The notes under the pieces were generated by a model, which was given only the letters and a program-made list of their open reading frames with translations, was not told where the DNA came from and did no database searches. The position numbers and the translations under genes are program-made. A stretch of 39,544 nucleotides of DNA from Bacteroidaceae bacterium (GTDB lineage: Bacteria; Bacteroidota; Bacteroidia; Bacteroidales; Bacteroidaceae), in assembly GCA_017448965.1 (NCBI GenBank), contig JAFSKK010000003.1, positions 1 through 39,544 of the forward strand, given 5' to 3'. Each line of letters begins with the position of its first letter. The stretch's first letter is position 1. Positions 1-39,544 of this stretch are shown in pieces.

Positions 1-2
1 AC

Positions 3-155
3 ACCAGTTGGGAAAGTCTGGCTTACTTCTGTCTGCCGATTGCCGAGATGGACTACTTCGACCTGACACCTACACCGCCTCTATTCAAGCATTTTGACCT
101 GATGACGGGTGAAGTCAGTAACGGCTTTGTCGGTGAGCGATTCAAAAACAAATAA
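3..155 (+). CDS. 3' end of an unidentified gene
   Basis: An open frame enters from the left edge and stops at TAA 153-155, giving the last 50 residues of a protein. The tail is rich in aromatic and acidic residues (it contains EMDYFDLTPTPPLF) and ends in ERFKNK. I recognise no family. It lies 30 bp upstream of the lipoprotein gene at 186 on the same strand, so it may belong to the same transcript. The start is outside the window. Confidence 0.5.
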   Translation, partial: TSWESLAYFCLPIAEMDYFDLTPTPPLFKHFDLMTGEVSNGFVGERFKNK

Positions 156-185
156 CTTAGTATAAATTCAAAAAAGGTAAGAACA

Positions 186-1064
186 ATGAAAAAAGTATTT
201 TTTGCAATGATGGCAGCCGCCATGATGGTAGGCTGCGGTAACAAGACACAGCAGACGGCTCAGAACGATGCCGCCGAGGTAGAGGACTCTCTGACGGGTG
301 CCTTCACCGCCTATGACATGGACGGCTACAAACTCCACGTGTACAACTCGAACGACGTGATGGGCGATGCCAGTTATATCATCGAGGGCAAGGACTCGCT
401 CATCGTGATGGAATACCCACTCTTCAAGGTGAATGCCAAGGAGTTTGCTGACTACATCGAGAAGTTGGGCAAGCCCGTGGAGATTGACGTGACCGACTAT
501 CATCTGGGTGGCTCTGACAAACTCCCCCTGACGATGCCCGAGGGTATGCCTGCCTTTATCGAAGGTCCCGTCTATGGCGGTATGATGAAGCAGTTTGCCG
601 AGCAGTTTGGCGACACGATGGTAGAGTTGCCCACGCAGAAAGCCGCTGAGGTGCCCTTCGGACAGACCCAGAAGTGGAACGGCATAGACTTCCGTTTCGA
701 GCATGGCGCAACGAGCGACTTCCCCGGTGCCTCCATCATCATCGGTGGTCAGGTGTACTACACTCACTGGACTCCTGCCGAGGCTCATATCAGTCCGCTG
801 CAGATCGGCAACGCTGCCGCTGTTGATGCTGAGTTGGCTGAGGCTAAGAAGGCTCTTGCTTCTGGTGCCAAGTATTTCATTGGCGGTCATGGCGGTCTGG
901 CTGAGAAGGCTCAGGTGGAGTTCAAGATTGCCTATTTGGAGAAGGTGAAGGAACTGATGGCTGCCAACAAGGATGCCGCTACATTCACTGAGGCACTGAA
1001 GGCCGCATATCCCGAACTGCCCGGCGATGCCGATGCTCTGGCTCAGGCACTCTATAAGAAGTAA
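186..1064 (+). CDS. Lipoprotein with a degenerate metallo-beta-lactamase-like fold
   Basis: The protein has 292 residues. Residues 1-17 are a lipoprotein signal (MKKVFFAMMAAAMMVGC, lipid Cys17), so the product should be anchored to an outer or inner membrane leaflet. The body resembles the MBL fold. After an 'IIEGKDSLIVME' strand, where active enzymes carry HxHxDH, this protein has DYHLGGSDKLP (residues 104-114) with a single His. Later come FEHGATSDFPGAS (171-183, the place of the second metal motif) and GGHGG (233-237, resembling the PGHGG motif). Most metal ligands therefore seem to be lost, and I infer a non-catalytic or altered MBL protein. A Lys/Ala-rich helical tail follows. The gene starts 30 bp after the previous stop and ends 5 bp before the macrodomain gene, which suggests one operon. 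The role is unknown. The A-rich, GG-containing leader (AAAAAAGGTAAG) before ATG 186 supports the start. Confidence 0.75.
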   Translation: MKKVFFAMMAAAMMVGCGNKTQQTAQNDAAEVEDSLTGAFTAYDMDGYKLHVYNSNDVMGDASYIIEGKDSLIVMEYPLFKVNAKEFADYIEKLGKPVEIDVTDYHLGGSDKLPLTMPEGMPAFIEGPVYGGMMKQFAEQFGDTMVELPTQKAAEVPFGQTQKWNGIDFRFEHGATSDFPGASIIIGGQVYYTHWTPAEAHISPLQIGNAAAVDAELAEAKKALASGAKYFIGGHGGLAEKAQVEFKIAYLEKVKELMAANKDAATFTEALKAAYPELPGDADALAQALYKK

Positions 1065-1069
1065 GGACA

Positions 1070-1810
1070 ATGGACAGGCTGGAGAATCTGAAGAACATCA
1101 TCATGTATCTGATGGCTGACGAACATGTCAGCCATCAGATTCCTTCTTCACTCGAAGAGCGACAGCGGATGATGCGGGCATTGATGAACCTATGGGAGCC
1201 GCGCCAGATAGCAGAAGACTTTCTAAAAATGCAGGATGCCGAGTTGCAGATGCAGCGAGAGGACAAAGGGGTGGTAGAAGTTCATAACGAAGGACTGACC
1301 ATCTGGCAGGGAGACATTACCCGTCTGAAGGTGGATGCCATCGTCAATGCTGCCAACGCACAGGCTATGGGCTGCTGGGCACCGCTCCACAACTGCATAG
1401 ACAACTGTATCCACTCAGCCGCTGGCATCCAACTGCGCAAGGAGTGTGCCGACAAGATGCAGGGACGGCTGCTGGCTACTGGTGATGCCTTCATCACACA
1501 AGGCTACAATCTGCCAGCCCGGCATGTCATCCACACTGTCGGCCCGATTATACCCGATGGTGTTCCCACCAAGCAGCAGGAAGAGCAGTTGGCTCAGTGC
1601 TACCGTTCCTGCCTTGACCTGGCAGAAGAAAACGGACTGGAGAGCATTGCCTTCTGCTGCATCTCCACGGGTGTGTTCCACTTTCCCAATGAACAGGCGG
1701 CAAGGATTGCCATCGAGACCGTCAAATCATATCCACGACATGCACTTAAAACGATTGTATTCAATGTTTTCCTCGACAAAGACCGCGACATCTACCAGCG
1801 GCTTCTCTGA
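1070..1810 (+). CDS. Zinc-dependent macrodomain protein-ADP-ribose hydrolase
   Basis: The protein has 246 residues, the usual length of the zinc-macro (SAV0325/Spy-macro) class, which removes ADP-ribose from proteins modified by a SirTM partner. An N-terminal helical extension (1-65) precedes the macro fold. Visible motifs are GDITRL (81-86), NAAN (93-96, ADP-ribose binding), GCWAPLHNCID (101-111) and the phosphate loop STGVFHFP (199-206). In GCWAPLHNCID, Cys102, His107 and Cys109 match the zinc-binding site that defines this class. The gene follows the MBL-like lipoprotein by 5 bp, and its 3' end overlaps the sirtuin gene by 47 bp, which implies translational coupling. In Firmicutes the same pair sits with GcvH-L and LplA2 lipoylation genes, but neither is visible here. 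The family assignment is firm; the cellular target is not known from the sequence. Confidence 0.93.
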   Translation: MDRLENLKNIIMYLMADEHVSHQIPSSLEERQRMMRALMNLWEPRQIAEDFLKMQDAELQMQREDKGVVEVHNEGLTIWQGDITRLKVDAIVNAANAQAMGCWAPLHNCIDNCIHSAAGIQLRKECADKMQGRLLATGDAFITQGYNLPARHVIHTVGPIIPDGVPTKQQEEQLAQCYRSCLDLAEENGLESIAFCCISTGVFHFPNEQAARIAIETVKSYPRHALKTIVFNVFLDKDRDIYQRLL

Positions 1811-2618
1811 ACGACTTGCGGACCTTCAGCGATTGATAGCCGATGCCGACTACGTGCTGATTGGTGCAGGAGCCGGACTGACTACTGCCGCTGGCATCGA
1901 CTATGCCGGTGAGGACTTCCGAAGGGAGTTCCGCAAGTGGATAGACCGCTACGGCATCACCGATCTCTACAGTGCCGGGTTCTATCCCTTCAAGACCGAC
2001 GAGGAGCGATGGGCCATGTGGGCAAAGCACATCTGGTTCAGCCGCTATCGCACAGGAGCATTGCCGCTATACAAGAACCTTCTGAAGATGGTTGACGGCA
2101 TGGATTACTTCGTCATCACCACCAATGTAGACGGACAGTTCGAGATGGCAGGTTTCGATCCGGAGCGCATCTTTGCCACGCAGGGCGACTACTGCTATTT
2201 CCAGCCTGCATCGGGTTCGCCCAACGAACTATATCATAATCAGGAGTGGGTGGAACATGCACTGCCAGCCATCTGCGACTGCCGCATACCCACAGAAATG
2301 ATTCCCCATACCCCTGACGGACAGCCCGTCAGCATGAATCTCCGTTGCGACGATACCTTCGTGGAGGATAACCACTGGCACCAGCAAGCCCAACGCTATA
2401 ACGATTTCGTGCATACCGCTTCCGGCAAACGGCTCCTGCTTCTGGAGTTCGGCGTAGGCTTCAACACTCCTGTCATCATCCGCTTCCCCTTCGAGCAGAT
2501 GGCCGCACAATTCCCTGACACCACCCTCGTCCGCTTCAACCGCGACTATCCTCAACTATCTTTACAAGGAGTCAAGAGTTTCCTAGCATTTACGGAGGAC
2601 GTTAGGAGAATAATTTGA
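1764..2618 (+). CDS. Class M sirtuin (SirTM), protein ADP-ribosyltransferase
   Basis: The protein has 284 residues when begun at ATG 1764, inside the macrodomain gene. This start gives about 33 residues before the NAD-binding loop GAGAGLTTAAG (34-44), as in known SirTM proteins. The frame is open far upstream, but that part is a shadow of the macro gene. TTNVDGQF (119-126) and FATQGDY (138-143) place Gln140 where deacetylating sirtuins have the catalytic His. That His-to-Gln change is the mark of class M enzymes, which ADP-ribosylate rather than deacylate proteins. EFGVGFNTP (228-236) is the conserved C-terminal nucleotide-binding segment. With the overlapping zinc-macro hydrolase it forms a writer/eraser pair. 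No GcvH-L or LplA gene is next to it, so the substrate is open. Confidence 0.9.
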   Translation: MFSSTKTATSTSGFSERLADLQRLIADADYVLIGAGAGLTTAAGIDYAGEDFRREFRKWIDRYGITDLYSAGFYPFKTDEERWAMWAKHIWFSRYRTGALPLYKNLLKMVDGMDYFVITTNVDGQFEMAGFDPERIFATQGDYCYFQPASGSPNELYHNQEWVEHALPAICDCRIPTEMIPHTPDGQPVSMNLRCDDTFVEDNHWHQQAQRYNDFVHTASGKRLLLLEFGVGFNTPVIIRFPFEQMAAQFPDTTLVRFNRDYPQLSLQGVKSFLAFTEDVRRII

Positions 2619-2710
2619 CTCTATACTGTAGAAAAGAAGGTGCTTAGTATAAAACAATTAATTGCTTCAAACAACGGAGTTTTGACTTGTTGGTTTTTGA
2701 AAGAGCATGA

Positions 2711-2750
2711 AAAATGCCGGCTCAGCATGATGTGTTGAGTCGGCATTTTT
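2711..2750. terminator. Bidirectional terminator between sirtuin gene and mscL
   Basis: Inverted repeat AATGCCG / CGGCATT extended by CTCA / TGAG, with A-run on the left and T-run on the right. It serves the converging ends of the sirtuin gene (+) and mscL (-). Confidence 0.75.
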
Positions 2751-2770
2751 TCTGGATGATTGCCTGTTTT

Positions 2771-3229
2771 TTACTTCTTCTCCTTCAAGAGGTCGCGGAT
2801 TTCGGTGAGGAGCACTTCTTCCTTTGTTGGTTCTGGTGCAGGAGCGGCGGCAGCCTCTTCGGCTTCCTTCTTCTTGCGGAGGGCAGATGCCTTGGCGATG
2901 GCCTTCACGATGAAGAAGAGGCAGATGGCGATGATGAAGAAGTCGAGCACGTTCTGGCAGAATGCGCCGTAGTTCCAAGTGACGGGTTCGATGGCTTCGG
3001 TCACCACTTCGCCTGCCTCGTTCAGCACTTCTGGCACACCGGGCTTGAGTTCAATCTTCAGGTCTGCCACGTTCACGCTCCAGATGGCTGCCACGAGTGG
3101 CATGATGAGGTCTGCCACGATGGAAGACACGATTTTGCCGAATGCGCCGCCGATGATGACACCGACTGCCATGTCCATCACATTGCCTTTGAAGGCAAAG
3201 TCCTTAAATTCTTCGATAATTTTTGCCAT
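2771..3229 (-). CDS. mscL: Large-conductance mechanosensitive channel MscL
   Basis: The product has 152 residues, close to the family's usual 130-150. It forms a homopentameric inner-membrane channel that opens under osmotic downshock. It starts MAKIIEEFKDFAFKGNVMD, an N-terminal amphipathic helix leading into transmembrane helix 1 (about 16-45, with AVGVIIGGAFGKIV, the pore-lining signature). A periplasmic loop (about 46-85) contains a Glu/Val-rich stretch. Helix 2 (about 88-112) is followed by a charged cytoplasmic helix with an Ala/Pro/Glu linker (EEAAAAPAPEP) and the C-terminal bundle TEIRDLLKEKK. The gene stands alone: a terminator lies 20 bp beyond its stop and a -7 box about 75 bp before its start. 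Confidence 0.96.
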   Translation of the reverse strand: MAKIIEEFKDFAFKGNVMDMAVGVIIGGAFGKIVSSIVADLIMPLVAAIWSVNVADLKIELKPGVPEVLNEAGEVVTEAIEPVTWNYGAFCQNVLDFFIIAICLFFIVKAIAKASALRKKKEAEEAAAAPAPEPTKEEVLLTEIRDLLKEKK

Positions 3230-3302
3230 AGTCTTTGTTTTTTATAATAAAAAGTGGATATTTGTCGTTATGAATGATGTACGATGTTCCTGAATCTTGT
3301 GG

Positions 3303-3310
3303 CAAAGGTA
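3303..3310 (-). promoter_or_regulatory. -7 box for mscL
   Basis: On the minus strand the sequence reads TACCTTTG, a perfect Bacteroidota -7 box (TAnnTTTG), about 75 bp upstream of the mscL start. No clear -33 TTTG is seen at the expected distance. Confidence 0.5.
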
Positions 3311-3350
3311 CGAAAAAAATCTGTAACGGTGTTAATAAACTTAAAAAAAC

Positions 3351-3440
3351 ATGAAGAATAAACTTTTTTTGTGGCTGAGCATGTGCCTGATGTTGTTGTT
3401 GGCGGCATGTTCTACTGCTCACCATTGCAATTGCGGGTAA
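3351..3440 (+). CDS. Tiny Cys/His-rich lipoprotein (29 residues)
   Basis: ATG 3351 begins a 29-residue frame. A hydrophobic signal (MKNKLFLWLSMCLMLLLAAC) ends in a good lipobox, LAAC. The mature peptide after processing would be only ten residues, CSTAHHCNCG: one lipidated Cys, two further Cys and two His. A hairpin with a T-run begins 7 bp after the stop, and an A-rich leader precedes the ATG. These points support a real gene despite its size. It is divergent from mscL. No family is recognised. The Cys/His content could bind metal, but that is inference. The alternative is a short non-coding transcript ending at the hairpin. Confidence 0.5.
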   Translation: MKNKLFLWLSMCLMLLLAACSTAHHCNCG

Positions 3441-3446
3441 ACCCGA

Positions 3447-3487
3447 AAAGACTCAGCCATTCCCCGAAGAGGGTGGTGGAGTCTTTT
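3447..3487 (+). terminator. Terminator after the tiny lipoprotein
   Basis: A 9-bp stem (AAAAGACTC 3447-3455 / GAGTCTTTT 3479-3487) has further internal pairing and ends in a T-run. Confidence 0.7.
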
Positions 3488-3501
3488 AAGTGTGAAAGAA
3501 A

Positions 3502-3528
3502 AAAGGGGAAACGAAATGCCTCCCCTTT
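3502..3528 (-). terminator. Terminator of gapA
   Basis: AAAGGGGA (3502-3509) pairs with TCCCCTTT (3521-3528). On the minus strand it is followed by a T-run, 24 bp beyond the gapA stop. Confidence 0.7.
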
Positions 3529-3551
3529 CTTTGTTATGTGTTGAGTGTCTC

Positions 3552-4577
3552 TTATTTGAGTTCTGCGAGGTACTTGATAGTGCGCACCATCTGAGAAGTG
3601 TAAGAGTTCTCGTTGTCATACCATGCAACAACCTGAACGAGAGAGTTGCCGTCGCCCATCTTGCTGACCATAGTCTGGTTAGCGTCGAAGAGTGAACCGA
3701 ACTTCATGCCGATAACGTCGCTTGAAACGAGTTTCTCTTCTGTGTAGCCGAATGACTCGTTGGCGGCAGCCTTCATGGCAGCGTTGATGCCCTCAACAGT
3801 CACTTCACCCTTCACTACAGCGTGCAGGATAGTGGTAGAACCTGTTGGAGTGGGAACGCGCTGAGCAGCACCGATGAGTTTGCCGTTCAGTTCGGGGATA
3901 ACGAGACCGATGGCCTTGGCAGCACCAGTTGAGTTAGGAACGATGTTCTGGGCACCAGCGCGGGCACGCTGAACATCACCCTTGCGCTGAGGACCGTCGA
4001 GAATCATCTGGTCGCCAGTGTAGGCGTGAACCGTAGTCATGATACCGCTCTGGATGGGAGCGAAGTCGTTCAGAGCCTTAGTCATAGGAGCCAAGCAGTT
4101 TGTGGTGCAAGAAGCAGCGCTGATCACTGTGTCGGCAGGAGTAAGAGTCTTGTGGTTCACGTTGTAAACGATGGTGGGGAGGTCGTTGCCTGCAGGAGCA
4201 GAGATAACCACCTTCTTGGCACCAGCCTTGATGTGGGCAGAAGCCTTCTCCTTAGAAGTGTAGAAACCAGTGCACTCGAGCACAACATCTACGTTCAGTT
4301 CGCCCCAAGGCAGTTCGGCTGCGTTAGGAACAGCGTAGATAGTGATTTCCTTGCCGTCAACGATGATAGAGTTGTCGGTGCAGTCAACAGTGTGCTTGTT
4401 CTCGCCGATCTTGCCGCAGAAACCGCCCTGAGCAGTGTCATACTTGAGCAGGTGAGCCAGCATCTTGGGGCTGGTCAAGTCGTTGATTGCTACTACTTCA
4501 TAACCTTCAGCCTCGAACATCTGACGGAAAGCGAGGCGACCAATACGGCCGAAGCCGTTAATAGCTACTTTTGTCAT
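3552..4577 (-). CDS. gapA: Type I glyceraldehyde-3-phosphate dehydrogenase
   Basis: The product has 341 residues, slightly longer than the usual 335. This cytosolic glycolytic enzyme oxidises glyceraldehyde 3-phosphate to 1,3-bisphosphoglycerate with NAD. The Rossmann start is [15 protein letters not shown] (5-19). IND (31-33), with an acidic residue at the end of the second strand, favours NAD over NADP. The active site [12 protein letters not shown] carries the nucleophile Cys157, and [10 protein letters not shown] carries the base His184. The C-terminal [13 protein letters not shown] motif is intact. The gene is a single transcription unit with its own -7 box about 100 bp upstream and a terminator just downstream. 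Its codon choice is strongly biased, as expected for a highly expressed gene. Confidence 0.97.
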
Positions 4578-4676
4578 GGATTTAATGAATTTATTGAGTT
4601 AATAAAAACTGTGTTTTTGTTTCTTTTCAAGCGATGCGGAAGACCCCTGTGGGCATTCTTTCTCTCTTTCAGTGTG

Positions 4677-4684
4677 CAAAGTTA
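4677..4684 (-). promoter_or_regulatory. -7 box for gapA
   Basis: The minus strand reads TAACTTTG followed by C, about 100 bp upstream of the gapA ATG. This leaves a leader of roughly 90 nt. A -33 TTTG at the usual 19-21 bp is not evident. Confidence 0.5.
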
Positions 4685-5008
4685 CAAAAAAAAATGTCAA
4701 CACGAATGTTTTTGCCACTTTTTTCTTGAAAAAAAGAAATCAAAGAACATGGAAGGCCATTCACCATCGGGCAAAATGGCACAGAATCTTCTTTTTTGAC
4801 AACTGGGTGTTGCAAATCGCACACGCTGTCGGCCTCTTGTGCCTCCAGCCTCCATGTCTGTTCCGCTCTCTTGTCTTGCAGGAGTGTCGCATCCTCATTC
4901 GCGTCTGCCATCAGTCCTGTGGCAGTGCCGTTGCTCCGTTTGCCTTTACGCCACAAGGTGGAACCGCCCGACGGGTATGTGCCCCAAAGGGTAGTTCCAC
5001 AGCCTCTC

Positions 5009-5077
5009 AACCGACGTCCCCGATGTCGGTCAACCGATGTCCCCGATGTCGGTCAACCGATGTCCCCGACGTCGGTT
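5009..5077. repeat. Palindromic CCGAYGT array, 23-bp period, three units
   Basis: Six copies of CCGAYGT start at 5011, 5020, 5034, 5043, 5057 and 5066, so the steps are exactly 9, 14, 9, 14, 9. Each 23-bp unit contains a 9+3+9 inverted repeat (ACCGAYGTC / GAYGTCGGT) and can form a hairpin on either strand. An almost identical array lies at 21808-21875. It is not next to a gene end: the nearest genes are gapA, about 430 bp to the left, and the 5825 operon. Confidence 0.9.
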
Positions 5078-5183
5078 TTGGGGCAGTGGAACAGTCAATC
5101 ATGACAGACCCTCTTAGCCCCTGTTCATTTTCTTACACTAACGCCAGTTCGGTATAAGAGAACTCATGTTATATGTTTTAAGT

Positions 5184-5404
5184 TTCGGATGTTCCAAACG
5201 CTTCATTTTCAACAACGAATAAAACGAATCATTCTAATTTACCATGCGGCGAGAAGATGTATTTCCCTAATGCCGCAAGCGGCTACGAATGAAATCGAAT
5301 GGCTACACTCAGCATTCGTTTTTATTCGTTGCACCTTTAGGTGCATTGTGCATTGTATAAATTCGTCATATTCGAAATATTCGTTGTTGAAAAAAGCATC
5401 CGAA
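5184..5404. repeat. Imperfect inverted repeat with AACGAAT/ATTCGTT heptamer pairs
   Basis: TTCGGATG (5184-5191) and the 13-mer at 5208-5220 recur inverted at 5379-5391 and 5397-5404. Inside, the word AACGAAT or its complement recurs in pairs 9-10 bp apart (5214/5223, 5284/5294, 5314/5324, 5361/5370/5379). A GCACC-TTTA-GGTGC type hairpin lies near 5331-5344. It could be a small mobile element remnant or a structured RNA; the sequence does not decide. Confidence 0.65.
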
Positions 5405-5594
5405 CCTTTAGCTCGACGAAGTCAAACTTCAATCATTATTATTATATATAATGTGTATTATCCCTGTCCTTATGCATGCAGGAGAGAAAGAGTCACTTCG
5501 TGCGCTGATTCTTTCTGAAGAAAAGGCATGGTTCAGGGCAAAAATGGTTCTGTTGTTAGAAAAAGTAAAAAAATGTAAAAAAGTGTCTGTTTTT

Positions 5595-5626
5595 TTTGGT
5601 GGGGGGGGTAAAAATCTGTACCTTTA
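5595..5626 (+). promoter_or_regulatory. Promoter of the 5825-10317 operon
   Basis: A -33 TTTG (5595-5598), exactly 20 bp, then a -7 TACCTTTA (5619-5626), a near-perfect Bacteroidota sigma-ABfr promoter. A run of G lies in the spacer. It implies a leader of about 190 nt before ATG 5825. Confidence 0.7.
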
Positions 5627-5824
5627 CACCGTCTAACATACATTGATAGGTGCTTTTGTGTGGCAAGACTCAACAAATAGTCCGTGTGCATGAAGAACGA
5701 AGAGTCACCCCGCTGATTCACTTCGAGATGACAGAGATTACTAATTAGCGCAAATCATCCTGGTTCTAACTATACATCAGAGTTTATAAACCCTATTTAT
5801 TCACTATTAAAAACTTAATTTACA

Positions 5825-6172
5825 ATGATGAAGACGAAAACGATTTCAATTCTCGCCTTCTTGTTCGTTTTTTCTTTAGGAGCAGCGGCGCAAGAAACGG
5901 CTGACGGACGCAAGGTGAAACGCATCACCTTCGACCAGGAACAAGTAAACATTGAGTATGCCGATGGCACCAAGGACCAAAAGGTGAGTGCTGCCACGGT
6001 TAAACGTGAGAACACCATCACGGGCATCGTGGCTGTCAAGAAGAAAGAAAGCCAGCAGACGACGCGCCAGTGGTACACTCTCGACGGTCGCCTCCTGCAG
6101 GGCGAGCCACAGCAGAAGGGTGTTTATATCGTGAGAGACAAGAACGGAAAGAAGAAAACCGTCAAAAAGTAA
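5825..6172 (+). CDS. Small secreted protein with T9SS-type C-terminal domain
   Basis: The product has 115 residues (the ATG at 5828 is an equally possible start). Residues 1-22 form a signal peptide ending LGAAAQ. A short beta-rich segment (KVKRITFDQEQVNIEYADG) resembles the N-terminal hairpin of the next gene's product. The tail, WYTLDGRLLQGEPQQKGVYI plus NGKKKTVKK, matches the short C-terminal domain that directs proteins to the type IX secretion system. The same kind of tail ends the products of the 8053, 22160 and 26903 genes. The next gene's ATG lies 7 bp after the stop, so the two are cotranscribed. It is almost only a signal, a hairpin and a CTD, so its job may be structural or regulatory within the operon; I do not know it. 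Confidence 0.75.
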   Translation: MMKTKTISILAFLFVFSLGAAAQETADGRKVKRITFDQEQVNIEYADGTKDQKVSAATVKRENTITGIVAVKKKESQQTTRQWYTLDGRLLQGEPQQKGVYIVRDKNGKKKTVKK

Positions 6173-6178
6173 GTGCTT

Positions 6179-8023
6179 ATGAAAAAGATTCTACTCTCCC
6201 TGTTTTTCCTCTTGGCTTGCATCGCCACCGAGGCCAAAGTGATTAAAGTGACCTTGGCCGATGGCTCTGTGAAGGTGTTCACCAGTTCTGAACTCTCAGC
6301 CATCGATTTCAACGAAGACGGCACCATTGTCATCACCACCTACGACGGTCAGCAACTGCCGGCACTGGATGCCGAACTGGCCGAACTGACCATCAGCGAA
6401 GAGACGACGGTCACTGCTGTCTATACCGACACGCTGAGGTTCAAGATTGATGCCGACGGCATTCCCGTTGACCTCCATTCGGAGCGTCCCATCACCAAGG
6501 TGAACTATGTCTATCCCAGTGTTGACCCTCAGGGCCAGCCCATCATGCTGAGCGGCACCATCCTGATTCCCGAAAACATCTGGAAGAAAGATGTTCGCAG
6601 CGAGGGAATCCTGATGGTGAACCACTACACCAAGTTCCACCGCGACGAGGCCCCCACCATCAGCAATGGCGAACTGGAGAACATGCTGCTGGCCAATCCG
6701 CTGAATCCTAACTACATCATCGTGGAGAGCGACTTCTACGGATTCGGTGTCACCGTTCGCTTCCCCCAGGCCTTCATGCAGGGCTTGGTCAATGCACGCT
6801 CGTCGCTCGACGGACTGCTGGCTGCCCGCGAGGTGCTGGCCGACTTGAACATCAGCAGCGGCCCGCTCTGTTTCAACATCGGCTACTCCAGCGGTGGCTT
6901 CGATGCACTGGCTGCACAGAAACTGCGCGACATGGAGTATGCCGACTGCATCTCGTTCGACAAGACCTTCTCCGGCGGCGGTCCATCCGACGTGCGCGAG
7001 GCTTACCGCCAGTATGTGCTCATCGATTCGACTGCCTACAATGCCGTTCCGCTGTTGCTCATGGTCTGCACCAACGAGACCCAGCAACTGAACATCGACT
7101 ACAGCGAAGTGTTCCAGCCCTACATCTCGGACAAAATTGACAAACTGATTCTCTCCAAGAACTTCTCTTCGTGGCCCGTGTGCGACAGCATCGGCCGTGA
7201 GAAGAAAGTGCACGAGATTCTTGCCGACGTGTATTGCGACCTGGAGTCGCCCGAAAGCATGGCCATACAGAACCTGCTGGAAGGCTTCAACTTGAACAAC
7301 GACGACTGGACACCCGACCCCACACAGCGCATCTACCTCTTCCATTCGCGTGGCGACGACTATGTGCCCATCAAGTGTGCCCGTCCCATGATTCCTTTCT
7401 TCAAGAGCAAAGGTTTCCAGCCCAGCATCATCCCTGGCAAGACCAACCTGCAGACCAACTTCTTGGTGCCCAACATGGGCCATCTGAGTGCCACACTCAT
7501 CTACTTCATCCAGACTCTTGCTTCCATCGAGGCATGGCCGCTCATGTACACCAACGGGCAGTTGAACCCGCTCTATCAGTACATCATCAATCAGGAACAA
7601 GACCCCGTGGCCATCATGCGCCAACTCGACGCGATGGGCATCGACTGCCGTGCCATCATCAAGGCCATCGCCGCCAAGATGTCCAACAGCGAGGGTGGGG
7701 AAGACTCTTCTATCGATATGCTGTCCCTTATGATGATGCTTCAGGAGCAACTGGACAAGATGGGACTGACCATGCAGGATGTGCTGGAGATGTCTGAGGA
7801 CTCTGGAGTGGATGTGTACAAACTTCTCATCGACCTCGTCACCTACTTCACAGAGACACCCGCGACGGAAGAAGAACAGGCCGACGAGACAGAACAAAGC
7901 AGCGAGACGAAAGCCCCCATGCGTCGTGCGGCCAGTCTTCTCAATGCACTCGACACCCCAACCACTCCTGCCGAACGCAACGAGCAGATGCTTCGCGAGT
8001 GGATGGGAGAATATTTGAAATGA
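6179..8023 (+). CDS. Secreted alpha/beta-hydrolase, lipase-like
   Basis: The product has 614 residues from ATG 6179; an upstream GTG at 6173 is less likely. Signal peptide 1-19 ends IATEA. Residues 20-90 carry the 'VTLADGSVKVFTSSELSAID' beta segment seen in many Bacteroidota exported proteins. The alpha/beta-hydrolase core follows. GYSSGG holds the nucleophile Ser (about residue 240), SRGDDYVP a candidate acid, and NMGHLSAT the His. The order and spacing recall secretory lipases (PF03583-like) or related acyl esterases; the true substrate is unknown. The C-terminal 130 residues are helical and Met/Glu-rich and carry no CTD, so export may stop at the periplasm or surface. It is the middle gene of a three-gene operon, 29 bp before the propeller-like gene. 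Confidence 0.75.
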   Translation: MKKILLSLFFLLACIATEAKVIKVTLADGSVKVFTSSELSAIDFNEDGTIVITTYDGQQLPALDAELAELTISEETTVTAVYTDTLRFKIDADGIPVDLHSERPITKVNYVYPSVDPQGQPIMLSGTILIPENIWKKDVRSEGILMVNHYTKFHRDEAPTISNGELENMLLANPLNPNYIIVESDFYGFGVTVRFPQAFMQGLVNARSSLDGLLAAREVLADLNISSGPLCFNIGYSSGGFDALAAQKLRDMEYADCISFDKTFSGGGPSDVREAYRQYVLIDSTAYNAVPLLLMVCTNETQQLNIDYSEVFQPYISDKIDKLILSKNFSSWPVCDSIGREKKVHEILADVYCDLESPESMAIQNLLEGFNLNNDDWTPDPTQRIYLFHSRGDDYVPIKCARPMIPFFKSKGFQPSIIPGKTNLQTNFLVPNMGHLSATLIYFIQTLASIEAWPLMYTNGQLNPLYQYIINQEQDPVAIMRQLDAMGIDCRAIIKAIAAKMSNSEGGEDSSIDMLSLMMMLQEQLDKMGLTMQDVLEMSEDSGVDVYKLLIDLVTYFTETPATEEEQADETEQSSETKAPMRRAASLLNALDTPTTPAERNEQMLREWMGEYLK

Positions 8024-8052
8024 CATAATAATAAATAAAAACAGTATTCACC

Positions 8053-10317
8053 ATGAAGAAGAAAGTCTTTATTTCAATGCTGGCCGCACTGCCCCTGCTG
8101 AGCAGTGCCCAGAAAGTGTGGGACTACGACGACTACACTGTAATCAAAGTGTCGAACCCCGACCGTGGCGAGCGTGAGATTGACGGACTCATCGCTGGCG
8201 GCGACCGCCAGAACAGTTACACATGGCGTCTGGCCGGACGTGGCGACGAAATCTACATTGCAACAGCCCGCAACATTGCCAGTGCACTGGTCAACATCTA
8301 TGGTTCACAAATCAGTGCCGCTTCTGGCCTATCGATGGATACTTTCTGGGCCATGATTGACGCTGTGGCTAACGGCGACATCATGCGCAACGACGTGAAC
8401 GAGGGTGCCAATATCATTGCCTACAATCGCAAGACGGGCGAGTTCCGCGTGGCCTACACCGCCGAGCCAGGTGTCTATCAGCGATACGCCCTCACCTTCG
8501 GCGACAATGTCTATTTCGGTTCTTACTCTGCCGACCAGAGTGTGAAGCAGTACATCCTGAAACTCGATCCAGATGGCAACTTCACGAAAGTGTTCGAGTC
8601 AACTGGCACCACTGCCATGCGTGCCAACTGCGAGTACGACGACCACTTGTTCTTCGCCAGTGTCGATAGCCGCATAGAGATTCCCGAGGGCGAGGCACAG
8701 CCGCTCGTGAAGATGGCCGTCATCCGCAAGAGCAACGACGACGACACGGTGTGGGAGCGTGTGGCCGACTACAAGGACTTTGGCACGGTTCCCTATGACC
8801 CTATCCAGAGCAGTTGGGCTGGTGCTCCCTTCTGGGAACTGGCCTCACACGCTGGCTACATCTATGCCACAGCCCCCAGTACGGCTGGCTTTGTCATCTA
8901 CAAGGGCCGTCCTGCTCAGGGTGATGAAAGTGCCAACGAGTATGGCTGGCATTGGGAAGAAGTGGCTGGACCCAACAACGGCATCAACAACCCCGGCCTG
9001 AGCGACGTGGAGGGTGGCGAACCCGGCACCATGCGTTCGCTCATCGGTTCTGTCTATGAGTTCAATGGCGAACTTTATGCCTACAACTTCGACCATGCCT
9101 TCGGTGGCGAGGCACAGGCATTTGTTGGCATACTGCAGCAACTGACGGGTTCTGGTGCTAAAGCCAGCGACTACCTGAGTTACATGTACAACTCGCTGCA
9201 TAATCCACAGAAGGTGTGGAAACTGAACGATGCCACTGGTAAGTTTGAGGAACTGACCGCTTTCACGGAACAGATGGAGGGCACCACCAACGAATACATC
9301 TGGCGCATGGGCGACCACAACGGCAAACTCTATGTGGCCACGATGGATGCTGGCATCTTCTACAACTACATGACACAACTTACCAACGGCAGTTTCTTCC
9401 GCATGTCGCAGGCCGAGAGACTCTCTAAGATTGCCTACATCGGCAATGTCATCAAGTTGCTGGGCATGGCCAAGGGCAACGAGATGGCCGACGAGTTGCG
9501 CACGAAATTGGAAGAACTGCAGCAGTTGCTGTCTCAGTATGCGGAGACCAATCAGGTTGACGAGAACACTGTCGAGACAATCATTGACATTCAGGGCGTT
9601 ACTCAGGAGATTCGCTTGCTCATCGCTGACTTCATGAAGCAGAAGGCAAGCGAGCAGGTGACAGCCATCTCTGCCATGATTGTACAGGCACTTGAGAATG
9701 CCAAAGAGAAAGGTCTGACAGACTTCACTGCACTCACGGGACTGCTGGAGTATTTGGGCAGCGAAGAGGTGCGTGAGCAGTGGGCGCAGAGGAAGGAGCA
9801 ACTGGAACAAGCCACACCTGAGGAGCGTCTGCAGTTCTTCGCCACCACTGTACAGCAGACGCTCTCCATGCTCTTCGGGCAGGTGCAGAGCATGAGCGAC
9901 GACATCTACGAACGCATCGATGGCAAAGGTCTTGAGATGTATGCCTACATCAACAATGCTGTCATGACCAATGAGTGGGGTTTTGACCTGTTGCGTACTG
10001 CCGACGGCGGACAGTCGTTTGAGGTCATCACTCGCAGCGGTTTCGACGACAAGTACAACTACGGATGCCCCTCGTTCCTCAGCACCGAAGAGGGTCTCTA
10101 CTTCGGCACTTGCAACCCCTTCTATGGCGGTCAACTCTATCTGCTGAGCGAGAAAGGCAAGGATGTCACTGGCATTAGCGAGGTTGAAAACGAGACAGAA
10201 ACCTCTGCCACCACTGGCTACTACACGCTGAGTGGACAGGCTGTGAATGGTGTGCCCACCCAAAAGGGTGTCTATATCAAAGATGGCCGCAAGGTGGTCA
10301 TGGGTGTGCAGTGGTAA
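8053..10317 (+). CDS. Secreted propeller-like protein with helical insert and T9SS-type CTD
   Basis: The product has 754 residues with a signal peptide (MKKKVFISMLAALPLLSSAQ). Repeated beta motifs such as GDEIYIATARN, GDNVYFGSYS, GYIYATAPS, NGELYAYNF and NGKLYVATMDAG are spaced as in a beta-propeller. A long helical insertion (about 455-640, rich in Glu, Gln and Leu) splits it, after which the last blade resumes (GLEMYAYINN to GLYFGTCNPFYGGQLYLL). The tail YYTLSGQAVNGVPTQKGVYI is a T9SS-type CTD with four extra residues (GVQW) at the very end. No catalytic motif is recognised. It is the last gene of the operon with the lipase-like protein, and a short hairpin lies just after the stop. The function is unknown, possibly ligand binding at the cell surface. 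Confidence 0.75.
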   Translation: MKKKVFISMLAALPLLSSAQKVWDYDDYTVIKVSNPDRGEREIDGLIAGGDRQNSYTWRLAGRGDEIYIATARNIASALVNIYGSQISAASGLSMDTFWAMIDAVANGDIMRNDVNEGANIIAYNRKTGEFRVAYTAEPGVYQRYALTFGDNVYFGSYSADQSVKQYILKLDPDGNFTKVFESTGTTAMRANCEYDDHLFFASVDSRIEIPEGEAQPLVKMAVIRKSNDDDTVWERVADYKDFGTVPYDPIQSSWAGAPFWELASHAGYIYATAPSTAGFVIYKGRPAQGDESANEYGWHWEEVAGPNNGINNPGLSDVEGGEPGTMRSLIGSVYEFNGELYAYNFDHAFGGEAQAFVGILQQLTGSGAKASDYLSYMYNSLHNPQKVWKLNDATGKFEELTAFTEQMEGTTNEYIWRMGDHNGKLYVATMDAGIFYNYMTQLTNGSFFRMSQAERLSKIAYIGNVIKLLGMAKGNEMADELRTKLEELQQLLSQYAETNQVDENTVETIIDIQGVTQEIRLLIADFMKQKASEQVTAISAMIVQALENAKEKGLTDFTALTGLLEYLGSEEVREQWAQRKEQLEQATPEERLQFFATTVQQTLSMLFGQVQSMSDDIYERIDGKGLEMYAYINNAVMTNEWGFDLLRTADGGQSFEVITRSGFDDKYNYGCPSFLSTEEGLYFGTCNPFYGGQLYLLSEKGKDVTGISEVENETETSATTGYYTLSGQAVNGVPTQKGVYIKDGRKVVMGVQW

Positions 10318-10324
10318 ATATATG

Positions 10325-10343
10325 ATGCGGCAAGCCGCATTTT
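10325..10343 (+). terminator. Short hairpin after the 8053 gene
   Basis: ATGCGGC (10325-10331) and GCCGCAT (10334-10340) are separated by AA and followed by TTT. The stem is compact and the T-run short, so this is a weak terminator at best. Confidence 0.45.
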
Positions 10344-10344
10344 A

Positions 10345-10486
10345 GTGAAGAGTGAAAAGTGAAGAGTGAAAAATCTAAGTTACCTTTGTCATTGAGGAAG
10401 ATTCCGAATGGCTGGTAACTTAGATTTTTCACTCTTCAAGTACACTTGAAAAGACATTTCTTGCTTTTCTATGGTCACTTTTCACT
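10345..10486. repeat. Heptad repeats with nested inverted repeats
   Basis: GTGAAGAGTGAAAA occurs twice in tandem (10345-10358, 10359-10372), that is, four 7-bp words. A perfect 24-bp inverted repeat joins 10361-10384 and 10414-10437 across a 29-bp loop. An outer 12-bp pair joins 10351-10362 and 10475-10486, and a separate small palindrome sits at 10435-10450. The whole could fold into a large stem between the secreted-protein operon and the ABC-F promoter. Confidence 0.85.
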
Positions 10487-10488
10487 AA

Positions 10489-12138
<1,650 letters not shown>

Positions 12139-12166
12139 AGAGAAATAAGGTACTTGTGAAAGACAA

Positions 12167-12202
12167 AAAAGGCGTTGTGTCGGATTGTGCACAACGCCTT
12201 TT
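12167..12202. terminator. Bidirectional terminator between the ABC-F gene and nhaC-type gene
   Basis: A 13-bp perfect stem (12167-12179 with 12190-12202; core AGGCGTTGTG) is flanked by A- and T-runs. It serves both convergent genes and ends 2 bp before the antiporter stop codon. Confidence 0.85.
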
Positions 12203-12203
12203 C

Positions 12204-13670
12204 TTATGCTTTCTGCTGACAGGGAATCCGTTTGATTTTCCATCCGGTGGCAGCGACCAACAAGGTCATCAGAGGACTGATGATGTTGAAGAAGCAATAG
12301 GGGAGATAGGTCAAAGTGGGTACACCAAGAACCGCTGCTTGCGTCATTCCACAGGTGTTCCACGGGACAAGCACAGAGGTGACGGTGGCCACATCTTCGG
12401 TTGTGCGGCTCAACAGGCGGGACTCATAGCCTTGCTGACGGTATGCATCTTTATACATGTCGGCCGTGAGTACGATGGAGATGAATTGGTCGCCTGTGGT
12501 GAGGTTGAGAAAGAGGCCTGTACTCGCAGTGGTGGCAACAAGGCTGAAACGTGTGCGTGCAAAGCGGATGATGACTCGGGTCAGACTTTCTATCATGCCG
12601 CTTGCCACCATCACAGCACCGAAACACATGGCACAGAGGATGAGCCAAATGGTGTTGAGCATTCCAGCCATTCCTCCTGTGGAAATCAGGTCGTTGAGTG
12701 CGGCATTTCCTGTATCAACAGCAGTGGCACCATAATAGGTGATAGCCAATCCGCATGCCAAAGAGGCAGGAGCGGACAGGGCTTCGTTGTCGGCAATCTG
12801 TGCGAGGATGTGAGGTTGCAGGATGAGGGCACAAATGCCAGCCATGATGGCCGATGCGAAGAGGGTGATGACGGAAGGTACGCGTTTGGCGATGAGGATG
12901 CCTGTGAGAAGCGGCACCAAGAGTGTCCACAACGAGATGTTGAAGGTGTGGGAAAGCCCTTCTGTGTATTGTACCACTTTCAGTTCCACATTAGAACCAT
13001 ACCCCCAACCCGCAATCAGGAAAATGATGAGCGTGATGGCGAAAGTGGGTACGGTGGTGTACATCATGTAGCGGATATGCACAAAAAGATCTGTACCTGT
13101 GGCTGAAGATGCCAAAATCGTCGTGTCGCTGAGAGGGGACATCTTATCACCAAAATAGGCACCAGAGATGATGGCACCAGCCGTCCATGCTGTGCTGATG
13201 CCCAAAGCTTCGCTGATGCCAAGAAGAGCCACACCCATAGTAGCGATGGTTGTCCACGAACTGCCCGAAAGAAGTGACACCAACGCGCAGATGAAACAGG
13301 CACACACCAGGAAGAACTGAGGCGACATGATTTGTACGCCATAATAAATGAGTGTGGGTACGACACCACTAATCATCCACGACCCCGACAACATACCAAC
13401 GGCCAAGAGAATGAGGAGTGTGACAGCCACATCGCCGATGGTCTTCGTGATGCGCTCCTCGAACTTCTTCCATGAGATTTTATAGACAATCATAGAGATG
13501 GCCACACATACGCTTGTGCCCAGAATGAGGGCTGTCTGACTGCCGCCGGAAAGAGAATCGCTCCCGAAAAGATAGATGACAGACGCTAAAAGGCCAATCA
13601 GCACAACGATGGGTATGCTGGCTACAAGGGGGTGGGGAAGTCTTGTTTGTGTCGATGCTTTCTCTTTCAT
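12204..13670 (-). CDS. nhaC: NhaC-family Na+/H+ antiporter
   Basis: The product has 488 residues with about eleven or twelve hydrophobic helices, an inner-membrane transporter of the NhaC family (Na+/H+, in some members malate/lactate exchange). Typical features are the loop SLLSGSSWTTIATMGVALLG, followed by GAIISGAYFGDKMSPLSDTT (residues about 160-180, the conserved ion-site region), and in the second half NLTTGDQFISIVL and SVLVPWNTCGM, the matching repeat. The N-terminus has a short charged head (MKEKASTQTRLPHP). It starts 13 bp after the stop of the lytic transglycosylase gene and is the last gene of the long minus-strand operon. The substrate pair cannot be fixed from sequence alone. Confidence 0.9.
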   Translation of the reverse strand: MKEKASTQTRLPHPLVASIPIVVLIGLLASVIYLFGSDSLSGGSQTALILGTSVCVAISMIVYKISWKKFEERITKTIGDVAVTLLILLAVGMLSGSWMISGVVPTLIYYGVQIMSPQFFLVCACFICALVSLLSGSSWTTIATMGVALLGISEALGISTAWTAGAIISGAYFGDKMSPLSDTTILASSATGTDLFVHIRYMMYTTVPTFAITLIIFLIAGWGYGSNVELKVVQYTEGLSHTFNISLWTLLVPLLTGILIAKRVPSVITLFASAIMAGICALILQPHILAQIADNEALSAPASLACGLAITYYGATAVDTGNAALNDLISTGGMAGMLNTIWLILCAMCFGAVMVASGMIESLTRVIIRFARTRFSLVATTASTGLFLNLTTGDQFISIVLTADMYKDAYRQQGYESRLLSRTTEDVATVTSVLVPWNTCGMTQAAVLGVPTLTYLPYCFFNIISPLMTLLVAATGWKIKRIPCQQKA

Positions 13671-13683
13671 AAAACGATGCTCG

Positions 13684-14877
13684 TTATTTGATTTTTTTCT
13701 TGTATTCGCTCCATCGGGTGCGGATGCTGTTCACGTAGTTATAGGTTTCGCTGCCCCTGAAGTAGCCGTGCTTCACTTCTGGCTGGTTGTAATATGTTGG
13801 GTCGCTCATCTTCAGCACGAAGGCATCTACATTGCCGAGCCACACATCCGGGTTCTTCCCGTATTTCTTTGCCAGCGTACGTGCATCGTCCAAATGCCCG
13901 GAACCAGCATTGTAGGCAGCCAAGATGAAGTTCAGGCGTTCGTCCTTGTTGGCGATGGAAGCATAGCGCTTGTTGAGTTTGTTGATGACCTTGCTGGCAC
14001 CTTGCACGTTGCTGCTGGGGTTAAACACTTCTGATTGGGAAACACCCACGTCTTTGGCGGTTGACGGCATCAACTGCATCAAGCCCATTGCACCCATGTG
14101 GGAAACGGCTTGCGGGTCGAACGAGGATTCCTGATAGGCTTGTGCAGCCATCAGGCGCCAATCCCATCCGCACTGGATGGCATATTGCTTGAAGATGTGG
14201 TCATAGACGGAAATCTCTCCCTTGGCGGCATTGAGGATGGGCGATGAAACCTTGCGTCGTGGTGTGTAGGTGCGTCCGCCGCTCGATTTGATGCGGATGG
14301 TCGTGTAGTCGAAGAAGTCTTTCTGATGGGTGCTCATCCATTGAGAAAGGGAAGCCGTCAATAATGGAGAATCCTTGCGTACTCCCCATGTGGCATGCTG
14401 GCGTGGACGAAGCGAGTCATCTTTGCGTTGACGCGAAACGCTGTCCATGAAGGTGGTCAACTCCGTTTCTCCCACAAAGTTCACCTGAGTGAGCAGTGAA
14501 TCGACGATGTCCAACTGGCAAGCAATGAAATCGCCCTCTCCTTCCTTGAGTTTCCGAATCAAATCCTTTTGATTTCGAGATACATCCACTCGGATACTTA
14601 CACCAATACTTTTGGCATATTCTCGTGCTATCATGAATTGGAGGCCAAAGTCTTCGCTTCTGAACTCGAAGTAACTTTCAGGGCCATAGAGGGTGAGTAC
14701 GATGAGTTCGCCATTCTGCTGAATGTCGGGAAGGTCGAAATGGGGATTGCTGTTGGTGGAGGCTGATGCGTATGGAGAATTTTCTCCTGCATTGTCCGTC
14801 TTGGGTTGATTACAGGAGGTGAACAAAAAACAATGGATAATGAACAATTTCACTAACGCGATATGGAGATATCGCAT
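13684..14877 (-). CDS. MltF-like membrane-bound lytic transglycosylase
   Basis: The product has 397 residues from ATG 14877; an upstream in-frame ATG at 14904 adds nine residues and fits a lipoprotein signal less well. The signal MRYLHIALVKLFIIHCFLF ends in a lipobox with Cys22. An SBP-type domain (about 50-225, GELIVLTLYGPESYFEF and following) precedes an SLT lytic transglycosylase domain beginning near residue 230. The SLT domain carries AAQAYQESSFDP with the catalytic Glu (about 248) and GAMGLMQLMPSTAKDVG. The AYNAGSGHLDDAR and SETYNYVNSI motifs complete the SLT fold. This is the MltF layout: the enzyme cleaves peptidoglycan glycan strands to anhydro-muropeptides at the envelope. It lies between the small basic gene (43 bp upstream) and nhaC (13 bp downstream). 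Part of its signal peptide is encoded by an intergenic-type repeat. Confidence 0.9.
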   Translation of the reverse strand: MRYLHIALVKLFIIHCFLFTSCNQPKTDNAGENSPYASASTNSNPHFDLPDIQQNGELIVLTLYGPESYFEFRSEDFGLQFMIAREYAKSIGVSIRVDVSRNQKDLIRKLKEGEGDFIACQLDIVDSLLTQVNFVGETELTTFMDSVSRQRKDDSLRPRQHATWGVRKDSPLLTASLSQWMSTHQKDFFDYTTIRIKSSGGRTYTPRRKVSSPILNAAKGEISVYDHIFKQYAIQCGWDWRLMAAQAYQESSFDPQAVSHMGAMGLMQLMPSTAKDVGVSQSEVFNPSSNVQGASKVINKLNKRYASIANKDERLNFILAAYNAGSGHLDDARTLAKKYGKNPDVWLGNVDAFVLKMSDPTYYNQPEVKHGYFRGSETYNYVNSIRTRWSEYKKKIK

Positions 14878-14906
14878 CGTTGTCTTGAATTGTCCATTAT
14901 CCATTG
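14831..14906. repeat. CAATGGA heptad repeat, inverted pair, overlapping the transglycosylase start
   Basis: A 19-mer at 14831-14849 (CAATGGATAATGAACAATT) recurs inverted at 14888-14906 with one mismatch. In the second copy's sense the words CAATGGA and TAATGGA follow each other in 7-bp phase. The left copy lies inside the coding sequence and encodes the signal peptide core; the right one lies upstream of ATG 14877. Confidence 0.85.
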
Positions 14907-14920
14907 TTGACAGATGATTC

Positions 14921-15130
14921 TCAACCTTTGCGTTGGGAGGCGCGGTTCTTCACGCGTTGGCGTATTTCTGCCTTGTGTTTGGCAGCACCCGACTTGTGTG
15001 AACCTGTCTGATAGGCTTTCTTGCGGGCTTTCGTCTTGACCTTGTTGGGGTCTTCCTTCTTCTCGCCTTTTGCCTTCGCAAAGTTGATGCCATTCATGAT
15101 GGCATATTGGATTTCGTTGTCTGAAGCCAT
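14921..15130 (-). CDS. Small basic conserved-looking protein, function unknown
   Basis: The product has 69 residues, strongly basic (many Lys and Arg). It starts MASDNEIQYAIMNGINFAKA and ends in a Lys/Arg-rich tail (EIRQRVKNRASQRKG). It has no signal peptide or membrane segment. Its ATG lies 3 bp after the stop of the AICAR transformylase gene, so it is clearly cotranscribed. The basic tail could contact nucleic acid, possibly ribosomes, but this is only inferred from charge. I do not recognise the family. Confidence 0.7.
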   Translation of the reverse strand: MASDNEIQYAIMNGINFAKAKGEKKEDPNKVKTKARKKAYQTGSHKSGAAKHKAEIRQRVKNRASQRKG

Positions 15131-15133
15131 TTT

Positions 15134-16315
15134 TTAATGATGGAAGAGGCGGATGCCTGTGAATGCCATAGCGATGCCGTATTTGTTGCAGGTCTCGATG
15201 ACATTGTCGTCACGAACGGAGCCACCTGCCTGTGCGATGTACTGCACACCGCTCTTGTGAGCACGCTCAATGTTGTCGCCAAAGGGGAAGAATGCGTCGG
15301 AACCGAGGCACACGTTGGTGTTCTTGGCCAACCAAGCCTTCTTCTCCTCAGCCGTAAGTGGCTCTGGCTTCTCTGTGAAGAAGTTCTGCCAGGTGCCCTC
15401 ACGCAACACATCTTCATATTCGTCGCCAATATACACATCGATGGTGTTGTCGCGGTCAGCACGGCGGATGTCGCTCTTGAAGGGGAGTGCCAGCACTTTC
15501 GGGCATTGGCGCAACCACCAGATGTCAGCCTTGTTGCCAGCCAGACGGGTGCAATGGATGCGGCTCTGCTGTCCGGCACCGATGCCGATAGCCTGTCCGT
15601 CTTTCACATAACAAACAGAGTTCGACTGGGTGTACTTCAACGTGATGAGCGCAATCTTGAGGTCACGCTTTGCGTCGGCAGGAATGTCCTTATTGTCCGT
15701 TGGGATGTTCTCGAAGAGGTTGTCGCCTGTCAGGTCAATCTCGTTGCGGCCTTGTTCAAATGTGATGCCGAACACCTGCTTCCGCTCGATGGGGGCAGGC
15801 GTGTAGTTGGGATCCATCTTGATGACACAATAGGTGCCGTTGCGCTTTGCTTTCAGAATCTCCAAAGCTTCAGGCGTATAATCAGGAGCGATGATGCCGT
15901 CGCTCACCTCACGCTTGATGAGGGTTGCTGTTGCCTCGTCGCAAGTGTCGGACAAAGCGATGAAGTCGCCGAAAGAGGACATACGGTCAGCACCACGGGC
16001 ACGAGCATAAGCCGTTGCGATAGGTGTGAGCGGAATCTTGACGTCGTCGACGAAGTAAATCTTCTTCAACGTGTCGCTGAGAGGAGCACCTACCGCAGCA
16101 CCAGCAGGGCTGACGTGCTTGAACGATGCAGCAGAAGGCATACCCGTTGCAGCCTTGAGCTCCTTGACCAATTGCCAACTGTTGAAGGCGTCGAGCAGAT
16201 TGATGTAACCTGGGCGACCATTAAGAACCTCGATAGGGAGTTCGCCGTCCTCCATATAGACGCGTGATGGCTTTTGATTGGGGTTGCAGCCATACTTTAA
16301 TGCTAATTCTTGCAT
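15134..16315 (-). CDS. Stand-alone AICAR transformylase (PurH C-terminal type)
   Basis: The product has 393 residues, matching the AICARFT half of bifunctional PurH (usually about 510 residues with the IMP cyclohydrolase domain in front). The cyclohydrolase domain is absent here: the protein begins directly MQELALKYGCNPNQKPSRV. The catalytic Lys-His pair is in SFKHVSPAGAAVG (Lys66, His67). ALITLKYTQSNSVCYVKDGQ, IGAGQQSRIHCTRLAG, SDAFFPFGDNIERA and the C-terminal YIAQAGGSVRDDNVI are the usual folate and nucleotide-site motifs. It formylates AICAR with 10-formyl-THF, the penultimate step of purine synthesis in the cytosol; IMP closure must come from another gene. It starts 15 bp after the TPR lipoprotein stop and is 3 bp from the next gene. 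Confidence 0.92.
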   Translation of the reverse strand: MQELALKYGCNPNQKPSRVYMEDGELPIEVLNGRPGYINLLDAFNSWQLVKELKAATGMPSAASFKHVSPAGAAVGAPLSDTLKKIYFVDDVKIPLTPIATAYARARGADRMSSFGDFIALSDTCDEATATLIKREVSDGIIAPDYTPEALEILKAKRNGTYCVIKMDPNYTPAPIERKQVFGITFEQGRNEIDLTGDNLFENIPTDNKDIPADAKRDLKIALITLKYTQSNSVCYVKDGQAIGIGAGQQSRIHCTRLAGNKADIWWLRQCPKVLALPFKSDIRRADRDNTIDVYIGDEYEDVLREGTWQNFFTEKPEPLTAEEKKAWLAKNTNVCLGSDAFFPFGDNIERAHKSGVQYIAQAGGSVRDDNVIETCNKYGIAMAFTGIRLFHH

Positions 16316-16330
16316 AGGTGTATCTCTTTT

Positions 16331-17332
16331 TTAGTTTTTATTTTGGTACTGATTCCAATGTTCCATCATTTCGGGGGTTCCCCAGGCATCGTAGAGAGAA
16401 TCTATTCGAGGCAGTAATTCCCTCAGTTCATCCCATCTCTCTGCCTTTTCCAGATAGGTGGTGCGTTCCAGAATGCCCACTCCTGTCTCTGCATAATCCA
16501 TCTTTAGTGCCTTTTGATAGGCTTTATTGGCTTTTTCGGGTTCCCCTGTGCATACCAGAATGAGTGCTTCCTGCATGGTCAATCCTCCAATGTAGCCTTC
16601 TCGTTGTTCTTTTGAGCATTCAGGTGAGGAAACAAGTTCTGCCACCGCTTCTTCAGCCTCTTCAAGCCATGCTTTGGCTTTGTCATACTGCCCGGTGCTG
16701 GTGTAGGAATCCACGATGTTGTAGGCGACTCTGGCGCACATCTGCAAATTGGAGTATTTGCTGTTTGCGGCAGCAATCTGTTTCGTGGTGATGTAGGCCA
16801 TGCTGAATGACTGTTCAGCCTCGTCAATCTTTCCCAACTGCATTTCGCAATAGCCTTTGTCGTGCAACAGGATGGCTATCCAATGTCTTCCCGTTTGGCT
16901 TGAGTCGTTCAGTGCCACATCATATCCTCTGATGGCCACCTCGAGAGCAAGCACGTTCTCGTTTCTTTCTGACAGCACGGTGGAGTAGATGTCGCATGCA
17001 TCGTAGAAGAACTCGAGGTTCTCATTCAGCAACGTGTCTCCTCTCAACGCCTTCTCGCACCAGTCCTCTGTTTGCCTTTTCTTCCCTAAGTGTTTGTAAG
17101 CCAAAGCGCGGAAGTAATACAGCCTTGCGGGAGTGGCAATCTGCTCCTTTTCCAAACTGTCTATGGTGGTCAATGCGGATGCTGGGTCAATGCCCATCTT
17201 GGCCATAATCAGCGAGTCTTGCTTGCTGTTTAATATAGCCAATTCCTCTTTTTCGTCTTGTACATTTGTCGTTCCGACACATGATACAAACACGAGAGAA
17301 CTTAAAAGAACCTCCGTTAAGGTTCTTGTCAT
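16331..17332 (-). CDS. TPR-repeat lipoprotein
   Basis: The product has 333 residues from ATG 17332 (an ATG at 17350 would add MIDRAY). The frame stays open far upstream, but that part is antisense to the 17597 gene. The lipoprotein signal is MTRTLTEVLLSSLVFVSC (Cys18). The rest is helical with several TPR-like units, for example PARLYYFRALAYKHLGKKRQ, a 'LHDKGYCEMQLGKIDEAEQS' unit, and ARVAYNIVDSYTSTGQYDKA. Such lipoproteins act as scaffolds on the periplasmic side of an envelope membrane. It is the first gene of the minus-strand run ending at nhaC, with a -7 box about 45 bp upstream. Its partner is unknown; the operon's transglycosylase is a candidate by context only. Confidence 0.8.
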   Translation of the reverse strand: MTRTLTEVLLSSLVFVSCVGTTNVQDEKEELAILNSKQDSLIMAKMGIDPASALTTIDSLEKEQIATPARLYYFRALAYKHLGKKRQTEDWCEKALRGDTLLNENLEFFYDACDIYSTVLSERNENVLALEVAIRGYDVALNDSSQTGRHWIAILLHDKGYCEMQLGKIDEAEQSFSMAYITTKQIAAANSKYSNLQMCARVAYNIVDSYTSTGQYDKAKAWLEEAEEAVAELVSSPECSKEQREGYIGGLTMQEALILVCTGEPEKANKAYQKALKMDYAETGVGILERTTYLEKAERWDELRELLPRIDSLYDAWGTPEMMEHWNQYQNKN

Positions 17333-17376
17333 ATATGCCCTGTCAATCATTTTTACCTTCTCTTCCTTGTAGTGTG

Positions 17377-17384
17377 CAAAGTTA
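17377..17384 (-). promoter_or_regulatory. -7 box for the TPR lipoprotein operon
   Basis: The minus strand reads TAACTTTG followed by C, about 45 bp upstream of ATG 17332. Directly upstream on the same strand are four 7-bp words (ACTCCGA, AGTCCTA, ACTTTCA, ACTGCCA; 17421-17394) at the -33 position. Confidence 0.55.
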
Positions 17385-17393
17385 GAAAAAAAA

Positions 17394-17549
17394 TGGCAGT
17401 TGAAAGTTAGGACTTCGGAGTTTTTTTTGAAAAAGTGGAGAGTTAGGAACAAGATGTGGTGTTTTGTCACTTTTTGTGGATAAAAAACATGAAACGATAA
17501 AAAAATTGCCTGCTCCTGATTCCAAACTCCTAACTTTTTCCTAACTTTG
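17394..17549. repeat. ACTCCTA-type heptads facing outward between divergent genes
   Basis: Four heptads on the minus strand (17421-17394) and a second set on the plus strand (ACTCCTA 17526-17532, ACTTTTT 17533-17539, then CCTAACT) form an imperfect inverted pair. Each set runs into the -7 box of one of the two divergent genes. Confidence 0.65.
17542..17549 (+). promoter_or_regulatory. -7 box for the 17597 gene
   Basis: TAACTTTG followed by C, 48 bp before ATG 17597. Upstream heptads take the place of a normal -33 TTTG. Confidence 0.55.
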
Positions 17550-17596
17550 CGCCCGATTTCAGACATCAAACTACACATTATTATATTTATAACACA

Positions 17597-18433
17597 ATGA
17601 GACAAAAAACAAAACTTTCGCTTGACGACTTGAACAAGGGAAATGTTTGGACGGTGGCATCGAACGAACTCAGCCAAATGATTATCGACGCAAAGAAGAG
17701 ACGTGAAGAATTTGCAGAGAGCGAAAAACACTACATGAACATCATCAAAACCGTCTTCGACATACAGTATCTTCGTCGTGAAGACGCCGAAGCGGTGAAT
17801 AAACTCGAGCAGATAGGCTACGAGGTGTACTCCACCCCCGACGAGAATGGCAACAACGCCATCGCCATCCGCAAGCATCCTATCAAGAAGGTGACTGACC
17901 TCACGCTTGAGAACATCCAGCACCTGACGGCAGGGGAAGTGCTTGACCTCATCGCCCACAACATGGGAAATGGTTGGAAGGGCTTGTCTTTGGCTATTCA
18001 GGACATCATCGAGTCGGCCTTCTTTGTCGACTGCACCATTATGCCTGAGAAGACCATGCGAAAGGAGGGCGGCATTATCGACCGTCGCAAGGATGATGGC
18101 TACGAGGTGTTGGAGATTGAGCGTGGCACATGGATTGAGGGTATCTTCATGAAACCCAAACCCAAGGTGGAGAAAGTGCACATCGATTACAGCATTGACG
18201 ATGAAGAAGATGGACGCCGTCGCCGTCGCAAGAGCATGGATGCCGAAGACGACTACGTGGATGAAGAGGAAGAACTTGAGGTGGAAGAGGAAGAGGAGGA
18301 TATGGACGACGAGGAACTGAAGAAACTCGATGGCGAGGAAGATGAGGAGATTGAAGATGATGAGCCAGATGAGAACAACATCCAGATTGAAGATATTGAC
18401 GCCATCGACGATATTGCTGAAGAGGAGGAGTAG
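17597..18433 (+). CDS. Protein with strongly acidic C-terminal tail, function unknown
   Basis: The product has 278 residues, cytosolic (no signal or membrane segment). Residues 1-200 look folded: helical segments such as SNELSQMIIDAKKRREEFAE and LTAGEVLDLIAHNMGNGWKG, with a short beta region around GYEVYSTPDENGNNAIAI. A basic patch (GRRRRRKSMD, about 205-214) is followed by a tail of about 65 residues made almost wholly of Glu and Asp with a few hydrophobics. The layout of a folded head plus long acidic tail resembles the RNA polymerase delta subunit of Firmicutes or a nucleic-acid mimic, but I see no sequence identity to claim either. It is a monocistronic unit with its own -7 box; the hairpin at 18482-18515 ends it. 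Confidence 0.75.
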   Translation: MRQKTKLSLDDLNKGNVWTVASNELSQMIIDAKKRREEFAESEKHYMNIIKTVFDIQYLRREDAEAVNKLEQIGYEVYSTPDENGNNAIAIRKHPIKKVTDLTLENIQHLTAGEVLDLIAHNMGNGWKGLSLAIQDIIESAFFVDCTIMPEKTMRKEGGIIDRRKDDGYEVLEIERGTWIEGIFMKPKPKVEKVHIDYSIDDEEDGRRRRRKSMDAEDDYVDEEEELEVEEEEEDMDDEELKKLDGEEDEEIEDDEPDENNIQIEDIDAIDDIAEEEE

Positions 18434-18481
18434 AAAAGCAGACGAGGAACGGAAAAAGATTGAAGAGGAGCAGAAAAGTTG

Positions 18482-18515
18482 AAGGGGCACAGGATTATAA
18501 AAATCCTTGCCCCTT
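18482..18515. terminator. Bidirectional terminator formed partly from the nitroreductase 3' end
   Basis: AAGGGGCA plus AGGATT (18482-18496, one bulged base) pair with AATCCT plus TGCCCCTT (18502-18515). The nitroreductase stop codon (18495-18497) lies at the loop, so its last six codons form one arm. Confidence 0.75.
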
Positions 18516-19232
18516 TAATGTTTTCAGGATGTTCTCCGACATAGCGACGTTGTCTTTGCGCGTGTAGCGGCAATCGGTGAACACTTGTGCCAGATTCTCC
18601 TTCTTGTTGATTTCCACAAATTTCTGGTTCTCCTCCAGTTGCTCCTTCACATAGTAGATGATGTCCAGTTGGTTGGGCGTATAGTCGTGATACGTCTCCT
18701 CGTGGATGTAGGCAAGATGTGGCAGGCGGTCGGGTTGCTCCGGCTGTTCGTCGGGCACACCCACCGTAATGGTGGCGATGGGGAATGTGAGGCGAGGCAG
18801 TTTCAGCAGGTCGATGATTCCCTGCGGGTTGTACAGGGTGGTGCCCAGATAGCAGGTGCCCAATCCCGCCTCTTCGGCCAGCGTGCAGAAAGCCTGCACG
18901 TAGAGCAGGGTGTCGCTGGCAGCGTTGAGGAATGACAGCAGGTTGTCATAACCGGCATCGGCATTTCTGATGTCGCACCATTTTGTGAAGCGGTTGAAGT
19001 CGGCACAGAACGTGAGCACGACAGGTGCTCCCTTCACCATCGGTTGCCCGAAGTGGAGTGGGGAGAGTTTTTCCTTCATCTCGTCCGAGCGTGTGACGAC
19101 CACGCTGTACAGTTGCATGTTGCCCATTGTGGCGGCGCGTGATGCCTGGAAGAGAAGTGATTCCAGTTGCTCTGCTGGTATGTCCTCCCGCTTATATTTG
19201 CGGATGGTTCTTCTGTTCGTGAATGAAGTCAT
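18495..19232 (-). CDS. NfsA/FRP-type nitroreductase family flavoprotein
   Basis: The product has 245 residues, the usual length of NfsA-type FMN nitroreductases, which reduce nitro compounds, quinones or flavin with NAD(P)H in the cytosol. The N-terminal NRRTIRKYKREDIP (6-19) is the FMN phosphate-binding motif. QASRAATMGNMQLYSVVVT corresponds to the 'APSSGNxQ' flavin segment, here with MGNMQ. EEAGLGTCYLGTT and TITVGVPDEQPEQPDRLP are conserved family segments. A Cys/Lys-rich tail ends KTLKGQGFL. It is transcribed alone, with a -7 box (TATATTTG) about 50 bp upstream and a terminator that overlaps its last codons. The physiological electron acceptor cannot be read from the sequence. Confidence 0.88.
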   Translation of the reverse strand: MTSFTNRRTIRKYKREDIPAEQLESLLFQASRAATMGNMQLYSVVVTRSDEMKEKLSPLHFGQPMVKGAPVVLTFCADFNRFTKWCDIRNADAGYDNLLSFLNAASDTLLYVQAFCTLAEEAGLGTCYLGTTLYNPQGIIDLLKLPRLTFPIATITVGVPDEQPEQPDRLPHLAYIHEETYHDYTPNQLDIIYYVKEQLEENQKFVEINKKENLAQVFTDCRYTRKDNVAMSENILKTLKGQGFL

Positions 19233-19279
19233 AGTGGTTTACAATTTGTACATTTTAATGAATTACGTTTTCAATTTTG

Positions 19280-19287
19280 CAAATATA
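19280..19287 (-). promoter_or_regulatory. -7 box for the nitroreductase gene
   Basis: The minus strand reads TATATTTG followed by C, about 50 bp before ATG 19232. It is back to back with the 19309-19339 promoter. Confidence 0.5.
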
Positions 19288-19308
19288 GGCAAATCTTTTC
19301 ACTTTTAT

Positions 19309-19339
19309 TTTGTCATGTCGCAAATCTCTCGTACTTTTG
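19309..19339 (+). promoter_or_regulatory. Promoter of the 19377-21731 operon
   Basis: A -33 TTTG (19309-19312), 19 bp, then a -7 TACTTTTG (19332-19339). Spacing and both boxes match the Bacteroidota consensus. The start codon follows 37 bp after the -7 box. Confidence 0.75.
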
Positions 19340-19376
19340 CCAATACTTAACAATTTTTTGCAACAAACAACACAAC

Positions 19377-19877
19377 ATGACCGTAGAAATAACAGAAGAA
19401 CGTCCTGTCAGCCTTGAGTGCGACGTGGTGAGGTTCCAGAACAAAAAAGAAAGGTGGGTGGCCTTTGTCGGATTGCTCGATGGCTATCCCTATGAAATCT
19501 TCACTGGTGTGCTCGACGACGAGGACGGCATCGCCCTGCCCAAGACCGTGACGAAGGGATTCATCATCAAGCACGTCGAACCCGACGGCTCCAAACGTTA
19601 TGACTTCACCTTCGTGAACCGCCGAGGCTACAAGACAACGATCGAAGGTCTTTCCGAGCGCTTCAACAAGGAATACTGGAACTACGCCAAACTCATCAGC
19701 GGAGTGCTCCGCTACCGGATGCCCCTCACTCATGTCATCAAACTCGTCAGTTCGCTCCAACTCGACGGCGAGGACATCAACAACTGGACAAACGGAGTGG
19801 CTCGCGCGCTGAAGAAATACACCGCTGGAGGCGACGAGGCAATGGAATCGGCAGAAGACGCACTTATTCAGGAATGA
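19377..19877 (+). CDS. Orphan C-terminal domain of class II (B12-dependent) ribonucleotide reductase type
   Basis: The product has 166 residues. Its sequence matches what I know of the C-terminal part of Bacteroidota NrdJ enzymes: FVGLLDGYPYEIFTG, a 'DEDGIALPKTVTKGFIIK' segment, KRYDFTFVNRRGYKTTIEGL, KEYWNYAKLISGVLRYRMP (the TSCPD-like region) and LQLDGEDINNWTNGVARALK. The catalytic barrel of about 600 residues is absent, and the Cys-x2-Cys zinc-ribbon tail that normally ends NrdJ is replaced by a Glu/Ala tail (ESAEDALIQE). It cannot be a reductase by itself. It may regulate or bind a full-length enzyme encoded elsewhere, or be a fixed partial duplication. Good codon use and a tight 4-bp ATGA overlap with folB argue that it is expressed. 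It is the first gene of the operon. Confidence 0.75.
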   Translation: MTVEITEERPVSLECDVVRFQNKKERWVAFVGLLDGYPYEIFTGVLDDEDGIALPKTVTKGFIIKHVEPDGSKRYDFTFVNRRGYKTTIEGLSERFNKEYWNYAKLISGVLRYRMPLTHVIKLVSSLQLDGEDINNWTNGVARALKKYTAGGDEAMESAEDALIQE

Positions 19878-20254
19878 ATCATCAGCGACACACCATCATC
19901 ATCAAGGGGATGCGCGTCTATGCCTATCATGGCGTGATGGAGCAAGAGCGGAAGGTGGGAGGCAGTTTCACCATCGATGCCGAAGTCGATGCCGACTTCT
20001 CTGCCGCCATGCTCACCGACAACCTCTCCGACACCATCTCCTATGCCGACCTTCACCAACTCATCCGTCAGGAAATGGCCATCCCGTCACAACTCCTTGA
20101 GCATGTGGCAGGTCGCATCGCCGACACCATTTTCAAGCATTTCCCTCAGTCAGAAGCCATCCGTCTTCGCATCATGAAAGAGAATCCCCCGATGGGAGCC
20201 GATTGTCAGGGTGCGGGCGTGGAAATATTTGTTGAAAACCGAAAACAAAACTAA
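19874..20254 (+). CDS. folB: Dihydroneopterin aldolase
   Basis: The product has 126 residues, the usual FolB size (about 120). It converts 7,8-dihydroneopterin to 6-hydroxymethyl-dihydropterin and glycolaldehyde in folate synthesis, as a cytosolic octamer. Motifs: IIIKGMRVYAYHGVMEQER (8-26, with the active-site Tyr and Glu region), DTISYADL, LLEHVAGRIADTIF and LRIMKENPP with the catalytic Lys. The start codon overlaps the previous stop (ATGA). The MFS gene begins 7 bp after its stop, so it is the middle gene of a three-gene operon. No other folate gene is near. Confidence 0.94.
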   Translation: MNHQRHTIIIKGMRVYAYHGVMEQERKVGGSFTIDAEVDADFSAAMLTDNLSDTISYADLHQLIRQEMAIPSQLLEHVAGRIADTIFKHFPQSEAIRLRIMKENPPMGADCQGAGVEIFVENRKQN

Positions 20255-20261
20255 AATAGCA

Positions 20262-21731
20262 ATGAACACAACAACTAACAAAATGACCAACTATCGTTGG
20301 GTCATCTGTGCGATGCTCTTCCTCGCCACCACGGTCAACTACATGGATCGTCAGGTGCTCTCGCTCACGTGGAAAGACTTCATCGCCATCGATTTCCATT
20401 GGAGTGATGCCGACTACGGATTCATAACCGCCGCATTCTCCATCTTCTACGCTTTCATCTCTCTCTTCGCTGGCAAGTTCATCGACTGGATGGGCACGAA
20501 GAAAGGCTACATCTGGGCGATTGTCATCTGGTCCATCGGTGCCTGTCTGCATGCCATCTGTGGAGTGGTCACCATGTCGCTCACAGGCATCCCCGACGAG
20601 GAAGCCCTGCGTGCTGTTAAAGCCGGCACCGACCTTGCCCTCCTCGTCTCCACCATCAGCGTGTGGCTCTTCCTCGCCTGCCGCATCGTGCTCGCCACGG
20701 GCGAAGCAGGCAACTTCCCGGCCGCCATCAAGGTGACAGCCGAGTTCTTCCCCAAGAAAGACCGTGCCCTCGCCACCTCCATCTTCAATGCTGGAGCCTC
20801 CGTCGGCGCCCTTGCCGCACCGCTCACCATCCCCGTATTGGCCGAGAGCATGGGGTGGGAGATGGCATTCATCATCATCGGTGGAGTCGGATTCATCTGG
20901 GCAATTCTTTGGGCCGTGCTCTACAACAAACCGACAGAAAGCAAACGGGTGAACGCAGCCGAATTGGCCTACATCCAGCAAGACAGCAACGCACCAGCCG
21001 AAACAGAAAAGACCTCTGCATCCGCTCCTACGCGTGAGCAAGCCAACGACAACCTCCAGATTTCTTTCTTCAAGTGCTTCACCTATCGTCAGACTTGGGC
21101 ATTCATCGTAGGCAAGCTCCTCACCGACGGCGTGTGGTGGTTCTTCCTCTTCTGGGCACCTGCCTATTTCTCCGAACTCGGTTACAAGTCTTCCGACCCA
21201 ATGGGACAGGCACTCATCTTCGTGCTCTACCTCATCGTGACCGTCGTCTCCATCGGTGGCGGATACCTGCCCAAATTCTTTGTAGAGCAGAAGAACATGG
21301 AACCCTATTCAGGCCGCATGCTTGCCATGCTCATCTTCGCCTTCTTCCCCATCTTCGCCATGTTTGCCCAGCCGCTGGCAGGCACCTCCGTGTGGTGGCC
21401 CTGCATCATCATCGGCCTTGCAGGCGCAGGACACCAGTCGTGGTCGGCCAACCTCTATTCCACCATCGGCGATATGTTCCCCAAGTCCGCCATTGCCTCC
21501 ATCACCGGCATCGGCACCATGTTTGGCGGTCTCTGCTCCTTCGCCATCAACTGGGGAAGCGGCCTCCTCTTCACCTATGCCGAAGGTCAGGGCGAAGCCT
21601 TCCAGTTCTTCGGTGTCACAGGCAAGCCCGCAGGCTACATGATTGTCTTCTGCTACTGCGCCGTCGCCTACCTCATTGCATGGGCGCTTATGAAGGTGCT
21701 CGTGCCGAAGTACAAGCCCATCACGAAATAA
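20262..21731 (+). CDS. MFS transporter, hexuronate/anion:cation symporter type
   Basis: The product has 489 residues from ATG 20262. An in-frame ATG at 20211 lies inside folB and is unlikely. About twelve membrane helices. NYMDRQVLSLTWKDF (about 25-40) in helix 1 is the signature of the ACS family, which includes ExuT hexuronate transporters. ARTGEAG-like CRIVLATGEAGNFPAAIKV lies in helix 4, and a central cytoplasmic loop (about 240-280) is rich in Ala, Glu and Ser. Compared with ExuT (about 430 residues) it is longer, with extra sequence in the loop after helix 3 (SLTGIPDEEALRAVKAGTDL) and in the central loop. It is the last gene of the operon. No uronate catabolic genes are in the window, so the substrate is not supported by context. 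Confidence 0.87.
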   Translation: MNTTTNKMTNYRWVICAMLFLATTVNYMDRQVLSLTWKDFIAIDFHWSDADYGFITAAFSIFYAFISLFAGKFIDWMGTKKGYIWAIVIWSIGACLHAICGVVTMSLTGIPDEEALRAVKAGTDLALLVSTISVWLFLACRIVLATGEAGNFPAAIKVTAEFFPKKDRALATSIFNAGASVGALAAPLTIPVLAESMGWEMAFIIIGGVGFIWAILWAVLYNKPTESKRVNAAELAYIQQDSNAPAETEKTSASAPTREQANDNLQISFFKCFTYRQTWAFIVGKLLTDGVWWFFLFWAPAYFSELGYKSSDPMGQALIFVLYLIVTVVSIGGGYLPKFFVEQKNMEPYSGRMLAMLIFAFFPIFAMFAQPLAGTSVWWPCIIIGLAGAGHQSWSANLYSTIGDMFPKSAIASITGIGTMFGGLCSFAINWGSGLLFTYAEGQGEAFQFFGVTGKPAGYMIVFCYCAVAYLIAWALMKVLVPKYKPITK

Positions 21732-21807
21732 GCGACAGGTGCCTTCACGGCATCGCCCCAGACAGAAAAAGGCTGGGGATTAAATCGAATGACCTTCATT
21801 CCGGAAA

Positions 21808-21875
21808 ACCGACGTCCCCGATGTCGGTCAACCGATGTCCCCGATGTCGGTCAACCGATGTCCCCGATGTCGGTT
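21808..21875. repeat. Second palindromic CCGAYGT array, 23-bp period, three units
   Basis: Six copies of CCGAYGT start at 21809, 21818, 21832, 21841, 21855 and 21864 (steps 9, 14, 9, 14, 9). It differs from the 5009-5077 array at one base within the core; the flanks are unrelated. It starts 77 bp after the MFS stop codon. Confidence 0.9.
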
Positions 21876-22069
21876 CAGGGGTTGTTGAGGCATGCATTTT
21901 GACATATCCTCGTCTCTTATTTCATTTGTTTCCGTGTGCCGATGTGCAGACGGAATTTTTTTTGTTGGTTGTTCACATTTTTTTGCCTATTTAAGAAAGT
22001 TTGGAGGTAAAATGACTTCTCTTAACTCTTTTTAACAAAAATGGGGCAAAAAATGTGTGGCATATTTTT

Positions 22070-22077
22070 TACTTTTG
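22070..22077 (+). promoter_or_regulatory. -7 box for the large surface-protein operon
   Basis: TACTTTTG followed by C, 82 bp before ATG 22160. No clear -33 TTTG is seen. Confidence 0.45.
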
Positions 22078-22159
22078 CAATAGGAATTGAAATGAAAAGT
22101 TGCTGCGTTGCGAGGGACGTGGCTTTGTTGTTTGGAAAAACTATCAAATCTAACCTAAT

Positions 22160-25100
22160 ATGAAGAAAGCCTTAACACTTATGTTTGTGCTGCTGACCAC
22201 CGTGTCGGTCAGGGCAGCCACAACGGTGGACGTGGACTCCCTGCGGTACACGCTCAACGACGACGGGTCTGCGACTGTCTCTTCGTGTCTTTACAAGAGC
22301 ACCCCGACCATCGTGATTCCGAGGACCATCACATCGGGCGGAACGACCTACACGGTCAAGTACATAGCCGACTATGCCTTCGACCAAAGAGCCTTCATCA
22401 CTTCGGTCACCTTCCCCAACACGCTGGAGAAGATGGGTTACTGCTCCTTCCGCTTTTGCCACGGACTGACCTCCATCACGCTGCCCGCCTCGCTGAAGGA
22501 ACTGAGTTCGTCGAACTTCTCGCAGTGCATCAACCTCACTTCGGTGACTTTCGCCACAGGGTCGAAACTGACGAAGGTGGACGAGGCAGCTTTCTACAAC
22601 TGCTACCAACTCCCCTCCATCACGTTGCCCTCGACGGTGACGGAGATTGGTCCGGGAGCCTTCTACAGTTGCAAGGCGCTGCCCTCCATCACATTGCCGT
22701 CTGCTTTGGCAACCATCGGCTATGATGCATTTGCCTTATGCACGGGGCTGCAGGCAGTCAACAACTTGAAGAACACGAAACTGACGGTAATACCCAGGGG
22801 TACTTTCTATGGTTGTGAGTCGCTGCCCAGCATCACGATGCCCAACACGGTGACGGAGATTGGCAATGAGGCTTTCCGCTATTGCAAGGCTCTGACCAGC
22901 GTCGGCCTGTCCTCGTCGCTACAGACGGCGGGCGAATATGTCTTTGCGAACTGCGGGTTGACGTCGGTGAAGATTCCCGCCACGCTGACCACGGTGCCAC
23001 GCGATTTCCTCTCCTACTGCGATCAGTTAGAGTCGGTCACCATTCCAGAAGGAGTGACCACCCTCGCGCGCGGCGTGTTCTACGAGGACGATGTGCTGGA
23101 CGGTGTTGTGCTGCCCTCCACACTGACCTCCATCGGCACGTATGCTTTTGCCAACTGCTGGGGGCTGACCTCCATCACCATTCCGGCGAAGGTGACGGTT
23201 ATCGACGAATATGCCTTCCTGCACTGCGAGCAGTTGGAGACCGTCGACATGAAGCCCCAGACGATGACGACCATCGGTCGGAATGCCTTCGATGTCTGCA
23301 AGAAACTGAAGGCATTCCGGGTGCCCGAAGGCATCACGACCCTCGGACAGAGTGTCTTCTGGGGATGCGAGGCATTGCAGGAACTGACGTTGCCCTCCAC
23401 GCTGACCACCATCGGTCCCCGTCTCTGCTATCATTGCTACAGCCTCACGTCCATCACCATCCCGTCGAAGGTGACCTCCATCGGCGACGAAGCTTTCAAT
23501 GGCTGCAAACTGATTGACCAGGTCACACTACCCGCCACACTCACCTCCCTCGGCTCCTATGCTTTCTATGGCTGCGAAAGTGCAGAGAGTGTCACCTTCT
23601 TAGGCAATGGCGATGTGACGATGTCGGGCGAGTCGCAGTTCTCTACGATGAAGAATCTGAAGAGCGTCAAACTGCCCGACAACCTGAGCACCATCACCCG
23701 AAGCATGTTCTACGGCTGCGAGAAATTGGAGGCTATCGATATGAGCAAGATACCTGCCACAGAGATTCGACCATACGCCTTCTACAGTTGCAAGGCACTC
23801 GTTTCGGTGAAACTGCCTCCAGCATTGGCCACCATCGGAGAATGCGCATTCAATAGTTGTAAAAGTTTGACGACCCTAACTTTTCCGACATCATTAAAGA
23901 CTATTGGCAACGATGCTTTCCGCTATACAGGTTTGACCACTCTGCTGCTAAACAACGGATTAGAGACCATCAGCAACTATGCCTTTGCAGACTGCGATGC
24001 TTTGACGACAGCCACTTTCCCCAATACTCTTACATCGTTAGGGCAATACGCCCTCGACAATTGCGACGAGCTACAGAAGGTGGTATTCCCGAAAAATCTC
24101 ACCACGCTGCCACGTTCGGTCTGCGGCACCTGCAAGAAACTTCAGGAAGTGACCCTGCCTGAAAACTTGGAGACCATCGGCTATGCAGCTTTCTACAACG
24201 CCAACAGTTTGCAGTCGCTCGTGCTGCCACAAACGGTGCAGACCATCGAACAGTATGCTTTCTACGCCACTAGCAGCCTCGGTGCCCTCATCCTGCCAGC
24301 GTCGTTAAAGACGGTTGGCGATGAAGCCTTCCACTATTCCATGATGCCTTCGCTCACGCTCAACGAGGGCTTGGAGACCATCGGAAAGAATGCCTTCCGC
24401 GAGTGTGACCGTATCAAGGAGGTCACCATCCCTTCGACCATCAAGAGCCTCGGCCATGCGGCTTTCTGGACCTGCGACTCGCTGCGCACCATCACCTTTG
24501 CCGAGAACATGCCCGACCTGACCTTCAGCGGCGACAGACACTTCGGCCACAACGCGCAACTGGTGAAAGTGACGCTGCCGAAGACGGGCCTGACCACCAT
24601 GACCGACTATATGTTCCGCGAATGCCCTCGACTGCGCAACATCGAACTGCCCTCCACGCTGACCACCATCGGCTATCAGGCCTTCTACGGCTGCGACTCG
24701 CTGCAGACCATCTACATCCCCGACGCTGTGAAGAGCATTGGCAACGAAGCCTTCTGCTATTGCAGGGGACTCCGCTACGTGCGACTGCCAGAAGGCTTGG
24801 AAACCATCGGCAACAGCTGCTTCGGCTATTGCGAGAAGTTGCAGTATCTCAACATTCCATCGACGGTGACCAGCATTGGCAACTATGCCATCCACACCAC
24901 CGCCACAGGCTCTAACACAAACTTCAAGAGCGTCGGCATCATGGGCAGCACCATGCCAACGACCAAAGATCACGTGTTCTGGCAGTATCAGCCAGCGTTC
25001 AGCCTCTTGGTGTCGTCAGGACAGGAAAGCGACTATCAGAACAGCACCTCGTGGACTCCCGATGCGAAAGACAACCGCACCATCAAGGGCTATTCCGCCA

Positions 25101-26890
25101 CGAAGAAGACGCTGACCAAAGACCTCATCCATCTCTCAGTGCTCGACAAGGAGAACTACTTTACGGGCAGCCCCGAAGCGGTATGGGTGGACTGGTTCGA
25201 AGGCATGGGCAACTACCGTGTCTTCTACACCGACACGAAGGGCAACAAGACAACAGCCATCCCCACGGCAGGCGGCAACTACACCATCTCCCTGGCGTTT
25301 GAAGAAGGCCCTTACTACAAGCCTGCCACCTTCAACAACATCGCCACGTTCAGCATCCAGGAGATTGCCGACGAGGACTTCGCCCTGCTCTGGGACTTCT
25401 ACAGCAAGACCTACGACTGGACAAGGCAGAAGTCGACCTGGACAGGCAACGGCGGTGGCGGCGCGAAAGCCAACTGGAACCTCATCGAGGGTGTGAAGGA
25501 ATCGGCCGTTGGCATCTTCGGCGTGAAGTGGAACAACGGTCACGTGGAGGAAATCAATTTCGGCACTGGCACCAGCATCTACAACCTGAACGCCAACGAG
25601 ACACCCGTCAGTCTTTTCGCCCTGCCCAAGGTGAAAAAGATAGAGATTGCGGGCGGAGAACTGTATGGAAACATTGCCGACAGGGTGGAAGAGTGGCTTG
25701 CCGCTGGCAAGACGTTCAGCTCCACCCTCGAATACCTCGACCTGCAGCGCAACAAGCTCGAAGGCAACATCTCGACACTCGTCAACGTGCTGCCGGCGCT
25801 GAAGACGCTCGATGTGCATGAGAACCGCTTCTCCACCGTCTGGCCCGCACTGCCCGCCACACTGGAGACGGTCAACATCAGCAGCCAGACCATCACCGAC
25901 ATCACGGCAACGGTCGACCTGCGCGACATGACCGAGGCGGGCTTCTTCACGACCCTGCCCAGCATCGTCTTCTACGACCCTGCCACACGCACCTACGCTG
26001 AAGGCATCAAGATTGGTGTGCAGAGCCAGAGCAACTGGACCTCGTTCACCCTCAACTATGCGGGCGACAACGACTTCAGCGTGACAGGCTCGCCCACATG
26101 GAAAGATCAGAGCGGCACCGCAGTCAAGTGCAGCTACACGGACGCGAAGAACAAGACCACGAACTTCAACGCCAACTTCTACTACGACATGGGCGATGTG
26201 GACTTCAGCGGAGCCGTCAACGTCATCGACCTCCAGCAGAGCATCCTCTACCTGATGAGGGACTATGCCGACAACTACCGTTACAACTTCTATGCAGGCG
26301 ACCTCAACACCGACAACGCCATCAACGTGCTCGACATCGTGCGCCACGTTGACCTGCTCCTCTCGATGGATCAGCCCACCACCGCAGCAGCCAATCGCCG
26401 TGCTTCCTCAGCGGATGAACCGATGGAGGCTGAAGCTAAGCTCTATCAGAAGAACGGACGCATCATCCTCAACGCCACCCGACCAGTGGCAGCCATCGAC
26501 ATGACCGTGAGCAGCACCGATGCCGACCGCATCAGCTGGCACGCCAACACGGGCATGACCGCCACCAAGAAGGTCACGACCGATGGTTGCGTACATATTA
26601 TTATATATAGCACGAACGGCAAGACCCTGCCGACTGGCGAGACGACCCTGGCAAGCAACGCCACCAACAGCGACATCGACCATGCCATGCTGGTGGATAG
26701 TGAGGCAAAGGTCATCAACACCGTCCTCAACGACAGCGAGGCAGAACTCGCCACAGGCATAGAAGACCTCTCGCCGGCTCCCTCCAAAGGAAAGGGTGCC
26801 TGGTACACCATCGACGGGCGGAAACTGAACGCAAAGCCCGTAGAGAAGGGCATCTACATCGTGAACGGTAAAAAAGTCATCATCCAATAA
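22160..26890 (+). CDS. BspA-like LRR surface protein with dockerin and T9SS-type CTD
   Basis: The product has 1576 residues. Signal peptide 1-19 ends VRA. From about 65 to 930 I count roughly 37 LRR_5 (BspA/TpLRR) units of about 23 residues, consensus ITLPSTLTTIGxxAFxxCxxL; this fold mediates binding to host proteins or other bacteria in related surface proteins. Residues about 930-1110 are an unassigned linker. Then comes a short run of a different LRR type (about 1120-1260, STLEYLDLQRNKLEGNIS). A dockerin at about 1344-1403 has two calcium loops: DVDFSGAVNVIDLQ and DLNTDNAINVLDIV. The tail WYTIDGRKLNAKPVEKGIYI plus NGKKVIIQ is a T9SS-type CTD. The next gene starts 12 bp after the stop, and its product begins with a cohesin-like domain, so the two may bind each other. 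A patch at about 23860-24080 is richer in A/T than the rest. Confidence 0.88.
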   Translation: MKKALTLMFVLLTTVSVRAATTVDVDSLRYTLNDDGSATVSSCLYKSTPTIVIPRTITSGGTTYTVKYIADYAFDQRAFITSVTFPNTLEKMGYCSFRFCHGLTSITLPASLKELSSSNFSQCINLTSVTFATGSKLTKVDEAAFYNCYQLPSITLPSTVTEIGPGAFYSCKALPSITLPSALATIGYDAFALCTGLQAVNNLKNTKLTVIPRGTFYGCESLPSITMPNTVTEIGNEAFRYCKALTSVGLSSSLQTAGEYVFANCGLTSVKIPATLTTVPRDFLSYCDQLESVTIPEGVTTLARGVFYEDDVLDGVVLPSTLTSIGTYAFANCWGLTSITIPAKVTVIDEYAFLHCEQLETVDMKPQTMTTIGRNAFDVCKKLKAFRVPEGITTLGQSVFWGCEALQELTLPSTLTTIGPRLCYHCYSLTSITIPSKVTSIGDEAFNGCKLIDQVTLPATLTSLGSYAFYGCESAESVTFLGNGDVTMSGESQFSTMKNLKSVKLPDNLSTITRSMFYGCEKLEAIDMSKIPATEIRPYAFYSCKALVSVKLPPALATIGECAFNSCKSLTTLTFPTSLKTIGNDAFRYTGLTTLLLNNGLETISNYAFADCDALTTATFPNTLTSLGQYALDNCDELQKVVFPKNLTTLPRSVCGTCKKLQEVTLPENLETIGYAAFYNANSLQSLVLPQTVQTIEQYAFYATSSLGALILPASLKTVGDEAFHYSMMPSLTLNEGLETIGKNAFRECDRIKEVTIPSTIKSLGHAAFWTCDSLRTITFAENMPDLTFSGDRHFGHNAQLVKVTLPKTGLTTMTDYMFRECPRLRNIELPSTLTTIGYQAFYGCDSLQTIYIPDAVKSIGNEAFCYCRGLRYVRLPEGLETIGNSCFGYCEKLQYLNIPSTVTSIGNYAIHTTATGSNTNFKSVGIMGSTMPTTKDHVFWQYQPAFSLLVSSGQESDYQNSTSWTPDAKDNRTIKGYSATKKTLTKDLIHLSVLDKENYFTGSPEAVWVDWFEGMGNYRVFYTDTKGNKTTAIPTAGGNYTISLAFEEGPYYKPATFNNIATFSIQEIADEDFALLWDFYSKTYDWTRQKSTWTGNGGGGAKANWNLIEGVKESAVGIFGVKWNNGHVEEINFGTGTSIYNLNANETPVSLFALPKVKKIEIAGGELYGNIADRVEEWLAAGKTFSSTLEYLDLQRNKLEGNISTLVNVLPALKTLDVHENRFSTVWPALPATLETVNISSQTITDITATVDLRDMTEAGFFTTLPSIVFYDPATRTYAEGIKIGVQSQSNWTSFTLNYAGDNDFSVTGSPTWKDQSGTAVKCSYTDAKNKTTNFNANFYYDMGDVDFSGAVNVIDLQQSILYLMRDYADNYRYNFYAGDLNTDNAINVLDIVRHVDLLLSMDQPTTAAANRRASSADEPMEAEAKLYQKNGRIILNATRPVAAIDMTVSSTDADRISWHANTGMTATKKVTTDGCVHIIIYSTNGKTLPTGETTLASNATNSDIDHAMLVDSEAKVINTVLNDSEAELATGIEDLSPAPSKGKGAWYTIDGRKLNAKPVEKGIYIVNGKKVIIQ

Positions 26891-26902
26891 ATCTAACGCT
26901 CT

Positions 26903-29900
26903 ATGAAAGCTATCAAGTATATCCAATCATTGCTCATCCTGTTGCTCGTCTCGCTGACGGCACAGGCGCAAGACTTCAACGAGATCAGCGTGAAGGACGT
27001 GAACGGCATGCGTGGCAAGATTGTGTCCGTGCCCGTCTATCTGACCAACACGCAGGAGGTGACCGCCGTGCAGTTCGACATCACCATGCCATCGGGTTCC
27101 CAAGTATATCTCGACTCCACACAGGTAGCCGACAACCGCCGCGTTGACCACGTCATCAGCGGCTACAACAAGGGCAGCTACCGCTACCGCTTCATGTTCT
27201 ACTCGCCCACTAACCAAGCGCTGCTGGGCAACACGGGACGCCTGTGCAACATCGTCTTCAAGGTTTCCACCTACCTCGACGACACACAGACATACGACTT
27301 CAAACTCTCCAACATCGTCATGTCAGACTTGCAGGGCAACCCCATCGAGGTCACCTCGCAAGATGGCCATCTGACCCTGCAGAGTTACCCCGACTTTGAG
27401 GTGAGCAACCTCACGGTGACGAAGTCCAACATGGTGCCGGGTGGCACGATGACACTTGCGTGGACGGTGAAGAACATTGGCGAGACTGCCTCCACGGGGG
27501 GATGGAAGGAGAACTTCTACCTGACCAATGACGAGGGCACACAGGTGACCGTAGGCTCGAACAGCTTCGAGAACACAGGACTGGCACCGGGTGCCAGCAT
27601 CCAGCGCAGCATCGAGGTGACGTTGCCTGAAGTCTTGGGCATCGACGGCAACGTGAAGGCCAAGGTGGCCATCAAGGGCAACAGCGACGCTGGCGAACGC
27701 TCCGAACAGGAGTGGAACAACAGTGCCACCGCTGAGACAGGGCTGAACCTGAGCAAGCAGCTGACACTCACCATGCCCGCCAAGGCCATTGCCGAGAACT
27801 ACCGCTACAACGTCAGTTGCCAAATCAGCCGAAGCGGCAACCGCTCGACAGAAGAGACCTTTACGCTGACATGCAACAAGCCCGACCGCCTGGAAGTGCC
27901 AGCCACCGTCACCATCGGCAGAGGATCGTCGGCAGCCAACTTCTATGTGAAGGTGAAGGACAACACTGTGTATAACGAAGAGGACAGCGTCGTGATCATT
28001 ACGGTCACAGGCACTGGCTATACCGCTGCCACGGGCAGGTTCATCATCGAAGATAACGAATACCCGCAGATGCAGCTGACGACCTCCAAGCAAGCCGTCA
28101 CGGAAGGGGAGAAGTTCACCCTGACCGTCACCCTGCCGAAGGCTGCGACCACAGATACACAAATTAACTTTGCCTGCGACGATGCCAAGCGTTTCAACTT
28201 CCCGGCATCGGTCATCATCGCCAAAGGCAAGAAGACTGCCACCATCGAGGTGGAAGCCATCGACAACGAGAAGGCAGAACTGGAACTGACCACCGCCTTC
28301 TACGCCACGGCCGAGAAGTATGAGAAGGCACAGGTGCTGATGGTGCTGGAAGATGATGACATGCCTGAGCTGGAGATGACGTTCTCACCCACCACCATCA
28401 CAGAAAGCGCGGGTTTGGCTGCCGTGAAGGTGAAACTGGTTCGCAAGACCCTGACCGACCGCGAAGTGACCATCCAGATGAGTGACGATAGCCAGAACGG
28501 TGACATCTACTATGCCCAGAAGCGCTTCACCCTGAAGAAGGGCGTGACCACGGCAGAGTTTGCCATTGGCGTGGTCGATAACGTAGAGGTAGATGGCGAC
28601 CGCACCGTCAACGTGACCGCTGGCGTTTGGGCCACTTCCTGCAACTGCTCCGCAACAGGCAGTGAGATTGGAGCAGCCACCGTGGCACTCACCATCCTCG
28701 ACGATGACGGTCCATCACTGAGCGTTGCATCTTCTTCGTCTTCCCTCCTGGAGGGCAAGGAAAATGCCACCACGCTGACCGTCAGACGCAACACGGGCAA
28801 GAGCGGCACCACCATCGTCACCATCACGAGCGACCGTGAGGAAGACCTCAACTATAACCACACTGTCACCATCCCCGACGGTCAGGAGACAGCCACCGTG
28901 AGCATCAACGCCAAGAAGAACTCGGTGGCTGACGACGAGCGCACCGTGGTCTTCACCGTGACGAGCGACGGCTTCACACAGGGCACTTGCTGGGCACTCA
29001 TCACCGATCAGAGCCTGCCCGATGCCACCGTGGATGCTGTAACCCTTGCCACAACGGAGGTGGGGGCTGGAGAGAAGGTCGATGTGACCGTGACCGTCAA
29101 CAATATCGGCAACGAGCCACTGCCCACATCAACCCTAGTGAACATCTACATCGGCTCCACCCACCTCACCACCCTCTACACCCAGGAGGACATCGCCGCA
29201 GGTGAGAGCGCCACCATCAGCTATCCCGTACAGATGCCTGATGTGGCTGGCGACTACCAGCTGAAGGCCGTGGTAAACGAGGAGAAGAAGGTGAAGGAAC
29301 TCATCTATCTGAACAACACCTCGGCGACCACGCCCATCACCCTCGTAGCCAGCTTCACCGCAACGGCTGAGGTGGAGAAGAATGTGTTTACTGCCTACGA
29401 AGACGTCACCATCACCGGCAAGGCGACAGGTACCAACGTGAGCAACCGTGAGGTGGAGCTATACCTGGTGCACAGCGGCATGCGCGACACCCTTCTCGTA
29501 ACGACGGATGCCACAGGCAACTTCTCCGCCACCTACAACCCGCGTGGTGTGGCAGGTCACTACGATGTGGGTGCCTGCTATGTGGGCGAGGGGCTGACGA
29601 AGGCACAGGACAGTTTCGACGTGTATGGCATGAAACTCACCAGCAGTTCGTTCATGAAGTACGAACCATCGGTAGGCATCCCCTATCAGGCTAAGGTGAG
29701 CATCAGCAATATGGGTGTCCTGCCATTGCACAATGTGCGGATGGAAGTGGTGTCGATGGGCGACGAGATAGAGCTGAATCAGACCCCTATTGCCACGTTG
29801 GACGGCAACAAGCAGGACGACCTCGCCTTCACGCTGACTGGCAAGGTGGCTAGCAGCGGCAACCAGTGGCAGTACCTCAGGGTGAAGTTCACCAGCGACG

Positions 29901-32900
29901 AGGGAGCCGAGTTCGACGGAACCATTTACTACTTCAACCGTATCGCCACGGGCAAGATTCGTGCCAGCATCAGCAGCATCAAGACCACGATGACGAAGGG
30001 TCAGAGCCGCGACTACGTGTTCGACATCACCAACATCGGTCAGGGAGAGACGGGCAAGATTACGCTCTCTATGCCTGACAACGCTAAGTGGATGGTGGCT
30101 TCGACCGGCAAGGAAATGGGTTCGCTTGCCACCAACGACACCACCCAGATTGTGCTGCGTCTCACACCGACAGACGACCTGCAACTGAACGTGCCACAGC
30201 GCGGCACTATTGGCATCAACTGCGAGAATGGTGAGGGACTCCCCTTGTCGTTCGTGATTGAGCCAGTGTCGGAGAGCACGGGAAAGCTGATTGTGGATGT
30301 GTGTGACGAATACACTTACTATACTGAAGAAGCACCCCATGTGAAGGGCGCACAGGTGACCGTGAGCCATCCGACCACAGGTGCTGTCATTGCTAAGGGC
30401 GTGACGGGCGAGGATGGACACTTCGTCGTGGAAGACCTGCCCGAAGGCTACTACACGCTCTACGTAACAGCCGAGAAGCATGAGTCTTACCGCAACAACA
30501 TCCTCGTGGATCCAGGTGTGGACAACGAGCGTGTCATCAACCTGAGTTATCAGGCGGTGACCATCAACTGGAACGTGGTGGAGACCACCGTGGAAGACGA
30601 GTACGAAATCGTGACCACCTGCACCTTCGAGACCCACGTGCCGAAGCCAGTCGTGACCCTCCGAGGCCCCGAAAAACTTGACATCGACGCGATGGAGGTA
30701 GGCTCTTCGCAGATTCTCTACTACACGCTGACCAACGAAGGACTTATCAATGCCCTCAACACCACGTTCGAGGTGCCGACAGGCTTGCACGAAATGAAGT
30801 TTGAGGCACTGGCCAACGTAGGTCCCTTCACGCTGGCACCGCATCAGGCCGTGCAGATTCCTGTGCGTGCCACCCGCATTTCCGACGGCAGCATTCCTGC
30901 TGGTGCCAAGCACCGTGCAGAGTCTGCTCAGATGCAGAAATTCCGCGACTGCTTCGCCGGCTTCTCCGCTTATTATGAAGTGCTGTGCGGCAAAGACATG
31001 AAGAACGACAAGGCACTCGTCTCCCTCGCCCTGCGCGCTTGTCTGGCCAGTCAATTGATGCAAGGAACCGGTGGTGGCGGCACACTCGGCAACCCCGGTG
31101 GTGGCGGCGGCGGCGACTACTACACAGGAGGCAGTTATGGAGGAATCTCCACGGGCAGCGACGGCCTCTGCGACCCCGACCTTACATCTGCAGCAAAGGG
31201 TGGCATAGACGGATTGGCAGGCAAAGGCAACCCCTTATTCGGAATGGCTGCAGCTGCTGAAAGTGCAGCAAGAGACTGGGCTGTGGATGGAAAGTTGAGT
31301 GCACCAACCATCATCGACCTCGGAATGAACTATGGCGGACCGATGAATGATGCAGCCAAGGTGTGCAAGGGACCTCTGACCAACCTCACGACCAAGAATC
31401 CGCTGATAGATAAGGGCATCGAAACAGTATCGGACTACGCTTCCGACATCTGGACGTTCGGAAATCCCATCATCGACTACACGAAGAGCAGTGCGGGTCA
31501 TGGCAAAGTCAGAACGGTCGAACAGATGGCCGAAGAGCTGAAGGCTGGACTGCCACGCCGCAGAGCCTCGTCCTACAGTTGGGTGGATGCCTTTGCCAAC
31601 ACACTCTACAAATACCACGAGCAACTGGAGGCTGTGGTGCGTCTGCAAGAAGAGTACTACGGCGATAGCATCTGGTGGGCAGGACCTACGTTCGACCCGA
31701 CCATCGAGACCTTCTTCCAGATGATGCAGAAGTATGACGAGTATCAGGAAGCCATGTGGCATCAGGGTGCCGAGGAACATTGGAGACTCTCCGAAATTGC
31801 AGACAGGATGGTCGAATACATGGAGATGGCCAAGCCTCAGTCTGTCACGATGGAGCAGATGAAGGCACTGATGATGCGCATCCGCTGCACAGCTCATAAT
31901 GGAGGTTCACCCGAAGACCGCATGGACCTGAACAAAATCAAGGCTGAGCTGGAGCTTATCAACAGTTTTGACAACGAGGCCATCAGCAACGGCTATCCAG
32001 ACATGACTGACTGGTTCTGGCAGTCCTTCGAGGACTTCAAGAAGGCATACGACGAGGCAGCGAAGAGTTCCGTTTGTGTGAGCATCAAAATACAGTTCAA
32101 GCAGAACATGGTGCTGACCCGTCAGGCCTTCCGAGGAACGCTGACCGTGGAGAACGGCAACGAGGACACTCCAATGAAGGACGTGAAGCTGAGCCTCAAG
32201 GTGACCGATGAGGTGGGCAACGTGGCCACCAGCCACGAGATGCACATGGAACCTGAATCGCTTGACGGCTTCACAGGTGAACTGAAGGGTGCCGACGGAT
32301 GGGAACTGGCGCCTGGCGCAACGGGAACAGCCACCATCCTCTTCATCCCGACCAAGTATGCTGCTCCGACCGAGGAAAAGCTCTACAACTTTGGCGGTTC
32401 GCTCACCTACACTGACCCCTACACGGGACTGACCGTGACACGCGACCTCTCGCCTGTCACCCTGACCGTGAAGCCATCGCCCAACCTCGACCTCACTTAC
32501 TTCATGCAACGTGATATCTGGGGCGATGACCCACTGACCAAGGACAAGGTGGAACCGATGGAGGAGGCTGAGTTTGCCCTGCTCATCAACAACGTGGGCT
32601 ATGGCGATGCCACCAACGTGCGCATGACCACGCATCAGCCTGAGGTGGTGGAGAACGAGAAGGGACTGCTCATCGACCTCGAGCTCATCAGCAGCCAGCT
32701 GAACGGAGGCTACAAGACCCTCGCACTGGGAGGAAGCGTGCCGACTCAGTTTGGCAACATCCCTGCGCAGAGCACCACATACGCACAGTGGTGGTGGCAG
32801 TCGTCGCTGCTGGGCCACTTCACCGAGTATGACGTGCAGGCCACCCACCTGACCAGCTATGGCAACGAAGACCTCACCCTGCTGAACAACGTGGAGATTC

Positions 32901-35113
32901 ACGAGCTCATCCGAAGCCTGAACACCACGGATGCAACGGGTCAAGCATTGAAGGCTTGGCTGGTGAATGATGTGGCGGATGCATACGACACGCCCGACAT
33001 GCTCTACTTGAGTGACGGAACCACGGAGAAGGTGAACCTCGTCAGCACAGCTTCAACCACGCGCAACGACCTGACCCACTACACGCTCACCGTGACACCC
33101 AGCAACACCAACGGCTGGCACTACGGCAGCGTGATGGATCCGACCCTCGGACGCGCGGTCATCAAGAGCATACGCCGTGGCGATGGCGAGTACATCGACC
33201 TGCGCAACGTTTGGCAGACCGACCGCACCTTGCGCGACGGCATGGATCCACTCTACGAGTACCGCATCCACTTTGCCGACAAACTCCTGACGAACGGTGC
33301 CGACCAGACGTATGAGATTACCTTTGAACTGAAGCCTTCCAACCCGTTGACCGTCTCTTCATTCGACGGACTGCCTGAGAAGAACGAGGTGTCGACTACG
33401 GCTGTGGGCACCATCACGCTCAACTTCAACAAGGCACTCCGTACCGATGTGACGGCAGAACATCTGCGTCTGGAATGCCAAGGCAAGAAGGTGACAGAGG
33501 AACCCGTCGTGACGAAGGTGGACAACAAGACCTACAAAGTGGATTACCCCAATGCCACGACCGAAAGCGGCTACTTCGTCATGCTGGTTTACAACTCCAA
33601 ACTGACTGACGAAGAAGGATACCACGGCGAGTATGAGTCGCAGGCCATCTGGACACAGTTCCTTGACGGACAATGCAAGGTGACCACCGTAGTCACTCCT
33701 GCGGATGCCGGCACGGTGACTCCAGGCTCTGGCATCCAGACATACGGAGCTGACGTCACTTACACAGCCACACCAAATGCCCACTACCTCTTCAAGCACT
33801 GGAGCGATGGCGACGAGGTGCTCTCGACTAACGCCACCTACAAGCTGAACGTAGACAACAACAAGATGCTCTATGCCGAGTTCGTTCCGTGCCAATATGC
33901 CGTGACGCTCGACTTTGACGGAGAAGGCGGCACAGTGGAAGGCATCGGTACCAGCAACTACGAGTATGGCACGACACTCTCCATCACAGCGAAGCCAGAC
34001 AAGGACTACACCTTCGAAGGCTGGCAAGTGAACGGCCAGAAGGTGAGCACGGAGACCACGTATGAACTGACCATCGGTGGAGTCACGAACGTGAAGCCAC
34101 TCTTCGCTTACACGCCTGCTACACTGACCATCACCTATAACCTCGTGAAGGGATGGAACTGGATCTATGTGAACCCTGCCGACCAACCTATGACTTGGGA
34201 AACGCTATTGGCGCCTGTCGCTGACAAGGTGGAGGAGGTGAGAGGCCCGTCGGGTGTGGCCACAACGCTCAGTCCCGACACCTGCTATCAGGTGCTGATG
34301 AGCGAGAATGTGGCCCTTGATGTGTTGACTCGCACCAACAACCTCAATAACTATGTGTCGCTCAAGAAGGGCTGGAACTGGATCAGTTACCGTTCGTTCG
34401 AGACGCTCGACGTGAACACGGCCATGGTCAACTTTGCCGCACAGGAAGGCAACATTCTGAAGGGACAAGACGGCTTTGCAGTGTATGACGGCACACAGTG
34501 GACAGGCTCACTCGTCGAGATGCATCCAGGTCAGGGCTATCAGCTCTACTCACTTTACTCCACGACATTCACCTATCCAACTACAGCATTGACGAAGTCC
34601 CTTATCGTGGGAACAGACTATGCAGAAGTGATGAATGCCAAGGCGAGAAGTGGGGTGGTGACCACGTTGCCCGAAGAGGTGGATCGACGCAAGTACGCCA
34701 ACAACATGTGCATTATTGCCGATGTGAAAAACAACGGTATGTTAGACAACTCCGAAGGTTACATCATCGGCGCTTTTGTCGGCGATGAGTGCCGAGGCAT
34801 TTCTCAACTCGTCAACAGCAAATACTTCATCACCATCTACGGCGACGAGAATGAGGAAGTGAACTATCATGTCTTCGACAGCATCAAGAGAGACTATCTC
34901 GAAACGCAGGGTGGCAGTTCCTTCGACCAGAAGGCCACGGCCAGCATGAAAGAGCCAATCGAAGTGCTGATAGAGAATGCAACAGGAATTGGAAACGTGG
35001 CTGAGTCGGATGGACGTTTCGTCAGAGGCACCTACAACCTTGCAGGTCAGAGGGTCAACGCTTCCTACAAAGGTGTTGTCATCAGAAACGGCAAGAAGAG
35101 GCTTGTGAAGTGA
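26903..35113 (+). CDS. Giant multi-domain surface protein with N-terminal cohesin-like domain and T9SS-type CTD
   Basis: The product has 2736 residues. Signal peptide 1-22 (ends AQAQ). Domains read from sequence: cohesin-like 24-157 (GKIVSVPVYLTNTQEVTAVQ, FDITMPSGSQVYL); CARDB 163-275; four Calx-beta-like units about 281-705, with acidic ends (EDNEYP, EDDDMP, DDDGP); second CARDB 706-814; Ig-like 815-909; more beta modules to 1125; carboxypeptidase-regulatory-like 1127-1215 (VTGEDGHFVVEDLPEGYYTL); a helical region about 1338-1720 interrupted by a Gly-rich linker (GTGGGGTLGNPGGGGGG, near 1390); beta modules to 2140; Big_5-like 2148-2254; two InlB B-repeat-like units about 2257-2403; two GWNWI units (2417, 2490); CTD (YNLAGQRVNASYKGVVIRNG). 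It lies 12 bp downstream of the dockerin LRR gene, so the two are cotranscribed. It is probably an extracellular scaffold or adhesin. No enzyme motif is seen. Confidence 0.87.
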   Translation: MKAIKYIQSLLILLLVSLTAQAQDFNEISVKDVNGMRGKIVSVPVYLTNTQEVTAVQFDITMPSGSQVYLDSTQVADNRRVDHVISGYNKGSYRYRFMFYSPTNQALLGNTGRLCNIVFKVSTYLDDTQTYDFKLSNIVMSDLQGNPIEVTSQDGHLTLQSYPDFEVSNLTVTKSNMVPGGTMTLAWTVKNIGETASTGGWKENFYLTNDEGTQVTVGSNSFENTGLAPGASIQRSIEVTLPEVLGIDGNVKAKVAIKGNSDAGERSEQEWNNSATAETGLNLSKQLTLTMPAKAIAENYRYNVSCQISRSGNRSTEETFTLTCNKPDRLEVPATVTIGRGSSAANFYVKVKDNTVYNEEDSVVIITVTGTGYTAATGRFIIEDNEYPQMQLTTSKQAVTEGEKFTLTVTLPKAATTDTQINFACDDAKRFNFPASVIIAKGKKTATIEVEAIDNEKAELELTTAFYATAEKYEKAQVLMVLEDDDMPELEMTFSPTTITESAGLAAVKVKLVRKTLTDREVTIQMSDDSQNGDIYYAQKRFTLKKGVTTAEFAIGVVDNVEVDGDRTVNVTAGVWATSCNCSATGSEIGAATVALTILDDDGPSLSVASSSSSLLEGKENATTLTVRRNTGKSGTTIVTITSDREEDLNYNHTVTIPDGQETATVSINAKKNSVADDERTVVFTVTSDGFTQGTCWALITDQSLPDATVDAVTLATTEVGAGEKVDVTVTVNNIGNEPLPTSTLVNIYIGSTHLTTLYTQEDIAAGESATISYPVQMPDVAGDYQLKAVVNEEKKVKELIYLNNTSATTPITLVASFTATAEVEKNVFTAYEDVTITGKATGTNVSNREVELYLVHSGMRDTLLVTTDATGNFSATYNPRGVAGHYDVGACYVGEGLTKAQDSFDVYGMKLTSSSFMKYEPSVGIPYQAKVSISNMGVLPLHNVRMEVVSMGDEIELNQTPIATLDGNKQDDLAFTLTGKVASSGNQWQYLRVKFTSDEGAEFDGTIYYFNRIATGKIRASISSIKTTMTKGQSRDYVFDITNIGQGETGKITLSMPDNAKWMVASTGKEMGSLATNDTTQIVLRLTPTDDLQLNVPQRGTIGINCENGEGLPLSFVIEPVSESTGKLIVDVCDEYTYYTEEAPHVKGAQVTVSHPTTGAVIAKGVTGEDGHFVVEDLPEGYYTLYVTAEKHESYRNNILVDPGVDNERVINLSYQAVTINWNVVETTVEDEYEIVTTCTFETHVPKPVVTLRGPEKLDIDAMEVGSSQILYYTLTNEGLINALNTTFEVPTGLHEMKFEALANVGPFTLAPHQAVQIPVRATRISDGSIPAGAKHRAESAQMQKFRDCFAGFSAYYEVLCGKDMKNDKALVSLALRACLASQLMQGTGGGGTLGNPGGGGGGDYYTGGSYGGISTGSDGLCDPDLTSAAKGGIDGLAGKGNPLFGMAAAAESAARDWAVDGKLSAPTIIDLGMNYGGPMNDAAKVCKGPLTNLTTKNPLIDKGIETVSDYASDIWTFGNPIIDYTKSSAGHGKVRTVEQMAEELKAGLPRRRASSYSWVDAFANTLYKYHEQLEAVVRLQEEYYGDSIWWAGPTFDPTIETFFQMMQKYDEYQEAMWHQGAEEHWRLSEIADRMVEYMEMAKPQSVTMEQMKALMMRIRCTAHNGGSPEDRMDLNKIKAELELINSFDNEAISNGYPDMTDWFWQSFEDFKKAYDEAAKSSVCVSIKIQFKQNMVLTRQAFRGTLTVENGNEDTPMKDVKLSLKVTDEVGNVATSHEMHMEPESLDGFTGELKGADGWELAPGATGTATILFIPTKYAAPTEEKLYNFGGSLTYTDPYTGLTVTRDLSPVTLTVKPSPNLDLTYFMQRDIWGDDPLTKDKVEPMEEAEFALLINNVGYGDATNVRMTTHQPEVVENEKGLLIDLELISSQLNGGYKTLALGGSVPTQFGNIPAQSTTYAQWWWQSSLLGHFTEYDVQATHLTSYGNEDLTLLNNVEIHELIRSLNTTDATGQALKAWLVNDVADAYDTPDMLYLSDGTTEKVNLVSTASTTRNDLTHYTLTVTPSNTNGWHYGSVMDPTLGRAVIKSIRRGDGEYIDLRNVWQTDRTLRDGMDPLYEYRIHFADKLLTNGADQTYEITFELKPSNPLTVSSFDGLPEKNEVSTTAVGTITLNFNKALRTDVTAEHLRLECQGKKVTEEPVVTKVDNKTYKVDYPNATTESGYFVMLVYNSKLTDEEGYHGEYESQAIWTQFLDGQCKVTTVVTPADAGTVTPGSGIQTYGADVTYTATPNAHYLFKHWSDGDEVLSTNATYKLNVDNNKMLYAEFVPCQYAVTLDFDGEGGTVEGIGTSNYEYGTTLSITAKPDKDYTFEGWQVNGQKVSTETTYELTIGGVTNVKPLFAYTPATLTITYNLVKGWNWIYVNPADQPMTWETLLAPVADKVEEVRGPSGVATTLSPDTCYQVLMSENVALDVLTRTNNLNNYVSLKKGWNWISYRSFETLDVNTAMVNFAAQEGNILKGQDGFAVYDGTQWTGSLVEMHPGQGYQLYSLYSTTFTYPTTALTKSLIVGTDYAEVMNAKARSGVVTTLPEEVDRRKYANNMCIIADVKNNGMLDNSEGYIIGAFVGDECRGISQLVNSKYFITIYGDENEEVNYHVFDSIKRDYLETQGGSSFDQKATASMKEPIEVLIENATGIGNVAESDGRFVRGTYNLAGQRVNASYKGVVIRNGKKRLVK

Positions 35114-35119
35114 CAAAAG

Positions 35120-35184
35120 CGGTCTGAGTCACACCGTTGTGGTCGGTGTGACTCAGACCGGGTATATTGGTGTGACTCACACCG
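35120..35184. repeat. Palindromic GGTSTGA array, 24-bp period, three units
   Basis: Units start at 35120, 35144 and 35168. Unit 1 (35120-35136) is the exact reverse complement of unit 2 (35144-35160), giving a 17-bp perfect stem with a 7-nt loop. Unit 3 contains the palindrome GGTGTGACTCACACC (35169-35183). The array begins 6 bp after the stop of the giant gene. Confidence 0.9.
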
Positions 35185-35198
35185 CCTTTGAGGATTTG

Positions 35199-35267
35199 AA
35201 TAAAAGGAAATCTCCTATCTGCAACCCTGATTGTTGGGGATATGCAGGTGGGAGATTTCCTTTTATT
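35199..35267. terminator. Bidirectional terminator between the giant gene and pheS
   Basis: A 17-bp perfect inverted repeat (35199-35215 / 35251-35267, core AAAAGGAAATCTCC) is bordered by A/T runs, with extra pairing in the 35-nt loop. Confidence 0.75.
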
Positions 35268-35302
35268 GTTTTGTTTGTTTTTCTGTTGAGGATATCCGTG
35301 TG

Positions 35303-36322
35303 TCAGTTGGCGGCCTCGAATTCTTTCAGGAAGCGGACATCGTTCTCGGAGAAGAGGCGGAGGTCTTTCACCTGGTATTTGAGGTTGGCGATGCGCTCGA
35401 TGCCCATGCCGAAGGCGTAGCCCTTGTATTTGGTGGAGTCGATGCCGTTGGCTTCGAGCACGTTGGGGTGCACCATTCCGCAGCCGAGGATTTCGAGCCA
35501 GCCGGAGCCTTTGCACATGCTGCAGCCCTTGCCTTTGCAGAGGGTGCAGGAGACGTCCATCTCGGCGCTGGGTTCGGTGAAAGGGAAGTAGGAGGGGCGG
35601 AGACGTATCTGGGTGTCTTCGCCGAACATCTCTTTGGCGAAGAGGAGGAGCACCTGCTTGAGGTCGGTGAAACTCACTTTCTCGTCGACGTAGAGTCCTT
35701 CCACCTGATGGAAGAAGCAGTGGGCACGGGCGGAGATGGCCTCGTTGCGATACACACGTCCGGGGCAGAGCACCCGGATGGGGGGCTGCTGCTTTTCCAT
35801 CACACGGGCTTGCACGGAGCTGGTGTGGGTGCGGAGAATGATGTCAGGGTGTGCCTCGACAAAGAAGGTGTCCTGCATATCGCGGGCAGGATGGTCGTCG
35901 GCAAAGTTCATGGATGAGAACACGTGCCAGTCGTCTTCCACTTCGGGGCCTTCGGCGAGCGAGAAGCCCAGACGGGAGAAGATGTCGATGATTTCGTTCT
36001 TCACGAGGGTGAGCGGATGGCGTGTGCCGAGGCCGATGGGGTAGGCGGTGCGGGTGATGTCGAGATGGTTCACCTCTGTCTCCTGCACGGCAAAGCTGTC
36101 GCGGAGGGCGTTGATTTTCTCCTGCGCCTTGTTCTTGAGTTCGTTGATCTTGATGCCGATCTCCTTCTTCTGGTCGGCTGGCACGTTGCGGAAGTCGTTC
36201 ATCAACGCGGGGATGACTCCTTTCTTGCTCAGATATTTGATGCGAAGCTGCTCAATCTCCTCGGCTGAATGTGCTTCGAGATTGTCCACTTCTGCGAGTA
36301 AACTTTGGATTTTGTCTAACAT
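35303..36322 (-). CDS. pheS: Phenylalanyl-tRNA synthetase alpha subunit
   Basis: The product has 339 residues from ATG 36322; the open frame runs 14 codons further up, but those cross the -7 box. It is the catalytic alpha subunit of the cytosolic alpha2-beta2 enzyme that charges tRNA-Phe. An N-terminal coiled-coil tRNA-binding arm (1-85) leads to the class II core. Motif 1 lies around GTRHPLTLVKNEIIDIFSRL, motif 2 around CPGRVYRNEAISARAHCFFHQVEG, and motif 3 at YKGYAFGMGIERIANLKY. FSSMNFADDHPARDMQDTF is the usual PheS segment. A Cys-rich insert, CTLCKGKGCSMCKGSGWLEI, is common in Bacteroidota and other PheS proteins and may bind metal. pheT is not adjacent. A -7 box lies 40 bp upstream. Confidence 0.96.
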   Translation of the reverse strand: MLDKIQSLLAEVDNLEAHSAEEIEQLRIKYLSKKGVIPALMNDFRNVPADQKKEIGIKINELKNKAQEKINALRDSFAVQETEVNHLDITRTAYPIGLGTRHPLTLVKNEIIDIFSRLGFSLAEGPEVEDDWHVFSSMNFADDHPARDMQDTFFVEAHPDIILRTHTSSVQARVMEKQQPPIRVLCPGRVYRNEAISARAHCFFHQVEGLYVDEKVSFTDLKQVLLLFAKEMFGEDTQIRLRPSYFPFTEPSAEMDVSCTLCKGKGCSMCKGSGWLEILGCGMVHPNVLEANGIDSTKYKGYAFGMGIERIANLKYQVKDLRLFSENDVRFLKEFEAAN

Positions 36323-36361
36323 ATCATTGTCTATTTTATGTGCTGTTTTTGAAAATCGGTG

Positions 36362-36369
36362 CAAAGATA
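36362..36369 (-). promoter_or_regulatory. -7 box for pheS
   Basis: The minus strand reads TATCTTTG followed by C, 40 bp before ATG 36322. The heptad array at 36378-36412 occupies the -33 position. Confidence 0.55.
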
Positions 36370-36377
36370 CGAAAAAA

Positions 36378-36412
36378 ACTCCTAACTCCTAACTTCAAAC
36401 TCCTAACTTTTG
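36378..36412. repeat. ACTCCTA heptad array between divergent promoters
   Basis: Five consecutive 7-bp words: ACTCCTA, ACTCCTA, ACTTCAA, ACTCCTA, ACTTTTG. It fills the interval between the -7 boxes of pheS (-) and the 36442 lipoprotein gene (+). Confidence 0.85.
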
Positions 36413-36414
36413 TT

Positions 36415-36422
36415 TATCTTTG
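36415..36422 (+). promoter_or_regulatory. -7 box for the 36442-murB operon
   Basis: TATCTTTG followed by C, 19 bp before ATG 36442. The heptad array abuts it on the upstream side. Confidence 0.55.
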
Positions 36423-36441
36423 CATCGTTTTTCGAAAAACT

Positions 36442-37284
36442 ATGAGAAAAGGTTTAGTTATTGCAGTAGCGACGGGTTGTCTTCTTCTCTCTTGTCAGGA
36501 TAAGAAGATGACGAATGCTTTCGAGCAGGAAGGCGATGCGGAGGAGGACTCTCTGGAGGCGTTTGCCGGCGACACGCTCCACCTGTTCGAGGAGGAGGAG
36601 CCTCCGGCAGCGGTGGACGAATTGTTCGACGACTTTTTTTATAACTTCTTGGGCGATTCGAAGTTCCAGGGGCAGCGCATCTCCTATCCCTTGCCCTGCA
36701 AGAAGGGCGGTGAGGAGGAGAAACTCTCCAAGTCGGAATGGCCGCAGTTTGACCATTTCAAGCATCAGGAACTCTTGTCGGTCATCTACGAACGTGAGCA
36801 TGACCTTGTGCTGGCGAAGGACACCTCGATGCAGAGCGTGGCTGTGGAGTGGATTGGGTTGAAGAATGACGAGGTGCAGAAGTTCCATTTCAACCGCGTG
36901 GAGGGCAAATGGATGCTGACCGAGATTGACAGGCAGCAGCGAGACGACACGCCGAACGGCGATTTCCTGAACTTCTATGCCCGGTTCATTGCCGACAGCA
37001 CCTTCCAGCGTGAGGCGCTGGCCACTCCCGTGAAGGTGATTCTCACCTCGGAGGACGGCGAGGAGGATGCGGAGGAAGAGCATCTGGATGCGGACGAATG
37101 GTTCGAGATGAGGGAAACCATTCCGCTGCCGACCGAGGCGCTCGTGAATGTGAACTACGGACAGGCTTGCATCAGCCAGAACCGCAAGATTCTGATGTTG
37201 GAGGGCATCAGCAACGGCATGCAGATGAAGTTCAAGTTCAACAAGCAGGGCGACAACTGGAAACTGATGGAAATTGAATACTGA
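36442..37284 (+). CDS. Acidic lipoprotein, DUF4348-like
   Basis: The product has 280 residues from ATG 36442; upstream in-frame codons lie in the promoter. The lipoprotein signal [18 protein letters not shown] gives lipid Cys18. A Glu/Asp-rich spacer (about 25-60) precedes a domain starting [20 protein letters not shown], then [11 protein letters not shown] and a C-terminal beta-rich half ([22 protein letters not shown]). I associate this pattern with Bacteroidota lipoproteins of the DUF4348 type, from memory and with moderate certainty. The acidic spacer contains [16 protein letters not shown]-like runs in two places. It is followed 20 bp later by murB, which suggests an envelope role, but no function is known to me. 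Confidence 0.8.
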
Positions 37285-37304
37285 CCCACCCATACGTTGG
37301 GTTA

Positions 37305-38333
37305 TTGAACATCAAAAACATTGAGAAGTTGAAAGAATATTCGAATTATAGTTTGCTGAACCACAATACGTTTGGGATGGATGTGAAAGCCAAACGTTAT
37401 GTGGAGTATGACAGCGAAGAGGAACTCAAGGAACTGATTCACACATTGGATGGCGATGTGCTTCACATCGGTGGCGGCTCAAATCTGCTCTTCAAGGGCG
37501 ACTATGCTGGCACCATCCTGCACAGTGCCATCAAGGGTGTCGAGATAGCTGAAGAGGTGGAGGGAGAAGATGAGGTGCTGGTGCGCGTTGGTGCTGGAGA
37601 GGTGTGGGATGACTTTGTTGGATGGGCTGTCGCTCAGGGTTTGGGCGGTGTGGAAAACCTGTCGCTCATTCCAGGCGAGGTGGGTGCGAGTGCCGTGCAG
37701 AATATCGGTGCCTACGGTGTGGAGGCGAAAGATGTGATTGTGTTGGTGGAGGCGATAGAGTTGGCCAGCGGACAGAAGCGCATCTTTGGTAATTTGGAGT
37801 GTGATTATGCCTATCGCCAGAGCATCTTCAAGAATCAGTTGAAAGGCAAGTATGCCATCACATACGTGACTTATCGTTTGCAGAAGACACCTGTGCTGAA
37901 GTTGGAATACGGAAATATCAAGGCTGTTTTGGGCGATAAGGATAACCTGACGATAAAGGATGTTCGTCAAGCCATCATCGACATTCGCAATGCCAAACTG
38001 CCAGACCCGAAAGTGCAGGGAAATGCAGGCAGTTTCTTCATGAATCCTGTGGTGAGTCGCGAGAAGTTTCTGGCTCTTCAGAAGGAATATCCGCAGATGC
38101 CTTTCTACGAAGTGGCAAATGGCGTGAAGATTCCGGCAGGATGGATGATTGACCAATGCGGTTGGAAAGGAAAGTCGCTCGGCAGGGCAGGCGTTCACGA
38201 CAAACAGGCCTTGGTGCTGGTGAATCTTGGCGGAGCCTCTTCCGACGAAATCGTCACGCTTTGCGAAACTATCTGCAAGGATGTTCACGAGAAGTTTGGC
38301 ATTGACATTCACCCAGAAGTCAACTTTATCTGA
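37305..38333 (+). CDS. murB: UDP-N-acetylmuramate dehydrogenase MurB
   Basis: The product has 342 residues, the E. coli-type long MurB. It is an FAD enzyme that reduces UDP-GlcNAc-enolpyruvate to UDP-MurNAc in the cytosol, a committed step of peptidoglycan synthesis. Motifs: [20 protein letters not shown] near the start, FAD-binding [39 protein letters not shown] (catalytic Ser), [17 protein letters not shown], and the final HPEVNFI with the catalytic Glu. There is no ATG in frame before these motifs: the first candidates are TTG 37305 and TTG 37329 (an ATT lies between). I use 37305. It follows the lipoprotein gene by 20 bp. Confidence 0.94.
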
Positions 38334-38378
38334 CAAACTCTTTTTGTGTGGCTCTCAACACCTTTGGTGTTTCGACAG

Positions 38379-38458
38379 ACAATAATTACCAATAATTACC
38401 AAAAATTGGTTCCAATAATTATTGGATAAAATTATTGCAAATTATTGGTAATTATTGT
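38379..38458. repeat. AT-rich dyad built from AATAATT words
   Basis: A 19-bp perfect inverted repeat joins 38379-38397 and 38440-38458. AATAATTACC occurs twice in tandem (38381, 38391) and its complement twice at 10-bp steps on the right. A 14-bp palindrome, CCAATAATTATTGG (38412-38425), lies at the centre. It sits between murB and the PhnP-like gene. Small hairpins lie outside it (AACACC/GGTGTT near 38357-38370; GGCAC/GTGCC near 38467-38481). Confidence 0.85.
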
Positions 38459-38519
38459 TTTTCCAAGGCACACCAAGTGCCGAAGGAGCATAAAAAACAT
38501 TTTTGAAAATACATTTTTT

Positions 38520-39305
38520 ATGAAGATAACGATACTTGGTTCTGGCACTTCTTGCGGCGTTCCTCAAATTGGCTGCAACTGCGAGGTGTGCACCTCCACC
38601 GACCCGAAGGACAAGCGTCTGCGTTGTTCGAGCCTCGTCGAAGTGAAGGGCAAGCGCATCCTCATCGATTGCGGCCCCGACTTTCGCGAACAGATGCTCC
38701 GTATTGATTTCAAACCGATTGATGCTGTGCTCATCACGCATGAGCATTATGACCATGTGGGCGGATTGGACGACCTGCGTCCCTACAGCATTTTTGGCGA
38801 TGTGGATGTCTATGCCGAGAAGTTCTGTGCCGATCATTTGGTGGAACGCATCCCATACTGCTTCATCCCCAAAGAGAGACGCTATCCAGGTGTGCCAGCC
38901 CTGAATCTGCTAGAGATGGAACCACACGTGCCCGTCGTGGTTGGCGACGTCAACATCATCCCCATCCGCGTGATGCACGGAAAACTGCCCATTGTCGGCT
39001 TCCGCATCGACAACTTTGCCTATATCACCGACATGAAGACGATTCCCGACGAGGAATTGACCTATCTGCAAGGCATCGACTACATGATTGTCAACGGCCT
39101 TCGTCATAAGGAACATCCCAGTCATCAAAGCATCGAGGATGCCATCGCTTTCGCTCGTCAATTGAACGTGAAAGACGCTTGGCTTGTCCACATGAGTCAC
39201 CACATCAGGCCTCATGCCGAAGAAGAGAAACTGCTTCCTAGGGGCATCCACTTGGCCTACGATGGAGAGGTCGTCGAATTCTGTAATCCAGCTCTTGAAG
39301 TGTAA
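38520..39305 (+). CDS. PhnP-like metallo-beta-lactamase-fold hydrolase
   Basis: The product has 261 residues from ATG 38520; in-frame codons upstream run into the AT-rich repeat. The start MKITILGSGTSCGVPQIGC continues with a Cys cluster (GCNCEVCTSTDPKDKRLRCSS, residues about 18-38) that matches the PhnP zinc site. HEHYDH is the intact HxHxDH metal motif, followed by GGLDDLRPY. VMHG, FAYITDM and LVHMSHH supply the remaining ligands. PhnP proteins are cyclic phosphodiesterases of the C-P lyase pathway, but this wider family occurs in many Bacteroidota that lack phn genes, and none is seen here. The substrate is therefore open. The stop codon lies inside the first word of the TGTWACA array. Confidence 0.88.
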   Translation: MKITILGSGTSCGVPQIGCNCEVCTSTDPKDKRLRCSSLVEVKGKRILIDCGPDFREQMLRIDFKPIDAVLITHEHYDHVGGLDDLRPYSIFGDVDVYAEKFCADHLVERIPYCFIPKERRYPGVPALNLLEMEPHVPVVVGDVNIIPIRVMHGKLPIVGFRIDNFAYITDMKTIPDEELTYLQGIDYMIVNGLRHKEHPSHQSIEDAIAFARQLNVKDAWLVHMSHHIRPHAEEEKLLPRGIHLAYDGEVVEFCNPALEV

Positions 39306-39385
39306 CACATGTAACACACGCACTGTTACAAATGTAACACTGGCGCTGTTACACTTGTAACACTGTATGTGTAACAAATGTTACA
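39301..39385. repeat. TGTWACA array, exact 23-bp period, four units
   Basis: Eight copies of TGTAACA or TGTTACA start at 39301, 39310, 39324, 39333, 39347, 39356, 39370 and 39379: steps 9, 14, 9, 14, 9, 14, 9. The 16-bp cores (for example TGTTACAAATGTAACA) are near-palindromes, separated by 7-bp spacers of differing sequence. The array includes the stop codon of the PhnP-like gene. Confidence 0.92.
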
Positions 39386-39404
39386 TTTAGCATCAAACAA
39401 ACGT

Positions 39405-39439
39405 GAGGGTGTGTCAAAATAGGCACATCCTCTTTTTTT
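39405..39439 (+). terminator. Terminator after the PhnP-like gene
   Basis: GAGGGTGTG (39405-39413) pairs with CACATCCTC (39424-39432) with one G-T pair, followed by a run of T. The same sequence may also be the outer end of an insertion element. Confidence 0.65.
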
Positions 39440-39473
39440 CTTTTTGCATTGAGGCATTCCGATAGATCTTTCG

Positions 39474-39542
39474 TTATGCAGCAATTTTCATGATTCCTGT
39501 CTTGTAATGCCTCTGTAAGTCCCCAATAAGCATATACGAGGT
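39474..39542 (-). CDS. 3' end of an unidentified minus-strand gene, possibly a transposase
   Basis: Read on the minus strand from the right edge, an open frame encodes TSYMLIGDLQRHYKTG plus IMKIAA and stops at 39474-39476. Only 22 residues are inside the window. The sequence between its stop and the TGTAACA array includes a GGGTGTGTCAAAATAGG segment of the kind often seen at insertion-sequence ends, so a transposase is possible. This is a guess from context; I cannot name a family. Confidence 0.35.
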   Translation of the reverse strand, partial: TSYMLIGDLQRHYKTGIMKIAA

Positions 39543-39544
39543 CA

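Follow-up and report, generated by a model that had tools for sequence, protein, structure and literature searches.

How can short intergenic arrays keep the spacing of their repeated words while the words themselves change? A sequence-only reading of the window (the whole stretch of DNA that was analysed, 39,544 nt) held that unrelated arrays shared one geometry, 7-mer, 2 bp, 7-mer and 7 bp, and that this suggested one generating or recognising mechanism, counting length rather than sequence. The data confirmed that the arrays are real and general, with dozens per genome in Prevotella-like bacteria, typically of three or four near-palindromes set exactly 23 bases apart. On the samples taken, the arrays occurred in many copies, kept their pitch and unit number, and had a nearly uniform word per family and genome; other species carried different words, some positions were common to species, and some copies lay in frame within genes.

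Arrays in the window

Direct reading showed that the CCGAYGT words of array 1 started at 5011, 5020, 5034, 5043, 5057 and 5066, that is, in steps of 9, 14, 9, 14 and 9, and the same steps were found in array 2, from 21809. The TGTWACA words of array 3 started at 39301, 39310, 39324, 39333, 39347, 39356, 39370 and 39379. TRF gave scores of 126 and 129 for arrays 1 and 2 and 88 for array 3. The fourth array (35120-35184) was also confirmed, with three units at a 24-bp pitch. The window contained family A twice and family B once, both at a 23-bp pitch, and family C once, at 24 bp (Table 1). Arrays 1 and 2, which had been called unrelated, belong to one family (A). The spacing of the original description held, but the arrays were better described as a pseudo-palindrome every 23 bp, with the unit CCGAYRTC-NNN-GAYRTCGG in family A and TGTWACA-NN-TGTWACA in family B. 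The first unit of the B array contained the stop codon of ORF 38445-39305.

Table 1. Arrays and neighbouring features in the window
Feature	Position	Strand
Family A array, three units (5011-5029, 5034-5052, 5057-5075), centre CCC, 23-bp pitch	5011..5075	
Family A array at 5011-5075 with imperfect inverted arms (TTCCACAGCCTCTCAA ... TTTTGGGGCAGTGGAA)	4995..5091	
MFS transporter gene, upstream of the A array at 21809	20211..21731	+
Family A array, three units, 23-bp pitch; 77 bp past the stop of the MFS transporter gene	21809..21873	
Family C array, three units GGTSTGASTCASACC, 24-bp pitch; 7 bp past the stop of ORF 26903-35113	35121..35183	
Metallo-beta-lactamase-fold gene, 3' end inside the B array	38445..39305	+
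Family B array, four units TGTWACA-NN-TGTWACA, 23-bp pitch	39301..39385	
Probable insertion-sequence end, high-copy (GAGGGTGTGTCAAAA)	39405..39544	-

The sequence of the probable insertion-sequence end was also seen near contig ends. The plain heptamer tandems that had been listed beside the arrays appear to be ordinary repeats of a separate type. TRF recovered short tandems at 10344-10372 and 36377-36408; the repeat at 14888 had two copies only, and the ACTCCTA tandem placed at 17394 was absent, the closest related stretch being 17499-17550.

Abundance and spacing of the arrays

The genome of the window (G000; 3.03 Mb; a draft, 85.6% complete, the other genomes being drafts too) contained 91 units of family A and 73 of family B, far more than chance would give, and 0 matches to either pattern reversed. 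Order-2 resampled intergenic DNA yielded zero arrays in one resampling at lags 5-60, and a mean of 0.0 arrays at each lag reported in ten resamplings. The E. coli control comprised only 8.6 kb of intergenic DNA, in which about 4 arrays would be expected at the density of G000. When the intergenic DNA of 11 genera of the order was scanned without regard to sequence, the lag distribution was sharply peaked, with lags of 21-24 in 55 of the 81 arrays. The comparison with shuffled DNA and the check for a single mobile element of fixed sequence were each run in part, on samples; in these the arrays were commoner than in shuffled sequence and were not copies of one fixed sequence.

Unit number and conservation of the word

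An array had to contain one exact unit or more as its seed and was extended at a threshold of 60% of the fixed letters, so that strongly decayed arrays were missed. Those fetched from G000 were the 23 A and about 15 B arrays listed, not the whole set. All 23 A arrays had exactly three units, as did 25 of the 26 arrays of G034, while the 16 arrays of G007 had three (10 arrays), four (5) or five (1); most B arrays had four.

All 69 A units of G000 had the centre CCC/GGG and all 77 units of G034 the centre GAC/GTC; in G007 the centre was CCC/GGG in 52 of 55 units. Summed over the fetched arrays, altered fixed letters occupied 4 of the 828 cells of G000, 3 of the 924 of G034 and 13 of the 550 of G007, and two stem positions that were 36-45% degenerate stood beside these nearly unchanged letters. 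The proposal that length is counted and not sequence failed here, since word and centre were nearly invariant within one family of one genome. CGTC, one of the two tags (GTAG or CGTC) that mark an end of REP elements, was present within many A units.

At the degenerate stem positions, Watson-Crick pairing of the two halves was 0.43 and 0.26 in family A, against 0.54 and 0.47 under independence, and 0.34 and 0.31 in G034, against 0.48 and 0.46; because pairing fell below independence, the halves look separately read. Two of the three degenerate positions of G007 were not below independence (0.65 vs 0.55 and 0.78 vs 0.71), and the third was (0.44 vs 0.55).

Polarity and covariation were analyzed in 72 three-unit arrays (20 A, 25 P, 10 Q and 17 sister arrays), arrays with other unit numbers and duplicates having been removed. 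The outer units faced each other in one polarity in 45 arrays and in the opposite polarity in 6, and pointed in the same direction in 21. The facing polarity came mostly from G034 (20 of its 25 arrays) and from the sisters with a GTC centre (11 of their 17); in G000 all units were alike in 10 of 20 arrays, and G007 had no polarity to speak of (4, 3, 3). The units of these 72 arrays showed no covariation other than that given by the family consensus. Outer half-sites around the B arrays, judged by eye, lay at 23 bp in seven cases and at 15 or 24 bp in three.

Replacement of the word between species

Two-unit matches, which require two adjacent exact units, numbered 44 for the A word in G000 and 0 in both G034 and G007. 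The P word had 40 such matches in G034 and 0 in G000, and a third word, Q, had 23 in G007 and 0 in G000. Matches to A and Q were both present in G003, G038, G041 and G025, a coexistence of words that a single protein of strict specificity would not predict. By genome, the words were marked by CCC in G000 and G013, GTC/GAC in G041, G016 and G003, GTG-CAC in G007 and CACCC-GGGTG in G034. CCYC-NAAA-like arms were seen by eye on many arrays of every word.

A different word occupied the same site in the glycerate kinase gene, at the MFS gene and in 5 of the 16 G007 arrays. Among the 30 glycerate kinase loci listed, 13 had an in-frame three-unit insert at one same place, always at a 23-bp pitch and in four word versions, two of which differed only in the central trinucleotide; alleles without the insert were too diverged for its ends to be placed. 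Constant geometry with changing sequence, as originally described, was thus upheld at this site across 13 species, and also by the pitch of 21-24 bp in most intergenic arrays of the sampled genera. A CbiD-like gene also had copies in frame, as did a phosphopantetheinyl-transferase-like ORF at its C-terminus, and the copies in all three genes were read in the same frame.

By eye, an A-type array lay within 260 bp downstream of the MFS transporter gene at 4 of the 30 genus loci listed (G000, G013, G041 and G003), in three word versions, and the locus of G002 retained what looks like a partial unit. No B array was seen by eye within up to 230 bp downstream of the metallo-beta-lactamase-fold gene at the other 29 loci listed. 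Most G034 arrays had no partner elsewhere in the genome set.

Gene context, folding and mobile elements

With genes called by an in-house hexamer scorer, the genes flanking 74 arrays were divergent in 19 cases, co-directional in 44 and convergent in 11, close to the shares of intergenic length in our own sample (26, 64 and 10%). The arrays at first seemed to gather just past stop codons, an impression that was dropped once these orientations were counted. A Pfam scan covered 138 of the 148 flanking proteins; the 25 families listed, out of 195, were ordinary and included neither a striking family nor a transposase, the commonest next to arrays being MFS_1 (5 of the 138 proteins).

Three of the four window arrays folded as single-stranded DNA far beyond shuffles (z -3.8 to -7.9), so they may have a single-strand role; the stretch 4995..5091 formed one long hairpin (z -5.6 on the + strand, -4.7 on the - strand), and the array at 21809 folded no better than shuffles (z -0.88 and 0.27). 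Eleven A arrays allowed a judgement on whether G-U rather than A-C mismatches fell with the sense strand: they did so in 5 and opposed it in 6; in the other 12, a single sense gene was absent or there was no difference. The ratio of G-T to A-C mismatches was 53 to 10 on the CCC strand of family A, 43:38 in G034, 18:19 in G007 and 14:45 in the GTC-centred sisters, so that the skew reversed between families. Neither the window nor eight loci had an Rfam match at the gathering score, and there was no clear orientation or sense-strand bias of the kind expected of intrinsic terminators behind genes. A role as RNA hairpin or terminator was thus unsupported by gene orientation, sense-strand wobble, covariation within or between units, or Rfam.

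Family A had imperfect inverted arms, whose 20-bp pairing was no better within arrays than between arrays; in two A copies, GAGGCTGTGTCAAAA arms resembled the local insertion-sequence end. Neither a target-site duplication nor a clean empty site was obtained, and no DNA-binding protein, transposase or recombinase partner was identified. The search for a Y1 (RAYT) transposase covered the array-bearing genome itself and 100 relatives. No match was found in 6 of the 12 A-bearing genomes listed (drafts G000, G002, G010, G011, G013 and G038), nor in the drafts of G034 and G007. Matches above the cut-off came from G003, G019 (strong, 7.8e-19) and G041, and sub-threshold matches from G016, G025 and G036. 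RAYT was rejected as mover of the arrays, being absent from G000 though present in some sister genomes. Phage carriage was also rejected, with no exact A-type two-unit match in IMG/VR.

Discussion

The fixed spacing and the jointly rewritten letters suggest an undescribed DNA-recognition or copying system. We tentatively favour, at a little under an even chance, copied symmetric platforms of duplex DNA, of MITE or REP grade, to which a predicted protein would bind and whose word would evolve in concert. Several families of short dispersed repeats, MITE- or REP-like in size and manner, would give rise to the arrays, each element having pseudo-palindromic units that are fixed in number and two helical turns apart, a spacing of 23 bp in the genus's main families. 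A dimer of a sequence-specific protein would read each unit as duplex DNA, and the units, on one helix face, may form one two-fold symmetric complex. Copies would be homogenised by transposition, gene conversion or both; a new word would thereby replace the old across the genome, with the geometry kept as the protein complex demands. The candidate protein could be a transposase or recombinase or a chromosome-organising protein. In favour of this reading are the set unit number, the nearly unchanged fixed letters beside degenerate stem positions, the separate reading of the halves in A and G034, the facing polarity, the exchange of words between genomes and at shared sites, the like arms on different words, the pitch of 21-24 bp and the neutral gene orientation. 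Against it are the failure to identify a binding protein, a target-site duplication or a clean empty site, the ordinary neighbouring gene families, the pairing at two G007 positions, the uneven polarity in G000 and G007, the coexistence of words in some genomes and the single-strand folding of three window arrays. A further reading, which we consider unlikely, is a Bacteroidales recognition code with geometry fixed and word free: a protein, or a protein family with quickly changing DNA-contacting residues, would bind triads or tetrads of dimer sites at the two-turn pitch, and a change of specificity would lead to dozens of arrays being rewritten in place, even in coding genes.

The arrays may instead be selfish MITE-like elements whose 23-bp repeats are bound by transposase or recombinase subunits, like the repeated ~22-bp sites in Tn7 ends, the word changing by successive subfamily invasions while old copies are lost or overwritten. 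This is possible but rather unlikely. The inverted arms, those of two A copies resembling an insertion-sequence end, agree with it, as do the in-frame copies in three genes, the varying presence between species, the many G034 arrays without a partner and the precedent of BrickBuilt (PMC4596501). However, new insertions are not expected to swap the word at the same codon or at an equal distance from a gene, and invariant positions beside saturated ones do not look like recent copying alone; nor was an autonomous partner or a target-site duplication found, and the arms lack preferential pairing within arrays. Neutral concerted evolution without any binding protein, in which imperfect palindromes would be homogenised by template switching, slippage and ectopic gene conversion, all of them length-preserving, appears doubtful. 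It accords with words that are near-uniform per family within a genome and different between genomes, with similar arms on different words as possible conversion tracts, and with the slight excess of pairing at two G007 positions, but palindrome correction should raise Watson-Crick pairing, which was below independence in A and G034, and slippage should vary the unit number, which was three in all 23 A arrays fetched from G000 and in 25 of the 26 from G034. It also leaves unexplained the pitch of 21-24 bp common to unrelated words in several genera.

RNA hairpins acting as 3'-end stabilisers or terminators, as proposed for REPs, are very improbable. Some arrays do lie just past stop codons (35121 and 39301 in the window), and most window arrays fold well, with energies calculated for single-stranded DNA. 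RNA hairpins and REP/RAYT are both disfavoured, however, because there was no gene-orientation bias, no covariation of units and no Y1 transposase in half of the A-bearing genomes listed; for the RNA reading, the mismatches also followed neither the sense strand nor a constant skew. It is scarcely credible that the arrays are ordinary minisatellites or meaningless chance periodicity. Short tandem repeats are common between genes, and heptamer repeats occur in this window as well, but resampled DNA had no arrays; for the A-type families this reading was refuted by the lag peak, by the inserts at the same codon in 13 species, and by the fixed unit number and word.

Bacterial dispersed repeats are usually recognised from their sequence, whereas here the sequence changes and the spacing lasts. 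One coding site, in glycerate kinase, preserves a record of word change across 13 species, and the arrays allow the homogenisation of bacterial repeat families to be tested concretely. They may also point to a DNA-binding or copying protein with shifting specificity. Sequence-based searches miss such elements between neighbouring species, while searching for the spacing detects them across several genera of the order.

The STRR of cyanobacteria are intergenic heptanucleotide repeats, with plain 7-bp units head to tail; they share intergenic repeats of short words with the present arrays, which differ in having 23-bp pseudo-palindromes in a set number. Tn7-like ends have three or four transposase-binding repeats at a pitch of about 22 bp, which are non-palindromic and lie on a gene-bearing element. 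The number and pitch of repeats are near those found here, but the present units are pseudo-palindromic and no gene-bearing element was recognised. Rickettsia palindromic elements, as described in the part of the source available, are about 150 bp long, lie in frame in unrelated genes and encode a recurring peptide (PMC10969869). The in-frame copies in unrelated genes are alike; the 23-bp internal periodicity and the word replacement, unmentioned in that part, are not, and the phylum is another. REP/BIME with RAYT are described in the available parts of two accounts as dispersed short palindromes in high copy, grouped and sometimes inside genes (PMC3733652, PMC2817692), features that the present arrays share. 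Unlike these, the arrays have a fixed pitch and unit number, and their word is replaced at orthologous sites; they also lack a bias to gene 3' ends and, in 6 of 12 A-bearing genomes listed, a Y1 transposase. REP elements are placed mostly between convergent or co-directional genes, and 19 of the 74 arrays here lay between divergent genes.

No description of such arrays in Prevotella or Bacteroidales was found in the open-licence literature. The statement that Bacteroidota had no described equivalent was too strong, because a relative exists: the closest known system is BrickBuilt, the 23-nt minisatellite-MITE of Porphyromonas gingivalis (PMC4596501). The likeness is in the layout as described. 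In the part of the account available, BrickBuilt has 19 copies in ATCC 33277, always intergenic, with 1 to 22.8 imperfect tandem repeats of a 23-nt unit between a leader and a tail with short inverted ends (Klein et al., 2015; PMC4596501). Both systems have a Bacteroidales host, a tandem 23-bp repeat (A and B here), imperfect repeats and intergenic copies; that part of the account has no word switching between species and no mention of palindromes (PMC4596501). In contrast to BrickBuilt, the arrays have a set number of units, with three for family A and four in most B arrays, and glycerate kinase and the CbiD-like ORF contain copies in frame.

Layout of the arrays

Direct reading of the window sequence placed all four arrays where the sequence-only reading had put them. 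In arrays 1 and 2 (family A) the starts of CCGAYGT step by 9, 14, 9, 14 and 9, as claimed; TGTWACA in array 3 (family B) keeps the 9/14 stepping over four units, and array 4 (family C) has the distinct spacing ascribed to it, with three units 24 bp apart. The family A unit is CCGAYRTC-NNN-GAYRTCGG plus 4 bp and the family B unit TGTWACA-NN-TGTWACA plus 7 bp; the pseudo-palindromic form of these 23-bp units produces the steps of 9 and 14. Plain heptamer tandems had also been proposed; those at 10344 and 36377 were found, that at 14888 was weak, and none was seen at 17394.

Two other window repeats are listed in the table. In at least six of the ten places listed, GAGGGTGTGTCAAAA is no more than about 140 bp from where a contig ends. 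It probably represents an insertion-sequence end, from a high-copy element at which the assembly breaks; family A copies L103 and L104 have arms very similar to it. A stretch of the form GTGCAAAGTTACNAAAAAAA, which we take to be perhaps a Bacteroidota promoter element, occurs four times.

Positions of the features (G000, genome of the window; other G numbers, related genomes; C, contig; L, fetched locus)
Feature	Genome	Position	Remark
Array 1	G000	window 5011-5075	family A
Array 2	G000	window 21809-21873	family A, downstream of MFS gene
Array 3	G000	window 39301-39385	family B
Array 4	G000	window 35121-35183	family C
MFS gene	G000	window 20211-21731 (+)	
Two very large genes	G000	window 22160-35113	between MFS and pheS
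Metallo-beta-lactamase-fold gene	G000	window 38445-39305 (+)	ends in array 3
GAGGGTGTGTCAAAA	G000	window 39405-39419	
GAGGGTGTGTCAAAA	G000	C13:223383, C24:103, C27:41420, C40:77147, C46:126, C53:126	
GTGCAAAGTTACNAAAAAAA form	G000	window 3287-3319, 4661-4693, 17361-17393, 36346-36378	
CbiD-like ORF insert (L339)	G013	C93 2084-2148	family A
CbiD-like ORF insert (L340)	G038	C27 2442-2483	family A
43-bp tandem array	G011	C25 7452-7603	
43-bp tandem array	G056	C1 27866-28042	
Heptamer array (L145)	G016	C30 60764-60916	CCCTAAA/CTCTAAA type
Glycerate kinase insert	G000, G013		CCC centre
Glycerate kinase insert	G025, G016, G041, G003, G036, G038, G011, G010		GTC/GAC centre
Glycerate kinase insert	G007; G017 (less regular)		GTG-CAC word
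Glycerate kinase insert	G034		CACCC-GAC word

Abundance and spacing

The G000 assembly (3.03 Mb, 74 contigs, 85.6% complete) contained 91 units of family A and 73 of family B, and neither pattern was found when read backwards. The 44 stretches with A arrays in named records all bear Prevotellaceae, Bacteroidaceae or Bacteroidales titles, several from rumen.

A sequence-blind scan counted self-similarity at lags 15-60 in the intergenic DNA of 11 genera. It returned 81 arrays, 55 at lags 21-24 and another 12 at lags 41-46. Lags 21-24 accounted for 18 of 22 arrays in the G000 sample, 20 of 25 in five sister species and 17 of 34 in ten other genera (seven of the ten contributing). The 18 G000-sample arrays carried about eleven different words by manual count. 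The arrays exceeded what shuffled DNA yields: one resampling of intergenic DNA (lags 5-60) gave 0 arrays, and ten resamplings at a stricter threshold gave a mean of 0.0. The E. coli control, just 8.6 kb of intergenic DNA, gave none. Dyad symmetry of the consensus unit (p<0.05) was found in 21/55 arrays at lags 21-24 versus 7/26 at other lags; among the former it is common, not universal.

Two 43-bp tandem arrays had near-identical units at about twice the usual pitch. Lag-7 arrays numbered eight in the 400 kb of the five sister samples, and an intergenic heptamer array (L145), separate from the 23-bp arrays, resembled plant telomere repeats.

Different words at the same sites

Of 101 related genomes, 12 had two-unit matches to family A, and these 12 belong to a single genus; viral contigs had none. 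Among the matches listed, the unit centre (the middle trinucleotide) was CCC/GGG in G000, CCC/GGG and CCG/CGG in G013, and mostly GTC/GAC in G041, G036, G016 and G011. G034 had 0 A matches and 40 to YCGYACCC-NNN-GGGTRCGR, a word matched 0 times in G000, twice in G017 and once each in G019 and G035. G007 likewise had 0 A matches and 23 to YCGRYGTG-NNN-CACRYCGR, which was matched five times in G003, twice in G017 and once each in G025, G038 and G041. These counts therefore indicate one main word per genome in the genomes named, though some carry two.

The claim that geometry stays constant while sequence changes was borne out where different words occupy the same site. In the glycerate kinase gene an in-frame three-unit insert lay between corresponding codons in 13 of the 30 loci returned and was absent from the other 17. 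Downstream of the MFS gene, by eye, A-type arrays were present at 4 of 30 loci and fell into three word versions; an unrelated 21-bp array stood at two further loci. A position comparison across species (110 A-type arrays, 16 record sets) gave 57 pairs in which arrays from different sets occupy matching gene ends; one pair may represent a single species sampled twice. Distances from the genes were often identical (54/54, 67/67, 31/31, 574/574). The words differed in 15 of the 57 pairs, one of the 15 at unlike distances. Five of 16 G007 arrays stood at sites holding family A in other species, where a rough estimate expects about one by chance. In the same set, 24 of 26 G034 arrays had no partner at a matching gene end; array gain and loss are therefore frequent. 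No array like that of family B was seen at the other 29 loci of the metallo-beta-lactamase-fold gene.

The two very large genes behind the window's MFS gene encode proteins of 1576 aa, bearing BspA-type leucine-rich repeats, and of 2736 aa; in G036 a pheS-like region closely follows the MFS stop (by eye).

Arrays also lay in frame in the interior of a long CbiD-like ORF (L339, L340) and, in G000, at the C-terminal end of a phosphopantetheinyl-transferase-like ORF, both names coming from reading of translations, with no family search behind them. The reading frame was identical in all genic copies, including glycerate kinase; three 23-bp units make 69 bp and keep the frame.

Unit number, symmetry and possible function

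Exactly three units were present in 23/23 fetched family A arrays of G000 and 25/26 corresponding arrays of G034; the 16 of G007 had three (10), four (5) or five (1), and most family B arrays four. Near-invariant stem letters were changed in 4/828, 3/924 and 13/550 cells of the fetched arrays in G000, G034 and G007, and the centre was CCC/GGG in 69/69, GAC/GTC in 77/77 and CCC/GGG in 52/55 units, respectively. Beside this near-invariant rest, two stem positions of A-type units were 36-45% degenerate. There, half-to-half matching was below the independence expectation in G000 and G034 and mixed in G007 (two positions exceeded it, one fell short). Of 72 arrays with three units, 45 had outer units facing each other in one polarity, 6 had them facing in the other and 21 had both in the same direction; the facing polarity came mostly from G034 (20/25) and GTC-centred sisters (11/17), with G000 split 10 and 10 and G007 showing none. 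By eye, CCYC-NAAA-like arms flank many arrays, whatever the word. The pattern matches duplex-DNA half-sites arranged with roughly two-fold symmetry.

An RNA hairpin role was without support from the sense-strand and covariation tests, although three of the four window arrays folded strongly as single-stranded DNA; no pair of units covaried beyond the family consensus in the 72 arrays. Genes flanking 74 arrays (A, B, G034 and G007 words) were divergent in 19, co-directional in 44 and convergent in 11, the shares of intergenic length in the G000 sample being 26%, 64% and 10%. Mobilization by the Y1 transposase of REP systems was also considered: the enzyme was found in some A-bearing sisters (strong match in G019) and absent from 6 of 12 A-bearing genomes, including G000, and from G034 and G007. 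On the gene-orientation, RNA-hairpin and Y1 results, the preferred reading is that a presumed protein binds the arrays as duplex DNA and that a presumed copying process acts on them. Three or four protein dimers would bind at two-turn pitch as one complex, and copying would keep the arrays within one genome alike.

Comparison with known repeats

The arrays are real and unusual, and they are widespread in the genera sampled; as dispersed palindromic repeats or minisatellite-MITE, they belong to a kind of element already known. In the parts of PMC4596501 consulted, the BrickBuilt MITE of P. gingivalis contains 23-nt tandem units, equal to the 23-bp pitch of families A and B, and 22-, 23- and 41-nt repeats are also cited for that species, which fits the lag peaks of the blind scan. 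Excerpts of PMC3733652 and PMC10969869 describe REPs that can be genic and Rickettsia palindromic elements located in genes, as are some arrays here. Unlike our arrays, none of the three is described in those portions with word replacement at constant pitch. The literature search found no description of such arrays for Prevotella-type bacteria; as far as these searches show, rewritable words on a fixed geometry at the same sites are new.
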